A stretch of 64,000 nucleotides of DNA, from IMG/VR virus record IMGVR_UViG_3300017991_000048, positions 186,001-250,000 of that record. The stretch is one strand, 5' to 3'. Below the pieces are notes generated by a model, which searched no databases, had not been told where the DNA came from, and saw only the letters and a list, made by a program, of their open reading frames with translations. Positions within the stretch are counted from its first letter, which is position 1. Each line of letters opens with the position of its first letter. The DNA comes from a virus. Shown here one piece after another: positions 1 to 64,000 of this stretch. The position numbers were made by a program, and so were the translations under genes.

Positions 1-747
1 AGTTTCTATAAGTTTGTCCACAGCATTTTCCTTAATCACATCTTTCGGAATGTGACGTCCTGGCCATGTTTTCTCAAGCTCGATCAAATCTTCGTATAGA
101 GGGAAGTAATCTACACCATTATTTTCCTCGGCCAATTCCTTACACGCTGTTACCAATATAGCTTTCGATTCGGGTGTGGTTGCAGTGTTCACTGGAGCAA
201 GAGGGGATACCATCAATATGAACGATGTATCGGCTTTCACTGATCGGAGGGTGTTTATTGAATCTTGTATATAACTTTTGCATTCTGGCACCGATAACAT
301 TTTCGCTGTGGTATTGGCTTTCTTAAACCCTCTAGCTGGCACTTGCCAAAAACAATCATCAGCGTCTTGCCAAACTTCTGCCATACCGAAAATGAATATT
401 ATGTTTTGAGCATCAAACATATGCCGCAAAACATTATTGTAAAGCCATCGCCTACGGTCAAAGAAATGCTCTTTTGTGAACGGCATGAGGCCAGCTAATT
501 GTATATCAATATACTGCCCCAAGTAGCTGCGGCAAAACTTTTCATAATCTTCATCGTGAACGACTCCGCCTCGATGATAAATTTTCGTCGCTATCTCTAT
601 TTCACAGTAAATACCGGGCGGAGAATATTTATTGAAGTCGCCTGGGGTTTTCACTACTTTGAGAACCCCATCTAAATGGTTTTCCATCTGTCTTGCTATA
701 CAACTCCCGAACAAAAATAGCTTTGTGTCTTGAAAATCAGTAGCCAT
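1..747 (-). CDS. GSCFA-family protein, C-terminus cut by window edge
   Basis: The reading frame opens with ATG at 747 and stays open for 249 codons to the window edge, so the C-terminus is missing. Near the N-terminus it carries FGSC (residues 13-16), followed by a downstream block with VSPLAP and DYFPLYE. Both match the GSCFA family, a set of SGNH/GDSL-like proteins usually found near polysaccharide and surface-glycan genes. FGSC would carry the nucleophilic serine if the family acts as an esterase or acyl-transfer enzyme. Its start overlaps the end of the sulfotransferase gene by 11 bases, so it is probably co-translated as the last visible gene of the surface-modification cassette. Family assignment is by motif recognition. 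Substrate and reaction are unknown. Confidence 0.72.
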   Translation of the reverse strand, partial: MATDFQDTKLFLFGSCIARQMENHLDGVLKVVKTPGDFNKYSPPGIYCEIEIATKIYHRGGVVHDEDYEKFCRSYLGQYIDIQLAGLMPFTKEHFFDRRRWLYNNVLRHMFDAQNIIFIFGMAEVWQDADDCFWQVPARGFKKANTTAKMLSVPECKSYIQDSINTLRSVKADTSFILMVSPLAPVNTATTPESKAILVTACKELAEENNGVDYFPLYEDLIELEKTWPGRHIPKDVIKENAVDKLIET

Positions 748-1414
748 ACTTCTTCGCCAGTGTTTTCAGGCCCTCTTGTAGTGGCGCACTCAGACCGCTC
801 AAACTCAGCCCCTCAACAGTGTTTTTCAGATCAGGGTCTGAGTGCCACCATCCTATATTTACAGTGGTCGGGGTACTATCTAATGCTTTCCTTGCGTCAT
901 CCAATGATCTATGGTGCCCTACCAAATCAGCTATCTTTGTCAGTTTTTCAGCACTAAGAGTTTCTAATTGGTATCTAAAATGTGCGTGGTCTTCTATTTG
1001 TTTGTTCCAATCCAGCCAAAACGCGACGGATTTAGATACCTCGTCAGTGTAGTTATGAACACCAAGCGCGTACTCTTCAATCACATCGATGTACCCCTTA
1101 TTTCGTGGGTTCCCGGTAAATAGTTCTCTGCCTACCAGCGACTTTAAAGCTGCCATTGGGTGTCGCACTTGGTGGATAACGATCACGTCTTTCGGAAGTA
1201 CGGGTAGAAAAGGAACGGCGAGCCAAGACGAATCTCCAAGGGTATCAGGCAGAGAAAGGTCCGCACCGGCCTCTAAAGAACCTCTGAACCGCCCTCGTGC
1301 CTCTCCAAGCCCAAACACCGACTCATGCCCACAAGGTATACCAAGATTTGTGAGAAGTTTTGCTATATATCCTGTGCCGCTTCTAGGCACAGCGCATATC
1401 AGAAACCGTTTCAT
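737..1414 (-). CDS. P-loop sulfotransferase-like protein
   Basis: The protein begins MKRFLICAVPRSGTGY. PRSGTGY is the 5'-phosphosulfate-binding loop of PAPS-dependent sulfotransferases. VRHPMAALKS at about residues 85-95 resembles the 3'-phosphate-binding R-x-P...S element. At 225 residues it is about the size of bacterial and phage sulfotransferase domains. I chose ATG at 1414, which overlaps the TGA of the radical SAM gene as ATGA. A TTG at 1435 would extend the protein by 7 residues but has no better ribosome site. The likely role is transfer of sulfate from PAPS to a sugar or a protein tyrosine. The acceptor is unknown, but the neighbouring glycosyltransferases favour a glycan. Confidence 0.7.
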   Translation of the reverse strand: MKRFLICAVPRSGTGYIAKLLTNLGIPCGHESVFGLGEARGRFRGSLEAGADLSLPDTLGDSSWLAVPFLPVLPKDVIVIHQVRHPMAALKSLVGRELFTGNPRNKGYIDVIEEYALGVHNYTDEVSKSVAFWLDWNKQIEDHAHFRYQLETLSAEKLTKIADLVGHHRSLDDARKALDSTPTTVNIGWWHSDPDLKNTVEGLSLSGLSAPLQEGLKTLAKKYGY

Positions 1415-2133
1415 CCGACTGGACAGATCGCGCAATAAGGGTACTTTTTCCGACCACCGGGTTTCCCTAAAGTTAGTATTATCTCCTGGTGCTTTTCGCT
1501 ATACCACAAATCTTCTACTGAAGTGTCTGAGACACTGCCCAAATCAAACTCGCCAAGAGGGTCTTGACAGCACAATCGCATCTTGCCGTCAAATCCGATG
1601 ATCATGTTTTGCCGACATCCAGCAAAGCAAGGCTTCGAACTTTGACGCCTGATCGCCTCATTCAAAGTCTCTCTGGGGTCATAATGAGTCAGATGATGTA
1701 CACTTCTAAAGGCTACTTTAGCCGACTTGAACAGGCCACCAATGTATTTTCTACGCTTAAAAGCTGCTTGGTCATTTAAAGAGATATTCAATTGATGGAA
1801 ATATGGGTCAATACTCTCCGCTATTTCTGGAGTCAGAATATCTCCATTGCTACATGCTACCACCGGGTCAAAGCCCTTTTCCATTGCATACTTTGCGAAA
1901 TCTGGAAGACGTTTATCAAACAATGGCTCATTGAAGAACTGTAGGACAACCATCTTCCGGTGTCCCATGTCCCAAGCCTGATCTAAGATGTCATACACCA
2001 TCTCAGATGGCATCTCTCCTTTCAGCTTCTCACGCTGAGGGTGGGTCTGACGCAAACAAGTCGGGCACTTTCTGTTACAAACAGATTGCGTTTCAATAAC
2101 TAAGCGTGGAAATTCTCTAATCTTTCGTTCCAT
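1411..2133 (-). CDS. radical SAM protein with SPASM-like C-terminus
   Basis: The protein has CNRKCPTC (CX3CX2C) near residues 19-26, the cysteines that bind the [4Fe-4S] cluster of radical SAM enzymes. The C-terminal third has CFAGC, LCCQD and YPYCAICP, a cysteine pattern like SPASM/twitch domains that hold extra iron-sulfur clusters. IGFDGKMRLCCQD and GSVSDTSVEDLW are typical of SPASM proteins that modify peptides or sugars. At 240 residues the barrel is short. ATG at 2133 overlaps the upstream stop as TGATG, and a GTG at 2136 is the alternative. Substrate unknown. Neighbours suggest a modified sugar or glycopeptide. Confidence 0.78.
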   Translation of the reverse strand: MERKIREFPRLVIETQSVCNRKCPTCLRQTHPQREKLKGEMPSEMVYDILDQAWDMGHRKMVVLQFFNEPLFDKRLPDFAKYAMEKGFDPVVACSNGDILTPEIAESIDPYFHQLNISLNDQAAFKRRKYIGGLFKSAKVAFRSVHHLTHYDPRETLNEAIRRQSSKPCFAGCRQNMIIGFDGKMRLCCQDPLGEFDLGSVSDTSVEDLWYSEKHQEIILTLGKPGGRKKYPYCAICPVG

Positions 2134-2699
2134 CACTCACCCTTTAGCCACATAACAAAACTGCCGCCTATAGGCATACTATCAACCACCAAGCCGTCGT
2201 AGAATTTCAAAAGGTTTTCCGTGGTCACCTCTTCCCACTCTACACAACCCGGCTCGTACCTTAAGTCTTCCCGTACTTTCCCAAACGTGTGCATATCATC
2301 AACCACAACTATATCATTATGTTTCCGCTCTTTGAATAATTCCAACTCTTTCCACAAAGGAAAGGGAGACTTTTGTATCGCCGGTTTCATTAGACAATAA
2401 TGTGCATCTAAATAGGCAAACACCGGAACGTCAGAGTACACGTCTCTCAACAAGAAGGGTAAGAACGTTGTAGTGCTCCCTCGATGTGACCTTACATTCT
2501 GAAGACCGCCAATCTTTTTCTGTGCAACTTGCCACATACCTTGATCAAGCTCTATAGTTTCGACCGTCTCGAAATGTTTAGCTGCAATTTCTGTCTGAGC
2601 GCCTGTTCCTGTCCCAGTCTCGATAAAGACCTTTATATCTGAATAGTCTTTTTGGCGTTCAGCGATGATACTAAAATGTTTGTCGTTCCAACGTCCCAT
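2133..2699 (-). CDS. class I SAM methyltransferase-fold protein
   Basis: VFIETGTGTGAQT (about residues 24-36) is the glycine-rich SAM-binding motif I of Rossmann-type methyltransferases, and VETIELD, 13 residues further on, fits motif II with an acidic residue for the ribose. VFAYLDAHY and DIVVVDDMHTFG fit the later strands, as in the FkbM/TylF-like group found in glycan operons. I start it at ATG 2699, preceded by GGAG at seven-base spacing and five bases after the upstream stop. An open frame continues upstream but has weaker start signals. It probably O- or N-methylates a sugar or a related small group. The acceptor is not visible. Confidence 0.68.
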   Translation of the reverse strand: MGRWNDKHFSIIAERQKDYSDIKVFIETGTGTGAQTEIAAKHFETVETIELDQGMWQVAQKKIGGLQNVRSHRGSTTTFLPFLLRDVYSDVPVFAYLDAHYCLMKPAIQKSPFPLWKELELFKERKHNDIVVVDDMHTFGKVREDLRYEPGCVEWEEVTTENLLKFYDGLVVDSMPIGGSFVMWLKGE

Positions 2700-2703
2700 G
2701 ATT

Positions 2704-4758
2704 TTACTCCGCAACTGAAAAATGCTTCTGATGGCCAATATATCTACGTACACGTCTGTTTTTGGTTCTTCCGTACTCTTCCGCTACCTCCATCTCGTGC
2801 CAGCGGTGCGTGTCATCAAAAATGAGAGGCACGTCATGTCTGAATAAATCGAGGTGATGTAAAAACCCTCTTCGCCCTCCGTCTTGTTCGGTCAAAGCAT
2901 CCAAAATAATCAGGCTGTACTCTTCCGGTATCTTTATCTTATTTACATCGAACCAAATATGATCGCCATAGTCCTTGAGAGGCGCGTGAATAAAAGTCGC
3001 GTCTTTGGCAAGCATCCATTTCTCATGACACTCTATGGAAACGACATTATAAAATTTGCACAGTTCGGTTGTCCCGATTCCAGTGCCTATCTCTATAATG
3101 GTAGATCCACGAGGGATATTTTCGAGTATCCAATAGAGACACTCCTCTGAAAGCGCGAAGTTGTTGAGATTGCACTTGGCCACCTCTGGTGGAAACTCAC
3201 CAATCTTATACCTCAAAAACTCTTGTTCAGCTTTGTCAGCTTTTGCGAGATTTTCCTTACCCTCAGCAAAGGCTCTATCTTGTGGAGTAATGGATGAACC
3301 CCACCCAGGCTCAGCTTCATGGAAATCAAAGTCAGGCCAATAGGGGCTGTTCTCACCTCCCCTTCTGATTAAATCCAAGCAACAGATAAGCTTTCTCACA
3401 TTTTTAACTGTCACATACAGGCCAAATGGTGAATAGCCCTGATTGTAGATCTTTTGAGTCACGCAGAAATGCCAATCTGATAACATTGGCAAGTTTTTGT
3501 TAAAGTTTTCAAGTTCCCCGTAGACGCTTTTATCAAAAGCCATCAAACACCCTGTAGCGCCTTTGAATTGCACCAGATCATCTATGGTTTTGAAATACCT
3601 TATGTGAGTAAGACGTCCTTCAATAAGGAAGAGTAGATGCTTTTGGCCTTTGTTCATGCCTTCAATGAAAGGGGTGTGCCAGTTGGGGTGTACCGGAAAA
3701 GTGTCATCGTCGAACCAAAACTGATAATCACAGTCTTTGAGCATTTGGAAAGCTTTATGCTTGGAGTGTGAAACCCCCATTCTCTCCTCGTTATAAACAT
3801 AATCAATGTAGCCCAACCTCTCACAGAACTTTTCTTTGTGTCGGGCTTCCGCTGGCTTTGAGTTGTCATCTATTACGACTACCTTAGTTTTATAGTCTGT
3901 AGGCAAGAATTTGTTTAGGTACCTCAACGCATGTTTAAACACTCTCAACCGATTTCTAGTGGTATAGCTTATTCCAATTTTCATATGCTTGTCCTCTATA
4001 TCCTTTATTTGCTTGCGAAGACGTTTGCTACAGTCGCCGTAGGTCGCCCCGATAAGCTTTGTGAAAGCTTCATACGATGCTCGTTTTCCCTCAGGAGACT
4101 TCTTACGCTCTGCTAAAGTGTAAGCTGATCGATGCCGTTGTATTTTACAATCGGCGGGGACGCCGTCTAAATCAAAAGAATATATATACCCACCTGGATT
4201 TGCGATAGTGGCACACCACCAAATGGTATGACCTCGATCATACATCTTTGTAGTAAGGCCGAAATGCCAAACTCCGTAGATGCCAAACCCTTCGTTAAAC
4301 CCTTCGATATCCTTATACGTGTCCTTGTGGAAAGTCATTAGACACGCAGTGACCCCATTAAATACCTCAAGACCGTCCACACGTTTTACGCATTTGAAGT
4401 TTAACCATTTACGCATATAGAGCAGATGTTTTTGCCCTTTATCCATTTCGTCGATAAACGGCTCATGCCACCCCTCACAAATTGGATAACAATCATCGTC
4501 AAACCAAAACTGGTAATCACAGTCCTTGAGTAACTGAAAAGCCTTGTGCTTGGAATGTGGTATACCTAACCACTCTTCGTTGTACGCATATTCAAAACCA
4601 CGGCTGAGTTCAGCGTTTCTGTCACGGTGTACGCTATCACTGTTGTCATCAATAACTACAACTTTTGCGCCTTGAGGTAAAAACTCGCGCACCTTCGTTA
4701 ATGAATATTCAAGAGCATCAGGGCGGTTCCTGGTAGTATAACTTATGCCAATCTTCAT
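2704..4758 (-). CDS. glycosyltransferase-glycosyltransferase-methyltransferase fusion
   Basis: The 684-residue protein has three domains. Residues 1-258 and 259 to about 510 are two related GT-A (GT2-like) glycosyltransferases. Each opens with MKIGISYTTRNR, then has VIDDNS and FWFDDD, the acidic cluster that would hold nucleotide-sugar and metal (DDD at 87-89 in the first copy). From about 520 to the end is a SAM-fold domain with IIEIGTGIGT and IILDA. The second copy begins at an internal ATG (3984) preceded by CAT, almost the same context as the true start, which suggests that two tandem genes became fused. ATG at 4758 overlaps the previous stop as ATGA. The fold is well supported. Donor and acceptor sugars are unknown. 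Confidence 0.75.
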   Translation of the reverse strand: MKIGISYTTRNRPDALEYSLTKVREFLPQGAKVVVIDDNSDSVHRDRNAELSRGFEYAYNEEWLGIPHSKHKAFQLLKDCDYQFWFDDDCYPICEGWHEPFIDEMDKGQKHLLYMRKWLNFKCVKRVDGLEVFNGVTACLMTFHKDTYKDIEGFNEGFGIYGVWHFGLTTKMYDRGHTIWWCATIANPGGYIYSFDLDGVPADCKIQRHRSAYTLAERKKSPEGKRASYEAFTKLIGATYGDCSKRLRKQIKDIEDKHMKIGISYTTRNRLRVFKHALRYLNKFLPTDYKTKVVVIDDNSKPAEARHKEKFCERLGYIDYVYNEERMGVSHSKHKAFQMLKDCDYQFWFDDDTFPVHPNWHTPFIEGMNKGQKHLLFLIEGRLTHIRYFKTIDDLVQFKGATGCLMAFDKSVYGELENFNKNLPMLSDWHFCVTQKIYNQGYSPFGLYVTVKNVRKLICCLDLIRRGGENSPYWPDFDFHEAEPGWGSSITPQDRAFAEGKENLAKADKAEQEFLRYKIGEFPPEVAKCNLNNFALSEECLYWILENIPRGSTIIEIGTGIGTTELCKFYNVVSIECHEKWMLAKDATFIHAPLKDYGDHIWFDVNKIKIPEEYSLIILDALTEQDGGRRGFLHHLDLFRHDVPLIFDDTHRWHEMEVAEEYGRTKNRRVRRYIGHQKHFSVAE

Positions 4759-5534
4759 ATACTACCCTCTTTTATTTTTTGGGTATCTAGTCGAAAACGC
4801 TGGACACACGAGGCATAACCTTCGCCCACAAACCTTTTAAATGCCTCATGCGCCTCCGTTCTGTTTTTCCAGTTATCAGTGCGATCCTTTTTTGTGAAAG
4901 ATGAACCGCGCCGTTTTGCCTTATAGTCAGCAGGACATCCATTAATGTCAAAAGCATGGATGTAACTTCCAGCGTCAGCAACGGTAGCCACCCACAAAGC
5001 CGAATGACCTTTATCATACATTTTTGTGGTCAGCGCAAAATGCCACATTCCATAAAGAGTAAACCCTTCATGAAACCCCTCAACATCTACATAAGTGTCT
5101 TTATGGAACGTTAGTAGACATCCCGTACAACCGGAGAATCTTTCGAGGTTACCAATGCGAGCTACACATTCAAACTTCATCCATTTGTGCATATAGAGCA
5201 AATGCTTTTGATCACCTTCCATTGCATCAATAAATGGCAGATGCCAGCCTTCGCACATAGGGTAACAATCATCATCAAACCAGAACTGGTAATCGCAATC
5301 TTTAAGCCTCTGAAAGCCTACATTCTTAGAGTGCGGGACACCTAATCGCTTTTCGTTGAACACATACTCAAAGCCATGGCTAAGGTCTGCATTTTTATTA
5401 CGGAATATATCATCGCTATTATCGTCAACAATTACGACTTTTGCCTCTGGGGGCAAAAATTGACGCATCTTCGTTAATACATATTCAAGAGCCTCAGGGC
5501 GGTTCCGGGTAGTATAACTGATTCCTATGCTCAT
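4755..5534 (-). CDS. GT-A (GT2-like) glycosyltransferase, single domain
   Basis: This 259-residue protein is plainly a paralogue of the two N-terminal domains of the next gene. It shares the opening IGISYTTRNRP, the VDDNSDD strand, FWFDDDCYP, LLYMHKW, GCLLTFHKDTY, and WHFALTTKMYDKGH. DDNS and DDD would position the nucleotide-sugar and a divalent metal. The gene makes three such domains in a row in the genome, probably from repeated tandem duplication. It starts with ATG at 5534, overlapping the stop of the upstream microprotein as ATGA, and ends in an ATGA overlap with the fusion gene. It is presumably cytosolic, with no signal peptide or membrane segment. Confidence 0.75.
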   Translation of the reverse strand: MSIGISYTTRNRPEALEYVLTKMRQFLPPEAKVVIVDDNSDDIFRNKNADLSHGFEYVFNEKRLGVPHSKNVGFQRLKDCDYQFWFDDDCYPMCEGWHLPFIDAMEGDQKHLLYMHKWMKFECVARIGNLERFSGCTGCLLTFHKDTYVDVEGFHEGFTLYGMWHFALTTKMYDKGHSALWVATVADAGSYIHAFDINGCPADYKAKRRGSSFTKKDRTDNWKNRTEAHEAFKRFVGEGYASCVQRFRLDTQKIKEGSI

Positions 5535-5650
5535 GTCTCTTTACTCTCAACAAGAAAAGATGTACCGGCCCAAGAGAAATTCGCATAGGGTAAGAAGTTG
5601 AACTGGGGGTGCTGCTTGTCCTTCTTAAATAATGCCAACTTTTCTGCCAT
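5531..5650 (-). CDS. 39-residue microprotein in glycan cassette
   Basis: This small frame runs from ATG at 5650 to TGA at 5531. It fills the space between two recognised genes exactly. The ATG lies one base after the TAA of the upstream gene, and the stop overlaps the ATG of the following glycosyltransferase as ATGA. AGG lies eight bases before the start. The product begins MAEKLALFKKDKQHPQ and ends FLVESKET, with an aromatic centre (FNFLPYANFSW). I recognise no family. It may be a small partner of the neighbouring enzymes, a remnant of a larger gene, or mainly a device for translational coupling. Confidence 0.5.
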   Translation of the reverse strand: MAEKLALFKKDKQHPQFNFLPYANFSWAGTSFLVESKET

Positions 5651-5651
5651 T

Positions 5652-6524
5652 TTAGCGACCTAAAGTTCCAGCAGTGTACAACTCACTGGCATCAAGATGA
5701 CTATCCTCTAAGCAATAGGTTTCGTTGATCTCAAAAAGCCGTCCGAGATAAGCCTCTACACCATGAGACGACGGGTGTACGTTATACCACTCCTTTGAGA
5801 ACAACTTCGCATGGTTTACCCACCAAAATGTTCCAGAGTAATGCCACATAGAATCCAACGGTAAAGGGATTCTCGGTTCACAAATTTGGAAAGAACCGGC
5901 ACACGCAAACTGTGAAAGAACCGCTTCAATTAGCTCCATGTTGTGTAGACACAACTCATACATCTTGTCCCGCCAAACTCTGACGGCATCCAAAACAACC
6001 GGGTCATCGTGTGTCACGCCTTTTGTGTGAGCAAAAAATGTGATCTCGTCTTCACGTTCAGATTTAAGCCGTGCTAACGCCTCCGTAAAGCCAACAACTT
6101 CCCGCAGTTCTGGTACGTTGGTGCAACGTATAAATTCAGCTTCAAAAGTGAACGCAGCTTCAACTGTAGCCGGGTCCACTATGCCCTCTCCTGTCATTAT
6201 TATTACAATACGCCGTCCATTGAATATATCTGCATACCCGTTTATTTGCTCAATATTTCTTTTCCACTCATTAGACTTTTGGAAGGCACCGCAGCTATAT
6301 ATAAGGTTTCGCTTCATTAAGGCCGAAGACTCTGTGCGCGGGACTTCAACCTCTGGCCGAACACACGTTAGCCTCTCTATTATTACTGCCTTTCGTTTGA
6401 AGCAACGTTCACAAACTTGAACGCTCTTAGCGTTGGGTTTTATCTTCTTCTCGTAAGTATGCCCACAAGCTTCACATTCAAAGCGAGCATTGGCAGCATA
6501 TAAATCTATGTCATGCAGCGGCAC
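5652..6524 (-). CDS. zinc ribbon plus putative glycosyltransferase-like domain
   Basis: The N-terminus has two CxxC knuckles (C17/C20 and C38/C41), a zinc ribbon. The rest (about residues 70-290) has RIVIIMTGEG, FFAHTKGV, a W-R-x-K-M-Y helix and HYSGTFWWVN. I associate this set with a little-studied family of glycosyltransferase-like proteins in viruses and bacteria, but no textbook catalytic signature is present. The start is GTG at 6524, supported by GAGGA five bases upstream. An in-frame stop lies just before it. It is the first gene of the cassette, 22 bases after the LamG-like pair. The zinc ribbon could bind nucleic acid or a partner protein. The enzymatic role is an inference from two short motifs and context. 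Confidence 0.5.
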   Translation of the reverse strand: MPLHDIDLYAANARFECEACGHTYEKKIKPNAKSVQVCERCFKRKAVIIERLTCVRPEVEVPRTESSALMKRNLIYSCGAFQKSNEWKRNIEQINGYADIFNGRRIVIIMTGEGIVDPATVEAAFTFEAEFIRCTNVPELREVVGFTEALARLKSEREDEITFFAHTKGVTHDDPVVLDAVRVWRDKMYELCLHNMELIEAVLSQFACAGSFQICEPRIPLPLDSMWHYSGTFWWVNHAKLFSKEWYNVHPSSHGVEAYLGRLFEINETYCLEDSHLDASELYTAGTLGR

Positions 6525-6546
6525 GATTCCTCACCGCTTTCTACAC

Positions 6547-7365
6547 CTATCGGACGCCGAAATTCGTGCCTATATCAACTACATCTAACGATCCTGACAG
6601 GGAAAAGTTGATGCCGCCGACAGCCCCTACAGAGGTCCACGTTGCAGGGGCGCTGCTCGTTCCGACATCCATTGCTTGTTTCACTGACCAAACGTGGTCA
6701 GGGACCGTACCCCCCAGTTTACTCGTTGTCGGAAGATCCTTAAGAATTTCAACATCTTGTCTCAACAAAAATAACTCATCCTGAGTCATAGCCTCAGTGT
6801 GATAAAAGAAGCCTACAATCCAGTCAAAAGTGGAACCATAACTATCCGCTGGAGTTCCCCTTCCTAGAAAAAGATCTTGGCTGGACGGGTTCCCTGCTGT
6901 CCAGGCTGGATTGCCATGATCACGACTATTAATATGAAAAGCGTCTCCAGGGTATAGATCATCATCCACAACTATCGCTGTAAGTTGCAGTTCACAAGCA
7001 ATTATATGGTGAGCAGGTGATACGAATGTAGGGTCGCTAAAATCTACGGGGTCGCTGGACGCTGTTACAGCTTCAACGTCCGCTGTGTATAGACCTGTAA
7101 GTCCCGGAGGAACCGCGCCAAGGTTCGCAGCACGGTAGCCTAAACTGGCATTGTCATGGCAATCAAACAGAGCCGCAGGGGTTGCTTCAAAGTTCGTATG
7201 CTTTCGAACCAAATGAAGCAACCCGACTGTAAACTGCGTGTCAGCCCCCCGGATAGTCGGATCTGCTGTTGAGTAATAGTTGGCGAGATACCCGGTTGAC
7301 GGATGAGGCCTAAGACCCTTATACCCGGCAACTCGTGTTTTCTCTGGGACGGGGATGTAAGTCAT
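6547..7365 (-). CDS. virion surface protein, lectin-like, second tandem copy
   Basis: This is one of two adjacent 272-residue proteins that align along their whole length: both begin MT-I-PV and share VAGYKGL, TGY-ANYY, LFDCHD, DAFHINSR, YGSTFDWIVGFFYHT, MTQDELF-LRQD-EILKDLP and a C-terminal DVVDIGT-FGVR. The element IVGFFYHTEAMTQDEL resembles the strand and helix that close LamG/concanavalin-like jelly rolls, so a carbohydrate-binding or decorative role on the virion is plausible. The position between fibre genes and the glycan cassette agrees with this. No catalytic residues were recognised. It starts two bases after the stop of the other copy. Confidence 0.55.
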   Translation of the reverse strand: MTYIPVPEKTRVAGYKGLRPHPSTGYLANYYSTADPTIRGADTQFTVGLLHLVRKHTNFEATPAALFDCHDNASLGYRAANLGAVPPGLTGLYTADVEAVTASSDPVDFSDPTFVSPAHHIIACELQLTAIVVDDDLYPGDAFHINSRDHGNPAWTAGNPSSQDLFLGRGTPADSYGSTFDWIVGFFYHTEAMTQDELFLLRQDVEILKDLPTTSKLGGTVPDHVWSVKQAMDVGTSSAPATWTSVGAVGGINFSLSGSLDVVDIGTNFGVR

Positions 7366-7367
7366 CT

Positions 7368-8186
7368 CTATCGGACCCCAAAAGCTGTTCCAATATCCAC
7401 CACATCAAGTGCGCCGGTTAGACTGAACGCCAAACCGCCTATCGCACCCAAAGAGATCCATGTTGAAGGAGCGCTCCCGACCCCTACATCCATCGCTTGT
7501 TTCACTGACCAAACATGAGCGGGAACAATACCTCCCAATGGGCTTGACGTTGGAAGATCTTTCAGAATCTCGATGTCCTGTCTGAGTGTAAACAATTCAT
7601 CCTGCGTCATAGCGTCAGTATGATAAAAAAAGCCTACAATCCAGTCAAAAGTTGATCCATACCCGTCAGTCGGAGTGCCTCGCCCCAAGTAAAGATTTTC
7701 GGCTGACGGGTTGCCAGCCGACCAAATCGGCTCTCCGTGGTTTCGGCTGTTTATATGAAAAGCGTCTCCAGGAGTAGGGTCGTCGTCCACAATAATCGCC
7801 GTAAGTTGTAACTCGCAAGCATACAAATGATGAGCAGGGGAAGAAAACGCTGGATCACTTATGTCCACCGGATCAGCATTCTGGTTTACAGCCTCTACGT
7901 CTGATGAATAATACCCGTTCATTCCTCCCGGCACCGCCGCTCCAATAAGATGAGCGCGGTAACCGAAAAAGGTATCGTGGCAATCAAATAAAGCGGACGG
8001 CACTGGCTCATAATTGGTTTGCTTTCTAACTAAATGGAGCATCCCCACTGTAAACTTAGTTTCCAGTCCGTGCAACGGCGGATCAGCATTGACATAATAA
8101 TTAGCCATGTACCCCGTGGTGGGGTTCGGCTTCAGACCTTTGTACCCGGCAACTCGTGTCGATTCCGTTACTGGTATATGAGTCAT
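7368..8186 (-). CDS. virion surface protein, lectin-like, first tandem copy
   Basis: This is the upstream member of the duplicated pair, 272 residues. Compared with its sister, divergence is spread through the protein, with the loop after LFDCHD and the segment YSSDVEAVNQNADPV most different. The conserved core, including DWIVGFFYHTDAMTQDEL, is retained. Equal length and only two bases between the two genes point to a tandem duplication kept by selection. ATG at 8186 is preceded by GGGAG, and the stop of the fibre gene lies ten bases upstream. A host-binding or head/tail decoration role is inferred from context only. Confidence 0.55.
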   Translation of the reverse strand: MTHIPVTESTRVAGYKGLKPNPTTGYMANYYVNADPPLHGLETKFTVGMLHLVRKQTNYEPVPSALFDCHDTFFGYRAHLIGAAVPGGMNGYYSSDVEAVNQNADPVDISDPAFSSPAHHLYACELQLTAIIVDDDPTPGDAFHINSRNHGEPIWSAGNPSAENLYLGRGTPTDGYGSTFDWIVGFFYHTDAMTQDELFTLRQDIEILKDLPTSSPLGGIVPAHVWSVKQAMDVGVGSAPSTWISLGAIGGLAFSLTGALDVVDIGTAFGVR

Positions 8187-8196
8187 TTACATCTCC

Positions 8197-9852
8197 CTAA
8201 ATAACGTGCCAAGCGCCATTTATGAACTGGAAGTCTACCGCGACGAGGCCAATGCCAATGGTGAAGCTTGCCACCAAAGCTCCAGCTACCGGGTCTTCTA
8301 TATTATTACCGTTACCGGAAATGGTTATTACAGTTGTGTTTGTCGTAACATTCTTAACAGAGAAATGATCACCGCTACTGGGTGTTGCCGGGGCATTAAT
8401 AGTAAACGTGCCGCCGCTAGGATCATAAGCTTCTCTATAGCCGATCTTTGCGGTGCCTGTTGTGGTACGCACGGCACTTGGTTGCAGTTCCCCTACGTAA
8501 CGCCACCCGTTATAAGCAGCTATTCGTAATAGTCCTTGAACCTGAGCCGGGTGATCCAAGTCTGTAACCATAAGACCACCGAAAGCGACATCCGTGGGAT
8601 CGTCGTCTTGCGGTACGATACGCAATGCCGGGTAAGCAGGGTTGGTGAAATCGCCTTCGGCCTCTACGCCTATGCCTGTTGCGGTACTACCCTTGACACC
8701 ATATCTGACACCTGTTCCATAGACTCCTATGCTACTCGCCCCAGTGCCTATACCATGGACACCATGAAAACCTGTGCCCTGGACACCATAGCCTATTGAT
8801 CCACCAGCTACACCTTCAACGCCTGGAGTATTACCACTCGCTCCGCCTGTACCTTTGACACCAATACCAGTGGTGCCACCACCTTGTCCTTCAACACCAG
8901 TACCATTGCCTGTAGTACCGCCTAATCCGTAAACGCCCTGGCTTGCAGGAGTTGGTGCCGGGTCTGCAAAATCACCGCCGCCTATGACACCAATTCCGTT
9001 ACTGCCACCGCCCCTACCTTTGACTCCGGTGCCCGCTGCTAGGCCGCGCCCTTCAACACCGACTTTATTACTCGCGCCCTGGCCGAAAACACCCTGACCG
9101 TCAGCCGTGGGGCTAGGGACTCCTCCGCTTCCCCCAATAACACCAATACCAAGGCTGGCACCGCCTGCGCCTATGACTCCAGTACCGTTACCAGCGGATT
9201 CACCTAAAATAGCATTATACCCAGATCCGCATGTGGCGTACACGGCTCTGGCGGTTGTCGATTGTGCCCGCACACCGATGCCAGCACCAGTACCAACGCC
9301 TTGCACACCTATGCCGTTAGTTCCGCCTGTGCCCTTGACGCCAACGCCGTTAGACCCGCCGCCCGTGCCTTCAACACCAGATCCGGTACCAGCACCGATT
9401 CCTTCAACACCGATACCATTTGTAACACCGCCTGTACCTTTCAGTCCGGTGGAATTGCTGCTGCCGCCTGTACCCTCAACTGCAATATTCGCGTCATCAG
9501 GCGTAAAAGTCTGTTTCTTAGTCCAGGTGTTCGCAACATCTAACTGAACGCCGCCTGCAATTGACACCTGAGTCTTGCCACCAACATCAGCCGCTGTGAC
9601 ACCAGGACCCACGAAATTCATAGCGGATCGTTGAGTTAACGGGGTGCCTTCATCCTCAACTGTAGTGTACCCACCAGCTATGGGGGTTTGCCATTCATAT
9701 TCAGTAGCGCTGGTAGCTGTGGGAACCTGCCCTGCTGTGGGAGGGGCAGCGGTTTTACTGGATACCGGATCTCCAGTGGTGGCTAATTCGGTAGCACCAT
9801 ACTGTCCGGGATCGGGTTGTTCTTTACTGGCCTGATTATAGCGTGTGGTCAT
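8197..9852 (-). CDS. glycine-repeat tail fibre protein
   Basis: The protein has an N-terminal attachment part (residues 1 to about 110) with NTWTKKQTFT, then roughly 270 residues of short repeats of the type GTGG-x-NGIGV-x-G, and a C-terminal domain (NGWRYVG..., GTFTINAP, FINGAWHV) like those closing phage fibres. Such GV-x-G-x-G repeats are expected to form a long thin trimeric beta structure. The ATG at 9852 has GGGAG eight bases upstream. An in-frame ATG at 9870 lacks a ribosome site. It shares the NTW-KKQT module and repeat type with the 11559-14018 gene. It is a likely host-recognition fibre. Which part of the tail it sits on is not shown. Confidence 0.65.
   Translation of the reverse strand: MTTRYNQASKEQPDPGQYGATELATTGDPVSSKTAAPPTAGQVPTATSATEYEWQTPIAGGYTTVEDEGTPLTQRSAMNFVGPGVTAADVGGKTQVSIAGGVQLDVANTWTKKQTFTPDDANIAVEGTGGSSNSTGLKGTGGVTNGIGVEGIGAGTGSGVEGTGGGSNGVGVKGTGGTNGIGVQGVGTGAGIGVRAQSTTARAVYATCGSGYNAILGESAGNGTGVIGAGGASLGIGVIGGSGGVPSPTADGQGVFGQGASNKVGVEGRGLAAGTGVKGRGGGSNGIGVIGGGDFADPAPTPASQGVYGLGGTTGNGTGVEGQGGGTTGIGVKGTGGASGNTPGVEGVAGGSIGYGVQGTGFHGVHGIGTGASSIGVYGTGVRYGVKGSTATGIGVEAEGDFTNPAYPALRIVPQDDDPTDVAFGGLMVTDLDHPAQVQGLLRIAAYNGWRYVGELQPSAVRTTTGTAKIGYREAYDPSGGTFTINAPATPSSGDHFSVKNVTTNTTVITISGNGNNIEDPVAGALVASFTIGIGLVAVDFQFINGAWHVI
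8660..9490 (-). repeat. coding repeat array, GV-x-G-x-G type
   Basis: This is an in-frame array of short glycine/valine repeats with variants of GTGG, NGIGV and GVKG, with spacers of similar length. At DNA level, on the plus strand, the units read as recurring ACACC/ACCG(T/C)C blocks. Repeat number could change by recombination and alter fibre length. Confidence 0.7.
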
Positions 9853-9894
9853 GTTATCACTCCCACACATAGGGAATAATAAATGGAATTCCGC

Positions 9895-10314
9895 TTAAAT
9901 CTGGGCAGATTCTAATGAACTGTTATCAGGGTTGAAAGTTATTCGGTTAACCCGCATGAAGGAATCACCGGTCAAAACGCCCCGATCGACGTGAATTAGC
10001 TCATAATTAGACGCCTGAAGCCCCACTAAAAGCACCTCGTGGGCCGCTTCTGGCTTCCCTTGGCCGCACGTAAAAAAGTCCACCGCCGCGTAATTGTGTT
10101 CAGGCCAAGTGTGGATAGATAAATGGGATTCCTCGATAACCACCACACCGCTGACGCCTTGGGGCTTAAAAGGGTGGAACACAGAGGCTACAACCTTACA
10201 GTTTGCGGCGACGGCAGCCTGTTCCATTAGATTCTGAATCTGAGGGATATCGTTAAGTAAGGATTTATTACATCCTATGTACTCGACCAGAAGATGTCTG
10301 CCCCGCGTATCCAA
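9895..10314 (-). CDS. speD: S-adenosylmethionine decarboxylase proenzyme (SpeD)
   Basis: This 139-residue protein has the signature ESHLSIHTWPE. S63 would self-cleave to form the pyruvoyl cofactor, H68 and C83 (in FFTCG) are the processing and proton-transfer residues, and their spacing equals that of the small bacterial class (Thermotoga numbering). F49, W70 and E72, which I recall as ligand contacts in that class, are also present. The enzyme would make decarboxylated AdoMet for spermidine synthesis in the host cytosol. The start is TTG at 10314 with GGAG nearby and an in-frame stop two codons upstream. It lies inside the virion-protein run, with no aminopropyltransferase in the window. Some relatives decarboxylate ornithine or arginine, so the substrate should be treated as likely rather than certain. 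Confidence 0.9.
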   Translation of the reverse strand: MDTRGRHLLVEYIGCNKSLLNDIPQIQNLMEQAAVAANCKVVASVFHPFKPQGVSGVVVIEESHLSIHTWPEHNYAAVDFFTCGQGKPEAAHEVLLVGLQASNYELIHVDRGVLTGDSFMRVNRITFNPDNSSLESAQI

Positions 10315-10332
10315 TTTCTAACTCTCCGGTAA

Positions 10333-10986
10333 TCATGGCTGGTAAACCAAAGCCCAAGAACCTAAGTGCATACGAGAAACGCCTGGATTAGCGAGCGTGA
10401 TTATGAAAGAAGTGCCCTGGTCTGGCGCTGGTATATTCAGAACTGACCCGTTAGTCGTAACATTAGAAGTGGCACCGTTATTAAAAGACGCAAGGCATAA
10501 TAGATTTGAGCCAGACTCTTCGGTGTAACTTCTTTGAAGTCTCCCAGTCTTATCGTCCGAGTCGGCAAAAGAATACTCTTCCCACGCTATCACACATTGG
10601 GACGGAGCATACCCAAGAGGGAATGCGACCGAAATAAGAATACCACCCAAAGGAAGCAGACAATGGTTAACAAATCCAGCATTTGGAGGACCGGGAACCG
10701 AAGCGGTTCCAGCCAACAAGCCGATGGTCGAAGGGGTATTAACCGTAAGGGCGTCCGTACACGAGTCGCCAATTATGTCAGTAAATCCAGCATAGAAAGC
10801 CAATAAACCCGCATACTTATCTATAAGCAAAGTAGTGATGTCGGACGGATTGCCAGCAATGGCGACACCATCAGGCACACGGACAATGCTGCTCCCTGTG
10901 GAGTTTGTCACACCGCTTTCAGCCGTGACAACATCTATAATATCGCCGTTTGTCGTGAAGGGGTCTATTAGATAATGAATGGACAT
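10333..10986 (-). CDS. unknown probable virion protein
   Basis: I do not recognise this 217-residue protein. It has no signal peptide or catalytic motif. It is rich in small and hydrophobic residues and predicted beta strands (for example SSIVRVPDGVAIAG, LLPLGGILISVAFPLG, SFIITLANPGVSRMHLG). The C-terminal part, from about residue 100, reads like a jelly-roll or fibre-tip domain. It stands between speD and a small coiled-coil gene inside the fibre region, which favours a structural role. ATG at 10986 has only a weak purine-rich ribosome site. It ends 18 bases before the speD start. Confidence 0.45.
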   Translation of the reverse strand: MSIHYLIDPFTTNGDIIDVVTAESGVTNSTGSSIVRVPDGVAIAGNPSDITTLLIDKYAGLLAFYAGFTDIIGDSCTDALTVNTPSTIGLLAGTASVPGPPNAGFVNHCLLPLGGILISVAFPLGYAPSQCVIAWEEYSFADSDDKTGRLQRSYTEESGSNLLCLASFNNGATSNVTTNGSVLNIPAPDQGTSFIITLANPGVSRMHLGSWALVYQP

Positions 10987-10994
10987 GATTCTTA

Positions 10995-11318
10995 CTATTC
11001 GTTGTTTGGCTTTGGACCTTCAGGCGGATCAATCACCGCCGTAAAGCTAAAATCATTATTATTATATTGCCATCTATCTGTTGGATTATGGCCAAGCTCA
11101 GTTGCGATCTCATTGACCGTATTGGCATGTTCCATCTCCGCTTCTCTTAAGAGCAAGCGAGCTTTTGACTCTTCCTCTTCCGCCGTCTTGAGTTGATCAT
11201 GTATCTCGCCTCTTCGTATAGCGGCTTGCGTATAAGCTTTTGCCAGAGTTTCAATCCGACGCACACCCGCTTTAACAAGAGAAATTTGTTCATCATTCAT
11301 CTGGATTTTATCGTTCAT
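10995..11318 (-). CDS. small coiled-coil protein
   Basis: The first 70 or so of 107 residues form one long charged helix with heptad character (VRRIETLAKAYTQAA, EEEESKARLLLREAE). A short polar tail with WQYNNNDFSF and PPEGPKPNN follows. The ATG at 11318 has AAAGGA at good spacing. No family was recognised. The form suits a small structural or chaperone-like protein working with the adjacent fibre genes, but nothing proves this. Confidence 0.5.
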   Translation of the reverse strand: MNDKIQMNDEQISLVKAGVRRIETLAKAYTQAAIRRGEIHDQLKTAEEEESKARLLLREAEMEHANTVNEIATELGHNPTDRWQYNNNDFSFTAVIDPPEGPKPNNE

Positions 11319-11351
11319 TTTTGTCCTTTGATTTATTTAATTTGATTTTAG

Positions 11352-11543
11352 TCACTCTTCTGAATCTTCCAACGCCACAGTCAAGCCTTCAGGCTGTGGC
11401 GGAGTAAGAGTTCCCTCAATCTTACCATTCAGGGTGGTAAGATCAAAACCGACTACTCTCCCTGCTGTAATATCAGCCGCGAGATTGGTCAGCCAAGCGG
11501 CCAGTGCCGCAGCATCGGCGTATGTCTTTTCTACGTTTATCAT
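11352..11543 (-). CDS. small acidic protein, unknown
   Basis: This 63-residue acidic protein starts at ATG 11543 with AGGAGAAG directly upstream, a strong ribosome site. It has an alanine-rich amphipathic helix (about residues 8-28) and an acidic C-terminus ending LEDSEE. It lies between a coiled-coil gene and the long fibre gene in the same direction. The size and position resemble small fibre-assembly factors, but there is no sequence motif to confirm that. Confidence 0.45.
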   Translation of the reverse strand: MINVEKTYADAAALAAWLTNLAADITAGRVVGFDLTTLNGKIEGTLTPPQPEGLTVALEDSEE

Positions 11544-11558
11544 TTTCTTCTCCTATTT

Positions 11559-14018
11559 CTAGGGGTATGGCCAGAGGCTCGGAGTCTGGGTTCCAAACAC
11601 AATAACTTCGATGGTAATGGCCACAACCGAAAGATCGATGGGTGTGGCTAGACTTGCTAAGAGACTGAACGCGGAAACATCAAAACTCCCATTAGCTTTA
11701 TTCAATGTTACAGTGCTATAAGCCCCACCAGCCGCGCTCTCTACACCATGAGCAACTGCATAAGCTGTGCTATCCATTCCCGATCCAAACGTAAATGTCA
11801 GCCTGTTATTAGCTCCAGCATAAGCAACGCTACCTATATTAAACCCATTACGGATAGTCGGACCACCACCACCGCACTCAATGAGCGCCCACATCTTAGG
11901 GATACTTGATCCAGCCAGAGTGTTCCCGAAACCCTGAGTCGGAAGAGGATTACAAGCAACATCCGATCCATCACCCCCGGCCCAAAAACCCATGACACCA
12001 CCAACTCCAAGTGCGTAACTGTAATTCTGAGCATATGTATGATTAAAAGCGCCTCCAATTCCAGTCTCAGCTTTGCCAGCTACACCGGGTCCTAAACCAT
12101 GGTGAAAACCATAAATCCCGGCCTTGTTCTGTTGGGCACCACCACTGTTACGCCTACATTCCCCGTATATACCGTGATGCCCTCTGTTGCCAAGATTGCC
12201 TGACTGTGCATAGATGCCCATATTCTGAGTGGACTGAGCGTGAAGGGCGACTCCAGCAGGAGCTGTATAAGCGGTAGTAGTAGGCGAGTATGCGTAGAGC
12301 GCAGTACCACCACCAGTATATGTAATAGCTTGAATACCTTTTCCTGCCTGCGTCGTACCACAGACGCCAACACCCGCATCGTTTCGACCATACACCCCAA
12401 AAGCCGCAACATCGTAGGCCATCCCGAAAACGCCATAGCCAACACCCGCAACGTCATTCTTTCCGTAAACCCCAACCATGTCAGCCGAATGCGAAAGACC
12501 TAAGATTCCAGTGTTCTTGGCGGACTCGGCATAAATCCCATATCTATCAGTGCCATAAAAATAACCGCCGTCAGTACCCCGGAAAATTCCACCGTGCCCC
12601 ACATATAGATCTACTGTAATCGCCCCGTTATTAGCGTCTGGTAGCGCCCCCAACGGAGAACCTGCCTTTACCGCCGTCGCGCTCACATACTGCGTTATAG
12701 TGTACAACCCATCATTGCCGCTACCACTTCCGTTGATCTCAACATTAAACCCGACATGCCCTGCGACAAAAGAAGGAGTACCAACGGTAATCAGCATATC
12801 CGGACCATCAGCAGTGAGATCGGCAGTGGTGGATAACTGTTTTGGTCCGCCACCTATACCGATCGTACCCGCGTTTTCTGATTCTGTTACAAGAGACTCT
12901 GTAGCGCCTTCGCCATAAAAAACGCCGCCTGCTCCTTCGACAGTTGGAAAAGCTACGGGCGGTCCAGAGTTTGCTGCGCCAAAGACGCCACACCCTACTC
13001 CTGGTCCTGCTTCACCAACTACTCCGGGCTTACCAGTATCACCGCCCCCAAAAACTCCAACACCTCCCATAGTTCCTGGTGCCCAAACAGGAGAAGCCGC
13101 GCCAGAAAAGAACCCGCCTGGACCAGTTAAACCTAAACCAACAACGCCAGCACCGCCTGAAAAAGTTGCCCAGTGGTCCGCTGCTCCGTCGCCCCAGAAG
13201 ACACCGCCCACACCTACTACAGTTGGAGGGGGAAACGGCATAGTTCCCCCTATCCCCCACACGCCCATTTTAGCCGTAACTGGAAGAAGTCCAGTCGCCG
13301 CACCGACAACTCCAATTCCTGGTTCAGCAGTTGTAGCACCTCCGTCTCCCTGTGCGGCAATACCAATGGCCGGGAACCCCAATCCAGGGTTAGACGCAAT
13401 TGATGTAATTCCGGTTACGTTAGCCGCAGCCGCTCCATTGGCGAATGCTTGAATGCCTACCTCTGTCCCTCTTCCAAATACACCCGCCTTCGATGTAGTT
13501 CCTATGCCAACGACACCCGCGCCGTCAGGCCCGGTCCCGCCAACTCCCATTACGCCTGAGTTATTAAAGCCTACTACAGGAGAAGGTTCGGTAGCGCCAA
13601 CGCCCCAGAAGACACCGCCAGTGCCCTCAACAGTAGGGGAGCCAACGGTTTGTGACCCAAACACGCCTACTTTAGATCCTCTGGCGGAAAGGGCTACATC
13701 ATCACCGGTTGCTGTTATAGTTTGTTTACCGCCCCAAGTGTTGTCTCTGGAGTCGAGCATCAAGTTGATGAAATCAGTGATGTCTGTCACCTGAGTCATC
13801 GTGGGGTCAGCGCCCAGGCTTATATTGGTGCCAGCTACTGCCGCCCCACCTATGGCGGTTGCCATGTGAGCATTTACAGGATCAGTAATATGGGCTTGTA
13901 AAGCCGCGTCTGAGCCACCACCGGCTGGAAAGAGCAAAGCACTTGCAGGGACCGTACCCCCTGGCAAACGACCGGGACCGGGTTGAACAACTGTTACTGG
14001 ATCTCTTGAAGATGGCAT
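11559..14018 (-). CDS. long glycine-repeat tail fibre protein
   Basis: Residues 1 to about 110 form an attachment part with DITDFINLMLDSRDNTWGGKQTIT, related to that of the 8197-9852 gene. The middle is a run of GVFG/GVVG/GVYG repeats with longer spacers, broken near residue 400 by a beta module (GLYTITQYVSATAVK) that also occurs in other virion genes here. The C-terminal 150 residues are a distinct tip domain (FGSGMDSTAYAV, IEVIVFGT). ATG at 14018 has GGAG seven bases upstream. The two related fibre genes on either side of speD suggest alternative or cooperating receptor-binding fibres. Confidence 0.65.
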   Translation of the reverse strand: MPSSRDPVTVVQPGPGRLPGGTVPASALLFPAGGGSDAALQAHITDPVNAHMATAIGGAAVAGTNISLGADPTMTQVTDITDFINLMLDSRDNTWGGKQTITATGDDVALSARGSKVGVFGSQTVGSPTVEGTGGVFWGVGATEPSPVVGFNNSGVMGVGGTGPDGAGVVGIGTTSKAGVFGRGTEVGIQAFANGAAAANVTGITSIASNPGLGFPAIGIAAQGDGGATTAEPGIGVVGAATGLLPVTAKMGVWGIGGTMPFPPPTVVGVGGVFWGDGAADHWATFSGGAGVVGLGLTGPGGFFSGAASPVWAPGTMGGVGVFGGGDTGKPGVVGEAGPGVGCGVFGAANSGPPVAFPTVEGAGGVFYGEGATESLVTESENAGTIGIGGGPKQLSTTADLTADGPDMLITVGTPSFVAGHVGFNVEINGSGSGNDGLYTITQYVSATAVKAGSPLGALPDANNGAITVDLYVGHGGIFRGTDGGYFYGTDRYGIYAESAKNTGILGLSHSADMVGVYGKNDVAGVGYGVFGMAYDVAAFGVYGRNDAGVGVCGTTQAGKGIQAITYTGGGTALYAYSPTTTAYTAPAGVALHAQSTQNMGIYAQSGNLGNRGHHGIYGECRRNSGGAQQNKAGIYGFHHGLGPGVAGKAETGIGGAFNHTYAQNYSYALGVGGVMGFWAGGDGSDVACNPLPTQGFGNTLAGSSIPKMWALIECGGGGPTIRNGFNIGSVAYAGANNRLTFTFGSGMDSTAYAVAHGVESAAGGAYSTVTLNKANGSFDVSAFSLLASLATPIDLSVVAITIEVIVFGTQTPSLWPYP
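12060..13690 (-). repeat. coding repeat array, GV-(F/Y/V)-G type
   Basis: This in-frame array of degenerate GV-F/Y/V-G repeats is separated by 15 to 30 residue spacers, longer and less regular than in the 8197-9852 gene. One unrelated beta module interrupts it at about 12605-12840. It is most likely a shaft of a trimeric fibre. Confidence 0.6.
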
Positions 14019-14028
14019 ACCCTAACTC

Positions 14029-16599
14029 CTACGTCTGTCTCTTGTTGAGTAAGTTGCCTTTGAGTCTAAATACACTCGCGGTGGTCGTATTGTTATTTAA
14101 ATCTGCATCAAAAAAGACACCGTTAGTTTCATCAAAGAGAGCGTACCGAATAAGCAATATAAGCACCAACTGCCCTTTGTAACCTAACGGGGTGTCCGCC
14201 GCTAATTCCGCAAGCACGGGAAGAATATCTTTGTGCCTGTCTGGATTACTTAGATCCTGAGCATAAGCGTTTGGTATATAGCCAGCGGGAACCGTCTTGA
14301 AATATGTCCGCCCTTCAACGTCAACATCACCCAAACCCCGTGTAAACTCCAAAGATTCCGGGTTGGCTACCATTGGAATATAGACCGGCAAATGTAATAA
14401 ACCAGTTTCAGCGTTGAAGTCAGCTACAGAGACTTCCGCTCGCGCCGACAGTTCAGATTCCCCTGAATAGGTATGCAAGTTACTTGGGAAAACCCCTCCG
14501 GTTTGAACATAAGCCGCCGAGAAAGGATAGCCTTCGTCCTGTGACCCGGAACCCGTTGTAAGAGCAAACATACTCTTGTTGGTTATCTTTGGAACAACAG
14601 TTAGTGTCCCGCTGAGCAGCGCATTACGGGCTGTCTGAGAAACTGCCGTCCGAAAATAAATTGTCATCTGCTCATCGTTTTGAGGCAGCGGTCGTCGGGC
14701 TGTGTAATCAACCTGCACAGTGTCTCCCGGAATAGTAGGTACTGCCAGGGTGATAACGATGCCAGAACTGTCCAAGGTGTAGGCGGCTGGAGCGGCATTA
14801 ACCAAAACGGAGATAATACTCTCGGCTCGTTCTGGGAGATAAACCGTCACACCTCCCACTTCAGTATCCCCTGCCACGATGAGAGTCAGAGGGACTGTTT
14901 CGTACTCAAGCTCAACCTCTCGATGTGGATAATCTAACGCTTGGTTGGCGAAAGCACTAAATGATACAGGAGGGGCTGCCGGTAATTGCGCTGGATTATT
15001 TACATAATAGCTGCCTGCCCCAAAATCATCAGTAGGAGTGTGAGACAAGCCCATACCCGTGGGGTAGCCCACAAGAAGCGTCACGTACAGAGGCTCATTG
15101 GTCAAGGCAGGGATCGCAGGCGGCAGAATTGTAAGGGTCATCGTCAATGGTGTGATAGGAGCCGCGCCCAAGCCGGTGACATTATAGAGTGGTACTTGAG
15201 CCGTTGAAGAACCAGGAGCCCCTACCCATTGCGCCCTTACTATATCCAAGAAACGTACATCAGCAGGAGCACGAGAAGCCCAATTAAATGCTGGATACGG
15301 ATAAACAGGGAGTGCGGTTGGATCGATTACAACCACATCCCCTGGTGCCCATCCGGGACCAGGAGCAGGTATTTCGACAGTAACCAACTCAAAAACTGAC
15401 CGATCCGAAAATCGTCTGCGAACTGCATCGAACTGTCCAGCGAAGTAACCAGCAGTGGTATCTCCAGTGGTAATCCCGTCGCCTGGAAGAACACCAATCT
15501 CATTGGCCATAAAGACAGTGGTGCCATTGTACCCACCGCCGCTTGGCGAAGTGGTGCCGATTTCTGAACGCAAAGTGTTATCGAGTAAGAAATTGGTGTT
15601 CTTTTCTAACAGTTCTGACAATGACCAGCCGCTAGGACTAACACCCGACCTAAGATCCACAAGATCTTCGGCTACAATCATGTCGTAAAACAGACCGTCA
15701 GGGCGGTCGGAGGGTCCAGGGGAAGCCACACCGCCGTTATGATTATCCAAACGAGCAAAAGCGTTGGTATTACGCCTGAACACCCCAAACAATGGAAGGG
15801 CGTACATATACCCATCAACTGTGTCCAAGGTGTTAGCCGGGTTTCCATCTCCCGCAATCCATAGTCCAGGATCGCCGTTGGCAGACTGGTTTACATATGC
15901 AAATGCTGTTGGGGCTCCATCCGGTGTCAGAGCATCCGGTGGGACGGTGTTCGCCACGACTATGGGGTCGTCAAGAGCGTAAGGATACGCAAAAAGATCC
16001 ACACCCTGTATAACCCGGAGTCGATATTGAATCTGCACACGCTTCGTTGTCTCGGCTCCGACATTGGTATCCAAAATGTCATCAGAATAGTTAAGGACCA
16101 AATCATTGGCCGGGTCGGTCTTGACGTTACCCTCTTGCCAGATACGTCCTGTTGCCGACTTGCCATCCGTGTCAGGAGAAGCGGAAATAAGTTTACGCCA
16201 AACTTCCAAGAGAACTACATCGGTACGGAGAGCACCCACGCCTGCTGGACTGGCTCCAAGATCCACCTCATTATGCCCTGTCGCGTTTGTATGGCGGAGT
16301 TTGACCAGCCAGCCGTTAACATGAGCAAGAATATCGTTGGGGATCTCAACATAATTGGCTGTGGCACTAGGGGCAAAAATAGCTCCAACTGAATCAGAAG
16401 TGTTAACAAAGTCGTTCGACAACCAACCTGACGGCATGGCGCGTCTCAAGTTGGCTTGGGCTGCACCTCCGTCCACGTCTTGGAGAAGATTATTCTCCTT
16501 GTCGAGAATAGGCTTACCGGATTGGTATACTACCGTCTCCCAAGCTCTGCCTTCGGGAACGTCGTAACCGCTAACGCCGGGACCAAAATCTTTTGTCAT
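14029..16599 (-). CDS. large virion structural protein
   Basis: This 856-residue protein has an N-terminal block WETVVYQSGKPILDKENNL, which I associate with tail or baseplate proteins of large phages. The rest is beta-rich (VYLPERAESIISVLVNAAP, TIYFRTAVSQTA). A GESELSA segment (about residue 710) recalls repeats in the 18517-23691 gene. Near the C-terminus, GYKGQLVLILLIRYALFDE forms a hydrophobic strand-helix. ATG at 16599 has GGAG eight bases upstream. No enzymatic motif. A baseplate-periphery or fibre-connector role is inferred from its place between the baseplate and fibre genes. Confidence 0.5.
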   Translation of the reverse strand: MTKDFGPGVSGYDVPEGRAWETVVYQSGKPILDKENNLLQDVDGGAAQANLRRAMPSGWLSNDFVNTSDSVGAIFAPSATANYVEIPNDILAHVNGWLVKLRHTNATGHNEVDLGASPAGVGALRTDVVLLEVWRKLISASPDTDGKSATGRIWQEGNVKTDPANDLVLNYSDDILDTNVGAETTKRVQIQYRLRVIQGVDLFAYPYALDDPIVVANTVPPDALTPDGAPTAFAYVNQSANGDPGLWIAGDGNPANTLDTVDGYMYALPLFGVFRRNTNAFARLDNHNGGVASPGPSDRPDGLFYDMIVAEDLVDLRSGVSPSGWSLSELLEKNTNFLLDNTLRSEIGTTSPSGGGYNGTTVFMANEIGVLPGDGITTGDTTAGYFAGQFDAVRRRFSDRSVFELVTVEIPAPGPGWAPGDVVVIDPTALPVYPYPAFNWASRAPADVRFLDIVRAQWVGAPGSSTAQVPLYNVTGLGAAPITPLTMTLTILPPAIPALTNEPLYVTLLVGYPTGMGLSHTPTDDFGAGSYYVNNPAQLPAAPPVSFSAFANQALDYPHREVELEYETVPLTLIVAGDTEVGGVTVYLPERAESIISVLVNAAPAAYTLDSSGIVITLAVPTIPGDTVQVDYTARRPLPQNDEQMTIYFRTAVSQTARNALLSGTLTVVPKITNKSMFALTTGSGSQDEGYPFSAAYVQTGGVFPSNLHTYSGESELSARAEVSVADFNAETGLLHLPVYIPMVANPESLEFTRGLGDVDVEGRTYFKTVPAGYIPNAYAQDLSNPDRHKDILPVLAELAADTPLGYKGQLVLILLIRYALFDETNGVFFDADLNNNTTTASVFRLKGNLLNKRQT

Positions 16600-16615
16600 G
16601 TTCTAAGCTCCCGAA

Positions 16616-17260
16616 CTAAAAGGTCAATCGCCACACAATCGTGATCGTTGAGGTCGCTGGCTTGTTGATAACTGGAAAGGTCAAGTAATTGACCTGTGTG
16701 TCGAACGCCGTCAGATCCACAGTTGCATCATAAGGTCCATTCGGAGGTAACACGGGCTTTCTGACACTCATGTTTGTGTCAACATTACCTCCGAAAAGAC
16801 CCATCTCCACCAAAGGCCCTACAGCTTCTGATTCAGCGAATGTGGTTGTAAAATCGACCACCTTCGTTGGGACTGCTGTTGGAACCCCACCCGCGTCAAT
16901 AAACTCTGTGTCAGCGAAAGTCTTACGGGCCAGTTCTGAGTAAAGCGACCTTTGGGTGTCCGTTGGAGCCGGTGGGTTCATCGGGTCCCACCCTGAATCT
17001 CCTGTGCCCACTGCCAACACAAAAATCCCGTGCGGTGGTTCCGCGTTATCCTTCATTAGACGGGCGATCAAAATTGAGGCATCTAAAACCACCAGATTGA
17101 TTTCCCGTTCTTCTTGTATCTCGCCGGTAGCCCCGTCCCGTAAGGTTATGAAAACATCGCCCCTAATCTTATAACCAGAAAAATCCTCTGTATATCTATT
17201 GCCCAAAGCAACTGACAGGAATCTTTCTTTAAACGCTCTGAAAAGTTCGATTTTCTTCAT
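16616..17260 (-). CDS. virion structural protein, unknown
   Basis: The N-terminal 40 residues are a basic helix followed by a beta hairpin (VFITLRDGATGEI). A stretch LVVLDASILIARLM leads into a beta-rich domain containing LAVGTGDSGWDP, a short motif I have seen in tail proteins of large phages, and MGLFGGN. The C-terminus (TITIVWRLTF) is a classic terminal beta strand. ATG at 17260 has GGGAG nearby. The 63 bases upstream of this gene hold only the ribosome site and no further reading frame that I can support. The likely role is a small baseplate or fibre-network component. Confidence 0.45.
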   Translation of the reverse strand: MKKIELFRAFKERFLSVALGNRYTEDFSGYKIRGDVFITLRDGATGEIQEEREINLVVLDASILIARLMKDNAEPPHGIFVLAVGTGDSGWDPMNPPAPTDTQRSLYSELARKTFADTEFIDAGGVPTAVPTKVVDFTTTFAESEAVGPLVEMGLFGGNVDTNMSVRKPVLPPNGPYDATVDLTAFDTQVNYLTFPVINKPATSTITIVWRLTF

Positions 17261-17323
17261 CTACATCTCCCTTAAGATGAACCTTGCAATCCAGGTATTC
17301 CATAAGAGAAAACAAAAGCTGAA

Positions 17324-18517
17324 TTATGGCTGCAAGTTGATAGTTACAACTGCACCGGGTGGGATTGGAGCCAGATTTTTAGCCGTAATAAAATACTCTG
17401 GCGGGGTTGCACCGTTATCAAATATTTTCCAAGCATCGCTGTTTTGCAGCGAGACGTAAGATAGATCCCAAATTTCCCTGACAGTGGCATCGCAAGGTCC
17501 GTCAACTGGCGGCACAACCGTATCACTCTGACGGTCCTCTAAAGTTATTGTGGCGTCCACAAGCCTTGGAAAAGCTGCCCACAGCACGTCATCCACGTTA
17601 TTCAAGGTGGTGACTCTGGTTGTCGGGACAACCCCGGCTCCATGTGTATGCAAAACGTAAGGATCTATGGGCTCTGGGAAATGGTATTCGTCGTAAGCCT
17701 TGGTGCAGACATGAACATCGTCTACCTGGATTATGGAGTTGGCAGCGGCTGTCTCAAGAGCCGGGGAAAAGAATACCAACCCTCCATGAATCCCATATAA
17801 TCCAGTTTGGACTTCCCCCGAAAACTGCTCCACTGGAATTTGGGTCCGTAATGTATTTTCGACCCACTGAAAGATATCGGTGGACGGAGATAACGGCTTT
17901 CCGGTCGCTGTAACGACCCCTGAACCTATCGTTAGCTGATAATGCCGCTCATCAACTAGGTCTTCACCTAACGTTAGGACCACAGACCGAACATCTGTGG
18001 ATTGTTCCGCCTGGACCGACGAGACAGTAATAGGATCAAGGCTCAGATCCGTTAGAATGTACTCCGATGGGTCTGTGAGAGCCGCGTTCTGAAACATTGC
18101 CTCAGTGAACACAGCGCGAACACGAGTTTTCCTAGTGGCAACAGCGAAAAATGTAGGAGAGACCGGGAAGCCCAAAAAAGTGGCAGAGTCCAGGAGAGGG
18201 TCTAACGGCTGTCCGAAATACCCCCTGGCTTGATCAACTGTAACCGTGTAAAGAACATCCGTCTGAGGGTCCGTAATCAGAATGACCGTCTGGGCTGTTT
18301 CTTGGATTACTGAATGAACAGTCAGTGCCGGGAAGATGGAATAATTAGCTGGAGTCAGAAGGGGCGGGAATACCTCATCAAACAGAGTCGTATAACGAAC
18401 CCGGACAAGCGTAGGCCCAAGTGAAGTAGCTGATTCCAAGCCGTAAGGCGGGAAAGCACTTCCATACGGCCCCGAACCGTATTCACCACTACCATATGGG
18501 CCTATTGTATCAACCAT
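17324..18517 (-). CDS. virion protein with Ig-like modules
   Basis: The 397-residue protein opens with a GPYGSG-type repeat (residues 6-20), then two modules of SbsA/Ig-like character. These have strands such as TRKTRVRAVFTEAMFQ and RSVVLTLGEDLVDERHYQLTI, in which a residue pattern of functional-edge strands alternates with loops. The C-terminal part has a DDVHVCTKAYDEYHFPEP loop and VREIWDLSYVSLQ. ATG at 18517 overlaps the stop of the upstream giant gene as TAATG. It is likely a virion surface or fibre-connector protein. No enzyme motif is present. Confidence 0.5.
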   Translation of the reverse strand: MVDTIGPYGSGEYGSGPYGSAFPPYGLESATSLGPTLVRVRYTTLFDEVFPPLLTPANYSIFPALTVHSVIQETAQTVILITDPQTDVLYTVTVDQARGYFGQPLDPLLDSATFLGFPVSPTFFAVATRKTRVRAVFTEAMFQNAALTDPSEYILTDLSLDPITVSSVQAEQSTDVRSVVLTLGEDLVDERHYQLTIGSGVVTATGKPLSPSTDIFQWVENTLRTQIPVEQFSGEVQTGLYGIHGGLVFFSPALETAAANSIIQVDDVHVCTKAYDEYHFPEPIDPYVLHTHGAGVVPTTRVTTLNNVDDVLWAAFPRLVDATITLEDRQSDTVVPPVDGPCDATVREIWDLSYVSLQNSDAWKIFDNGATPPEYFITAKNLAPIPPGAVVTINLQP

Positions 18518-21500
18518 TAAGAGTCCACATAAATCTGAATAGAAGCCGTTCCCGGATCTCGAACCAATCTATAATCGTGATACGCGCCGTCATAAAAATC
18601 GAACGGTATACCACCTACTGTCTTTCCATTGTTCAGGTCCACTGCGAGAACATAACGCTCTCCTAGAGGTGTGGTTACAAAAGCTAATCCAACCGTTACA
18701 CCAGGAGATGAGAATCCGAGCCGAATCTGACTGTCTCCAAGTCCGCCTGTGGAGTCTTGGAGCACCTTGAGCCTGAACAACACTTCTGTCTGAAGACTGA
18801 TTGCGTCCGGTAACGGAGTATTGTTCCGGTACGTGGTCCGTGTTCCCACGATATCGGTGCCGTAGGTCAAGATCCCGGCAAAAGCGGTAGCAAACTGATG
18901 GGATGGATCATCGCTGACTCTTGACCAGGGAGTTATAGCCGTGGGGTCGTCCTCTGGTAAAACACTACCATCGTAGTTCAAACAAACCCGATCATTGAAA
19001 TACAGCGTATCGTATCGTGGATTACAAGCATCGCTGAAAGGAGCGATCAAATCCGGAGTACCTGTGCTTGTTTCAATAACCTTCAAACAGTTATACAGCA
19101 CATCGTCAGGAACAATAATTTCGATCTTCTGTGATGCCTCATTCAGCAAAAACCCTTGGCTATTTAACACGTCTTCAGGGCGATTAAGACCGACAGTTGA
19201 GGTCAGAACCGGCGTGGGGTTTCTAACTTCATACGTTTGAGTTGACGGGACCAGGGGCGTATCGTCGTTCAACAGAGTAAAAGCTACAAGATTTGGATCA
19301 CGAAGGAAGTCTGGCTCAGTTTGAGGCGGAATGCCCTGTGACTCGCTCCAGAAGTTTGTATGAGTATGTGGGATAGTAGTCCGATGGTGCTCATAAGACG
19401 CCATTATGTTCCGTTGATTAAGAACTTGATGGTGTGGAACAATTCCCAACTCAGACTGAAAGCGTACAGCGCCCAAACGTACATAATCCCATGAAGTCTG
19501 AGAAATATTTGTAGGGTCAAAAGCGCCCCACAAAACAGACGGTAGACGATTGGCGACGGTCCAGGCAATTCCGTTTATGCTCCGGGGAAGATCCAGGCTG
19601 CTGTAATCGGCATGAATCCAAGGGTCAACAAGAGAGTCAAGAAAGACTGAAACTCCACCAGAAGAGCTTTTTACAATCCTATACTTATGGAAAGCAGACC
19701 AATCTGTCTCAATTACTATTCGATAGTCTACTTCCGAAGGTTGGACTGCGAAAGCTGTTGAAGTAGTAAGCTTCGTTACGTCTGCACCAGGGGCAACAGC
19801 GGCAATGGTATAAACACCTTTGTTTGATCCGTCATCAACAACTAGCTGCTCGCCAACCAGAACACCCGCTGCTATAAAATCAGCTTGTGGGTCTGTGAGG
19901 GTGTTCCCGGCAACAGCAGCCCCGCGTCCCGTTGTTCTCAAAGGAAGATGATACCCAATCAAAGAATCTGAGTCAGTGCCCTTCCAGATACCAGCAAACT
20001 TTTTGACATTATCGCTTGCTTGCCAAACTCGCCAAAAGTTCGAGTACGCCCACAGCACTGTGGATCTTGCCAGCACACTAAGCGGAGTAGCCGAGCCGAA
20101 AGACACCACGCCCACTGCTGAGAAGGGCGGGACATCGAAATCACTATAATCTATGGAGCCTGTAAAAACGCCATCGATGAACAAACTTACCAGATTACCC
20201 GACGTGGATTTGATAGCGCGGTAAGTATGAAACTCGTTATCAAACCAATCAAAAGCGAATCTACCGGCCACTTTAGGAACGCCATCGGAATGAAATGTAA
20301 CATACCGTTGGCCCGTGATCTCTTCAAACATGACTCCAACAGACCGTAAGCTGTCATACACAGAGGCCATAACTCCAGTGTAACCAGCAATGTCTGCTGT
20401 ATAGCTCAACACCTGGGTTCTGAACTCAAAGATATAATCGGTGTCATGGCCGACTGTTCTGGTGTCTGTGCTTACCGGTTCCGAATCGTCCAAATGATAA
20501 ACAAGACCATCGGTAGTCGTTGTATCCTCTATCCGCAGGTGTTGGCCGACCATGGTTGCTGAGGCACCACCGGTCTTGTTCCACAAGTAAGGCTCAAACT
20601 CTTCCGGAAAAGCTCTGCCCCCATAGCTAAACTTAGGGGCAGCCCGGTCCGGAAAAAAGCAAAGCTGAATTAAGCGATTCCCATCGTCGATAGCCGCCAA
20701 AACTGCGTTCGGCGTGATACCGTGAGTATGAGTATACAAAGCTAAGTTTACATCTAAAACCGTATCATAAGCTTCTTCAAGAAGAGGCTCGATACGTGAA
20801 TACCCTTTAAAATCCCCGCTGATAAGACCCGCTGCACTTGACGAAGGCAGATCCGTTGCACTGGTAGAGTCAAGCAGTAAGAAATCGCTGCTCAGAATGG
20901 TTTCTGTCCCGTGGAACCCTACCGGAGTCCATGGTTGGGAAGCGTCTTCTGGCGGCGTTGTGGCCTCATAAGAAATATAGATCGAAGGGGCCGTTTGCAA
21001 TGGATTGATCGGAATCGAGGTGTATCTAACAAAATTCCATGTAGACGTGTTTTGCGCCTCTCGTGACAGGGAGCCAAAAAAGGCACCTTGCAGTTCATTG
21101 AAGGGGTCATTCAGTTCCTCAAGAAACGGCAACTCATCGGGAGTCACTTGTAAAACGGGAGTAATCGAACCATTTATATATACGGTGATAACCCCGGTTC
21201 GATCCCGGAATATACGATAGCTACTGAGAACACTCCAATCTTGATCGGTCGGCGCATCTGTGGGACTGCCAGAGGCATCCAACCCTCCTGTCCAGGCTGA
21301 GATGTCTGAAGGGTCGTTTCCCGACCCGGCTTTCAAAATCCCTATCTTCTTAACTCCACCTTCATCTAAAAATCCGACTACAGTAGCCTTTTCATCGTCC
21401 GCATAGCCGACTGCAACCCCTGTGAATACTCCTTCTGCCGTCAAAACAGCATCAACCATCATTCGCCACGCAATGGCAAAAACATGCTGGTATGTCAGAT

Positions 21501-23691
21501 CGATAGATCTGGTCCAGTACATGGGGTGCCCACTTGGGAAAGGCCCAGTAGTAGTGTCAACCACCACAAGTTGAGTGCCGACAATCGAGGCAGTGCCCAT
21601 GCCCTTTCTTTCCCACGGGGCGGTCGGGTCGGATTCCGGTAGTGTGATAGGCTGGTAATTGACAAATTCCTCCGCCAATGTGCGTGACATAGGCGGGAAA
21701 GCGATTTTATGAACCGGAGAGTTCAGTAGCAGCAGGTTTGGGTCGTTCAAAGCAACCGAGTAGGCCCTCTCATAGGCCCGGTACTTGAGATCCCGTTGTA
21801 ATGGTTGGTCAATCCCTGCCCTGATATCCAAAGGCACAAAAATGTCCGGTTGGACAAGCGTATTGTTATAACGGTACTTGTGCTGAGTGGAGTCTACCGG
21901 ACGGTTATTATCTCGGTTCCAATTGTTCAGCCTAAACTCTTTTGAATTCAATCGGCGGAGATCAACGACGGGATTACAGATATAACAATAGTCCACATCC
22001 ACGGTATCCGTTGGATCAGGAACCGTGGACAATACGATTTGACCCATCAGCCCTACAACGGCATCAGGAGCAACCGGAGCGCCATTGATTCTAACTGTAA
22101 CATCGGTGGGGTCGTCAGCAATTTCACCATTTCTAGGGTCAAAAAGTTCCCACGTGATAGACCCACTCGCCGGGTCCGGTATGCTAAAGCTTGCCACTAC
22201 CTTAATGACTGTGGCCGAAACTCGTTGGGTGATCTTGAATGTACCAGCGTTAATAACGGTTCCCGTCAATGTAATGTAAAGACCTACATGTGACGGTAGG
22301 ATAGCCGCTGTTGGAAGGGTTAGCTGAGTGGCGCTGTTTACCGTGGCTGTGGTGCCACCTTGTATACTTTCCGCTGGTTTCGTAATCGGACCCCGATCTG
22401 TAAAAATACTACGAGCCGTTATCGCCGGGGTGCCTGTGAAAATCGCTTTATTAAACACAGGACTGAGAGGGTTGCCAGCCGCGTCGTAAGGCGTGGATGT
22501 GGCGTTTACGGTCAACTCATAAGAGCCAGACCCTATTCCCGCTGTCGTCAACATTACTTCTGTGGAAGAGACGGTTTGGACAGTTTTAACTAATACTGTA
22601 CTAGGCCCTGTGATTCCATATTCTCCGGAATCTAACAGTACGGAATCGATCCGCATGTCGTCCGAAAAAGTGACAATTATCTGACCGTCTTCTAACTGTT
22701 CAGCCTGTGTTACCTGGGGCCGATCCGCTACCGCTGTATAAGTCTGAGAATCCTCATAAACCGCTCCAGAACTGTCGTAGAGCCCCTCAACTTCTAAGGT
22801 ATAATCTTTACCTCCGGTGGGCTTTGAGGTTGTTAGAAAGACGCCTTCGAGCCCTCTGGTATGAATCCAGGGGATAGCACCGTTCTGCGGGTCCAACACC
22901 ATCAAATCCCGGTCTAACTCTACCGAACCGTCAGAATAAACCTGAACGACCTGAGCAAACGGAATGTTGTTGGCAGCGCTTTGTAAGGATATGAAGTCTC
23001 CGACCTGGATCGGCATAGAGGCTTCGACCAGGGTAAGCTTCCGGGAAAAAGTGGAGATATGCCTCAGGTCCGCCTGAAAGCTGGAGTCGCCTTCGAGGAC
23101 TGCCGATGGTTCGGGAGCCGCTACAAGTCCAGATTCCCCAGAAAGTGATGCCTGAATCTCCTTGGCAATAGTAGGGGTTGCCGAGAAAGAAGAGTCTCCG
23201 CTGAAAACATCAGCACGATAAAGCTCGCCCTGATCAGTTATAGACGAAGAAGCCGCCATGGTGCTTTCAGCAGCCAAATCTTGATTTACGGTTGCCGAGA
23301 AACTAGAAGCACCTTCAATTATCGGTATCGGTTCGGGGTATGCCGATAGCTCAGACTCCCCGGAAAGTCCAGCTTCAATAACATTTGTAGCTAAGGGTAC
23401 AGCCGTAAACGAGGACTCTCCTTGCACCTCCATCTCAAGTGGCGTGGTCGAAGACAACTCCGCTGTCATGGACGAAGAAGCTACCATCGCGCTCATATTG
23501 TCAGAGTAGTCTCCGACAAAGCCCACGCCTGATTGGATTACCGTATACTTTAGTCCCACCTCTTGGATGGTCACGGGAACAGCATCCGTCCCTGGTTGAA
23601 TCTGATAATTGGACACATTTTGAGCGTCTTGGAAGGACAAGAGACTTCCGAACGTTACATCCAATACAATATTGTCGCTGACTACAATCAT
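18517..23691 (-). CDS. giant virion protein with repeat, Ig-like and LamG-like modules
   Basis: This 1,724-residue protein is modular. Residues about 70-230 are repeats around GESxLxA and SSFxA. Residues about 340-450 include an SbsA/Ig-like module (QIIVTFSDDMRIDS). Further on are two copies of the GxYxIxxV beta module found in other genes here, and three to four LamG-like lectin modules with strands such as YRIFRDRTGVITVYINGS and YRAIKSTSGNLVSLFIDGV. The last such module stops at SIQIYVDS, about 45 residues short of its siblings. It shares TAATG with the next gene. It is probably a long fibre or surface protein that binds glycans. The receptor is unknown. Confidence 0.6.
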   Translation of the reverse strand: MIVVSDNIVLDVTFGSLLSFQDAQNVSNYQIQPGTDAVPVTIQEVGLKYTVIQSGVGFVGDYSDNMSAMVASSSMTAELSSTTPLEMEVQGESSFTAVPLATNVIEAGLSGESELSAYPEPIPIIEGASSFSATVNQDLAAESTMAASSSITDQGELYRADVFSGDSSFSATPTIAKEIQASLSGESGLVAAPEPSAVLEGDSSFQADLRHISTFSRKLTLVEASMPIQVGDFISLQSAANNIPFAQVVQVYSDGSVELDRDLMVLDPQNGAIPWIHTRGLEGVFLTTSKPTGGKDYTLEVEGLYDSSGAVYEDSQTYTAVADRPQVTQAEQLEDGQIIVTFSDDMRIDSVLLDSGEYGITGPSTVLVKTVQTVSSTEVMLTTAGIGSGSYELTVNATSTPYDAAGNPLSPVFNKAIFTGTPAITARSIFTDRGPITKPAESIQGGTTATVNSATQLTLPTAAILPSHVGLYITLTGTVINAGTFKITQRVSATVIKVVASFSIPDPASGSITWELFDPRNGEIADDPTDVTVRINGAPVAPDAVVGLMGQIVLSTVPDPTDTVDVDYCYICNPVVDLRRLNSKEFRLNNWNRDNNRPVDSTQHKYRYNNTLVQPDIFVPLDIRAGIDQPLQRDLKYRAYERAYSVALNDPNLLLLNSPVHKIAFPPMSRTLAEEFVNYQPITLPESDPTAPWERKGMGTASIVGTQLVVVDTTTGPFPSGHPMYWTRSIDLTYQHVFAIAWRMMVDAVLTAEGVFTGVAVGYADDEKATVVGFLDEGGVKKIGILKAGSGNDPSDISAWTGGLDASGSPTDAPTDQDWSVLSSYRIFRDRTGVITVYINGSITPVLQVTPDELPFLEELNDPFNELQGAFFGSLSREAQNTSTWNFVRYTSIPINPLQTAPSIYISYEATTPPEDASQPWTPVGFHGTETILSSDFLLLDSTSATDLPSSSAAGLISGDFKGYSRIEPLLEEAYDTVLDVNLALYTHTHGITPNAVLAAIDDGNRLIQLCFFPDRAAPKFSYGGRAFPEEFEPYLWNKTGGASATMVGQHLRIEDTTTTDGLVYHLDDSEPVSTDTRTVGHDTDYIFEFRTQVLSYTADIAGYTGVMASVYDSLRSVGVMFEEITGQRYVTFHSDGVPKVAGRFAFDWFDNEFHTYRAIKSTSGNLVSLFIDGVFTGSIDYSDFDVPPFSAVGVVSFGSATPLSVLARSTVLWAYSNFWRVWQASDNVKKFAGIWKGTDSDSLIGYHLPLRTTGRGAAVAGNTLTDPQADFIAAGVLVGEQLVVDDGSNKGVYTIAAVAPGADVTKLTTSTAFAVQPSEVDYRIVIETDWSAFHKYRIVKSSSGGVSVFLDSLVDPWIHADYSSLDLPRSINGIAWTVANRLPSVLWGAFDPTNISQTSWDYVRLGAVRFQSELGIVPHHQVLNQRNIMASYEHHRTTIPHTHTNFWSESQGIPPQTEPDFLRDPNLVAFTLLNDDTPLVPSTQTYEVRNPTPVLTSTVGLNRPEDVLNSQGFLLNEASQKIEIIVPDDVLYNCLKVIETSTGTPDLIAPFSDACNPRYDTLYFNDRVCLNYDGSVLPEDDPTAITPWSRVSDDPSHQFATAFAGILTYGTDIVGTRTTYRNNTPLPDAISLQTEVLFRLKVLQDSTGGLGDSQIRLGFSSPGVTVGLAFVTTPLGERYVLAVDLNNGKTVGGIPFDFYDGAYHDYRLVRDPGTASIQIYVDS
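23055..23500 (-). repeat. coding repeats, GES-x-L-x-A / SSF-x-A type
   Basis: Six to seven alternating units of about 20 to 27 residues with cores such as LSGESELSAYPEP, LSGESGLVAAPEP and GDSSFSATP lie near the N-terminus of the giant protein. Related short segments occur in the 14029-16599 gene. Confidence 0.6.
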
Positions 23692-23697
23692 AACCTT

Positions 23698-24513
23698 CTA
23701 AAAGTCATCGGAGTGGTCCTCTCCGGTGACACACACGTTTACTTTCTTTCCAAGCCGGTCACGGTCCCGAATACCCTGCCAGTAAGACCGGAAATCATCG
23801 TAATAATAAATACCCATTCGCCAACGCATTGCGTCAAGAACCTTTCCAATAGGGTCATTTGGAAAGTACTCGTCAGAAAAGATATAACGGATACGGAAAA
23901 GTGTGTGCGCTGGACGTACAAGATCCAAGATTTGACGGATTGCTGAGTCCGCGTTGAACACGTCAGGCGGGAAACCACCGCCAGCCGGGACTATATAATC
24001 GATGTTAAAACCAAACTGATCCGAAATGTCCAACCCGCTTGCGCCCTGACGGAAGAGTAAAAAGTTCTCGGTGACCTCGATGTCTCCTGTTAAGAAGAGA
24101 TCAACAGTGTCACTCATTGATTCCGGGACCGAGCCTTGGAAATAAATCCGGATTAGGTTCAAGAAAAAGTTGCGGAACTCTTCATCCGAGAATCCCAACT
24201 CCGGTAGCTTGCTGTTGACAAGCACCAAGTACCCTACAATAGACCACAGAAAATCCGACCGGGTAGTCGCATACTCACGGTCACGGTCAACATCTTCCAA
24301 AGCCAACTCCAAACGAGCTATCTCAACAGCCACGGCTTTGAGAGCTTGCGTATAGTTGGGGCCTTGCACACTTGACAGGTAATTAGAGGGCAAGAGATTC
24401 AGTAATGTGGTGAAGATAGTCTGCGCTCGCTGGACAAGACGAAGATTATACTCTTTGCCTTTTTGCTCCAACGTCGAGTTGAGACGGTCATCACCGAAAA
24501 CAAATCTAGCCAT
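23698..24513 (-). CDS. baseplate protein, I-like (XkdU/gpI position)
   Basis: This 271-residue helical protein directly follows the J-like gene, the position of XkdU or P2 gpI in other contractile tails. The N-terminal half is helical (LNLLPSNYLSS, LKAVAVEIARLELAL). The segment LDLVRPAHTLFRIRYIF closely resembles the end of I-type baseplate proteins, where an arginine-proline turn precedes the final strand. In such tails the I protein joins J proteins to the fibre complex. ATG at 24513 has GAGG at good spacing. The assignment rests on order plus the C-terminal motif. Confidence 0.65.
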   Translation of the reverse strand: MARFVFGDDRLNSTLEQKGKEYNLRLVQRAQTIFTTLLNLLPSNYLSSVQGPNYTQALKAVAVEIARLELALEDVDRDREYATTRSDFLWSIVGYLVLVNSKLPELGFSDEEFRNFFLNLIRIYFQGSVPESMSDTVDLFLTGDIEVTENFLLFRQGASGLDISDQFGFNIDYIVPAGGGFPPDVFNADSAIRQILDLVRPAHTLFRIRYIFSDEYFPNDPIGKVLDAMRWRMGIYYYDDFRSYWQGIRDRDRLGKKVNVCVTGEDHSDDF

Positions 24514-24520
24514 TACCGCC

Positions 24521-27500
24521 TCATACTTCCGTATAAGCCCTATACGTTATAGTGAATACACCCAAGTTCAGAACTTCCATCGAAGCCACGGTAATATCAT
24601 TAGCCCCTGTCTGGCCTCGAATTACATAACTTACCGCGTAAACATGATCCTCAGGATTATCCGGAGGTGTTCCAGAGCCCAACAATGACAAGACTATATG
24701 ATTTGCCGTTCGACGGAGCCGTTCAGCCTCATACTCACTGGGCAAAAACCCTTCCGCCGCAAGCGTGGCGTCGTCGGAGTATCCCATAATCACAGCGCCA
24801 CCAGAACCAATTATGTAAGCTTGATTATCCGCCGAACACACGAGAGCTAAAGTGCTCGAAAGGGTCATCGCCTCATCGTCTTGAAAGACCCCCTTATGCT
24901 CTGTCTCAAGACCACCGCCGTCAGTTGTAGGTGACCCTACAGGATTGCTCAAAATGTAAGCCAGATTGCCACCAAGATCGAGAGACTTCACAGCCGACTC
25001 TCCGGTGGTCGTTTTGGCATATGTTGAAAGAACCGACTCTCGGAGCTTTTGACTGCCGTCTGTGTAAGCCATCAGCGCCATGGGCAACACATTAAACTGA
25101 ACGCCTGTGCTATCGTTGATCGCTGCGTCCACATTCGACTGGGCCACATCTTCTCCGATGAGCTTCTTGTTCAAATCGAGAGACACATTGTTACGGATGA
25201 TTGGATCGCTCTTATCTTTAGAGGCTCCCTGTTCCAACTGGACCGTAGTCTCGATAGCAATTGAGTTCAAAACCGCCTGTTTGACAAGCACGTCAGCAGT
25301 CACATGCCGTTTGTTATTAATTATGTCTTGTAGTTGCTGGATGAGGTCATTGATTACATAAGTGACGATGAAGTTTTCATCATGCACATAGTCAACTGAC
25401 ACCTCTTGGCCATTGGCAATCTGGGACGCTGAAGTCCTCACAATTCGAGCCGGGGTTGTCGCTGTGCCCTCAATAATCTCAAAATCAGGCGCTGCGGCTG
25501 TAGGCCCGTCATACTCAACGGTCCGCTGCTCATTATACACGCGGAGTGTTGCCGTGTTGACACCAATAGAGCTTAGAGGCTCCTGCTCAAACCCTATAAG
25601 CACGTGAAGCTCATCATTGACTTGAATAGTATCACCACTTGGAATACCGCCCGATGGAGTAATCGCCACGTAGTTTTGGGCAATTGTGCTCTCCCCGTCC
25701 AAAAGAGGGTCATCTGTCTTATATAGTTGGTAGTGGGTACTTGGGTCTAATGCTCCTGATACCTCTCCTACGACAGAAACCACACGACGCACCGGCTGAA
25801 GCGTCATATAAAACCGATTGACAACCTGGAATCGATAGTCCGCAAAGATTATATCGTCGATCATTGTCACAGGCTGAGGGATACTCGTATCGATCTGAAA
25901 GGTCTGATAGTCTAAAATCGCCACACCGGTTAGGTCATAATCAGCCCCTACGGTGGCGTTACGTACCCCAAGCCCCTGAGAAGGATTGTTCAAAATCTCA
26001 ATTATAGGAGTCGTGGGGGTTACACGAGAGTCCAGAACACGGAAAATCAAATTAGTAAGGTCGATAATCTGGCACTGGGTATCGCGAGCTACATCAAATG
26101 TGAAAGCAAAAGTGTCTTGGACCTGTCTTTCCTGGACTCCCTGAATCCAAACATCAACCTTACCTCCAATGTGCTTTTTCCGCACATCGTCATAATCTCG
26201 CATCATTAAATCGTCGCCGCTTTTGACAATCTTATTCTTTATGACCCCGATTTTGGCGGCGGCAGTTGCGGCGTAGCCCGTCTCAGTTCCAGTATCAACA
26301 GAAGCAAATGCCAGTATGGAGCGAGAGGCTAAGTTTGCGTTGGATTCCTGGTCATCTCCAAAGACGGTGGCTGACTCATTAATAGCCTGGAGCCCACTGA
26401 TTCCTACCAATGTTGTGATAGATCCAGCCGGGACATTTCCTGCTGAACCCGCTGCTTCCGCTATAATGGAAACTCGTAGCTCGTAGCGTCTGGCGTCAAA
26501 GTTATAATAAGCCTCAGCATTGTCAGCGGGGAGTACAAAAGAGCCGCCAATTCTAAAACGTTGTGCCGTGACGCCTGTCTCTTCATCCGCCGACGATACT
26601 GCAAAAGATCCCGCTGGCACCGTTATATCAGTACTTGGCCGGGTCGCGGTATAAAGAGTCAGTGTCCCAGTAGCTTGTCGGCCTGCCAGTCGTGTCAAAT
26701 TGACGTTAGCTGCCAACTTATCAAACTGCTGGTCAATCAATGACTGTACGGACGAATCGTTTGTGTAGCCGAGAGCCGCTTTGAGCGCCTGCTTATAAGC
26801 ACTGCTACCAACAGGGTCCGAAACCCCATCGCCACCTACGTTATCAATAGCGAGCAATGTCAGGAAACTCTGGCTCCGATGGACGAAATCCAGCAAGAAC
26901 CAGATACGCTCAGCTTCCGACGCAAACGGGTCAATGTTTACATCTCTGGAAATCGAACCGGGAATCAGAGAGATTTCAGCATTAACTCTTAGAACCGCAT
27001 TCACGTAATCTGTAACAATTTGGGCTTGAGTCCTACCCGGTAAATCCCGGATCGTTGTGTCGATAACCAACGGAGATCCGAGAACCTCTTGTGAGTACGG
27101 AGTCTCTATCTCTGCGTTTATCGTGGAATCCCAATAAACCCCCGTCGTCACGTAATAAAGAGGGTCTGAGTCTGGGACACTGATAAACTGGTCCGTATTA
27201 ATGATCCCAGTCCCACCGGCTCTGTCGTGCGTAAAGACCAGAAACTCGTTGAACTCAAAGTTTTGAATAACGCTCGTAAACCTCAGACGACCCGCCAGGG
27301 CTGCATTATCATGGTAAGCATCCAGGCGTACTTCTAACTCATTACCGAACTCGTCTTCCTCAGAAAGCCTCAGACGCAAGTTCTTAGAAGCGCTCACTTC
27401 CCACTCGGCTATATCATCATAAGCCGTAATATCATCTTCTTCATACTCAGTGGGGCTCGTTATGGGCTTTTCATTGATCTTGTAATACCCGCTCGTACCA

Positions 27501-28018
27501 GCCGGTTCCACTGAAGCATAGAAGTTGAACCCCAGAAAGGTCGCTGCGTCCGCAGTGACGACAATGAGGTCACCGTTTTCGTCCTGAATCACATTTGTCA
27601 AAGGCTCTGGTTTAGCGACAAGAATGTCTATAGTGTTACGATTCCGCCTGACCCGGATGCCTGTAGGTGTAGGTGTGTTTACTTCATCTATCTCTGGCAC
27701 CCGCGTTACAACGACCGATGAGGTAGCCGAGACACTGCCTACAATATCGATGGTACGGATGAGAATTGTATTGACCCCAAACTCCAACGGAAGCCCTGTA
27801 GGGTAAACCGTTAGATTCGGAATCGTGAAAGCCTGTAGATTAAAACTGACCAAATCCGGATCAGTTACAAAGGCCCCACCGTTTATCGAGATCTGTATCG
27901 AGACAGTTGGTACGTCTACCGTACCTTCAATGAAAATTGCTTCTTCATTCGTGGTAAATACGAGATTTGTTGTATAACCACTACCGTCCCGGAGCGCAAT
28001 TTGTGGTGCTGTAGCCAT
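24521..28018 (-). CDS. baseplate J-like protein (gp6/gpJ/XkdT type)
   Basis: The central region (about residues 480-740) has the hallmarks of baseplate J proteins: AEAAGSAGNVPAGSI, then SATVFGDDQESNANLASRS and GTETGYAATAAAKIGV, in which a glycine-rich turn is followed by an aspartate/arginine-rich segment. J proteins form the ring around the hub that opens on contraction. At 1,165 residues it is two to three times the usual size, because of an N-terminal extension with Ig-like parts (residues 1 to about 330) and a C-terminal extension. It sits between gp25-like and I-like genes, as expected for a contractile tail. Confidence 0.78.
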   Translation of the reverse strand: MATAPQIALRDGSGYTTNLVFTTNEEAIFIEGTVDVPTVSIQISINGGAFVTDPDLVSFNLQAFTIPNLTVYPTGLPLEFGVNTILIRTIDIVGSVSATSSVVVTRVPEIDEVNTPTPTGIRVRRNRNTIDILVAKPEPLTNVIQDENGDLIVVTADAATFLGFNFYASVEPAGTSGYYKINEKPITSPTEYEEDDITAYDDIAEWEVSASKNLRLRLSEEDEFGNELEVRLDAYHDNAALAGRLRFTSVIQNFEFNEFLVFTHDRAGGTGIINTDQFISVPDSDPLYYVTTGVYWDSTINAEIETPYSQEVLGSPLVIDTTIRDLPGRTQAQIVTDYVNAVLRVNAEISLIPGSISRDVNIDPFASEAERIWFLLDFVHRSQSFLTLLAIDNVGGDGVSDPVGSSAYKQALKAALGYTNDSSVQSLIDQQFDKLAANVNLTRLAGRQATGTLTLYTATRPSTDITVPAGSFAVSSADEETGVTAQRFRIGGSFVLPADNAEAYYNFDARRYELRVSIIAEAAGSAGNVPAGSITTLVGISGLQAINESATVFGDDQESNANLASRSILAFASVDTGTETGYAATAAAKIGVIKNKIVKSGDDLMMRDYDDVRKKHIGGKVDVWIQGVQERQVQDTFAFTFDVARDTQCQIIDLTNLIFRVLDSRVTPTTPIIEILNNPSQGLGVRNATVGADYDLTGVAILDYQTFQIDTSIPQPVTMIDDIIFADYRFQVVNRFYMTLQPVRRVVSVVGEVSGALDPSTHYQLYKTDDPLLDGESTIAQNYVAITPSGGIPSGDTIQVNDELHVLIGFEQEPLSSIGVNTATLRVYNEQRTVEYDGPTAAAPDFEIIEGTATTPARIVRTSASQIANGQEVSVDYVHDENFIVTYVINDLIQQLQDIINNKRHVTADVLVKQAVLNSIAIETTVQLEQGASKDKSDPIIRNNVSLDLNKKLIGEDVAQSNVDAAINDSTGVQFNVLPMALMAYTDGSQKLRESVLSTYAKTTTGESAVKSLDLGGNLAYILSNPVGSPTTDGGGLETEHKGVFQDDEAMTLSSTLALVCSADNQAYIIGSGGAVIMGYSDDATLAAEGFLPSEYEAERLRRTANHIVLSLLGSGTPPDNPEDHVYAVSYVIRGQTGANDITVASMEVLNLGVFTITYRAYTEV

Positions 28019-28026
28019 TCGAAAAC

Positions 28027-29142
28027 CTAACTCGAAGTGGTCAATTGTTGAGTAGTGACCGAACTTGTTAACTCTAACGCTTCTGGTAGCTTCAACCCAC
28101 GAGTGAGTTGAATAGGGTTATTGGACCGATTTTGAACAGTGACCGTAACAAATATCACGGTCGGATCTTCATTATTCTGCTCCAAAACCACCGATAAAAG
28201 CCTAAACGGAAACTCTCTATCCGTTACGATTTGACCTACATTATCCTCTTGCTGGCGTTTGATGGATTGCCAACGATTGAAAGCCTGATGAAGGTCAGAA
28301 GTAATTAGATTCTGAGCAAAACCGCCCTCTACTATCTTCTTACCGATGGCCTCTATAAGTTGAGTGCCGTACCACGTATGGAATGGATTGCTTCCCTGGA
28401 TTGTGTAGAAATCCTTCTGTAGCTCTTGTATGAGCAAGTCTTCATTACGGATTTGAATGATCTTTCCGTCCAGGTCATAACGCCAGTCGTTTTCCAGCCC
28501 GACTCCCCCACATCGTCGGCATTCCTCTCGTACCGTGACATACGAAATCTCAACAAAATCCGAATCACTTCTCAGAGGTTCATCAAATATGATCAATCTT
28601 GTAGGCCGGTCTTCAAGAGTAGACGGGTCGCTGACCAAAGCCCAACCGGGTGTAAGCTGCTGTCCTCTGTAATTACGCTGAGTTGCGAAGCCAAAGACCT
28701 CCGCAGCCGTACTCGTATCTTTCAAGAAGATGCTATTTGCGGGACCGGCTTCTTGAGTGGACAGGGCCAGACGTTCATTTATAACGGAAAACGACGCCCC
28801 TGTAACTTGACGATTCAACAAAGCCGCGACCCGCGTAGCAGCCATTTTATCCAAAGTTGGGAGTGTGAGCCTCTGGACATCACCCTGGTTCACAGTCATT
28901 TCTAAGATGTCATTAACTCCAGTTGTGACGCTGAAAGGCCCTCTTTTGGTGCCTGACGTCTTCGCCGGGAGAAACACGCCAGAAGACGGAACAGAAATCT
29001 CGTTGTTAAGTAGGACTTTGACCGACGTTGTAGACGAGATTGGGCGTAACGGACGGACAGTTATACGATCATCGGCTATAAATAGAGCCTCTTCAGTCAC
29101 TTCGTGTGGGCACAACTGATCTATCCGCAAATCAAATGACAT
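28027..29142 (-). CDS. gp25-like baseplate wedge protein with CxxC knuckle
   Basis: The C-terminal half (about residues 220-330) has LLIQELQKDFYTIQGSNPFHTWYGTQLIEAIG followed by a helical stretch and LLSVVLEQNN, which fits the gp25/XkdS domain of contractile baseplates. The expected gene order (gp25-like, then J, then I) agrees. The N-terminal half is a beta domain not found in typical gp25, and a CRRCGG knuckle at about residue 210 may bind zinc with other residues. At 371 residues it is much longer than the usual 130 to 150. ATG at 29142 follows the upstream stop by two bases, with a weak ribosome site. Confidence 0.55.
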   Translation of the reverse strand: MSFDLRIDQLCPHEVTEEALFIADDRITVRPLRPISSTTSVKVLLNNEISVPSSGVFLPAKTSGTKRGPFSVTTGVNDILEMTVNQGDVQRLTLPTLDKMAATRVAALLNRQVTGASFSVINERLALSTQEAGPANSIFLKDTSTAAEVFGFATQRNYRGQQLTPGWALVSDPSTLEDRPTRLIIFDEPLRSDSDFVEISYVTVREECRRCGGVGLENDWRYDLDGKIIQIRNEDLLIQELQKDFYTIQGSNPFHTWYGTQLIEAIGKKIVEGGFAQNLITSDLHQAFNRWQSIKRQQEDNVGQIVTDREFPFRLLSVVLEQNNEDPTVIFVTVTVQNRSNNPIQLTRGLKLPEALELTSSVTTQQLTTSS

Positions 29143-29144
29143 AA

Positions 29145-29876
29145 CTACTCTTGAGGTTTTACAAGACCATCCAAAGTACGTTCATACGATCGTGCTGTGG
29201 CACCCTTCTCACCCGGCATGTAAGGTGCCACAGGAGCCCGTGCGAACTTCCCATGGGGATCACGCTCTTTATCATCCCTTGTGATCGCCATATATTGACG
29301 ATCATTCGCCAGCGTCTCCATCTCACGGATGTAAAACTCCAAAGATCCGTCTGTTTCCGCACTGGCCTTAAGTAGCGTTAATTCGCTAATTTCAGCTTCT
29401 AACTGTTCTGCATAATCTATGGCTCGTTTAATCTTACGCTCCAGGGCATCCTTCCGCCGCTGGAGATCCCCACTGACCCACTTTCTCATACTCTGCATCA
29501 GAAGCGAGGATTCAGCGTCAGAAAGCCCTAAAACACCCACAACCTCGCCGTTGCTCAAAAGCTGAGGGGCCGAAGTCTCGTCTCCAGCCAACTGGAACAC
29601 AGGTTGTGAAGTGGTGCGAACCTGTAAATCGTACTCAGCATCGCCACCTAAAACCTGATAAGTCGCGAAAAGCTTCCCAATGTAGGTAGTTGGATCGTAC
29701 TCGAAAGCTGTGGGTATCCCACCATCGTCATAAGCAAAGGCCAAGCTGCCAATACGGTTGTGCTCCGCTGTAAGATGAGCAATCCTAGCATCTATCAATT
29801 CAACCTGATCCTGTACATATTCCTTGAACCGGTTGAACTGACTGACTGTAAAAGTGCCGTTGAACTCGAAAGCCAT
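29145..29876 (-). CDS. baseplate-region protein with coiled coil, unknown
   Basis: Residues about 3-45 form a helix (FNRFKEYVQDQVELIDARIAH). A compact middle part includes VLGLSDAESSLLMQSMRKW. Residues about 130-175 form a strong coiled coil (RRKDALERKIKRAIDYAEQLE). The C-terminal 40 residues are basic and disordered (DPHGKFARAPVAPYMPG). No family is recognised. Its place between the gp25-like gene and a 719-residue protein suggests a baseplate part, perhaps a trimeric spacer. Confidence 0.45.
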   Translation of the reverse strand: MAFEFNGTFTVSQFNRFKEYVQDQVELIDARIAHLTAEHNRIGSLAFAYDDGGIPTAFEYDPTTYIGKLFATYQVLGGDAEYDLQVRTTSQPVFQLAGDETSAPQLLSNGEVVGVLGLSDAESSLLMQSMRKWVSGDLQRRKDALERKIKRAIDYAEQLEAEISELTLLKASAETDGSLEFYIREMETLANDRQYMAITRDDKERDPHGKFARAPVAPYMPGEKGATARSYERTLDGLVKPQE

Positions 29877-29903
29877 TTTAGCTCCTACTGTTAGACCGCA
29901 CTA

Positions 29904-32063
29904 TTAGAAGATCAGCTTAAAAGCAGTCGCGAAAGGCCCCACATCAGGTGCCACATACGCCAAGCCAATACCGCCCGTGTAACCCCCTGGACCACTTGGA
30001 GGAGGAGTCCCACCCGCATTATCAATAAGGGAGATCCACTCATTAACATCCCCACTCGTCTCAGGTACGCTGAGAATGTAAAAGCCTACGGATAGGCTGA
30101 GGACAAAATCCAGGATGGAGATCAGATAAGCCAGGAACTTTTCTAGGGTGTCAATCTTCCTTATAATGAGGTCGATGAACGCCTTAATTTCATCAATTAC
30201 GCCTTTATAGGCATCCAAAAGAGCCTGCATCTTAGCCAACAAATCATACAGAAGTTGCCCTGACCAAGGCACAATATCCCGCAAAAGGCTAAGCTGAATC
30301 CAGTCCGGGGGTGTCCCGCCCAACGTGAAGGACTTACAGAAGTTCACAGCCGCCAATATATTATCTCGAACATCAGCGTTTCCAAAAACATTACCGTACA
30401 GCACTCCCGCTTGGTGAACCTCTCCGCTGATATCTAACACACCAGGGTCTTGGGGCGTTGTAATTTCAAATACAAGCTCTGAGATTGTAGTGGCCGTCAA
30501 ACCTTCAACACTAGGGGTTCCCTCAGGATATGGACCTTCCATAAGTGTTTTGAAAGCCACAGCATTGTTGGCATCCAACATCGCTCCAGAGACGATTATG
30601 GACAGACGTGCAGAATTTCTTTGAACAAGCGAGTTGTTCCAGGGAAGTTCTGGTAGCCGCCCTGTGACCGGACTGGGCTGGAAAATGGTCGTTACATCAA
30701 TGGCCGAACCCGCCACCTCTTCCCCTACCAGCGGTATAGCCTCAAAGGATGAAAGAGGTCCGGATAACGAGGTAAGAGAACCTTTCCCGATATCTACATC
30801 CTCGATAGGTTCGTCGGGTCTAGGTAGGTGGAAATTCAGGGAAAAAGCCGACTGAAACAACCGGTTGAGATTTTCAATGACGTCGAAATCTGCCGGGTAA
30901 GTGGGTATGCGTATAGGGATCACCGGAGAGGGTTTACCCATGACCGGAGCGTCGTTAGGGTCAGTACCGGGCCACTTTATATACTCCGTGGAATCTACTA
31001 CATTAGTTTCTGGGGGTTTAAAGTTTACAGTCGTGCCTGTAACGTCCAAGTTTCCACTGTATGCACGGACCCTATAGAAATAGGTCTTGTCTAACTCCAC
31101 ATCGTTGTCAATATACCGGTACGTCCCAAGCTGACCCAAAATGAATGTAGATGTGTTTGTAGTAGCATCGATGACAATGTACTTCTGAAACTTGAAAAAC
31201 GGGTCGCCGTATTGGTCAACCAACTTAACCTTACGCTTTATGGTTTCTCCGGGTTGACCACGAGACTCAAACTCTGTGGGAATAACGGCAGTAACTTGCC
31301 CCGCTGCGTCGGCATCCCCTAGTTCTGTTACATCAACTTCTCCGACTGCCGGGTTGAGTTCGCTCTTCTCGATTAGAAATCTTGGTGGTATGAACTGCGT
31401 TGCTATCGCTCCAAATAAATCAGAGAAACCAGGATCGCCCGGAACGGTACTAGGGGGTAAAGCCCACTCAACCACCACAGACTCAGGTTGGTCTTGGAAA
31501 AGTTGTACGACGGAAAGAACAGGATCACCGTCATCGCCAAGGGGCAACACCTTGAAATTGGCAGGCGGCAGATACTGAGGGGTCAGGAACTCCTTGCCAA
31601 AGAAATCAAGTAAGACCTGGAGCAACCGCATCAGACCCAAAGGGCCTTCCGCGTCCGCCACAATAAGAGTGAAGCCACTCTTACTTAACCCTGGAACCGG
31701 TTGGGGTCGATTTGGATCTCTGGAGTCGAATAGCCCTGCTTTGAACCGTGTCGTAAAAGCCGGGAAACCTCCAACAAAACGGTTGAAATTGGGGTCTACT
31801 GAAGGGTCCGGGATATCGAACCAACCATAGATTCCCGTCTTTTGCAAAGTTTCAAACAGTTGTTGAATCAGTGCTATCAACGCTTCGACAAGCGCTTTGA
31901 TCGGGTTACCGAAATCTATAAGAAAGACTTTTACAGTTTCCAGAATGGTCTTGAGAACCTCCAAAAAGACCATCAAGGTCTCCAGGATGTTCCTTGCCTT
32001 TTCCAGTAACTCTTGGCCTGGAAGTTTGATCGAAAAGGATTCCCAGTCTGGATTTGCTGCCAT
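29904..32063 (-). CDS. large baseplate-region protein with terminal helices
   Basis: This 719-residue protein has amphipathic helices at both ends: residues 15-75 (ILETLMVFLEVLKTILETV) and about 595-670 (IIRKIDTLEKFLAYLISIL), the latter hydrophobic enough to touch a membrane or pack in a hub. The middle includes a fibronectin III-like strand pair (DNDVELDKTYFYRVRAYS). No catalytic motif was seen. ATG at 32063 follows immediately on the stop of the small coiled-coil gene. A structural baseplate role is likely from context. Function beyond that is unknown. Confidence 0.45.
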   Translation of the reverse strand: MAANPDWESFSIKLPGQELLEKARNILETLMVFLEVLKTILETVKVFLIDFGNPIKALVEALIALIQQLFETLQKTGIYGWFDIPDPSVDPNFNRFVGGFPAFTTRFKAGLFDSRDPNRPQPVPGLSKSGFTLIVADAEGPLGLMRLLQVLLDFFGKEFLTPQYLPPANFKVLPLGDDGDPVLSVVQLFQDQPESVVVEWALPPSTVPGDPGFSDLFGAIATQFIPPRFLIEKSELNPAVGEVDVTELGDADAAGQVTAVIPTEFESRGQPGETIKRKVKLVDQYGDPFFKFQKYIVIDATTNTSTFILGQLGTYRYIDNDVELDKTYFYRVRAYSGNLDVTGTTVNFKPPETNVVDSTEYIKWPGTDPNDAPVMGKPSPVIPIRIPTYPADFDVIENLNRLFQSAFSLNFHLPRPDEPIEDVDIGKGSLTSLSGPLSSFEAIPLVGEEVAGSAIDVTTIFQPSPVTGRLPELPWNNSLVQRNSARLSIIVSGAMLDANNAVAFKTLMEGPYPEGTPSVEGLTATTISELVFEITTPQDPGVLDISGEVHQAGVLYGNVFGNADVRDNILAAVNFCKSFTLGGTPPDWIQLSLLRDIVPWSGQLLYDLLAKMQALLDAYKGVIDEIKAFIDLIIRKIDTLEKFLAYLISILDFVLSLSVGFYILSVPETSGDVNEWISLIDNAGGTPPPSGPGGYTGGIGLAYVAPDVGPFATAFKLIF

Positions 32064-32231
32064 CTAACTACCGTACTGAAGCTTTTCCAGCTTCCGTTTT
32101 AGACCTGAAATCTCCGCTTTGGTTGCAGCGATCGCAAGTTCACATACTTCTTTCATTCGTTTATTGATTTCGAAATCCCGTTTTTCCCATTCGGGTTGGG
32201 GTTTCTCTTCTTGCTCTTTCTCTTCTTGCAT
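32064..32231 (-). CDS. 55-residue coiled-coil microprotein
   Basis: The frame starts at ATG 32231, whose first base is the last base of no other codon but overlaps the TAA of the giant gene as TAATG, and ends with TAG just before the ATG of the next gene. It thus fills the gap between two genes exactly. The product is one charged helix (MQEEKEQEEKPQPEW, then INKRMKEVCELAIAATKAEI). The exact fit between neighbours argues that it is translated. It is probably a small adaptor or coupling protein of the baseplate module. No family is recognised. Confidence 0.6.
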   Translation of the reverse strand: MQEEKEQEEKPQPEWEKRDFEINKRMKEVCELAIAATKAEISGLKRKLEKLQYGS

Positions 32232-35200
32232 TAGCTTTCCTCAACAGCTAGTAGTTTGATTAGCTGATTGTAAAAATCCTCTTGGGCCTGAACCCGGTTT
32301 TCTTCCGCTGTAGCTTGCTGTACGATCAAACCGCTCTTCAAGTTGATTCTCGTATCTATCCACGCATATCGACCATCATAGAACTTATCCGTATTAGCCA
32401 AGACGTCCTCAACAGTTATAACATCCGCTGGTAAGGTGTTGTTTATACGGTCGTCCACAAGAACATCTCTGGCATCTAAGTCGGAGGTCAAAGTTCCACG
32501 TGCGAACGTGTCTGGGTCCGGGGCTCCTAATCGAATGACGGGAACCGACGTTGTAATAAGAGTCTGAAAAGCTGCGGCACTATTAATCAACGCCTGGATA
32601 CTCTGGTAGATAGCAAAAAGTGCCTGTGCTGTTTCTCTGGATGCTCCAAACAAACTCACAATCCGATATGACATTCCCACTTGAGTGGCAGGAAAGACCG
32701 GATCAACCTTTAACTGTGTCTCGGAAATGACGTCCGTGATTTGATAGACATTGGCGTTGGCCCCTGTCTCAACGTACACACAGTACGCTAATGATACCCC
32801 TGAGGTAATAAAGGTTCCATTGACGTCATCAAGCTCCGGTTGTGTAGCTGTAGTTTGACCAGTGGCACTCGTAAAGACGTCCGTAAAAACTTGATTGAGA
32901 AAGTCTAAAATATAGGTCTGTTCATCTGGATAAAGGGCCAACTGGCCTGATAAAGCATCGTCTAACGCCTTCAGGTAATCGCCAGAAGAGCCGCCGTAAG
33001 TAGCTAACGAGTCATCAATTCGATAAGAACCACCCAGTAAAGACGGCATGGCGGGGTCTAAAGTCAGATCAGTGTTGCTCAGAACAGCGACAATCTGGCG
33101 GCGTACTCCAACATTCAAACCCCCTGTCATAACCACCGTGTACCCGACTTTTGCAGTAGTTAAAAATGAGGCACCAGCGTCATTGAGTGTTATGGGGTCT
33201 GGGAACGCCGCCACGCCTGTTACTGTCGAAGCACTGACAGCAATTTCATATGTAAAGTTAAAGTCTTGAACGGGGAAAGGCGTATCGACCGTGATTGTGT
33301 TGGGAGTGACAGCGGTAACCCGCACAAACGGCGACGGTCCATTCGGCCCTGTAAGGATGCGAACCAAATCGTGTACTTCTGGTAATGGGGGAGGGTAAGC
33401 CCCCAATAGATCTGTAATGGTGGTTCTGGCCGGGTCGAGATCTCCCTGGCTTACAAGAGGGGGTGTTGTTATACTACGTAAGATCCCCGTAGGATTGTGT
33501 ATAATCAAATCCTCTGTAAGCAGATAGCCATTTGATTCACTGTTAGGGTCTGGAGATTGGATGGGGAAACTCAAATCTCCGTCATCATCTGCGACACCAC
33601 CGTAGAGGGCTGGAAACTTATCAGGTGCGGTCAAAGTATTGACCAAATTAATGACACCCGAAAGAGCTTGTTCCTTTATCAAAGGCGTATTCGAAAGTGC
33701 TGCAATCGCTTCAATATAAACAATCTGTCCGGTCTTGCTGTTGAAAGCGTAATCCCTACCAAAAAGATAATAGGTTAGATTATCCGGGTCGCCTGGAGTG
33801 GAGGTATCAATTGGTGACCTGTATATAGTTGTTCCCACATCTGCAACGTCTGCCAACCCGGTGATAGTAAGAGCGTCTGGTAATCCAGGACCGCCCGGTG
33901 TGATCCCTGTGACGGTAACTGGCGAAGACGAGTCATTTATAAAAGTACCGTCTCGTCGTCTAACAAGACATTCCATACCCGTTTGAAAAGGTGGCCGCGC
34001 AAAATCTTGACTCCCTTCCGCCTCATCCACCACAAGAGTGCCCGAACCCGAATATACCGTGGATTCAACTACAGTTGCCCAAGCCAATCTTGTGTGCAAC
34101 CGCAACACTGTCGTAATGTCCGTAGAACCTGTATCTAGTACTTCATCTCCGGTTTCTGTATCATCCGTAACCGCTGAAACTCCGTAAAAGGCTTTTGAGG
34201 TGGGGTAAAAACGGCTCAAAGAGCCTGAGATGTAATATTTCTGGTAAGTACCAATAGACGTAACTTCAAATGGCGGGTACGTTATTTCATAAGGAGCCGG
34301 GGATATTTGAATAGCGTCATCTATCTGGTTGGCAGCCAAGACTCTGTATTTCCCATCCGTGGCTGGCGGAGGGGCCGGTAATGGAGGGGCCAAAGTGAGG
34401 GTTAGAGAGGTGGGCACCCCTACGATCTCTCGCTTTTCATACTTATTTGCCCCACTCAAAACCTCAAGAGTTCGTCCGATCAAATCAGTTGTAAACTCTG
34501 CGTCAATATCGAGTAGGGTCGTATTGTTTGGAAATGTGCCTTTACCAGAAGGATTGACAATGCCCGTAGTCCCGTCAAATAGCAACTCCCCGTCATTGTT
34601 GCCAACCACTCGACCATCAAGAGCCCTCAGATAAGCCTCAAGCAAGTTAACACTATCGTTATAAAAGAGAAGAGTTGACCGTGCTATAATATCCTGATTG
34701 GCAAGATGCTTTTCGTCAAAGTATAATGAGGGGCGTCCCTGTTCATACAACTGAGGCTGTGACGCATTTGAAGTTTGTGGTCCGGAAGATCCGCTACTCG
34801 CTTCTGCCGATATCTCCTGAGCGTACTCCGCCCGGAAGTTGGTCATTGTCTCTACCCGGTAATAGAAAGTATCGGAGGACAAGATGTAATAATCGGCACG
34901 TAATATTTGACCGGCCAGTCCATTAAGAGTGTTTGGAACGACTTGATGAGTATACGATGCCCGTAAGTTTATACCTGTCTCATATACTTGACGCCCCGTG
35001 TAGAAGATGGAGAACTCTTCACTTGGGCCAAGAGCTTCCGCAAAAACAACTCGCCCGGACTCATCGATTGTGAACTCCAAAGGAGCGCTGAGAATGACCC
35101 CCGGTTCATTTTCAACTCGCCTATAAACAACATAAGGTTCTGTCAAAACCGGGTCTTGACTTGTTTTGACCTCTACTGTGGGCGGCTCAAATACAGGCCG

Positions 35201-38200
35201 CACTGAGTACATTAGTATCTGAGAACCCGATATATATTGGCGAAGCGCGTTCGCGGTCATTGTAACCGTTGTCCGATCCATATCAGGATCATAATCTGCA
35301 CCGGACACTTGCAAAAAGTCTGTAAAAGAAGAGGTTCCGTCTGTAAACATCAAGACGGTGCCGGTGCGGTAAGCTAAAGTCCGATCCCCAGAAACAAAAA
35401 ATGAGTTACTACCCCGTGCGACAGCTTCATAAGCTTGGAGTTCCACAGTGAAATACGCCGGGACTAACGGAGCGCTTACAATTGGAGTTACGCCAGAGGT
35501 AGTATAGAGCGTCGGATCGTTGTAAGAATTCTGAAACTCCTGGTTTCCATAAAGTGTGACTGTTGTCTCATCCGTGGTCGGGTTATAGACAGAACTCCCG
35601 ATAAGATAGATTTCTTCATTCTCTATACGAAGCAAATAGTCAGGTGGAAAGCTAGCCGTATGATCCCCATGCACTGTGAACTCATTATTAGGATTCCCAG
35701 TGTCGTCCAACTCACTGATATTGACTTCCGACGTTAGAATAGGTGGATTAAGTACCGTGATCGTCTTTTCGCCACCCACAGCTTGAGTCACATGGTAATC
35801 TATATAAACTCGTTCACTCGGTTCCACCGTTGCCCCATGAGGCAAAGCGTCTGTAATTTGATCATCAGCCAAAAAGGTGATGGTAGATGCCGTTGTATCA
35901 ACCGTACATTGAACGCCAAGCTCTTGAGGACGACCCCCTCTGAAAACCGCTGGCACCGGATCATCGGCCACGTCTAACCCGGCGATGTTAAAACTCAATG
36001 TAGAGGTCGGAAGTGGGTGATCTTGAGTAACCTCTTTCCGAATCAAAAACGTGCCATACTCCTGAACAGGCGGATCAGGGGATGTCGGAGGGTCCGTTGA
36101 GGGCGGTTGTGTTGTATACGTGACCAGTATCTCTTCCAGCGATAGCATCCGATCCGTGAACTGGATCAAGCCAAGCCCCGCTGACATTGTATAGTCAACT
36201 TTAGGGACCAACTCTCGCATCCAAAATACTTCCAGCCCTAGATCTGCCGTTGAGAAGTTCAGATTACCGGTAGCTTCGCTTATCTCTACTGTTCCAGCAG
36301 GAGGACTCGTAAAGTCTCCGTCTGTCGGCACCAAAACAACCGTCGCAAAATAAGCAGCGGAAGCAGCCCCAAACCGAAAACCTGAAGACGTGATGTAAAT
36401 TACAGGTATATTTAAACGAGGGGCATTGGTCGCAGTTCCAATGGACCGGAGCCGCTCAACCTTGGTTGAGGGGTCGGGGAGGGTCAATTCATCGAAGTAA
36501 CGGTCTGCAAGGATTTCCCGACTTCGCCTGACGTTATAAATAGCACCCACAACAGGAGCCGGGGCCGGTACATCCGTCTCTAACTCTGTCGGAGAAACAA
36601 CATTGACGACCGTATAAACGCCTTCAGCAGCGCTGGAAGCCACTTCTATCAAGTACCCAGGCTGCACTCCAACAGCTACAAAGTCCGCTGCCGGGTCCAC
36701 AAACGCAGTACCTGAGAACGCGGCAATTCCTTCGGCTACAATCTGACCATGGTTATTGATCAAAGAAACAACACCGGGGATTGGATCAAAGAGAGCGGAA
36801 TCCCCAAGCACCAGGGGTGTGTAAGTTCCAGTTCCCGGTCCGGTTTCAATCTCAAGGACAAGATTACTGGACAGTACCAACGGGTCCGGTAATGCAACGT
36901 CAGAAGAAGGCTGGACCAGCGGAACCAAAAGCTGGTTCTTACGCTGAGCAAAGTACAAAGTCCGCTCATCAAAATCTATATAATAACCAAGTCCCACCGG
37001 AGGTGAAGCTACGTCGAGTCGAGGAAAAGGGTCGGCTGTATATGTTCCGGTTCCCTGCTCGACCCGAACCACAAGCGGGTAAGTCGTAGCGTCATCGATA
37101 GGGGTAGACGGTAAAAATACTTGAGGGCTTTCGATTATAGGGTCAGCCCATGTCGCATTTTCAACGGAATAGATTGCCGTAACGTCCTTGAGTTCCAGAG
37201 AAGCGTCAAGATTCACAGGAGTACGTAAGAGCCTTACTGAAATCCCGCGCTCAATCGGAAGGTCGCCAAACACAACCGTTACAGTTTCACCGGAATGCCT
37301 GGATTGGTCTGAGTTTGAAAACTTAACATCACCAGTTACCGGGTCAACCTGGACCACACCGGTCTTTCCTGAGTTGAACAAAGCAGCCGGTATATAGCTG
37401 AACCGGGGGAACTGGTAGTAAGGTGTGGCATTAGGGAGTGAGAAAATCAGGTCCACGCCTTCAGGCGGTAACCCCGTTATGGCCGATGGTGTTGCGATAT
37501 CCCCCAAATTCTGCCGGGGCAGAGTCAAGTCCCTGGCAAAAAGAACACCGTCATAATAAACCGGAACGTCTGTGTAGGTAGTTATGTCTGTCGCATTGAA
37601 GTTCAACCGGCCTGTGTCCAAAGCCCACTGAACCGTTCCCTGCGGTGGTGGGGTAAAAGAAGACTCGTTTGGAACCTCAACGGTTGTAAGGTATAGGCTG
37701 AAGCCAAACCGTAAGAGTGGGTATTGCCCGGTCCCTGGTATCGGGTTCAATAACACTACCGTGTCATTCGGCACCCCTACGCTTCCGCCGTCTCTGAACC
37801 CAAAAAACTGCTGTTGCTGCCAACGGACAAGTTGACCGGAGTAGGTAATCAAATCCGTGTCGTGCCAATTCAAGTGCCCTGTTTGCAAAGACAATTCAGC
37901 GGTTCCTGATGGGACAGCCGCTGGCGGACTGAAATCGGTATCAAGGGCTACAATTGTTACAGTCCAGGCTGTACCGCTGCCTGTTGACCCCACTGAGAGC
38001 CGGTAAGGAGACGCCGCCACGGGAGCCGTTGGGTCAGGGGCACGGGCGACAAACCGGTTTGTATTGGCATCTACCGTGAGCAGTCCCAACTCAGTGACAG
38101 CGTTACCGGGTAGGGGCCGAAAACGACCAGCCTCAGCTTCGTAGTCAAACCGCTGTGTGATCTCATTTTTGGTCCAACCGAACTCTGCATTCACCAACAA

Positions 38201-38392
38201 ACCGGCTTGAGGCGTTCCCTCAGAGGTGAGTAAGACCAGATAATCGTTTCGAGGTTCCGATTCATCGGACGGGTAAGCAGCATCAAAAGCCACCTGATTT
38301 GAGATATAATTATCTGGCGTCTGCGTATAAGGCGAGTTGGCCTGACCTACGCGAATTGGCTCCAAAACATATCCGCTGATTTGAAACGCCAT
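32231..38392 (-). CDS. giant beta-rich virion protein (2,053 residues)
   Basis: This is the largest gene in the window. It begins MAFQISGYVLEPIRVGQAN. It is almost entirely beta structure: at least four copies of a module ending in LNF-x-x-x-D near the N-terminus and the middle, and four copies of the GxYxIxxV beta module in the second half. The last 250 residues are helical (TAQALFAIYQSIQALINS, VQAQEDFYNQLIKLLAVEES), as in proteins docked on the baseplate. No enzymatic motif was found. It lies between the spike and the gp25-like gene. A long baseplate-attached fibre or side spike is the most likely role. Confidence 0.55.
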   Translation of the reverse strand: MAFQISGYVLEPIRVGQANSPYTQTPDNYISNQVAFDAAYPSDESEPRNDYLVLLTSEGTPQAGLLVNAEFGWTKNEITQRFDYEAEAGRFRPLPGNAVTELGLLTVDANTNRFVARAPDPTAPVAASPYRLSVGSTGSGTAWTVTIVALDTDFSPPAAVPSGTAELSLQTGHLNWHDTDLITYSGQLVRWQQQQFFGFRDGGSVGVPNDTVVLLNPIPGTGQYPLLRFGFSLYLTTVEVPNESSFTPPPQGTVQWALDTGRLNFNATDITTYTDVPVYYDGVLFARDLTLPRQNLGDIATPSAITGLPPEGVDLIFSLPNATPYYQFPRFSYIPAALFNSGKTGVVQVDPVTGDVKFSNSDQSRHSGETVTVVFGDLPIERGISVRLLRTPVNLDASLELKDVTAIYSVENATWADPIIESPQVFLPSTPIDDATTYPLVVRVEQGTGTYTADPFPRLDVASPPVGLGYYIDFDERTLYFAQRKNQLLVPLVQPSSDVALPDPLVLSSNLVLEIETGPGTGTYTPLVLGDSALFDPIPGVVSLINNHGQIVAEGIAAFSGTAFVDPAADFVAVGVQPGYLIEVASSAAEGVYTVVNVVSPTELETDVPAPAPVVGAIYNVRRSREILADRYFDELTLPDPSTKVERLRSIGTATNAPRLNIPVIYITSSGFRFGAASAAYFATVVLVPTDGDFTSPPAGTVEISEATGNLNFSTADLGLEVFWMRELVPKVDYTMSAGLGLIQFTDRMLSLEEILVTYTTQPPSTDPPTSPDPPVQEYGTFLIRKEVTQDHPLPTSTLSFNIAGLDVADDPVPAVFRGGRPQELGVQCTVDTTASTITFLADDQITDALPHGATVEPSERVYIDYHVTQAVGGEKTITVLNPPILTSEVNISELDDTGNPNNEFTVHGDHTASFPPDYLLRIENEEIYLIGSSVYNPTTDETTVTLYGNQEFQNSYNDPTLYTTSGVTPIVSAPLVPAYFTVELQAYEAVARGSNSFFVSGDRTLAYRTGTVLMFTDGTSSFTDFLQVSGADYDPDMDRTTVTMTANALRQYISGSQILMYSVRPVFEPPTVEVKTSQDPVLTEPYVVYRRVENEPGVILSAPLEFTIDESGRVVFAEALGPSEEFSIFYTGRQVYETGINLRASYTHQVVPNTLNGLAGQILRADYYILSSDTFYYRVETMTNFRAEYAQEISAEASSGSSGPQTSNASQPQLYEQGRPSLYFDEKHLANQDIIARSTLLFYNDSVNLLEAYLRALDGRVVGNNDGELLFDGTTGIVNPSGKGTFPNNTTLLDIDAEFTTDLIGRTLEVLSGANKYEKREIVGVPTSLTLTLAPPLPAPPPATDGKYRVLAANQIDDAIQISPAPYEITYPPFEVTSIGTYQKYYISGSLSRFYPTSKAFYGVSAVTDDTETGDEVLDTGSTDITTVLRLHTRLAWATVVESTVYSGSGTLVVDEAEGSQDFARPPFQTGMECLVRRRDGTFINDSSSPVTVTGITPGGPGLPDALTITGLADVADVGTTIYRSPIDTSTPGDPDNLTYYLFGRDYAFNSKTGQIVYIEAIAALSNTPLIKEQALSGVINLVNTLTAPDKFPALYGGVADDDGDLSFPIQSPDPNSESNGYLLTEDLIIHNPTGILRSITTPPLVSQGDLDPARTTITDLLGAYPPPLPEVHDLVRILTGPNGPSPFVRVTAVTPNTITVDTPFPVQDFNFTYEIAVSASTVTGVAAFPDPITLNDAGASFLTTAKVGYTVVMTGGLNVGVRRQIVAVLSNTDLTLDPAMPSLLGGSYRIDDSLATYGGSSGDYLKALDDALSGQLALYPDEQTYILDFLNQVFTDVFTSATGQTTATQPELDDVNGTFITSGVSLAYCVYVETGANANVYQITDVISETQLKVDPVFPATQVGMSYRIVSLFGASRETAQALFAIYQSIQALINSAAAFQTLITTSVPVIRLGAPDPDTFARGTLTSDLDARDVLVDDRINNTLPADVITVEDVLANTDKFYDGRYAWIDTRINLKSGLIVQQATAEENRVQAQEDFYNQLIKLLAVEES
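36210..37960 (-). repeat. degenerate repeats with G-x-L-N-F-x-x-x-D core
   Basis: At least four related units of about 45 residues were seen at about 37820-37960, 37555-37695, 37265-37400 and 36210-36345. Each has a strand, FTxPPxGT or similar, then TG-x-LNF-x-x-x-D and a second strand pair. They are spaced by other beta segments, so the order is not a simple tandem array. Confidence 0.55.
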
Positions 38393-38970
38393 TAAATCAC
38401 ACTCCCAAAGCCGACTCCCGCACCACCAGCAGGAGACACCGCGCCCACAATAGGAACAGGTTGAGTGAAAGCTGTAAAAGTTATATCCAAAGCCATACCA
38501 ATAGCTGTTGCCGTTTTAACAGGGCCGTCACCTGACATCCCTACTGACGAAAGCCCCTGAATCATCATAGGGACCGCTGTTCCTCCTATAATACGGGCTA
38601 CACCTGAGCCGGTGCCGATTACCGGGTGATTCGTCTGTAAAAGTGCCAACGCAGTCCATCCTGTGACAAGGCCATTTGTAAGGCCGGTAATCACCGTTGG
38701 AGCCATTGGCCCCATAATGTTCATTGATGCATAACCAGAAAATAGAGATGCCCTCAAAAGTGGCGGCGGCACAAACACAGGAATGATACTCGTGCCTACT
38801 CCCAAAGTACCAACGTCAGCCGTTATTACCTTGGCAGCGGTCAAAAAGTATTGACACACACCAATTGCCACCCCCAAGGCAAACTTCGGCACTCCAGGCC
38901 CAACATTACCTGTGGCAAGCAAATTCGGGGCAATAAACCCTGTAGCAAGTGCCGGTGGATTAAGAGGCAT
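38392..38970 (-). CDS. hydrophobic glycine-rich baseplate protein
   Basis: This 192-residue protein is low in charge and rich in G, A, V, I, P (ALATGFIAPNLLATGNVGPG, GSGVARIIGGTAVPMMIQG, GGAGVGFGSVI). The composition recalls proteins that cap or line the spike region in large tails, but there is no PAAR signature. Its start at 38970 overlaps the stop of the HNH-type gene by 11 bases. Without the two endonuclease genes it would lie directly after the spike gene, so it is part of the original hub-spike group. Precise role unknown. Confidence 0.5.
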   Translation of the reverse strand: MPLNPPALATGFIAPNLLATGNVGPGVPKFALGVAIGVCQYFLTAAKVITADVGTLGVGTSIIPVFVPPPLLRASLFSGYASMNIMGPMAPTVITGLTNGLVTGWTALALLQTNHPVIGTGSGVARIIGGTAVPMMIQGLSSVGMSGDGPVKTATAIGMALDITFTAFTQPVPIVGAVSPAGGAGVGFGSVI

Positions 38971-39478
38971 TAGGCGAGTGGCTCCTGAGAAAAGCGGCCC
39001 ACCTACGAAATAGAGACGGGTCAGTGCAATTGTTTTTCATTGTGTTAGCAAGAAAACTGATCACAGCAATATTACCAGGGACATACCCTAACTGTGGATT
39101 AACACGGTCTAGTGACATAGACTGTGGGACGGCTTTACCAACACCAACCTCAAACGGTTGGCGGGTAATCGGACAACACCGGTCTTTTGGAACGGCCCTT
39201 CTTATATCCTCAACGCTAATTTCGAATGGAAGCCCTTTCTTACGTGCTCGTAGACGTGCTCCTTGAAACATTGCGGACTCAATATTACGCACATACTTGG
39301 CCCTGTCTTGGGCCTTGGCTTTTTCCGAAGACTCTAAACGTTGTTGCTTACCATATTCAGTAGCACGTGCCCTCAGTTTATCTGCGTTTACTGCGTAATA
39401 ACGTTTCCAATAAGCTGCACTTTTTTTGCGTTGTTGTTCAGCCTCTTCCACAGTTAAATCTGAGAGTTTTTTAGTCAT
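38960..39478 (-). CDS. HNH-type endonuclease, probable homing nuclease
   Basis: The N-terminal half is a basic coiled stretch rich in K and R that would contact DNA (residues 10-85). The C-terminal half carries CCPITRQPFE, then SLDRVNPQLGYVPGNIAVIS and LANTMK, the arrangement of an HNH-type betabeta-alpha-metal nuclease with asparagines at about 136 and 145. The usual HNH histidine pair is partly replaced (DR where DH is common), as in other phage relatives. ATG at 39478 overlaps the previous stop as ATGA, with GGAGGGGG inside the upstream codons. It is the second of two tandem paralogues in the baseplate cluster and probably selfish. Confidence 0.75.
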   Translation of the reverse strand: MTKKLSDLTVEEAEQQRKKSAAYWKRYYAVNADKLRARATEYGKQQRLESSEKAKAQDRAKYVRNIESAMFQGARLRARKKGLPFEISVEDIRRAVPKDRCCPITRQPFEVGVGKAVPQSMSLDRVNPQLGYVPGNIAVISFLANTMKNNCTDPSLFRRWAAFLRSHSPNAS

Positions 39479-39912
39479 ACCCCCTCCATATAATCAACCA
39501 ATCTGTCAAAAACTTCGGGGTCAGCACAACTTTGTTTAATAGTATTGGCCAACCTGCTAACTACTACGACATTGCCAGGGACATACCCCAACGATGGAAT
39601 AATTTTATCCAAAGTCATTGATTGAGGCTGCGGCTTTCCTCTTCCACGCTTAAATGGCAAAAGAGTAATTGGACAAATCTCTGGAATAATTTGTCGCACA
39701 TATTCTACCGTTAACGTGAAAGGCAAACTGTTTCGTTTGGCTCGTTGTTTGGCCAGCTTAAATAACAAGCGCTCAGGTGAGGCTTCTAAAATAAGCCGCT
39801 CTTTTTTACGTATCTCCTCTCTGTGTGTTTGTCTATACTTTCTAGCATAAGCTTGCAACTCACTCGCATGAGAATCGTAATAAGTCCGATTATATTTTTT
39901 ACGATCTAACAC
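39475..39912 (-). CDS. HNH-type endonuclease, probable homing nuclease, first copy
   Basis: This is a paralogue of the next gene: it has the basic N-terminus (ARKYRQTHREEIRKKER), then EICPITLLPFKRGRGK, SMTLDKIIPSLGYVPGNVVVVS and LANTIKQSC. No ATG lies near the N-terminus. I prefer GTG at 39912, five bases past the spike gene stop. A TTG at 39939, overlapping the spike gene, would add nine residues. Neither has a good ribosome site, so translation may depend on coupling to the spike gene. Free-standing nucleases of this kind cut related phage genomes that lack the insertion. Confidence 0.7.
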   Translation of the reverse strand: MLDRKKYNRTYYDSHASELQAYARKYRQTHREEIRKKERLILEASPERLLFKLAKQRAKRNSLPFTLTVEYVRQIIPEICPITLLPFKRGRGKPQPQSMTLDKIIPSLGYVPGNVVVVSRLANTIKQSCADPEVFDRLVDYMEGV

Positions 39913-39914
39913 TA

Positions 39915-42068
39915 TTAAACACTGCGTATTGTGGCACAACCCATCAAAGGAAGGCCAGTGATCCAGTCCAATGAAGGACTGCCCGGTGGGAGCATCGGTG
40001 TGCCTCTAGACACGCCCAAAGGCGCTACAGGAGCACCCAGAAGAATCTGCGCTGAAGTCAATGTAATCGCGGCGGGTGCTGTCAAAGTCATAGCCGCTCC
40101 TGCTGTCAAACTCAGAGCCAAACCCGCTGACACTGATATCGCCCCGGCTGCTGCTGCCAAAGACAAAGCCCCACTTGCTGTTGAAATCGAAATGGCACCG
40201 GAGCCCACAGCCACCGAATATGCCCCGGCTGGTACATTTGTGGTCATTGCACCACTGGCGACAGTTGTGGTTTTAGCTCCCACAGTTAGAGTTTCTGTAA
40301 CACCTCCTGCCAAAACAGTTGTAACCCTACCCCCAAGCACAATAGTTTCCAAAACCTGCAACGCATAGTGATATTGGGTCTTTCCCGATACGAGCACGTC
40401 ATAACCACCCGCATTTACCCCCATCCCCGATTGAGCATTGACGCTGAAACGGTCGGCCAAAACCCCATAACCACCGTTTACAGTTGTAGCTTTGGCTCCA
40501 GCTACATTTTCTATGCTGTCACCAGCCGCAAACGCCTCTCGATTACCCTGGAGATTCTCGCTGTAGGCTACATTGTTATTGTCCTGGACGCCTTGAGCTT
40601 CAATTACATACGATGAATGAGTGCGAAACTGTAAACCTGCTCCCGAAGCTGCACCACGAAAGTCAAAAACCGCTCCCCCTTCCAATGTCAAATGCAGAGC
40701 GATGTTGTCCGGGGTGGCGGCTCCAAGCTGCATCTTGAGAGCCCCTTCCATGTTGATCTCGGCTGACACGTTTTTTGTGCCAGAGGCGTACTTCTCAACG
40801 CGAGACCCCGGAATATTCAAAAACAGCTTGCCTTGCTTGGAGACAGCCGCAGCAAAAACGCTTGTCGTATCTGAACGTCCAGCAGGGCTTGGCGGTGGAA
40901 CCAGACGGAAAAGGTAAGCTCCCGCTGTGGTATACGATTCCATGTCATCAAGAGGTGATCTTGGGATAGCTTCCACCGCAAAGTTAGATTTCGCTGTAGC
41001 CTGGAAGTCTTCGAAAATCTTGGGACGAAGTAGCTGCCCGTACTGCTGTAGCCCGGTGCTAGAAGAAGTATCATTTCCAACCACAGTACCCAACACACGT
41101 TCAATGTAGACGGGGTTCCGATCCATCTGAAACCCATCAATTTCTTCCCGCACTTCTTGAGTCAAATCCGTCAAGTGGGTCAACTCAACTCGGTCTTCTG
41201 TGTAAACCTCTGCTGGTGTCTTCGGGTTCTCAAAGTTTACGCCAGGAGACTCAGCAGGGTAAAAAGCCTGACGCCCGTTAGAAAATACAATTGGGGGAAA
41301 CTCTGTCTCATTGTTAATACTACTTATGACCGTGGTGCCGTCATCGTCAACCGTAAAACGTTTGAGAGTTGCACCTCCGAAGTAACGATCCTCAGAGGTC
41401 TTGAGAGTCTTGCCCTCCTTGAAAATATCAGGCGGTAGATAAAGCCCACTTCTTCGTGTCGGACCGGAGGTGCGAAACACCCCAGAATCACTTTCCACAC
41501 GGTGGATGGTTTGAGACACCAGAGTTCTATCCTCATCTCGAAGCTCGAAAAGGTCACCCGCTCTATTAACTATCTTGACGTCTTTTGACAGAGCGAACTC
41601 AGCCCCAGAGGACGACATACCCCCTACGTCGCCCGGTTGGAGACGCAAACGCTTGTAACGGGTCTGAGGTGAAAAAACTTTACTATATAAATCTGCGTCT
41701 TCCGGATCGATCCCAGATGGGTCAGAAGTGGCCAATGGGTCAAAACGCATGGCCGTTCGTTTGCCAACCGGGATATACCCCAGAATCATAGCCTCGTGGA
41801 GTTGCTTATGTCTTCTACGGTAGCCAATGATTACCATCGAGTTGACCTCTGGGACACCGCCCCAAAAGCTACGTGGGCCTGCCTGAGCTTGAGTCAGATC
41901 AATCTCAAATCTTTCACCGCCCCCTGTGAGCACTCTTATATCGCACTTCAACTCTATTTCATCGACACGAGTTATCATACCGAGTTTGAGCCCCCAAGGG
42001 TCGCCCATATCGGTAAACTCAGCCCCTGGCACATAACCGGAAGGATTCTTTGGAGTAAAATCAGCCAT
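39915..42068 (-). CDS. baseplate spike protein (gp5/VgrG-like, OB fold and beta helix)
   Basis: The N-terminal part (residues about 20-115) with GLKLGMITRVDE, KCDIRVLTG and SMVIIGYRRRHKQLHEAMILGYIP is an OB-fold like that of gp5 and VgrG. The C-terminal 200 residues are short repeats (GAKTTTVASGAMTTNVPAGAY, GAISISTASGALSLAAAAG, LTAGAAMTLTAPAAITLT), the intertwined beta helix of membrane-puncturing spikes. The trimer would sit on the hub and pierce the outer membrane. No lysozyme domain is present here. The lytic domain is instead on the 45537-47357 protein. Its stop is followed at once by the endonuclease genes. Confidence 0.78.
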   Translation of the reverse strand: MADFTPKNPSGYVPGAEFTDMGDPWGLKLGMITRVDEIELKCDIRVLTGGGERFEIDLTQAQAGPRSFWGGVPEVNSMVIIGYRRRHKQLHEAMILGYIPVGKRTAMRFDPLATSDPSGIDPEDADLYSKVFSPQTRYKRLRLQPGDVGGMSSSGAEFALSKDVKIVNRAGDLFELRDEDRTLVSQTIHRVESDSGVFRTSGPTRRSGLYLPPDIFKEGKTLKTSEDRYFGGATLKRFTVDDDGTTVISSINNETEFPPIVFSNGRQAFYPAESPGVNFENPKTPAEVYTEDRVELTHLTDLTQEVREEIDGFQMDRNPVYIERVLGTVVGNDTSSSTGLQQYGQLLRPKIFEDFQATAKSNFAVEAIPRSPLDDMESYTTAGAYLFRLVPPPSPAGRSDTTSVFAAAVSKQGKLFLNIPGSRVEKYASGTKNVSAEINMEGALKMQLGAATPDNIALHLTLEGGAVFDFRGAASGAGLQFRTHSSYVIEAQGVQDNNNVAYSENLQGNREAFAAGDSIENVAGAKATTVNGGYGVLADRFSVNAQSGMGVNAGGYDVLVSGKTQYHYALQVLETIVLGGRVTTVLAGGVTETLTVGAKTTTVASGAMTTNVPAGAYSVAVGSGAISISTASGALSLAAAAGAISVSAGLALSLTAGAAMTLTAPAAITLTSAQILLGAPVAPLGVSRGTPMLPPGSPSLDWITGLPLMGCATIRSV

Positions 42069-42069
42069 A

Positions 42070-45000
42070 TCAACCTGTTCTTATCTTGGCTTGATTGTCG
42101 TCTACCCTTTGCCGAAGATCCGCAATTTGTTCATCGATAGAAGCTATGGCTTCCGGTACATTTATACCAACTACTACCGCTGAAGATTCTTGTTGCTGTA
42201 TTAGCTGGTCGCGTGTTTGTGTAAGGCGTTGTATACTAGCCTGATCTCGCTCAATCTGTTTCGTTAATGAAGTCCGTCTTGCGTTCTCTCGGAGCTTTTT
42301 CGAAAAGTCCTTCCACGATTTCTGAATATTTTCCGCGTTTGTCTTTATAGCTCCCACCGCCGCTTCAGGATCACCCAAAGAAGCTCGCCTTGGGGCTGAA
42401 AATGGCGGGGCAAGCTCAGAGGGACGGACTATCTGCTCTGATTTAGTGGCTGTGTCTCTTGGAGTCTTAGGTAAATAATCGCCTCTAATGGCTTTCTCAA
42501 ACTCTTGGTGTGGCTTGTCCAAAGCAGTATATAGGTTAACCAAAAACTCATCTATTTTAGACACCAACTCCGATGGCGGCTGAGCAAAAATAGAGTTCAC
42601 TGTCCTATACTTGACTTGTAACTCATCCAACTTATATTGGGCTGCTTCTAACTGTTCTTTTAGCCGGTCTACAACCTTTAACTGATCTGCATACTCTTGG
42701 CCGTCTGCGTAAGTTCCTTCGGGTCGTTTAGACTTCTTATCAAGAACGTCCAACTTCCACTGAGCCTCATTAAGTTCTGCTTGAATCAGGTCCACGGCTC
42801 CCGCTGCTTGTTGAGTAGCTCCGCTATTAACTGGCCCTCCCGCTGCCTCTAAAGAAGCTAAAACAGTAGTTTCCTCTTCTGCTCCGGGGCTGGACAACGT
42901 TTTAACTTGATACCCGGTGTTGATAAAAACCAAATCTTGCCTGCCTGTAAGACAGATACAGTTCTCCTGTGTTGTAGAAGAGTCTCTTACCGACATCTCT
43001 TGTAATGTCAGCGCTCTTGATAACTGAGCAGCTTCAACTTCCGAAGAGCCTTGCTGCTGTTGTGAACCAAGAGGGGCAGAATCAATAAAGTTATCGCCTA
43101 CCTCTTGAAACTCCGGGCTCTTAGTGTCCGGATTTAAAATTGCTGCCGTCTGCCGATCTTCAGTGGTTAAAGTAGCTATCGTTCTTGCGGGGTCAGCGTA
43201 TCCGGTTGAAACCGTTGTCAATCCCTGTGAAGCTCCCGTTAACATCTCTTGCATTCTACCCGATAGAGCAAGCTGAACATCAACAGTGGCGCGAGTTTGA
43301 GTCCCGGCGTTTGTGATCAAACGACCATCTTTTAAAGAAACACGTCTTCCGTACCGGTAATGGCCAATAACTTCAAACCCTCTCTCATCACTTATCGGAC
43401 GAATTAAAGTGGTCTGTGCTTTGAGAGCCTTCAAAGTAGCGTCGTCCTCAGGAGTAACTTTGATGTTATCTTTTCGTAAAGTTAAAAGCTCACTGATAGC
43501 CCCACCTCTTGCAGAAGAGTCGTGGGCGTATATATAAACACCAGCAGAATTCAAACCATACTGATAACGATTGTTCGCATACTTATCGATTAGGGTATCC
43601 TCTTCATTGGCTTTAGCCGCGCTAAAAGATCTCTCATTAAACTCTTTCAGTGTCTCGCGCTGTTGAGCCTGCCTCCTCTTCGCTACATATGGTCTTTTTC
43701 TGGAAGGCGATTTTTGTCCTGCCTGATTACTGATATCAGCCGGGGCAAAAGCACGTGTATATGCCATGACTACATTTGGATAGCCCACCACCCTGCCTGT
43801 TTTCGGGTGCCGTAACACAAGAGGCTCGTATGGATTGTCCGCTCCTGGTTCCATATTTGTGAAAGCCTCATCATCAGGCGGTAAAGTAGCGGCGTTTCTC
43901 TTTTCCAATGTGAACACGCCTGATTTGGCGAGTTGACGAGAGCTATAATGAAAAGTTCTCGGAGTTCCCTCTTTGTTGGCTTCCGGTTCGCCAGCGAAGT
44001 CCTTGAGCTTCAAATCTCCCATACCACGAGGCGCAACGAATTTAGAACGCTTGGCAGTCAAGTTTAGAGTCGTCGTCGCCCGACTCCCGAACGACATACT
44101 ATGGCTTATCCCAGACAAGTACCAAATCTGATCTTTCGGAGCGACATAAACTGGGAATCCAAGCCGTAATTCAGGGCGCATTGGAACGGATATACTTCCC
44201 CGGTGACGGCGAGAATTGATCCGGTCTAACAAATCCAGACCGTGGTAAAACATCGCATGGGTGCTACTTAAAAACTCAGAGTTTAACGGTCTGGACCTCC
44301 AACCGTACTTTCGTAGTAGGTGGTAATCCGTGACCGAAGCAAAAGGACTTATATCCCCCGGTGCCCCTACATCAGTAAGGCCGAAAGCCTGACCTTGCAT
44401 AATGATTTGCGTAACAACTTCAGACTCCGAATCCCCAAAGTCCCAATCTATAATATCAATGTCCTGAATCCAAGACAGCGGTTTATTCCCCAAAACATCT
44501 AGGTTATAAAAAGGCGGCTTGAATACAATATCCCCTGTCGCATCCATATAGAACTCAAAACCGATAGCCTCTTTTGCAGCGTTAGCTAACTCCAGCTTGG
44601 TTTGAAACTCTGACTGCCACAAATCAACATTCATGGACTGAAGTTGCTCTCGAATTGCAGACACTCTATTGGAAGTCGGGTCATAAACCATCTGACCTCC
44701 ATCTTTACCCCCATTGGCATATTGCACCGCTGTAGAGGCATAAGCACGTTTTGGCACTGTCCCAGGCGGATTATTTCTAGAATAGGCTTGATACAAAGTA
44801 TCCCCACGAACCGCAACTCCCTGTGTCCCATAAAGAACGAGGTTACTCCGCATCCGTTGGAAACGCTGCTCCCAGTACCCCATTATGTCCGACAGAGCAG
44901 CGTCAAACGTGCCCCGTTGGCTACCTCGTTCCTTCACTAACTGATTAAGAGATCCCGTCCCAACAACCACATCGCCAAACGACTGAAACGCCAAGGTAAA

Positions 45001-45537
45001 GATCATGTCATACGGGTTGGTCCTGTTATAAACATTAAGACCCATATTCCAACTACGTGACCCGGAAGGAGCCAAATAAGCTGGATTGATATTCATTTGA
45101 CACAGTTCCCACCACTTGAGAATGTCAGAACAACTGATACTTACCGTGTGCTCCCCCGCTGAATAGTTATCCGAAACCTCAGTGATAAGACCCCAGAAGA
45201 TTGGATAGTACTGAGGTATACCTTCTACCAAATAATAGCCTTTGGCAAAGATCTCGATTTCCATCATCGGAGTAATGACGGGGGTGCCGTCAAAATAAAA
45301 ATCATCAATAGAGTGTCTAGGGACAGATAATTGGATAGAGGCGCTCCCCGGCACACTTTCCACACTCAAATCGGTCTGAATGGATGTTATATACTTATTA
45401 AAATCGAAAGAGCGCGAGCACTGAGGGCAACCTATTATCTCCTGCTCACCATTGATATAGACAATAGCGTCCGGGGCCGTAACCACAGTGGGGCGGATAT
45501 TTGGAATAAAAGTGCCTTGGTATGGGCCACGAGCCAT
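42070..45537 (-). CDS. baseplate hub protein (gp27/XkdQ-like) with coiled-coil extension
   Basis: The N-terminal part has a CPQCSRSFDF knuckle, then ITSIQTDLSVESVPGSASIQLSVPR and IFAKGYYLVEG...IFWGLITEVSDNY...VSISCSD, the tube-like hub domains of gp27/gpD proteins that join tail tube and spike. About residues 330-500 continue the hub fold (RPELRLGFPVYV, WYLSGISHSMSF). The last 300 residues form a long coiled coil (EQLEAAQYKLDELQVKYR, QIERDQASIQRL). It lies before the spike gene as in PBSX-type tails. At 1,155 residues it is unusually long for a hub. Confidence 0.7.
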   Translation of the reverse strand: MARGPYQGTFIPNIRPTVVTAPDAIVYINGEQEIIGCPQCSRSFDFNKYITSIQTDLSVESVPGSASIQLSVPRHSIDDFYFDGTPVITPMMEIEIFAKGYYLVEGIPQYYPIFWGLITEVSDNYSAGEHTVSISCSDILKWWELCQMNINPAYLAPSGSRSWNMGLNVYNRTNPYDMIFTLAFQSFGDVVVGTGSLNQLVKERGSQRGTFDAALSDIMGYWEQRFQRMRSNLVLYGTQGVAVRGDTLYQAYSRNNPPGTVPKRAYASTAVQYANGGKDGGQMVYDPTSNRVSAIREQLQSMNVDLWQSEFQTKLELANAAKEAIGFEFYMDATGDIVFKPPFYNLDVLGNKPLSWIQDIDIIDWDFGDSESEVVTQIIMQGQAFGLTDVGAPGDISPFASVTDYHLLRKYGWRSRPLNSEFLSSTHAMFYHGLDLLDRINSRRHRGSISVPMRPELRLGFPVYVAPKDQIWYLSGISHSMSFGSRATTTLNLTAKRSKFVAPRGMGDLKLKDFAGEPEANKEGTPRTFHYSSRQLAKSGVFTLEKRNAATLPPDDEAFTNMEPGADNPYEPLVLRHPKTGRVVGYPNVVMAYTRAFAPADISNQAGQKSPSRKRPYVAKRRQAQQRETLKEFNERSFSAAKANEEDTLIDKYANNRYQYGLNSAGVYIYAHDSSARGGAISELLTLRKDNIKVTPEDDATLKALKAQTTLIRPISDERGFEVIGHYRYGRRVSLKDGRLITNAGTQTRATVDVQLALSGRMQEMLTGASQGLTTVSTGYADPARTIATLTTEDRQTAAILNPDTKSPEFQEVGDNFIDSAPLGSQQQQGSSEVEAAQLSRALTLQEMSVRDSSTTQENCICLTGRQDLVFINTGYQVKTLSSPGAEEETTVLASLEAAGGPVNSGATQQAAGAVDLIQAELNEAQWKLDVLDKKSKRPEGTYADGQEYADQLKVVDRLKEQLEAAQYKLDELQVKYRTVNSIFAQPPSELVSKIDEFLVNLYTALDKPHQEFEKAIRGDYLPKTPRDTATKSEQIVRPSELAPPFSAPRRASLGDPEAAVGAIKTNAENIQKSWKDFSKKLRENARRTSLTKQIERDQASIQRLTQTRDQLIQQQESSAVVVGINVPEAIASIDEQIADLRQRVDDNQAKIRTG

Positions 45538-47357
45538 TAGATTTCCTCACCAAACTCTCCGCCAGCAGCAAACCCTTCCTCTTCTATTTGCCGTTCTGTC
45601 AACTCCACTTCTGGTGGGAAGTTCACTTCTGCGATTGGCTGTTCATTATCTCCCCCGGTCAAAGGCGGGGTATCCGCACCAATAGGCACCGCTGGAACAG
45701 TGGGTTTTCCGTATGTATATTGACGGTCATCCAAACGATCCAAAAGAAACCAAGCCCGGACAACAAACGAAAACGAGTACTCCAAAGTAAACGGGTTCTC
45801 CTCTGTCTCATCCAACGTGAAATTGTCAAAAGACCCCACATACAAAATTCCATCGTAATACAGGTACACCGAGCCCACTACAGAGAGATTCTTAGCCTTG
45901 GACCCGGAAGGTACTAACGGATCGGGAAAATATATCCCTCCGTTGTTCTTGTAGATGAGCCAGAGTGACAATAGATTTTGATAACTTGCGGAAAACTGGC
46001 GAGCAGTGCGGGTAAGACCGGGGCTGTTGCCCTCGTGAGCATCTAATGAGAAAAACGCTGCAACCTTACCAGAGCCTTCTATTCTATCTTGGTTTTCGCC
46101 CCAGTGTTCGATAATATGCCCGGTCCTGCCCCAGTTACCATCTGATATGAGCTTATCCGCAGCTACTCTAAAGGATTGAGGGTTGATCAAAAGTCTAAGC
46201 GGTGGCGTTCTCGCCATCTGATCCAAGGCATTGATAGTCTGATTGATCATGTGCTCTTGGTGAGCCATAAACTTTTTGCCCAAGTCGGTTTGATTCAAAT
46301 CCTTGTTTGCCACTTCCCATGCGGTCTTAAATGCTTTGTTGGCATTCTTCGCTCCAGATTTGGACCACCCCTCACTGCTAGAACCGTCTGGCTGAAACGG
46401 CTCGTACCCAACAGCCATCCCCAACTTACGTCTGGCCCTATCGATCTGCTTCCGAAATCCTTTACGTAACGGTTTTGAGGCCAGACGGCGGTTTAAATCC
46501 ACTGCCGTAAGGTAGCCTTTAGGTGGTGGCGGAACGTCAAGGTGCTGGTTGCCCAAGTAAGCTTGTTTTTGCTTCTCCGGGTTCTTATACTCTGGCGGGG
46601 TCGCGTTACTGTTATAGATAGAGCCGTCCGGATTATTGAAGCCACCAAGCGTCATCGCTTTAAGCTCAAAAGCATTTCTGCCTTCAGCCCGACCCGCATA
46701 AAACCGCTCCATGTATATAAGTTGTTCGTTTCTGGGCATTTCTTGAAGGTTGTCCCACTGCTCTTGTGTCATACCGACTCTTTTGCCTGTGGCAGTGCCT
46801 TCGATAAATTGATTCAACCCTTTCGCAGTCACCACTCCAGTCTTACTTTTAAACCCTATTGTTGGGTTGAATCCGCTCTCGGTTTGGATGACCCGCGCCA
46901 ACTCTTCTGGCTGACACTTCAACCGATTACACATTACAACAAACCGCACCCAAAAATCGTCACTACCTGTTGATGTGGGACCACCCGGCTCTGTTGTACT
47001 TGTCGGAACTCCCCCTATCTGGCCTGGAAGATCGCCCGTAGACGATGAACCTACATCAGGATTCTCTTCAGTAAGCTGTTCAGGCGTCCCTTCAAGAGTC
47101 CGTATTGAGGCTGTCCGGTCAAGAAGGTTACGAGTGACATTCGAAGAGGGCGGAATCAGGCCCACCGCAAACATCAATGTTCTTTTTTGCTCGTAAGGTT
47201 GAGCCGTTGTTAGTGGTATAAACTGCCCATCAAGAGTCTCTTCGTGAAGTTCCAGAGCATGATAAAACTTCAGTAGCTCGTAGACAGCAGGCTGGTAAAA
47301 ATCAGCCGACTGCTCGATTTCCTGATATATCTTCTGATCTGGATTCTCGACAACCAT
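45537..47357 (-). CDS. baseplate adaptor with lytic transglycosylase domain
   Basis: Residues about 135-240 carry ARVIQTESGFNPTIGF with E160 as probable catalytic glutamate, then AKGLNQFI, the signature of SLT-type lytic transglycosylases that cut peptidoglycan during infection. Residues about 390-560 contain GHIIEHWGENQDRIEGSG and SVYLYYDGILYVGSFDNF, matching the core of the neighbouring 47357-48031 protein, a hub-adaptor family in the XkdP position. The lytic enzyme is therefore built into the baseplate. The C-terminal 45 residues are acidic and disordered. Start ATG 47357 shares TGATG with the upstream stop. Confidence 0.68.
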   Translation of the reverse strand: MVVENPDQKIYQEIEQSADFYQPAVYELLKFYHALELHEETLDGQFIPLTTAQPYEQKRTLMFAVGLIPPSSNVTRNLLDRTASIRTLEGTPEQLTEENPDVGSSSTGDLPGQIGGVPTSTTEPGGPTSTGSDDFWVRFVVMCNRLKCQPEELARVIQTESGFNPTIGFKSKTGVVTAKGLNQFIEGTATGKRVGMTQEQWDNLQEMPRNEQLIYMERFYAGRAEGRNAFELKAMTLGGFNNPDGSIYNSNATPPEYKNPEKQKQAYLGNQHLDVPPPPKGYLTAVDLNRRLASKPLRKGFRKQIDRARRKLGMAVGYEPFQPDGSSSEGWSKSGAKNANKAFKTAWEVANKDLNQTDLGKKFMAHQEHMINQTINALDQMARTPPLRLLINPQSFRVAADKLISDGNWGRTGHIIEHWGENQDRIEGSGKVAAFFSLDAHEGNSPGLTRTARQFSASYQNLLSLWLIYKNNGGIYFPDPLVPSGSKAKNLSVVGSVYLYYDGILYVGSFDNFTLDETEENPFTLEYSFSFVVRAWFLLDRLDDRQYTYGKPTVPAVPIGADTPPLTGGDNEQPIAEVNFPPEVELTERQIEEEGFAAGGEFGEEI

Positions 47358-48031
47358 CAGGTCTTAAGCTCCTTAATGTTATTGTTGTTGCCGCCAAAAT
47401 ACTTCACAGTGGGGTTATAAGTGCCCCGTGCCACGGGGTTAATACCCATCCCAGGAATCTTCATAATCTCTTCTTCGACCTTGAAGGTCCAAGACACCTG
47501 AAACGCAAAAGGCTGGTCGTCTGACTCCTGCACATCGAGCGACTGGAAATATCCTATATAAGTCCCACGGTCGTACATCAGCATTATGTGCCCCTGAAGT
47601 ACAATGCTGCCATACGGATCATAGACACTCCCATTGTTCCTATATAGGTCATGCAAGTCTCGGTACCGGTCCCATGCAATCGTCTTTTGTCGTAAAACAG
47701 AAGACAGGCCCGTATAGATGTTCATAAAGGCTCCGGTAGAACCGTCACCGTTGATCTCCGTAAGCTCATCACCCCAGTGTTGCTCTACAAACCCACCACG
47801 AGTTTGGATGCGTTCAACCCTTTTCACATGGTTCTCTGAATAGTTCTGAGGATTGACATGCATAACGAGCGCATGTGGAAGCAAGGCTCTTCTACTATTG
47901 AAAGGGCTCGTGACTTGAAACGCCATTGGGATATAAGTTTTACGCTTTTCAAGCCCATGGGTATAGTTGGGGTTCTCGGTAGGAACCTGCAACTGGTCAA
48001 AGTTAGGATTGGCTGACGGAATACGCGGCAT
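47357..48031 (-). CDS. hub adaptor/baseplate protein (XkdP position)
   Basis: This 224-residue protein has FVEQHWGDELTEINGDGSTGAF, LHDLYRNNGSVYDPYG and IMLMYDRGTYIGYFQSLDVQE. The same fold recurs at the C-terminus of the next protein, which shows a shared ancestry. In contractile tails of the PBSX type a protein in this place, between tape measure and hub, joins the tube end to the baseplate. ATG at 48031 has GAGG at good spacing. It starts seven bases past the stop of the tape measure gene. Confidence 0.6.
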   Translation of the reverse strand: MPRIPSANPNFDQLQVPTENPNYTHGLEKRKTYIPMAFQVTSPFNSRRALLPHALVMHVNPQNYSENHVKRVERIQTRGGFVEQHWGDELTEINGDGSTGAFMNIYTGLSSVLRQKTIAWDRYRDLHDLYRNNGSVYDPYGSIVLQGHIMLMYDRGTYIGYFQSLDVQESDDQPFAFQVSWTFKVEEEIMKIPGMGINPVARGTYNPTVKYFGGNNNNIKELKT

Positions 48032-48038
48032 TCAAACC

Positions 48039-51000
48039 TCACCGAAGACGTTTATTACGCTCAAATTCAGCCGCGCCTTCTACCACACGGGCAGTAATAA
48101 AGCGGCTAAGGTCACCTCTCAAAGCCAGTTCAACCTTCACGTTACCGGCTCGACCGCCGCCAGCGGGTATAATTCTTTCTCCCACGCCTATCGGGGTCCA
48201 GCCTTCTCCGGGTGGCAACCGGGCAACATTAGCCTGACCATTAACTATACTGGTAACAAGACCACCGGCTTGCTTGGGTTCGGCTGTGGTGACCTTTGTC
48301 TTCTTCTTGCCACCGCCCAATAGCTCTGCGGCAATTCCTGTTGGAGCAACTCCCTTTTCCGTAGCGCCTTTGACTAACTTTTCCCCTATATTCTCAGGCG
48401 TCCAGGCTCCTGTTTTTAGCCCTTTCGCTACGTCTGCGCCCTCCAACTGCGAATACATATAATATTCAAAAAGTCCTGTACGGATAGCATCGAGTGTTGA
48501 GGACGTGACAGCTTTTGTGTAGCCGCTTGTGGGCTTGCCTTGCACCACACCCTTTTTAAGAACCTTTGTAGTTTCTTTGGCCGCTTTCGTCGCTTCTTTT
48601 TGCTCCCCCTCTGTAGGCGGATCTTTGAGTTTGGGCTGTTCGGTAATTTCTGCTTTGGCTTTAGCCTTGGCTTCAGCTTTTGCTTCAGGTGTTGCCCCTT
48701 TTATCCCGGCCTTCTCTTGAAGGGCTCCCATCTTTTTGTACCGCTTCAGCGCTTCTTCAGGCGCAACATCGTATATCCCTGTGCCACCTACCCCTTCTTT
48801 TGTAATTTCATCCTCAGCCCATATTATTTCATCTAACAGCAGCTTTTGCTTATGCAGGGCCTCTATTTCTTCCTTACCCTTAGCCGTCTTTATCTTCTTT
48901 ATTATTTCCTCTCTTTCCTCCTCTGCTGCCTTTACGCCTTCTAACAATTTTTGACCAGCCGTGGCGACAATCTTATTTCTAGCTTCCCATATATTTCCTT
49001 CGGCGTCTGTGATAGCTTTCATAACTTCCGGATCTCTTAGTCCCTGAGCTTGCATCTCAAAACGCTTTTCCCGCACTCTCTTTTCTTTTTCGGCACTGTC
49101 ACCAAACGGAAGAGCCTTCCAAACATCTAGCACTGAATCCCAAACCCCCTTTAGTGTGTTGTAAATCTCGTTCATTAAAATATCGACGATCATTCCTAGC
49201 TTATCTACTATACTAACCTGATGTTCAGCTATCTTCTTTTGGAAGTTTATTTGTTTTTCACCTCCTTGTAATAATTCTTGTTGATCAGCAGACAAAGCGT
49301 TCCAAGTTTTCCGCATGTTTTTATCCTCGTCGAATATATCCTTTAGTTGCTCCAGTAGATCCCCTTTCGTCATGTCCACGCCTAGCTTTTCCAAAGCTAG
49401 TTTAGTTTTTTCATCGAACTCACCCCCTTTTGCGATTCCTTCTTCAGTGGCATTGAGTAATTCTTGTTGGTAAGTCATAAGACCTAGCTGTAGCTTTTGA
49501 AAACCTCGAATTTCTTGGACTGTGGCGATCCCTGTCGCCTCTACAGCAGCAAGTTGGCGTCCGCTAAGTTCTTCTAACCGTTTACCGTTAAACATCTTCA
49601 TCGACTCCGCCTGTGCCATCTGTATCTTGCCCATCGGACTTAATTGATCGAGAATTGCAGCCGTATTGATTGCCCCTCCTTTGGCGAGTTTTTGCTGCAT
49701 ATTTGCTGCATCTTGAATAGCCTCTACCATTCCCCCAGTAACCTTCTCCCGATGGTCAGCCGTCCATTTTGCAATCTCCTTTGGATTTGCCCTTTCAATC
49801 ATCTCACGGATTTCTTTAGCAGACTGTCCTGTCTGATTCGCGATATCAGCACTTAATCCTTCTAACCGCGCCCCTAAATCTGCCTGGGCCACGCCTTTAG
49901 CCTTCCCCGGTCCAGCCATCATAACGTGCCTTACATTCTCTAGAACACCACCAGCAAACTTACCTGTAACGGATTGCATAAACTTCATCGCGTTTCTAGG
50001 CTGCATGGTCTTTCCGAGAACTCCCATTACTTTTGTCAAATCTGCCATGCGAAGTGTGAACAATGACAAATCTGCCGAAAAGCTTCTGACCATCCCAAAA
50101 AACTTATTGGACGCCATACCAGCTTCTTCGGCTCCCCTCGTTATTGACTGAAAACCAGCTTGGACTGAATCTAACCCCATACCCATTTCAGCCATCATCT
50201 CGCCTTGCAGAAGCGTGGTTTCTTGCAAACTCACACCGAAGGCTCGTGAGTAAGCCACTGACATTTGGATTACTTTCGCATGTTCTGTAGCATATCCAGT
50301 GGCGCGTTTTGTCTCATCCCCCAAACGCTCCAGAGTTACGCCTTCATTCGTAAGAGCGGCGATAAACTGCGCGGCTGTGTCTCTGGAAATGCCCCACTGG
50401 ACATTACTTAAATTCATTGCACCTTCACGCACATCCTTGAGCGTTTGTTCTAATTCTGCTGACGCGGCATCCGCATCTCCCATATTACGAGCTAAAAGAG
50501 CTGATGTACTGGCCGTCTCTAATATTCTCTTGTGGAAATCTTTTGCAGCCGCCTCCGTATCCATGAAGAGCTTTATAAGGCCCATTATTGCGGAACTCAC
50601 CAAGCCAATTATAGGGCCGAGTTTTCCAAGCACCTTTATCACAGGCATCAGCGCTTTACCCATCCCTGCGATTCCTTTGACTGCGGCTCCCCCGGCCCCG
50701 GCTTTCCCTGCTGTAGGTATCAGGCTCATCTTCTTGACCCCTTTACCCATCTTTCTAAAAGCGCCCGTTAGTCCTTTGCCTAATAAGTCGCTGCCTTCAT
50801 CAAGAGCGCTCTTAAAATCTCGCCCCATAAATGCCGAAAGAGGCTTAACAAGCGTCTCGCCGCCTTCACGGGCAGCGGCTGCCAAGAGTTTAAGGTTGGG
50901 GCCACCGCCTTTAACTTGTTCCATTCCTTTCCTAACAGCATCTCGCCGTTTAACAAGCTCTTCTTTCTCTTTCTCCTTCGCCCTTATAGCTATCGTTTTT

Positions 51001-51389
51001 TCTTTTGCCAGATCCCTTTGTAACCTAATCCTTTGTTTAATCTCCTCTTTTTCATCCCCGCCTGCTGCCGCCGCCCGTTTGTTTAACTCGCCCAAAACCC
51101 TTTCCGTGTCCATTAACCCCTTTTTCATATCCCCGATAGCGTTAGTCGTCTCTCCTATGGCTGCTCGAATATTACCGTAAACCTTGGCCTGCTTTGCAAG
51201 AATCGGACCTAAGATCTTTGTCGTCTTTGTCGCGTGTATATACTTACCAATAGCGGTGTTGACCTGTTCTTCGCTCTTTTTGATAAGACCAAAGCGCTTG
51301 GACAATTCACTCTGAAACCGCTTGGACTCTTTGAGTGCAGCACTTGGGTCAATCCCTATCTTTACAGTTACGACTTCTTCTTCAGCCAT
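48039..51389 (-). CDS. tail tape measure protein
   Basis: This 1,116-residue, mostly helical protein has long charged coiled coils at the N-terminus (QLSKRFG region to about residue 150), a hydrophobic segment at about 245-278 (VLGKLGPIIGLVSSAIMGLI) that could insert into the host membrane on injection, and a K/A/E-rich stretch at about 885-930 (EAKAEAKAKAKAEITE). It lies after the two chaperone genes and before the hub genes, the normal position. ATG at 51389 has AGGAG. A tail of very roughly 160 nm would follow from the usual 0.15 nm per residue if the full chain measures length. Confidence 0.82.
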   Translation of the reverse strand: MAEEEVVTVKIGIDPSAALKESKRFQSELSKRFGLIKKSEEQVNTAIGKYIHATKTTKILGPILAKQAKVYGNIRAAIGETTNAIGDMKKGLMDTERVLGELNKRAAAAGGDEKEEIKQRIRLQRDLAKEKTIAIRAKEKEKEELVKRRDAVRKGMEQVKGGGPNLKLLAAAAREGGETLVKPLSAFMGRDFKSALDEGSDLLGKGLTGAFRKMGKGVKKMSLIPTAGKAGAGGAAVKGIAGMGKALMPVIKVLGKLGPIIGLVSSAIMGLIKLFMDTEAAAKDFHKRILETASTSALLARNMGDADAASAELEQTLKDVREGAMNLSNVQWGISRDTAAQFIAALTNEGVTLERLGDETKRATGYATEHAKVIQMSVAYSRAFGVSLQETTLLQGEMMAEMGMGLDSVQAGFQSITRGAEEAGMASNKFFGMVRSFSADLSLFTLRMADLTKVMGVLGKTMQPRNAMKFMQSVTGKFAGGVLENVRHVMMAGPGKAKGVAQADLGARLEGLSADIANQTGQSAKEIREMIERANPKEIAKWTADHREKVTGGMVEAIQDAANMQQKLAKGGAINTAAILDQLSPMGKIQMAQAESMKMFNGKRLEELSGRQLAAVEATGIATVQEIRGFQKLQLGLMTYQQELLNATEEGIAKGGEFDEKTKLALEKLGVDMTKGDLLEQLKDIFDEDKNMRKTWNALSADQQELLQGGEKQINFQKKIAEHQVSIVDKLGMIVDILMNEIYNTLKGVWDSVLDVWKALPFGDSAEKEKRVREKRFEMQAQGLRDPEVMKAITDAEGNIWEARNKIVATAGQKLLEGVKAAEEEREEIIKKIKTAKGKEEIEALHKQKLLLDEIIWAEDEITKEGVGGTGIYDVAPEEALKRYKKMGALQEKAGIKGATPEAKAEAKAKAKAEITEQPKLKDPPTEGEQKEATKAAKETTKVLKKGVVQGKPTSGYTKAVTSSTLDAIRTGLFEYYMYSQLEGADVAKGLKTGAWTPENIGEKLVKGATEKGVAPTGIAAELLGGGKKKTKVTTAEPKQAGGLVTSIVNGQANVARLPPGEGWTPIGVGERIIPAGGGRAGNVKVELALRGDLSRFITARVVEGAAEFERNKRLR

Positions 51390-51402
51390 GCTTTTCTCCT
51401 AC

Positions 51403-52686
51403 TCACTTCCGGAACGGCTTCCCTGGTGGCGTCTGACGTCTGGGCAAAGGGATAGCTTCTGAAGTGTCCCGGTCTGTAGTAGCAATCTCAGTAGAGATTT
51501 CTGGCCCTTTGACGCCCCATTTGTCCAAAAAAGCATCCGTTTTTTCATCCATGGGATGAACTTGCATACGTGCGGCGTTTTGAGCCTCGATTTGCTTTGT
51601 ACGTCGAATTCTCTCTTCTACCTCTTGTGGGCTCAAACCATGTATCTCGGAGCTTCCGACAACATTCTTGTTTCCAAACTGCTCCGCATGAGCTTTTGCC
51701 GCTTCCTGCTGTTGTCTCTGTCTGGCTCTATACTGGTTCTGAATTCGCTTCTCATGCTCTTCGACCACCTTGTCGTGCCAGTCCTGGTCGCCTCTTAGAT
51801 CCTTCTCCAACTGATCCGCCAGTTCCTCAACACTGCGCGGCACCGTAACAACTGCACCGGGGAGTACAGCACTCTTTTCCGGTACTTTCTCCCCAAGCAC
51901 TATTTCCCGTAAAAGCTTGTCTTTCCGTGATATCCGCTCTTCTTTCTCCTTGTTTCTCCGATCAGTGTCCTGGCTGTAAACTTTGGACAAACCCTTCCCG
52001 GCAAAGCATGAGCCGATAAACTTGGCATTTTCCCAGTCCCTCTCATGCTGCTCATTACGGTCTTCTGCCAAATTCAAGGCTCTCCATACCTGTTGTGCCC
52101 AGTTGAGCCCCAAAGCTTGTGTTCCAACGACTCCAGTGACCGCCGTGGATGTAAGATCCAGCCCTTTAAGCTGCATCCAACGGTATCGAGAAGCTGATTC
52201 TGTAGCATAAGCTTCCGTTAGAATGGTCGCACTTGAGGCCCTCCGGTTGATTTCGGAGACGTGCCGAATGATCTTGGCTTTGCCTTGTTTGGGAAGCTCT
52301 GAGAAGGTGTCCGCTATTTTGGGTATCCATTGATCGCGGTCAGCCAAGACATTGACGCCATCGACCATAAACACCTCGTAAGCCAAAAAGATGTCCCAAA
52401 ATCTATGACTTGAGTCCTCTCGCTCCTGTTCCTTGAGAAGCCCTGCAAACCTGAGCAAGTCGAACTCATGGTGGTTCACACTTTTGAAAACAAAGTAGAC
52501 GTTATTAATTTCCGCCGCTACTGTAAGAAACCCACGGAACAGCAGGGGTTCAACGTCCTTGTAAACTTCCGGGTTTACCTCCGGAGCTTGAGGGGGAGTG
52601 ACACGGATATCTTCTTTAGGCTTTCCGTCATACTCACTCTTAAGCCGTCCTTGTTCCAGTTCATAATTTCTAGCTGCATCAGTCAT
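51403..52686 (-). CDS. probable tail assembly chaperone, second gene
   Basis: Placed between the first chaperone gene and the tape measure, this 427-residue protein takes the place of the gpGT-like product. Residues about 40-180 are helical with FRGFLTVAAEINNVYFVFKS, and the C-terminal 200 residues are charged helices (REIVLGEKVPEKS, RIQNQYRARQRQQQEAAKA) ending in a basic Pro-rich tail. In many phages the second chaperone is made by ribosomal frameshifting. Here it has its own ATG at 52686 sharing TGATG with the first gene, so coupling replaces it. A TTG at 52689 is a possible earlier start. Function is inferred from position. Confidence 0.5.
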   Translation of the reverse strand: MTDAARNYELEQGRLKSEYDGKPKEDIRVTPPQAPEVNPEVYKDVEPLLFRGFLTVAAEINNVYFVFKSVNHHEFDLLRFAGLLKEQEREDSSHRFWDIFLAYEVFMVDGVNVLADRDQWIPKIADTFSELPKQGKAKIIRHVSEINRRASSATILTEAYATESASRYRWMQLKGLDLTSTAVTGVVGTQALGLNWAQQVWRALNLAEDRNEQHERDWENAKFIGSCFAGKGLSKVYSQDTDRRNKEKEERISRKDKLLREIVLGEKVPEKSAVLPGAVVTVPRSVEELADQLEKDLRGDQDWHDKVVEEHEKRIQNQYRARQRQQQEAAKAHAEQFGNKNVVGSSEIHGLSPQEVEERIRRTKQIEAQNAARMQVHPMDEKTDAFLDKWGVKGPEISTEIATTDRDTSEAIPLPRRQTPPGKPFRK

Positions 52687-53753
52687 CAAACTTTAGCTGG
52701 CGGCTTAAAGCGCGGGTTGATTCCCGCCGCTGGTGGTCGATCAATAATCTCACTGATCTTTTTCGTGTCCACAGGCTCTTGTTTCCGAAGCTCTGCAACC
52801 TCTTGGTCAGCCGGTCGCTGAACCGGGATTTGCCCATTTCCTTCTTCAACTTTAACACCTAGTGTTCTTCCCGCCTCTGCCTCAAGAGCCGCAATCTTGT
52901 CAGTGCGGCCTTTAGACGTGTCTCCCTCTTGGCTTTGAGACGGGGCTACTCTCCGTGCCTCAATAGCTTGTTCCAGAGTCTGGTGAGGGTCGGTTGGCTC
53001 CGGTGTTGCCCGATTCATGGGTTGTCTCGCCGCCTCTGGCTCAGGCTTCGGTTCGGCTTTGGGCTGCGGCTTAGGTTGTTCAACTTCGGCTTTGGGCTGC
53101 GGCTTAGGTTCCGGTGTCTTGGCGGCATCGTCTTCACGAGCCATCCGGTCTATACGTTCAGTCGCCGCTTTTACTTCCTCAGTGGTGCTTCTCCGCATAA
53201 ACCCTTGCTCTTCCAGGATATGGTCAATGAGAGAGTCTGGCAGATTACCTTCGCTCTCTTTGGCTTCCAGTAATAAGCGGCGATATTTCTCTTCGTCAGT
53301 CTCATCTGGCAGTAAAAACTCGATCCCCTCTTTGGCCTTCCGCTCTGCCATTTCCACCACGTCTAAGAACTTACGGTAAGCTGTGTAAACAGCCTCTTTG
53401 CCCCAAGTGTTCACCACATGCTTGAGCAGGTATGAGTGAAGTTCTGTTTTAACAATGCGTGTTCCCCCTGGATTCTTGGGGTCCGGTTCTTCCTCTTCGA
53501 TATACTTAACACCTTGCAGGTCCATGCCATTGACCTGGGTGATAGACCGGGCAAGGTGCTCAGTTTGGTAGACATGAAGATACGACACGTCATCAAGCTC
53601 TTCACAAGCCTGTAGAATGGCGACGTACTCTTCAGGGCGTAAGTTACGTAATGTAACTTCGCAGTCCTCTATTATGAACGACTCTTTGATTAGCCCTATA
53701 TCTTTGGCCTTATCAAGAGCCTCGTTGAGTTTCTTCGCTGCTAATGTGCTCAT
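52686..53753 (-). CDS. probable tail assembly chaperone, first gene
   Basis: This 355-residue protein follows the tube gene and precedes the second chaperone and tape measure. Residues about 20-130 form a compact domain (EDCEVTLRNLRPEEYVAILQ, LARSITQVNG), the size and character of gpG-like chaperone domains. The C-terminal half is a disordered, proline-, lysine- and glutamate-rich linker with repeats of PKPQPKAE (about residues 215-245). ATG at 53753 lies behind a GAGG ribosome site that is buried in a perfect hairpin, so its translation may be throttled. Its stop overlaps the next start as TGATG. Confidence 0.55.
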   Translation of the reverse strand: MSTLAAKKLNEALDKAKDIGLIKESFIIEDCEVTLRNLRPEEYVAILQACEELDDVSYLHVYQTEHLARSITQVNGMDLQGVKYIEEEEPDPKNPGGTRIVKTELHSYLLKHVVNTWGKEAVYTAYRKFLDVVEMAERKAKEGIEFLLPDETDEEKYRRLLLEAKESEGNLPDSLIDHILEEQGFMRRSTTEEVKAATERIDRMAREDDAAKTPEPKPQPKAEVEQPKPQPKAEPKPEPEAARQPMNRATPEPTDPHQTLEQAIEARRVAPSQSQEGDTSKGRTDKIAALEAEAGRTLGVKVEEGNGQIPVQRPADQEVAELRKQEPVDTKKISEIIDRPPAAGINPRFKPPAKV

Positions 53754-53754
53754 A

Positions 53755-53777
53755 TCATCCTCACAAATTGAGGATGA
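53755..53777 (-). promoter_or_regulatory. hairpin over chaperone ribosome binding site
   Basis: The arms TCATCCTCA (53755-53763) and TGAGGATGA (53769-53777) are perfect inverted repeats of nine bases around a five-base loop. On the transcript the 3' arm holds GAGG, five bases before the ATG at 53753, so folding would hide the ribosome site and limit chaperone synthesis relative to the tube protein. Confidence 0.6.
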
Positions 53778-53879
53778 CAGCGTTAGAACTCGACGTGATC
53801 TACATTTGAGTCTGGGTTTCTTACCGCGCTACAACAAAATTTACATTTGGTCGGATCTAATCTGATTCACATCTAGTTA

Positions 53880-53913
53880 ACCGCTGTCATCAAAGCGGTC
53901 AGTTAGACCGCTT
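53880..53913 (-). promoter_or_regulatory. overlapping alternative stems at tail tube stop codon
   Basis: AAGCGGTC (53893-53900) and GACCGCTT (53906-53913) form an eight-base perfect stem whose loop holds the tube gene stop codon. ACCGCT (53880-53885) pairs with AGCGGT (53894-53899) instead, so the two stems exclude each other. No T-run follows, so this is not a standard terminator. The rest of the 149-base gap (53754-53902) has two near-copies of TACATTTG...GTC..GG (53801-53815 and 53842-53854) and no reading frame I can support. Confidence 0.4.
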
Positions 53914-54613
53914 GTATTGTATTACTGCTCTGAGCGAACCGGAGTGAGTAACCACTGCCAGGACCGCCGTTGTCCTCCACCGGAGCAAGTCCAGTGTCGA
54001 TAAATTCGCCGTATTCTGATACACCATCAATAATGTCAGTGACTGTTATGGAGCTAGTCTCAGCTACCACTGCTGTGTCAGAAACGAAACTTGCTGAATA
54101 TGAATTCATCCAACAGCCCTCAAAAAAGGTCAGCAACGCACGAGGGGTTACTATCGGATTATCAGCGTCCGTAGGGCCTGTTGTAACAGTGGCCGCAACG
54201 GATGTACCACTCGGATCTTGGAGAGAAGATAACTCCGAAAAAACCAATTCCTGCTTGATGTCGAAAGGCCAACGGTGGTGCTTCAAGCTCCGGACAAGAC
54301 CATCGATGCCGCCCTTATAACCGAGAATTTGGAACAGATTTGCTGTATACAGCAATGTCTTGTTCACACTCAGAGTCATCGGATCTGTAACATTAGGCAC
54401 TAGCTCAGCGATTTGATCACCGAAGCCCACGCCACGGATCGGATCAATCGTGCGGGACTCGTCAAATGTGAACTCCGAAATCACGCCCAACTGCTGGAGT
54501 CCCTCCGCTCCGACCGTGTAGCCATAAATCTTATTTTTCTGACTCACGGCGGCACGGGTGTTCGGAGCCGTACCCTGCCGGTAGATATAATTAGCTGTAG
54601 TTACGTTCGCCAT
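53903..54613 (-). CDS. probable tail tube protein
   Basis: This 236-residue beta-rich protein has the location and size of a tail tube subunit: it is followed by chaperones and tape measure, and has its own strong ribosome site (GGGAGATG) and a structured 3' gap, as expected of a highly made protein. Segments such as YGYTVGAEGLQQLGVISEFTFDES, ILGYKGGIDGLVRSLK and FFEGCWMNSYSASF match the strand-rich gp19-like fold of tube proteins, including those of large phages. The adjacent tail sheath gene expected in a contractile tail is not in the window. Confidence 0.6.
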   Translation of the reverse strand: MANVTTANYIYRQGTAPNTRAAVSQKNKIYGYTVGAEGLQQLGVISEFTFDESRTIDPIRGVGFGDQIAELVPNVTDPMTLSVNKTLLYTANLFQILGYKGGIDGLVRSLKHHRWPFDIKQELVFSELSSLQDPSGTSVAATVTTGPTDADNPIVTPRALLTFFEGCWMNSYSASFVSDTAVVAETSSITVTDIIDGVSEYGEFIDTGLAPVEDNGGPGSGYSLRFAQSSNTIQAV

Positions 54614-54654
54614 ATTATCTTACATCTCCCATTTTGTAGTCAAACAATGTCTGA

Positions 54655-55236
54655 CTAGCTTTTTGGCTCAAACAGACTATGAATCTCGGTCGCCTGCTTG
54701 GAAAGTTCCGTCAGGTCAGTCTCAACCCACGGCTGAGCCATATCCACGTTCTGAGCAATCTCAGAAACCTTGGAAGCAATCTTATGAAGGTCGCCTTTGG
54801 CCCGATTCGAGTCAAATTGCTTACCCTCAGCTATGAGAGCATCAATTCTTGAGTTCGTCTCTGCCACCTTTGTGACGATACCCTCAGCTAGCTCCATGTT
54901 TGAGCTAAAAGTTTCGTAAGAAGCACTCTTGAGCATGATTTTCTCCAAATCCGAAAAGGGAAAACTACGATCTTCCCTTTTCATAAAAGGGTTAGTGGTA
55001 GATGAATACCGAGCCCGTCGAAACGGCAATAAAGTCCACATTTTATCAAGATCCACAGAGAGCATTACTTGATTATTCTCTGTAAATTCCTTCAAAGCCT
55101 CTCTTGCGGTCCGGACTGGCACCAGACCAGTAATTAACTTGAGGACCGAAACCGGTCCCAACATATGCCTCTGACCATCCGGTGTCTGGACATAATCGAC
55201 ATTCCCGTCAGTCCCAATTGTTACAAGTTTAGGCAT
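54655..55236 (-). CDS. conserved unknown protein upstream of tube gene
   Basis: The start is ATG at 55236, which overlaps the upstream stop by eight bases. An open frame continues to 55305 but would begin inside the upstream gene. The product (193 residues) begins MPKLVTIGTDGNVDYVQTP and has a region WTLLPFRRARYSS and a C-terminal coiled coil (SRIDALIAEGKQ, KIASKVSEIAQNVD). No family is recognised. With the next gene it forms an overlapping pair between helicase and tube gene, so it may belong to DNA processing or to the head/tail junction. Confidence 0.45.
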   Translation of the reverse strand: MPKLVTIGTDGNVDYVQTPDGQRHMLGPVSVLKLITGLVPVRTAREALKEFTENNQVMLSVDLDKMWTLLPFRRARYSSTTNPFMKREDRSFPFSDLEKIMLKSASYETFSSNMELAEGIVTKVAETNSRIDALIAEGKQFDSNRAKGDLHKIASKVSEIAQNVDMAQPWVETDLTELSKQATEIHSLFEPKS

Positions 55237-56035
55237 AATCTTCTGACTCAGAAGCGTAACGCTCGAACTCAGCGTCCTCCTCTTCAGAGGCGTACTTTCT
55301 GCCAAAACCAGCCTCTAAAAGGATCTCAATAATCATACTGGCCTGTTGCTTTGTAAGCGCCTGTCTCTCATCCCTGGTAAGGATATGATCGATGCCAGTC
55401 ACATCGTACAGGTTCAACTCATGCCAGTCGTCATGCTTTATTTTACTCAATAAGCCATTAACATATCTAAGTTGCGGCGGGGTAACATCTCCTGTCATCC
55501 TCTTTTGCTTCGGGAACCTTCTAAGCATTTCAGGGGTCGGAAATCCTTTGATGCCTGTATCCTTGAGTTCCTCTTGACGCCTTTCGCTTTCCTGTTGTTC
55601 CCTCTCTTCTTCCCGCTCCTGACGTTCCATTTCTCTTTCAGGATCAGCGGGACGTGAACGAGTTAAAGCTAACTTTTCCCAGAACTCCTCGCCGTCATCA
55701 TACTTCTCAACAAGCTCCCCGACCCTATCTTTTATGCTATCTTTCCAGTTTGTTGTACGTTTGACAGGAGTCGGCTGCTTCTCTTTCCTCATTAATAAGC
55801 CGCCGTCTCTCAGACTGACAAGTTGGACCTTCATCGTTTTAACCCCGCGTCCAGCACCCACTCCAGAACGGGTTTTAACGGAGGTCATAATCCGAATTCC
55901 AACATTAGGGCCAAGTGTCAGTATGTAATAATACTCGTTGCCCTTAAATATTCCCTGTTTTGGACGAAAGGCGCGGAAAGCTCTTTTCAAGAACTTTTCC
56001 ATCTCCTCTAAAGGTATTTCTACGTAAGTTCCCAT
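55229..56035 (-). CDS. unknown protein with charged coiled coil
   Basis: Residues 1-110 form a beta domain (NEYYYILTLGPNVGIRIMTSV, TMKVQLVSLRDGGLLM). Residues about 130-170 are an almost unbroken run of E, R and Q forming a charged helix (EREEEREQQESERRQEE). The C-terminal 90 residues include RFPKQKRMTGDVTPPQLRY and a helical part ending SEDYA. ATG at 56035 lies three bases after the helicase stop. No family is recognised. It is coupled to the 54655-55236 gene. It might be a helicase accessory protein. Confidence 0.45.
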   Translation of the reverse strand: MGTYVEIPLEEMEKFLKRAFRAFRPKQGIFKGNEYYYILTLGPNVGIRIMTSVKTRSGVGAGRGVKTMKVQLVSLRDGGLLMRKEKQPTPVKRTTNWKDSIKDRVGELVEKYDDGEEFWEKLALTRSRPADPEREMERQEREEEREQQESERRQEELKDTGIKGFPTPEMLRRFPKQKRMTGDVTPPQLRYVNGLLSKIKHDDWHELNLYDVTGIDHILTRDERQALTKQQASMIIEILLEAGFGRKYASEEEDAEFERYASESEDYA

Positions 56036-56038
56036 AGT

Positions 56039-59000
56039 TTAATCCCAATCGCCTTCCGGTAAACTCCAGGCATCGTCTTCGAAATCGTAAGCCGCCGTTC
56101 TAACAATTTCCTCTTCGATCATTTCTTCTCCCGGCTCAACGACCTCTTCCTCAACTATGGTTTCGTCTTCGGTCTCACCGGGTCTTTTGACATTCTCGCC
56201 AACGTGAAGACCGGCTTCAGCCACAAATTGACTGACTCCAGCCGGTTTCCCGCCCACAGTAGAAGGACACACAATAGTAAGATTCATCTCTGCCCGTGAT
56301 AAAGCCACATAACCGAGCCGTCTTTCCGATTCTAACTCTTCTTGTAACTCTTCTGGGTCGCGAGGTGGTGCCCCTGGCTTCTTTGGAGGTTCTATGGGGA
56401 ACTTACCTCTTGGCATGGCGACATAACAATTTCGCCACTCTGCTCCTTTGACTGAATGCACGGTTCCAATGTAAACACCGGGCGGAGGTTTTTGTTCCGC
56501 TTCTGGAAGCTCTTTTTGTTTCTCTTCCCACTTATCAATGTCAATCCGCAGTTCCTCAGTCTTGGCAGCATAACGATCCATTTTAGCTTTATAGCCTATT
56601 GGTGTATTTGGATCGGCAATCAAGTCATCGGGGTCTGTTGGATCTTTTTCCATTAGTTTATATAAGAAACTAACATTCCCCAGATTTTCTTCCTCTTCAT
56701 CCTCATCGTCCTTCGCATCGTCATCCTCATCAGAGATGCTATCTCTGATAGTAGCCTGAAGGCTCTCACGGAAAGACTGCTCTACGTACTTGATGTCGCC
56801 AGTTCCAGGCTCAACTATTGTCGTTGTCCCTCTCAACATAAGGATTTCGTCAAAAAGATCTCTCGTTGTATAGTCGGGGTCCATCGCGTTAGCTTTCATT
56901 TCAGCTACCGCATCACGCATTTCCTGGAGAGCCCTCACAGCCTTTCGCCATAACCCTCCTTTTTTACCCAAAGCTCCAGCCAAGATACCTAAAAATTCAT
57001 CGTCAGCTAAAGCGGCAAGAGGGTTTATTGTTTTAACATCTTGGCCTGTCTCGGTAGCCCACTTTTTAAGCGCATACTTAACTCCGTTCGGTCCTTTATC
57101 CCCAGTGAGGAAAAAACGGTTTGGTTTGTTTATGACCTCCCCCAAGGCTTCTTGCATTTTGGCAAAGTCATTACCTATAGCAAGATCAACATACCCCAAC
57201 ACCGCCTTTGTCTCTGGTGAGCCCAAAAAGCTTGAGGTGCCTTTACGGGCGTAAGGAACGCCGCGAATAATACAGGCTGTCTCGTAAGCGTGTTGTTCCT
57301 TATTTGTCCGGGTAAGAATGGCATTATCACTTACGTCAGCACCCGCTACCATGTCGCCTTTGATCTTCTCTACGACATCTAAAGCAGCTTGCGCCTCATC
57401 TCCGGGAGTTATGACATCAAGAGTCGCAACTCCTTTTTGCGCCCCTGGACGCGGAACGGACTTCATCGGGATCTGCTTTGTGTTATGATCAATTAACGTA
57501 TTGGCGGCTTCAACGATTTCTGGCTCACACCGATAATTAGTCCGGATAAATTTGGTTTCCCAACTCTTTTCTTCGTCGTCGTTCAACTCCGTAAACATAT
57601 CCGGACGCGCCCCGCGAAAACCATAAATACTATTTGATGAAAGAACCCCACCACCAAAAAAGTTAGAAGCATCGTTTATATCAAGATCAAGAAAGGTGTC
57701 TTCTACTTGTTCAACCTTCACAACTTGGTCTAAAACTAACTCACCGTCATCTATAACAGCCACCGACATACCTGGAAACAAAGCTGTTGCTGTGATCTTC
57801 CTAAGAGGTAGTTCATTCGCTACTGACAAACGATGTGATAAATTAAAACCTGTTACATCTTGTAGAGTTTCTGCAAACTCTAAACCTTCTCGATAATTTG
57901 TAAACCATTTACGAATTCTGCGTCTATTCTGACCAAAAAGCTTAAATTCAACTTCTACTTTATCGTCTAACGCCTCGTCTTGATCCCATTCAAGAGTTAC
58001 TTGAGTGCCTTTCGGCCCATGAGCAATAAGCTGGATCGTGCGAGACGCAAGAAGGCGGGAGTTTCGACACATCCAATTAGGGTAAGATAACTTAAGCCCT
58101 TTAGCCTCTAACAGCTTGCGTCCGTTTTCACCAAACTCTTTATAAACCGCTGCAATCTTTTCAACTGGAAATGTTCGATTCCACTCACTATGATATACCG
58201 CAGTTGGTATCTGGTAGCGCAATGAATAAAGAGCTTCTGCCGTATAAGCCTCTTCTTTAGAATTATAAATACCAAGAATCCAAAGACGTTCTGCTCTTTC
58301 TGTTTGTGGTCTTTGTCCATAGAGAAGACGAGAATCTTTCTCGCAAAAACCCTTATTTGTAACCCCGATCCGAAAACCTAAATCTCGTCGATGCATCAAA
58401 TAAAGAAGATGCTGCTCCTCTTTTAGCAATGGGTCAGAGGCCCAAATTTTATGATTTGGACTCATCGTGAGAACACGACCACCTTCTGTGGTCATTTTAA
58501 ATCCATTACTCCAATTAGATGATACAATGTGTTTAACTTGCTGAGGGGTAATCCCACCATTTCGATAAGCTAAAACTTCATCCCCCTCACAAAGATCCTT
58601 TGCCGCCTTTTCACCAGAAGGGGTAAGTATAGGAGTGTCAGAGGCCACACACTGCTTGTCATCCCCTACGATCCATAAAGACTTCCCATCACTGCCGTCT
58701 GTAACCTTACCCGCTATCTGGGAGATGACAGAATACTGGACAGCATTAAGGTCTTGAGCCTCATCAACAATGACATGATCAAACATGTCCTGTACGGTTT
58801 TACGGACACCAGCGTCTCGTTTCAGAATGTTATCAAAAATAGCTAACTGATCATCAAAGTCGCCCAAACGTTTAGCCTTACTACCGGCACCCCTGGACAT
58901 AAAATTTTCATACGCTTTGGAACGACAGGGCGGCTCCCAACCGGGAATGGCTCCCTTCACTCCTTCATACATCTCATACCAGTCTGCATGGTCGGCCTGT

Positions 59001-60346
59001 TCCTGAGTTTTAGCTAGCTCTTTAGCCTCTGCCGGGGTTATTCTATTACCTTTCCATTTTGACTTTGCTAAATTGGCGTCCTTGATTCTCGGTACTTTTC
59101 TTTCCGCTGAAGTGTTTGCTGGAAAACACTGTTGCCACATATTTTGAACAACTCTGGCCACTGAAGTACCTTTTCCAGTGAACCCTCGATTCATGGCCAG
59201 TTTCTCTGTTTTTGTACCAAACTTCTCTATAAAACTACGAAACAGCGAATGGGTAGTTCCAGCAAACATCTGCTTCAACGTGTCAGTGCTTGTCAGTCTG
59301 GCAATTTTCCGTTTAAGTTCATTAGCCGCCTTGGTATTGAAACTGGTTACCAAAATCCGACTCGGACTGACGCCTCTGTCCTTAACCAAATATTCGACTC
59401 TATGAACAACAGTACGGCTCTTCCCTGATCCTGCTCCAGCAGCCACCAGGACACGTCCATCAGTCACTGACGCTGCATACTGTTCAGGGTCTAAATCTCT
59501 CAAAGGAGCCGGTCGATTATTCGGACTGGAAGGATCAGTTGTAACGGACACCGCAGCCGCTGTAGCAATACCTACAACCTCAGACTTTGTTGGCGGCTCA
59601 TCTACTTCCCCGGATACCGCCATGGCTCTCTCGGCAGCGTCTTGAGCTTTTTCTTGCACATCCAGCAGACGTTCATTCTTTTCGGCTTCAGCATTTAGAT
59701 GATCTTCTGAAGCGGCCTCAGCGCCAGTTTCTTTGGCTCTCGCTGTAACTATAGGCTGAACATCGTCATCAGTCTCATCCGATGCGACTGCCACCGCATT
59801 CTGAAAAGTGCCAGACCCGGCTGTCTCTGCCGCTTTATCAATCCAGCCACGAAGCCTTATGTTCTTAAGGGGGATAACGGCGAACTTGTCAAGAGCGGCA
59901 TCAGCGTCCGCCTCATCAGCCGCTGCCATAGCTGCCCTCATCTCTCGCAGCGCTTTGTTGGACCTAAAAATCTTTCTCATGGTGGACGCGCCACCCTGAC
60001 GAAGAGCGATTTTCATCTGAAGACTACGCTTGCCCAAAGTTGTAGAGTTAGAAGGCAGAAAGCGAAACGCTTTGTCCATTATCTTTCTCTGGCTACTTGT
60101 CGGCATGGAATCGCCCAAGAAAGCTTGAATAACACCTAAATGCTGACGATCGGCCATTCTAACAAGCGTTAGACCCTTACGGATTAAGTCATCGTCGGAT
60201 TCCGAACCCGTCGCTTCTTCGAGGTAACGTGAGTATGTTTCCAGTGCGAGCAGGAATACAACGTACTCAGCAATTTCTAACTCGCCAATATCCTCATCGT
60301 CCACACCGACAGCGGCCTCGACAACACGCTTCGCAGAAATTGTCAT
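56039..60346 (-). CDS. UvrD/Rep-family helicase interrupted by an intein
   Basis: After an N-terminal part of about 290 residues not typical of the family, the SF1A helicase motifs follow: AGAGSGKS (Walker A, near 303), VIVDEAQDL (motif II, near 527), VGDDKQ-[intein]-SIYGFRGARP (motif III), TNYRCEPEIVEAAN (IV), TVHSVKGAEW (V, near 1295) and GYVALSRAE (VI, near 1340). The enzyme would unwind DNA in replication or repair. The intein spans residues 566-905, so the spliced product is about 1,095 residues. ATG at 60346 has AGGAG; a TTG two codons earlier is the alternative. An acidic linker near 1170 (DEDDDAKDDEDEEEE) lies between helicase motifs IV and V. Confidence 0.88.
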   Translation of the reverse strand: MTISAKRVVEAAVGVDDEDIGELEIAEYVVFLLALETYSRYLEEATGSESDDDLIRKGLTLVRMADRQHLGVIQAFLGDSMPTSSQRKIMDKAFRFLPSNSTTLGKRSLQMKIALRQGGASTMRKIFRSNKALREMRAAMAAADEADADAALDKFAVIPLKNIRLRGWIDKAAETAGSGTFQNAVAVASDETDDDVQPIVTARAKETGAEAASEDHLNAEAEKNERLLDVQEKAQDAAERAMAVSGEVDEPPTKSEVVGIATAAAVSVTTDPSSPNNRPAPLRDLDPEQYAASVTDGRVLVAAGAGSGKSRTVVHRVEYLVKDRGVSPSRILVTSFNTKAANELKRKIARLTSTDTLKQMFAGTTHSLFRSFIEKFGTKTEKLAMNRGFTGKGTSVARVVQNMWQQCFPANTSAERKVPRIKDANLAKSKWKGNRITPAEAKELAKTQEQADHADWYEMYEGVKGAIPGWEPPCRSKAYENFMSRGAGSKAKRLGDFDDQLAIFDNILKRDAGVRKTVQDMFDHVIVDEAQDLNAVQYSVISQIAGKVTDGSDGKSLWIVGDDKQCVASDTPILTPSGEKAAKDLCEGDEVLAYRNGGITPQQVKHIVSSNWSNGFKMTTEGGRVLTMSPNHKIWASDPLLKEEQHLLYLMHRRDLGFRIGVTNKGFCEKDSRLLYGQRPQTERAERLWILGIYNSKEEAYTAEALYSLRYQIPTAVYHSEWNRTFPVEKIAAVYKEFGENGRKLLEAKGLKLSYPNWMCRNSRLLASRTIQLIAHGPKGTQVTLEWDQDEALDDKVEVEFKLFGQNRRRIRKWFTNYREGLEFAETLQDVTGFNLSHRLSVANELPLRKITATALFPGMSVAVIDDGELVLDQVVKVEQVEDTFLDLDINDASNFFGGGVLSSNSIYGFRGARPDMFTELNDDEEKSWETKFIRTNYRCEPEIVEAANTLIDHNTKQIPMKSVPRPGAQKGVATLDVITPGDEAQAALDVVEKIKGDMVAGADVSDNAILTRTNKEQHAYETACIIRGVPYARKGTSSFLGSPETKAVLGYVDLAIGNDFAKMQEALGEVINKPNRFFLTGDKGPNGVKYALKKWATETGQDVKTINPLAALADDEFLGILAGALGKKGGLWRKAVRALQEMRDAVAEMKANAMDPDYTTRDLFDEILMLRGTTTIVEPGTGDIKYVEQSFRESLQATIRDSISDEDDDAKDDEDEEEENLGNVSFLYKLMEKDPTDPDDLIADPNTPIGYKAKMDRYAAKTEELRIDIDKWEEKQKELPEAEQKPPPGVYIGTVHSVKGAEWRNCYVAMPRGKFPIEPPKKPGAPPRDPEELQEELESERRLGYVALSRAEMNLTIVCPSTVGGKPAGVSQFVAEAGLHVGENVKRPGETEDETIVEEEVVEPGEEMIEEEIVRTAAYDFEDDAWSLPEGDWD
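57632..58651 (-). mobile_element. intein inserted in helicase motif III
   Basis: The insert is 340 codons, from TGT at 58651 (Cys1 after GDDKQ) to AAT at 57632 (Asn before SIYGF). Removing it rejoins the normal motif VGDDKQSIYGFRG. Its splicing blocks are CVASDTPILTPSGEKAA (A), LTMSPNHKIW (B, with the conserved histidine) and EDTFLDLDINDASNFFGG...VLSSN (F/G). The last pair is Ser-Asn instead of the usual His-Asn. The centre holds FRIGVT, then ERLWILGIYNSKEEAYTAE, YQIPTAVY, which resembles a GIY-YIG-type domain and would be the homing nuclease. The insert looks richer in A+T than the flanking helicase. The +1 residue is Ser. Confidence 0.85.
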
Positions 60347-60385
60347 AATCAATAGCTCCTACTCGTCAATTAAACCAAAGGATAT

Positions 60386-61000
60386 TCAACAAGGTGGCAG
60401 GCTCCCTGGTGGAGCGCACGGAACAGGACTTGAAGGGATTCCGTAAGGTTCACAATCAGGGCCTACTATCGGTGCTGGCTGTGGGTCGCATGGCGGGGAA
60501 GAGGTCACCGGCTGAGGTGTCATCGGGACATTAGGGAACACACGAATCTTACGGGGTCTGAAATTCGGCTCTAAGGCGTACTCAGTCAGAAACCTTTTTC
60601 CAGCCGCAATGCATACACGAGACTGTGTACACCCCCACGCATTCACCGGTATTGGAATAGTGTTATTTTCCCACCCCTGCACCGTGGCGAGAGGGACACC
60701 CATTAGGGTTGCATAATCAGCCTGAGACAACTGTAGAGCTTCGCGTAAGAACGTCAGAGTCTCACCTCGTATAAGGCCCATATGAGCCAAAGTAGACGCT
60801 GCACTCAGCTTCGCGGCCTGCTGTACTTCCGGAGTAAACGTCGGTCCCTGTAGGTACAGTGTGCCGGGTACAGCCGCGACAAACACAATGCCGGTATTGC
60901 CGACCGGCATGATAATATCAAAAAGACCGACCTTCCCCACCTGTTCAGGAAAGTCGGCTTCTAATACTACGATTGGAAAATCTGGAAGGTCATCGGCCAT
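60386..61000 (-). CDS. XRE-type DNA-binding regulator
   Basis: Residues about 83-112 (LTFLREALQLSQADYATL, GVPLATVQGWENN) are a helix-turn-helix of the Cro/XRE type. The N-terminal 50 residues form a beta-rich domain. The C-terminal 50 are rich in proline and cysteine (SSPPCDPQPAP, SSPVPCAPPGSLPPC), unusual for this family. I chose ATG 61000; a TTG 15 bases upstream is possible. Neither has a clear ribosome site. It lies head-to-head with the 61047 gene, with a palindrome at its start codon, so it probably represses its own and perhaps the divergent gene. Role in phage timing is inferred. Confidence 0.68.
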   Translation of the reverse strand: MADDLPDFPIVVLEADFPEQVGKVGLFDIIMPVGNTGIVFVAAVPGTLYLQGPTFTPEVQQAAKLSAASTLAHMGLIRGETLTFLREALQLSQADYATLMGVPLATVQGWENNTIPIPVNAWGCTQSRVCIAAGKRFLTEYALEPNFRPRKIRVFPNVPMTPQPVTSSPPCDPQPAPIVGPDCEPYGIPSSPVPCAPPGSLPPC

Positions 61001-61012
61001 TACTACAGTAAT
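60999..61012. promoter_or_regulatory. putative operator palindrome between divergent genes
   Basis: ATTACT-AC-AGTAAT has six-base arms and a two-base centre. It overlaps the ATG of the XRE regulator gene and lies 34 bases before the start of the divergent gene, a fitting place for an autoregulatory site. The rest of the 46-base gap is A+T-rich, but I could not identify clear promoter boxes. Confidence 0.4.
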
Positions 61013-61046
61013 CAAATAACAAAGAAATTACGGTGTATTTAGGAGC

Positions 61047-61910
61047 ATGGATCTAAACGTCCGCATTGAGAAAGATTTACCCCCGGTTGTCCCGGATGCC
61101 ATTTCCTTTGAAACGGGGCTCTCCAAGGCTCAAATTGAAGACCCCTCAATCCTTGGGTACGAGCACCACGGGTCAGACTTTTCCACTTCTGACACCGGAG
61201 CACTGCCTCGATTTTATGAGGATCTTATTCTCGGACGGCCTATGCCCACGACCTTGGCTACGCCTAAAGTTCAGGATATTGACACCCTTTTCGCCATTGC
61301 TCTATTTTTACACCGGGATCTAGCCACGCATCCGTCCACCGCCAGCATCGTGTATACGGTAGACTTTGTACATCGGCTTGGCTTACCGGCTCTAGCCCAC
61401 CTGGACGACAACCTTGCCCGGTTCTTCTCTTCCCTCAGGGCTTATTTCCCTGAAACTGGGCTTAGCCAACGTGAACTCAGTGAACGAATCCAGAACGCAG
61501 TCGGATGGCTGCGCGATTACATTCAGAACGGAAAAATAGCACTCGTTGGTTCCCGGCCACGAATAAATATCAGAATCCTGGACCAGGGAACCAGTGGGTT
61601 TGTCGCCGCCTCGTGTAACGATGAAGCGCCACTACTCGACGGATGGGTCGAACTATACCGCCTTGGTTTCTTGAAAGGCATACTGATCAAAAGAGCATCA
61701 GAAGATAGAAATCATGTTCTAATAGCCCGGAAAAGCCATTTTATGCCTTTTGATCTGCTCAAGGCGAACGTTATCTTAAATCAGATGGAAGCCGCCATGG
61801 GGGAGCACCCAGGCTGGAAAATATGGCCTGACAACCTATGGCTCCAGAGCCCACAAGAAGGAACCTTACTGCTTCTCCAGCACATTATAGAGGTACTCGT
61901 GCGAGTGTGA
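61047..61910 (+). CDS. unknown plus-strand protein, possible DHH-like
   Basis: This is the only supported plus-strand gene of the window. Its 287 residues have YEHHGSDFSTSD at about 38, DIDTLFAIALFLHRDLA and VHRLGLPALAHLDDNLARFF in the middle, and C-terminal GFVAASC, VELYRLGFLKGILI, GWKIWPDNLWLQSP. The EHH group is reminiscent of DHH-type phosphoesterases, but I do not see enough of the family pattern to name it. AGGAG precedes ATG by only one base, so initiation may be weak. It ends three bases before the stop of the facing 61914 gene. Confidence 0.6.
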   Translation: MDLNVRIEKDLPPVVPDAISFETGLSKAQIEDPSILGYEHHGSDFSTSDTGALPRFYEDLILGRPMPTTLATPKVQDIDTLFAIALFLHRDLATHPSTASIVYTVDFVHRLGLPALAHLDDNLARFFSSLRAYFPETGLSQRELSERIQNAVGWLRDYIQNGKIALVGSRPRINIRILDQGTSGFVAASCNDEAPLLDGWVELYRLGFLKGILIKRASEDRNHVLIARKSHFMPFDLLKANVILNQMEAAMGEHPGWKIWPDNLWLQSPQEGTLLLLQHIIEVLVRV

Positions 61911-61913
61911 GCC

Positions 61914-62210
61914 TCACTCTAGCCGGTAATCGGGATGTGCCTCTAAGTCTTCCAGCACAGGGAAACTTGATGCTTTAAATAAAGTCTTTTCAGCGTTCGA
62001 CGCTAGCCTGATGACACTTCCGAGAGAACTCTTTTGGAAAGGCTCTAAATCGACATCTCTCTTCGCGTCTTTAACCTCTTCAAGATAAGCTCCAATTGTA
62101 CCCCAGGCTTCCTCACACCTCGCTTGGAGCGCTTGCACATGAGACCTCAGGACATCTACCGGCGGTCTGTCTCTACCTACCGCTTTTTTTGTTTTCCATT
62201 TCTGATCCAT
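61914..62210 (-). CDS. small helical protein, unknown
   Basis: ATG at 62210 with GGAGGAG six bases upstream defines a 98-residue protein. A longer open frame to 62273 has no ribosome site. It is basic at the N-terminus (MDQKWKTKKAVGRDRPP) and helical in the middle (VDVLRSHVQALQARCEEAWGTIG), with an acidic helix next. No family is recognised. It follows the CCA-adding enzyme gene by 77 bases. The 77-base gap holds the ribosome site and open frame but no other supported element. Confidence 0.5.
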   Translation of the reverse strand: MDQKWKTKKAVGRDRPPVDVLRSHVQALQARCEEAWGTIGAYLEEVKDAKRDVDLEPFQKSSLGSVIRLASNAEKTLFKASSFPVLEDLEAHPDYRLE

Positions 62211-62287
62211 AGCAATCTCCTCCGTCACTTCCCACAAACTATAGAAACTTTTTCCGAATCTCCCGTACAGCATCCGTTTTGGTCAAC

Positions 62288-63712
62288 TCACGCCCACGCC
62301 GCGTAATCATCAGCTAGTTCCAACAAGAACCTGCCAGCTTCCCCTACTACACGCCCTGGTTTGACATTCAAAGCCGTCATTATCTCCCTGCCATCCAAGA
62401 CAGGCTTTTTGGATACAGGCAAAGGCGACTCTTTGATCCGCTTGATCCGTTCCCTGAGTTGTTTAACATTGTGCTTTTGCGGGATAGATCCTAACTCATC
62501 TGCCTCAGATACATCTAAAGTAGCATCTACGAGTTCGTCACCAAGATCCCGAATAAACTTTCTTATTGCCTTGTCCGTAACTTCGGGACCAAGATAGTGC
62601 GGTCGCATGTGGTGACGGACCATACCCACAACTTTCTTGATAGTAGCAGCATCAAACTTGAGACGGTACAAGATAGCTTTTGCCATCTCCGCTCCCACCT
62701 CTTCATGTCCGTGGAAACTTATAGCACCCTCGACAATCTCTTGTGTCTTAGGTTTACCAACATCATGTAATAAAGCTCCCAGTTGCCCTTCAATAGTCGG
62801 CGGAGCATGACGAAGTACGTTCAGAGTATGTTTATAAACGTCACCCTCTGCGTGGTACTTCTTTCCCTGCTGGACGCCTTGCATGGCTTCGACTTCAGGT
62901 AAGATATACTTTAGCAAGCCCATGAGCTTCATCAGCCTGATGGCACGGTCTAACTTACCGAGTTTCATTACCTTTTTCAGTTCATCCATAATGCGTTCAG
63001 CGGATACTATTTCAATACGAGATGCATTCCGCCGCACTGTCTTTATTACGGACTTAGGTATCTGCCAGTTATATTTACATTGAAAACGGACCAATCGAAT
63101 CATACGAAGGGGATCGTCATTAAGAATCTTGTCCAATGATACTCGCGGGTGCCCTCGTAAGATGCCCTTTTCAATGTCATGCTTACTGGTGCCCGTAAGA
63201 TCGACAACCTCTCCCGATGTCAGATCCTTAAGGAGCATGTTAACGGTAAAGTCCCGCCGTTCAACATCCTCTTCAAGCGTAGCTGGCATTACTTTACGCT
63301 GGCGTGAAGTAGGATCAGTAAACTTTTCCTTCATGGTATCGGCAAACTCTATTACCGCTCCCTTTGTACGATAGGTCTGCCCTTTATATTCTATATTATC
63401 TTTGAATGTAATTTGCCAAATAGGGTACTGCGCTCCCATATGATGGGGCCGGGTTATCTCTCTGGAAAACATATTGTGAAGATAAGTTGTTATCTTCTTG
63501 GCCCCACCCCGCATGTCCACCACGATATCTAAGTCTTTAGCTTCCAGACCTATATATTCGTCACGAATGTACCCTCCGACCGCCATGGCTTTACCGGCAA
63601 ATGGTGTCCCAGGCAAGACACGCTTTAGAAGACGTTCAACTTCTTTTTCCGATATTGAGGCTACGCGGCTGTTTAGGTATCGCTGAACAACTCTGTGGTT
63701 ACAAGTTTCCAA
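62288..63712 (-). CDS. cca: CCA-adding tRNA nucleotidyltransferase with HD domain
   Basis: VGGYIRDEYIGLEAKDLDIVVD (residues about 45-66) is the GG-x-x-RD...D-x-D metal site of class II nucleotidyltransferases (D60, D62). ERRDFTVNML (151-160) and NDDPLRMIRLVRFQCKYN (199-215) are the tRNA-NT motifs, and HDVGKP (316-321) with HGHEEVG and VRHHMRPHY gives a C-terminal HD domain. Class II enzymes with an HD domain add or repair 3'-CCA on tRNA and may remove cyclic phosphates. At 474 residues the length is normal. The start is TTG at 63712, with GGAAAA before it, overlapping the upstream stop by 14 bases. The enzyme could maintain phage or host tRNA during infection. A poly(A) polymerase activity is a less likely alternative. 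Confidence 0.85.
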   Translation of the reverse strand: METCNHRVVQRYLNSRVASISEKEVERLLKRVLPGTPFAGKAMAVGGYIRDEYIGLEAKDLDIVVDMRGGAKKITTYLHNMFSREITRPHHMGAQYPIWQITFKDNIEYKGQTYRTKGAVIEFADTMKEKFTDPTSRQRKVMPATLEEDVERRDFTVNMLLKDLTSGEVVDLTGTSKHDIEKGILRGHPRVSLDKILNDDPLRMIRLVRFQCKYNWQIPKSVIKTVRRNASRIEIVSAERIMDELKKVMKLGKLDRAIRLMKLMGLLKYILPEVEAMQGVQQGKKYHAEGDVYKHTLNVLRHAPPTIEGQLGALLHDVGKPKTQEIVEGAISFHGHEEVGAEMAKAILYRLKFDAATIKKVVGMVRHHMRPHYLGPEVTDKAIRKFIRDLGDELVDATLDVSEADELGSIPQKHNVKQLRERIKRIKESPLPVSKKPVLDGREIMTALNVKPGRVVGEAGRFLLELADDYAAWA

Positions 63713-63887
63713 GTGCTTTTCCGAGAGCTTTATAAGCTTTCTTCAAGTCGTCAACCGCTTTTTCCATATCCTCTGAGGCTCTGAGAACCGGATTGGCCAA
63801 CGTTTGGTAATCTTGCATCTCGATCAGAAGATTTTTCATCTTACCAGCCTGCTTATCTTCAGATACTTTCCAGCGTTTGTTGTCCAT
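63699..63887 (-). CDS. small helical protein, unknown
   Basis: ATG at 63887 with GAGG five bases away defines 62 residues. A longer frame to 63938 lacks a site. The product MDNKRWKVSEDKQAG... is an amphipathic helix pair (NLLIEMQDYQTLANPVL, MEKAVDDLKKAYKALGKAL). Its stop overlaps the CCA enzyme start by 14 bases, so the two are translationally coupled. No family is recognised. It may be a small partner or regulator. Confidence 0.5.
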   Translation of the reverse strand: MDNKRWKVSEDKQAGKMKNLLIEMQDYQTLANPVLRASEDMEKAVDDLKKAYKALGKALGNL

Positions 63888-63900
63888 ATCTACCTCAGTC

Positions 63901-64000
63901 TCAAAATGATGTCTTTTCCCAGTCGCGGCCCCAGTCACGTCCCGTAAACTCGCCTGTCTCTGCGCTCAACTCTACCTGTACTTCCCACTCATCACCTTCG
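63901..64000 (-). CDS. C-terminal fragment of a protein cut by window edge
   Basis: A frame that enters from beyond the right edge ends at TGA 63901. Its last 32 residues read ...EGDEWEVQVELSAETGEF and then FTGRDWGRDWEKTSF. There is no start in the window, so only a C-terminus is seen. The stop lies 13 bases before the ATG of the next gene, as expected for a tightly packed operon. No identification is possible. Confidence 0.4.
   Translation of the reverse strand, partial: EGDEWEVQVELSAETGEFTGRDWGRDWEKTSF

Follow-up and report, generated by a model that had tools for sequence, protein, structure and literature searches.

A thirteen-gene sugar cassette behind fibre-like genes of a very large bacterial virus, possibly acting on the virion itself

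What would a phage do with a compact set of sugar-active genes next to its fibre genes, and on which substrate would such enzymes act? The question is raised by one edge of the window analysed here, a 64,000-nt stretch (positions 186,001 to 250,000) of the 398-kb record IMGVR_UViG_3300017991_000048 of a very large bacterial virus. An earlier note had described eight genes there as a compact glycan/surface-chemistry cassette. These genes, their order, their strand and their tight junctions are as described (Table 1), but the set is incomplete, being cut at the window edge: the cassette, hereafter cassette B, comprises 13 tandem genes and reaches genome position 182316, i.e. 3.7 kb left of the window, with five more genes in genome 182316-185993 (RmlD, SDR, RmlC-like, a 228-aa protein and Sulfotransfer_4). 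Its order is zinc-ribbon putative glycosyltransferase of GT-A fold (znGT), 39-aa ORF, GT2, GT2-GT2-methyltransferase, methyltransferase, BtrN-like radical SAM, probable sulfotransferase, GSCFA, confirmed sulfotransferase, a protein of no assigned function and an SDR/RmlC-like/RmlD trio. With the ATG starts 1414 and 2699 used in place of the longest ORFs, cassette genes within the window either overlap their neighbours by 4 to 11 nt or leave gaps of 1 and 4 nt. Close spacing was rejected as stand-alone evidence since 48% of same-strand junctions genome-wide are equally tight (≤5 nt); the run of 12 such junctions exceeds expectation (about 0.03 expected, 0.48^12 over 414 junctions).

Table 1. 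Genes of cassette B and its surroundings; coordinates are window positions unless marked as genome positions.
Feature	Coordinates	Strand	Remarks
znGT, zinc ribbon and predicted GT-A-fold domain	5652..6524	-	ribbon C17, C20, C38, C41; fold from model
39-aa ORF	5531..5650	-	no relatives detected
GT2 glycosyltransferase	4755..5534	-	PHROG 2456/1579 family, DDD motif
GT2-GT2-methyltransferase fusion	2704..4758	-	two PF00535 copies; methyltransferase-like C-terminus by eye
Class I SAM methyltransferase	2133..2699	-	ATG start 2699
Radical SAM/SPASM protein	1411..2136	-	CNRKCPTC motif; BtrN nearest solved relative
Probable P-loop sulfotransferase	737..1414	-	PRSGT loop; under every curated threshold
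GSCFA (SGNH-hydrolase clan) protein	1..747; genome 185986-186747	-	final codons beyond window
Sulfotransfer_4 sulfotransferase	genome 185349-185993		profile over cut-off
272-aa protein	6547..7365	-	22 nt upstream of cassette B
272-aa tandem paralogue	7368..8186	-	73% identical to first copy
557-aa fibre-like protein with glycine-rich repeats, candidate acceptor	8197..9870	-	composition and position; no PHROG match
819-aa glycine-rich repeat protein	11559..14018	-	weak tail-fibre match in C-terminal part (PHROG 11355, E 7e-5)
856-aa protein, farther upstream in same run	14029..16599	-	N-terminus by eye like 1451-aa tail-like protein
1451-aa tail-like protein	genome 174683-179038		

Cassette B trails fibre-like genes by 22 nt on the same strand, forming with them a single co-directional run with gaps of ≤33 nt, and it is one of three separate sugar cassettes (A at 5.8-9.2, B at 182-192.5 and C at 279.6-284.5 kb), each of which abuts fibre-like genes. 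The genome has three collagen-like genes, one of them at genome 286112-287776, and each adjoins A or C, while B adjoins glycine-rich non-collagen fibres; GT2, GT4 and above-threshold Methyltransf_25 matches are confined, within this genome, to the cassettes. A third copy of the 272-aa family (genome 9178-10020) lies directly upstream of cassette A, so that A and B each have a member of this family as their upstream neighbour. A lectin-like (LamG) reading of the 272-aa proteins, formed by eye, was dropped because their structure model failed (pLDDT 32). Composition and position make these proteins and the product of 8197-9870 candidate fibre proteins. The proposed tie between surface chemistry and fibre genes gains support from the nucleotide-sugar genes past the window and from the two further fibre-linked cassettes. 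That phage DNA is instead hypermodified with sugar seems highly improbable: glycosylation of DNA by phage GTs is known (work cited in PMC12619734), but cassette B sits with fibre genes, sulfotransferases and GSCFA would be unexpected in such a role, and no thymidylate-synthase-type family member was found in the whole record, hence no recognisable source of hydroxymethyl pyrimidines.

We propose, with a probability of about 0.55, that cassette B acts in the host cytoplasm to glycosylate the virion's own tail or fibres, using a modified sugar. The SDR, RmlC-like and RmlD proteins would remodel a host-made nucleotide sugar of the 6-deoxyhexose or heptose type, oxidising it at C4, epimerising it at C3/C5 and reducing it at C4; the GT2 enzymes and the znGT would attach and extend this sugar on the products of the fibre-like genes that lie directly upstream; and tailoring by the methyltransferases, by one or two sulfotransferases, by the radical SAM protein in a BtrN-like dehydrogenase role and by GSCFA would leave O-methyl, sulfate, keto and possibly O-acyl groups. 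Cassettes A and C may play the same role for their adjacent collagen-like fibres, with pyruvylation and with sulfation plus methylation. We infer the acceptor, the order of the steps, the identity of the sugar and the purpose of the coat (receptor choice, shielding or stability).

Regarding the sugar, the SDR matches PDB 6vo6, which we take to be Cj1427, at E 1e-30, RmlD exceeds the cut-off of TIGR01214, and the RmlC-like protein gives a weak match. E. coli RmlA and RmlB queries returned no match in the virus, where a full dTDP-rhamnose pathway (RmlA, RmlB, RmlC, RmlD) was not found; the host could supply both. An identical trio of enzyme classes stands side by side in Campylobacter jejuni GDP-heptose remodelling (Cj1427 C4-dehydrogenase, C3/C5-epimerase and C4-reductase; PMC10680097), whereas in cassette B no heptose-making genes were seen and the reductase matches RmlD, so that a dTDP-6-deoxyhexose is as possible as a heptose.

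For the transfer itself, the GT2 profile PF00535 gave E values of 1.2e-13 (two copies, fusion 2704-4758) and 5.2e-10, and both GT2 domains of the fusion are related to the GT2 at 4755-5534, to StAnnes gp106 and to HK542 gp54. The methyltransferase-like domain of the fusion (residues 501-684) was assigned by eye and has no Pfam match; the methyltransferases of cassette B gave weak profile matches only, and that of 2133-2699 is weakly similar to the sugar methyltransferase CalS10. The znGT matches no GT-family profile, and sequence searches of Pfam and PDB returned no relative. Its AlphaFold model (pLDDT 84) has GfsA, GpgS, DPMS and GnT I as top PDB matches (E 2e-4 to 1e-3, TM-scores only about 0.4) and, among viral structures, matches down to 1e-10 that include GTs and RgpF-like proteins. 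Judging by this model, the protein is of GT-A fold and a putative glycosyltransferase, in line with its earlier 'GT-like' label though no GT family is matched by sequence. A paralogue at genome 7342-8244 carries the ribbon at the opposite end.

The radical SAM/SPASM call for 1411-2136 is borne out by PF04055 (2.6e-8) and SPASM PF13186 (1.7e-8), both over cut-off, and by a CX3CX2C motif. By sequence, its only solved relative is the aminocyclitol dehydrogenase BtrN (E only 4e-9, over 230 residues), with which it shares size, the CX3CX2C motif, an alignment over residues 9-238 and a C-terminal CxxC; the genetic context differs, and dehydrogenase activity is here a prediction from sequence. This kinship with a butirosin-synthesis enzyme and the likeness to CalS10 could point to a small molecule or secreted glycoside (an aminocyclitol or antibiotic-like product), as proposed in PMC7824862 for a second cluster of some jumbo cyanophages. 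We consider such a product improbable, as no scaffold-building, transport or resistance gene was recognised in cassette B and the fibre linkage in three places would be left unexplained. Quite improbable, too, is a radical SAM modification of a peptide (39-aa ORF or fibre repeat) that the GTs then glycosylate. SPASM proteins often act on peptides and the 39-aa ORF does lie inside cassette B, but NCBIfam maturases matched partially and weakly, all far under cut-off, BtrN is the relative of solved structure along the whole protein, and a search for relatives of the 39-aa ORF found none, which leaves no sign that it is a precursor. Of the earlier interpretation, the fibre-linked glycan cassette is supported, but its 'ribosomal peptide-linked' option is unsupported.

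Among the remaining tailoring genes, GSCFA is confirmed by PF08885 (E 6.5e-20; 72.3 bits against a curated cut-off of 25); as of 2022, no activity was known for any GSCFA member (PMC9487903). The sulfation proposed from a P-loop gene is supported by a neighbour just beyond the window (genome 185349-185993), which matches Sulfotransfer_4 with 68.9 bits against a 22.8 cut-off (E 7e-19), but the gene that had been named, 737-1435, shows only a PRSGT loop and, confined to the P-loop, a match to Sulfotransfer_3 below threshold (E 0.12); from its sequence, the 737-1414 product is probably a sulfotransferase.

Fibre-adjacent phage GTs are usually explained by modification of the host envelope or of DNA. 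In the former case, the O-antigen, capsule or other surface glycan of the infected cell would be altered, excluding other phages, and we regard this as possible, at well under even odds. Surface polysaccharides are typically sulfated, methylated, O-acylated and pyruvylated, capsule/LPS pathways include RmlD, SDR and RmlC-like proteins, and cassette B holds both GTs and nucleotide-sugar enzymes. Moreover, the tail-fibre-region GT/deoxysugar clusters of pelagimyophages (PMC7029224) and jumbo-cyanophage sugar clusters (PMC7824862) have been interpreted as O-antigen or envelope modification, which speaks against the virion as substrate. However, the cassette enzymes are soluble, and no membrane enzyme was found in A, B or C: flippase, polymerase, lipid-linked or initiating membrane GT and other membrane proteins are all missing, and no 19-residue window of the cassette enzymes scores above 1.61, versus 2.6-2.7 in a control flippase and polymerase. 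The host could supply the missing flippase, polymerase and lipid-linked GT functions. The co-direction of cassette B with fibre-like genes also argues for the particle rather than the envelope, as does the znGT family, which in the loci examined goes with tails and eCIS.

No other viral contig was found to carry the complete gene set, whose recurrence was to be checked, but the GT2 and znGT families do recur. Single-protein scans of viral contigs returned no relative of the radical SAM, GSCFA or 228-aa proteins and one partial relative of the GT2; the znGT, 272-aa and 228-aa proteins had no match among named phages, the sulfotransferase-like protein of 737-1414 none in phages or plasmids, and the radical SAM protein none in plasmids. 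The sole 'phage' match of the latter, MT835743, was set aside as it looks bacterial (ABC-transporter and V-ATPase-like genes by eye). In metagenomic phages, the znGT family comes after tape-measure and tail genes, and behind tail genes it recurs together with genes for methyltransferases, 2OG-oxygenases and radical SAM/SPASM proteins; a tendency of radical SAM genes to lie within 2 kb of znGT (3/13 matches in other viral contigs vs 1.1 expected, p about 0.08) is suggestive only. Among bacteria, eight genomes have a family member at a distance of 4.4-7.4 kb from eCIS_core. Two kinds of tail-type particle, phage tails and eCIS, are represented among its neighbours. Within eCIS loci the znGT domain sits in a multi-domain protein of roughly 1000 aa, so its role there may differ; in Aquabacterium commune DSM 11901, a GT/znGT/methyltransferase gene stands beside eCIS_core. 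Tentatively, znGT, as an unassigned putative GT-A family, might mark a glycosylation system dedicated to tail-type particles generally; with SPASM, methyltransferase and 2OG-oxygenase partners it would act on the tails or fibres of phages and, where it forms one domain of a larger protein, on eCIS or their cargo.

Virion glycosylation has a precedent in three mycobacteriophages, Che8, Corndog and Myrna (Freeman 2023, as cited in PMC12363180 and PMC12619734), and Che8 gp110 is reported in the former to be essential for capsid glycosylation. The GT2s of cassette B belong to the phage family of StAnnes gp106 (E 6e-26 to 2e-41), a member of which adjoins the Che8 gp110 orthologue in StAnnes; a GT2-family gene also adjoins gp110 relatives in HK542 and in the Klebsiella jumbo phage KpLz-2_45. 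Phage-encoded GTs in a short operon and the PHROG 1579/2456 family beside gp110 relatives are thus common ground. In contrast, cassette B has 13 genes with its own nucleotide-sugar remodelling, sulfotransferases, radical SAM and GSCFA, is linked to fibres and lacks a direct Che8 gp108-110 homologue. Against these three proteins, phmmer gave no match for the GT2, the GT fusion or the znGT, and this want of detectable kinship weighs against virion glycosylation.

Collagen-like fibres are glycosylated in mimivirus and in Bacillus (BclA), and cassettes A and C may be analogous, with deoxysugar, methyl-sugar and GT genes beside Gly-X-Thr collagen-like fibres. Among large phages, pelagimyophages (PMC7029224) and jumbo cyanophages (PMC7824862) similarly carry GTs, NAD-dependent epimerases, cupin isomerases and methyltransferases, in the former near tail fibres as here; the available text of both reports does not mention the sulfotransferases, BtrN-like radical SAM and GSCFA of cassette B for these clusters.

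Fibre-linked glycan clusters in phages are already known, whereas this combination of enzymes, like the association of the znGT family with tails and eCIS, appears to be new. Because of the gene order found in three places, the missing membrane enzymes and a GT family recurring by tails and eCIS, our analysis suggests the particle itself as substrate, for sulfated, methylated, oxidised or pyruvylated sugars. If so, glycosylation of virions and eCIS would be directly testable, the GSCFA family would gain a context, and one could explain how such particles choose receptors or are shielded.

The glycan and surface-chemistry cassette that the earlier note placed at window 1-6524 as eight genes does occupy the window from base 1, but it does not end there: it runs on beyond the window, to make up 13 tandem genes in all (cassette B), in a 398,071 bp virus record, of which the window is 186001-250000. 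Its 12 consecutive junctions are each ≤5 nt, a spacing found at 48% of same-strand junctions in this genome, though a run of 12 is not common. Fibre-like genes lie upstream on the same strand back to window 16599 with all gaps ≤33 nt, and a 22 nt junction separates them from the cassette. Predicted promoters and terminators are about as numerous as in shuffled sequence, so these scans neither split nor unite a fibre-cassette unit. The fibre run also holds an S-adenosylmethionine decarboxylase gene (window 9895-10314, −; AdoMet_dc E 2e-38), and the virus has a second (genome 171524-171964, E 2e-15). A lipoprotein-like protein of 779 aa, in which cysteine-rich modules are repeated and which resembles by eye secreted Myxococcota proteins, is encoded at genome 179201-181540 (L002:11201-13540) on the + strand, its neighbours being on the other.

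Genes of cassette B in transcription order, followed by the two other sugar cassettes of the virus
Feature	Coordinates	Strand	Remarks
znGT (zinc ribbon, GT-A-fold domain)	window 5652-6524	-	first in transcription order
39-aa ORF	window 5531-5650	-	
GT2	window 4755-5534	-	
GT2-GT2-methyltransferase	window 2704-4758	-	
Methyltransferase	window 2133-2699	-	alternative start 2753
Radical SAM/SPASM	window 1411-2136	-	
Probable sulfotransferase	window 737-1414	-	alternative start 1435
GSCFA	genome 185986-186747	-	
Sulfotransfer_4	genome 185349-185993	-	outside window; E 7e-19
228-aa protein, no known family	genome 184669-185355	-	outside window
RmlC/FdtA-like	genome 184207-184668	-	outside window; PF00908 E 6e-16
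SDR epimerase/dehydratase	genome 183169-184206	-	outside window; PF01370 E 8e-34
RmlD	genome 182316-183167	-	outside window; TIGR01214 above its cut-off
Cassette A	genome 5753-9161		SDR, Methyltransf_24, znGT paralogue, polysaccharide pyruvyl transferase
Cassette C	genome 279573-284484		GT4, two methyltransferases, sulfotransferase-like/methyltransferase fusion, tandem GT2

Profile matches above curated cut-offs comprise GSCFA, radical SAM, SPASM, GT2, Sulfotransfer_4, RmlD and Epimerase. The probable sulfotransferase, called a P-loop sulfotransferase in the earlier note, is identified by its P-loop alone. No convincing znGT relatives were found by sequence in the PDB; a confident structure model built from 28 homologues predicts a GT-A fold. 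Residues 9-238 of the radical SAM protein align with BtrN (E 4e-9), the sole match among all PDB chains, and the alignment covers three of the four cysteines at the second BtrN cluster; peptide maturation by this protein has little support. The nearest match of the SDR is 6vo6 (E 1e-30), presumably Cj1427, a GDP-heptose C4-dehydrogenase. The GDP-heptose pathway proceeds through C4-dehydrogenase, C3/C5-epimerase and C4-reductase (PMC10680097), the same enzyme classes as the SDR, RmlC-like and RmlD proteins. E. coli queries found neither RmlA nor RmlB in the virus, hence the donor sugar would be host-supplied.

The fibre linkage recurs. A paralogue of the 272-aa protein preceding cassette B lies directly before cassette A and is itself preceded by a collagen-like gene, and collagen-like fibre genes followed by two small genes precede cassette C; the virus has no more than three collagen-like genes, and each of them lies next to A or C. 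Across the whole genome, matches to GT2, to GT4 and, above threshold, to Methyltransf_25 are confined to the cassettes. The znGT paralogue of cassette A (genome 7342-8244, E 6e-41) carries the zinc ribbon towards its C terminus, at the opposite end from that of znGT.

Gene content, adjacency and recurrence are all observed; their best reading is that the fibre or tail proteins whose genes lie just upstream are glycosylated in the cytoplasm, an acceptor and chemistry that we infer. A remodelled host nucleotide sugar would serve as glycan source and would then be oxidised, methylated and sulfated, possibly with acyl transfer or removal. Host-envelope modification, the reading given to similar clusters in two publications (PMC7029224, PMC7824862), is disfavoured since the three cassettes lack any membrane enzyme and znGT keeps company with tails and extracellular contractile injection systems (eCIS); DNA modification is unlikely.

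Among 53 viral loci with znGT relatives, about a dozen have znGT after tape-measure and minor tail genes (tape measure confirmed by PHROGs in four, the others being read by eye), and in several of these tail-linked loci it adjoins radical SAM/SPASM (L034, L042, L035, as well as the phage-like bacterial contig L082), methyltransferase, GT2, 2OG-oxygenase or sulfotransferase genes. Another group has an SDR epimerase followed by znGT. In many phages (L030, L032, L042, L043, L048, L075, L095, L099) the gene immediately before znGT encodes a CC-rich N-terminal cysteine cluster, possibly a metal-binding tail-tip protein. Bacterial genomes contributed 21 loci; nine of these genomes carry an eCIS_core gene, with the znGT domain 4.4-7.4 kb away in eight, where the chance of a position within 8 kb is 0.2-0.4% per genome. 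Two of these nearby znGT-domain proteins were scanned; each measures about 1000 aa and contains the domains Glyco_trans_1_2 and Methyltransf_24. This proximity (L084, L086, L089-L094) occurs in Burkholderiales and one Nitrospirae MAG, and several of the eCIS_core proteins also bear an Endonuclea_NS_2 domain.

The three GT2 domains of cassette B, closely paralogous to one another (E 1e-51 to 1e-117), belong to the phage family PHROG 1579/2456. Members of this family are present in 391 phage records, most of them from mycobacteriophages, and adjoin the Che8 gp110 family in StAnnes (gp106/gp109), HK542 (gp54/gp55) and KpLz-2_45 (gp222/gp221); Che8 gp110 is a GT described as essential for capsid glycosylation (PMC12363180).

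Glycan genes linked to fibres have precedents, as has the glycosylation of virions. A search of open papers found no report linking the znGT family to tails and eCIS. What is new is the combination of such genes with a BtrN-like radical SAM protein, sulfotransferases and GSCFA, the occurrence in a single phage of three cassettes linked to fibres, and a GT family seen with phage tails as well as with eCIS.

Follow-up and report, generated by a model that had tools for sequence, protein, structure and literature searches.

Do several long, presumed virion genes of an uncultured phage carry one and the same small domain, has that domain moved among them, and what might it do there? The window analysed here, a stretch of 64,000 nucleotides, covers bases 186001-250000 of the IMG/VR virus record IMGVR_UViG_3300017991_000048, which is 398,071 bases long. 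A sequence-only reading of it had proposed seven copies of a mobile beta module of about 65 residues in three genes. These genes, together with the neighbour that served as bait for relatives, are as follows.

P0001, 11559..14018, minus strand: host gene, fibre-like; its C-terminus matches phrog_11355 tail fiber (E 7e-5)
P0002, 18517..23691, minus strand: host gene, large baseplate-region protein with LamG-like repeats
P0003, 32231..38392, minus strand: host gene, large baseplate-region protein whose C-terminal region is modelled as three barrels and long helices
P0005, 24521..28018, minus strand: neighbour and bait, baseplate J protein (PF04865, E 6e-15)

P0001, P0002 and P0003 are probably tail/baseplate proteins, a reading supported by the baseplate J neighbour, the fibre-like C-terminus and a transglycosylase-containing protein encoded in the neighbourhood at 45537-47357. 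Residues ~689-1724 of P0002 form several mutually related jelly-roll repeats, which we take to be LamG-like; short N-terminal repeats, SSFSA...SGES.L.A.PEP, can be read from its translation at residues ~85-210. The tail gene cluster also includes, immediately upstream of P0003, a gene for an Endonuclease VII/HNH-like protein (39475-39939, minus strand; phrog_3322 endonuclease, E 2e-33), a candidate free-standing homing endonuclease that might drive recombination locally. The window also encodes a UvrD-family helicase (56039-60352, minus strand) with a likely intein at residues 568-905; the Intein_splicing and Hint matches (E 6e-5 and 4e-4) are under the Pfam cut-off.

Nine copies of the module were located in the window. 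They are listed below by host protein and site, with the subgroup (A or B, see below) where assigned and the number of covered homologs that have the copy.

12609..12833, minus strand: P0001 copy; group B; leave-one-out E 6e-4; 44.7 bits to the P0002@445 class
19714..19932, minus strand: P0002@1254; group A; leave-one-out E 2e-8; 24 of 26 homologs
22147..22359, minus strand: P0002@445; group B; leave-one-out E 0.29; 30 of 30 homologs
22864..23061, minus strand: P0002@211; group B; additional copy and the weakest; E 2e-6 by the iterated profile, E 59 by the group A profile
32657..32869, minus strand: P0003@1842; group A; leave-one-out E 2e-8; 40 of 42 homologs; the copy folded with AlphaFold2
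33014..33220, minus strand: P0003@1725; group A; leave-one-out E 4e-5; 38 of 42 homologs; several inserts elsewhere belong to its class
33239..33445, minus strand: P0003@1650; additional copy; E 1e-15 by the iterated profile, held-out E 5e-5; a barrel in the model; 41 of 42 homologs
34337..34549, minus strand: P0003@1282; leave-one-out E 0.74; lineage-restricted insertion in 2 of 42 homologs (only the window and L011)
36527..36730, minus strand: P0003@555; group A; leave-one-out E 3e-8; 42 of 42 homologs

All seven copies originally claimed translate, at the coordinates given for them, to the unit described, and all are genuine; only their count fell short, as P0003 has five copies rather than four and P0002 three rather than two. 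A whole-record search placed a tenth copy of this phage outside the window (G000:C1:176645-176854), in a 1451-aa protein whose N-terminal part is paralogous to P0004. The nine window copies share a mean of 28% amino-acid identity over 36 pairs, and no DNA similarity beyond 13 bases was found among them. Recent duplication within this genome was therefore rejected, and no recent jump is visible in it.

The profile built from the seven copies had zero matches at E<=1e-3 in reversed and shuffled sequence, and when the 319 ORFs of the window were shuffled 50 times its best score was about 10 bits. By itself it found 180 copies in 73 ORFs at 42 of the 48 related loci. When each of the seven was left out in turn, five were regained at E<=1e-3 (values above); the two that failed were the copies at 22147-22359 of P0002 and 34337-34549 of P0003. 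A larger profile that excluded the latter regained it at E 3e-10, while a larger profile built without them gave E 0.015 for the former and, with group A alone, E 7 for the P0001 copy. Together, profile and controls bear out the claim of one recurring module in P0001, P0002 and P0003.

The 48 related loci were found with baseplate J as bait. The iterated profile detected 268 copies in 88 ORFs of the window and these loci (270 on a rerun with the last profile). As the sequence-only reading had suggested checking, copy number varies in relatives: all 17 records searched in full (E<=0.01) contained the module, in 4-16 copies per record, although some records may be fragments. The earlier suggestion that it is specific to these long virion proteins is not supported, as fibre-like ORFs and a P0004-like protein also have it. 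Searches of a phage collection for cultured relatives with P0002 and P0003 (tblastn), and of IMG/VR with P0003 as bait, gave no matches; nor did single module copies as tblastn queries, one of which may have been masked by the low-complexity filter. No baseplate J was found in bacterial genome contigs searched for a host. The baseplate J search returned LR745208.1, Tunturi_5 and phage G as distant relatives; module copies were seen in LR745208 (E 3e-4 and 0.019), and no barrel module was detected in the stretches of Tunturi_5 examined. The tail cluster of that cultured phage (L058, PP885688.1, 7160-16436) includes two proteins that carry the annotation regulator of chromosome condensation, with no barrel module detected. 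At another locus (L065, G008:C1:65001-79000), two fibre-like ORFs (2-7084 and 7102-8943) have several weak repeats that are barrel-like but of a different type, with the pattern GTVTVTNGSATVTG...GQ.I.F...Y.I.SI...TSLTL (E 3e-5 to 0.03).

For the comparisons that follow, 96 of 120 representative copies were aligned (alignment A2; 24 truncated or weaker ones were omitted), and the P0002 and P0003 families were limited to homologs with summed bits >180 (31 and 43, respectively). Removal of six short rows and duplicates left 33 rows in the insertion-site alignment, and removal of L028 left 32 for alignment A3. The baseplate J tree comprised 47 proteins, two of 49 rows being omitted as shorter than 900 aa.

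Held-out searches weakened the idea of a single uniform family and split the module into two subgroups. Group A comprises the P0003 copies and P0002@1254; group B comprises the P0001 copy, P0002@445, P0002@211 and the fibre ORFs. A group A profile trained only on the 146 copies from P0003@555, @1725, @1842 and P0002@1254 recovered, at E<=1e-3, every insert at P0003@1282 (2 of 2), @323 (3 of 3), @463 (1 of 1) and @658 (6 of 6) and at P0002@621 (5 of 5) and @1597 (2 of 2), with best E-values for these held-out inserts down to 9e-18. It regained 15 of 42 P0003@1650 copies at the same threshold, and only 4 of 31 copies at @445, none of 11 at @211, 3 of 15 classed as 'other' and none of 4 fibre-type inserts. 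The held-out values of only 0.015 and 7 given above mark the P0002@445 and P0001 copies as a more distant subgroup. The two subgroups were rejoined only by profile-profile comparison. With HHalign, group A matched the P0002@445 class at 96.2% probability and, at class level, the P0002@211 class at 96.4%; the P0002@445 class in turn matched the fibre class, with the P0001 copy included, at 98.6%. Compared directly, group A and the fibre class reached only 45%, and the best of 41 non-module slices used as decoys reached 6.1%. For class assignment, the P0001 copy was in the fibre-class training set, and the assignment was then redone without P0001. Since profile-profile comparison joins groups A and B, we use a single name for what appears, from these alignments, to be one superfamily.

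The structure of one unit, another check proposed at the outset, could be predicted confidently. AlphaFold2, given the P0003@1842 copy with 95 others, predicted a six-stranded barrel (pLDDT 94.2, pTM 0.81; strands 3-10, 16-18, 33-37, 44-53, 56-60 and 67-76). In a model of the C-terminal 418 residues of P0003 (1636-2053; pLDDT 91.4), three barrels are interleaved with long helices. Foldseek comparison of the barrel with the PDB gave nothing at E<=1e-3; its first matches include the K1F and phi92 endosialidases (E 0.036-0.11, ~10% identity). Among predicted viral structures there were 8 matches at E<=1e-3, including tail fibre and baseplate J-like proteins, with TM values of at most 0.89 over the module. 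VIA-align matched the RcGTA hub (6tba_7A) at Z 8.2 with the single barrel and Z 8.8 with the @1725 barrel (residues 163-252, 2.2 A over 79 residues), the R4C hub (8gtc_P) at Z 8.0 (residues 162-246, 2.3 A over 78 residues) and LKA1 gp49 (4ru4) at Z 7.7 (residues 285-372, 2.7 A over 74 residues). Other matches were the Arthrobacter phage Bridgette decoration protein 8eci (8.1), tailspike 24qj (8.1) and a lambda tail tip protein (7.5). Unrelated Uba1 barrels reached Z 7.8, within ~1 Z of the phage barrels, and ATPase barrels came within ~2; because these follow so closely, the structural match is to a common arrangement. In RcGTA, R4C and LKA1 the residues aligned coincide with domains that the respective papers name as oligosaccharide-binding or insertion domains (PMC7296036, PMC10276861, PMC5701251), and members of the former in RcGTA and T4 are given there as sharing <19% identity (PMC7296036). 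The LKA1, RcGTA and R4C entries were not among the matches listed in PDB profile searches up to E 10. On these models, the likeness of the module to the three barrels suggests, at modest strength, a resemblance of fold, short of common descent.

Searches with the seven-copy profile and the 96 copies gave no convincing match in Pfam or NCBIfam. The best single matches are taken as chance likeness; YDG (E 0.0018) and CoaZ_rpt_PGGG (E 1.8e-4), for example, each matched 2 of 96 copies. The case for a KOW or nucleic-acid binding domain is weak, as the KOW model matched 2 of 96 copies with a best E of 0.1; in the PDB profile search, eL14 chains covered half the profile, the best of them at E 0.012. 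No Ig or Big family was among the best 25 of 44 Pfam families for the 96 copies, or found for the seven; none of the 50 structure matches listed is described as Ig, and a Big_5 match falls on P0008, outside any barrel module. Tail-fibre families of PHROGs were touched at E<=0.01 by 13 of 96 copies (phrog_1980, best 3.6e-5) and 4 of 96 (phrog_1591, best 5e-4), and phrog_12714 by 7 of 96 (best 5e-7). A literature search, which did not reach subscription papers, found no published description of the barrel module. The description of the module as an undescribed domain family thus holds for the curated databases; against it stand these weak PHROGs contacts and the resemblance of the fold to known barrel insertion domains.

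When copies were mapped onto their homologs, two kinds of site were apparent. The module is near-universal at P0003@555 (42 of 42), @1650 (41 of 42), @1725 (38 of 42) and @1842 (40 of 42), as well as at P0002@445 (30 of 30) and @1254 (24 of 26). It is in a minority at P0003@323 (3 of 37), @463 (1 of 41), @658 (6 of 42) and @1282 (2 of 42) and at P0002@621 (5 of 28) and @1597 (2 of 21), where 1-3 changes each are needed on the baseplate J tree. At the three sites that were viewed (P0003@1282, P0002@621 and P0003@658), presence and absence are clean, the flanks align on both sides and the insert is exactly one module. P0003@1282 needs two changes on the tree, because the window's sister, L014/L010, is without the copy; the pattern reflects either loss or independent gain. 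P0002@211, present in 10 of 27 homologs and requiring 7 changes, is patchy probably through an effect of detection rather than turnover.

Profiles made for each class of site assigned 226 of 230 core copies to their own site in a held-out control. Four of the five rows at P0002@621 matched the P0003@1725 class best, at 54-67 bits against 33-35 for the next class, the remaining row (L049) belonging to the @445 class, and both rows at P0002@1597 were best to the P0003@555 class (53 bits, next 39-45). The P0003@1282 (2 rows) and @323 (3 rows) inserts fall in the @1725 class; those at P0003@658 split between classes and are mostly ambiguous. Inserts of P0002 are thus placed in classes of P0003, so that copies have moved between genes at some time depth. 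With the near-universal sites and the clean minority insertions, the earlier claim of a mobile module with varying copy number is upheld.

What the barrels do can be approached from the same observations. Chance resemblance among unrelated beta-rich stretches with a common VxxG/GxYxI pattern might be suggested by the two copies of seven that fail single leave-one-out and by the many unrelated barrels that match the fold, but it is scarcely credible in view of the empty shuffled and reversed controls, the strength with which held-out inserts were regained, the decoy-controlled HHalign results and the clean insertion of exactly one module; for group A it is already contradicted. We consider it somewhat probable that the module is a plug-in barrel of baseplate and fibre proteins, whose core copies are architectural and whose variable copies are accessories, and which reaches new sites by copying. 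Each copy would be an autonomous six-stranded beta-barrel of ~70 residues, plugged into loops of large baseplate and fibre proteins, or arrayed along them, in a clade of uncultured jumbo phages. The fixed core sites and the barrels woven between helices suggest architecture, in which the near-universal copies would pack and space the baseplate periphery. The minority inserts suggest surface accessories, which may be tolerated because a barrel in a loop would leave its host domain undisturbed. New sites would arise when ordinary recombination copies a barrel that is already present, in some cases in a different virion gene; this does not imply any dedicated transposition machinery. Stronger purifying selection on the core barrels was not seen: the fraction of non-module windows less conserved than the barrel was 0.14-0.22 at the four P0003 sites, and 0.04 and 0.43 at the two P0002 core sites.

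That same lack of extra conservation relative to the rest of their proteins argues against the barrels being specific docking sites for other virion proteins, as in fibre attachment or wedge-to-wedge contact, each site with its own partner. We regard such docking as unlikely, even though fixed sites with site-specific classes and invariant residues in the @1725 barrel (R129 and Q131 of alignment A3) are what it would predict. The named barrels with a similar fold make glycan binding a fair rival, if one that we think clearly less probable than the plug-in reading: many weak adhesion domains on baseplate and fibres might together give avidity for a polysaccharide of the host capsule or surface, and their turnover might tune attachment. 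By analogy, the hub domains of RcGTA (oligosaccharide-binding by name) and R4C and the insertion barrel of LKA1 gp49 are associated with sugars (PMC7296036, PMC10276861, PMC5701251), and another paper describes the beta-barrel of the K1F endosialidase as a polysialic-acid binding site and a hotspot of host discrimination (PMC12632334). The K1F and phi92 enzymes are among the Foldseek matches, and P0002 also bears LamG-like repeats. However, the name of the RcGTA domain itself rests on structural resemblance, the LKA1 study describes the role of the insertion domain in enzymatic activity as unclear (PMC5701251), and a likeness of fold shows no function. In the 96-row alignment, conservation across copies is limited to residues that seem to determine the fold (G, F, D at turns, Y in strands); this pattern disfavours one shared ligand pocket. 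That the barrel is a self-contained cassette spreading between virion genes, with which a whole clade of jumbo phages would retune the valency of baseplate and fibres as copies of one glycan-contacting domain are added and removed, seems to us doubtful.

Returning to the plug-in barrel, small beta domains that recur in virion genes have precedents. Ig-like domains are reportedly promiscuous phage virion domains (Fraser et al.), and the BACON repeats of crAssphage are said to be a small beta domain recurring with varying copy number. Both resemble the module in being small beta domains that vary in number across virion genes, but they are different sequence families, and the Pfam families listed for it include no Ig or BACON model. 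Phage tail fibres, spikes and baseplate proteins undergo ongoing domain mosaicism, built largely on ECOD domains according to PMC10684548; the module differs from such shuffled domains in being a sequence family without a curated model.

The closest systems are the hubs of RcGTA (Rcc01696, residues 168-249) and R4C (residues 162-243), where, as here, a small barrel is inserted into a baseplate protein. Each hub protein has one such domain, whereas the module, from a different phage group, is present many times over in at least four proteins, and no sequence match between them was found. The barrel of the LKA1 gp49 tailspike (residues 283-370), described as six-stranded and, like the module, interrupting its host domain (PMC5701251), is a single copy beside a polysaccharide-lyase active site and is without detectable sequence similarity to the module. 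With the K1F and phi92 endosialidase tailspikes the likeness is that of a barrel in a host-recognition protein, with a weak score and ~10% identity; the K1F barrel has a described polysialic-acid site (PMC12632334). The module is predicted to share the six-stranded small barrel of the LKA1, RcGTA and R4C type (AlphaFold2 model, Z 7.7-8.8; Uba1 7.8), and it interrupts virion proteins at P0003@1282, P0002@621 and P0003@658 and, apparently, one LamG-like repeat at P0002@1254. Jumbo-phage tail proteins are mostly unannotated; across the window and its relatives the family assigns a fold to ~270 stretches, and it helps to delimit the domains of proteins of 2000 residues. Because a single domain is gained and lost at defined sites that can be placed on a tree, it becomes testable whether the barrels tune attachment or only fill space. 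The module is a real, mobile and uncurated sequence family, and plug-in barrels of phage virion proteins were already known; it is a fresh example rather than a new principle, with a shape that resembles the insertion domains of other phage tails.
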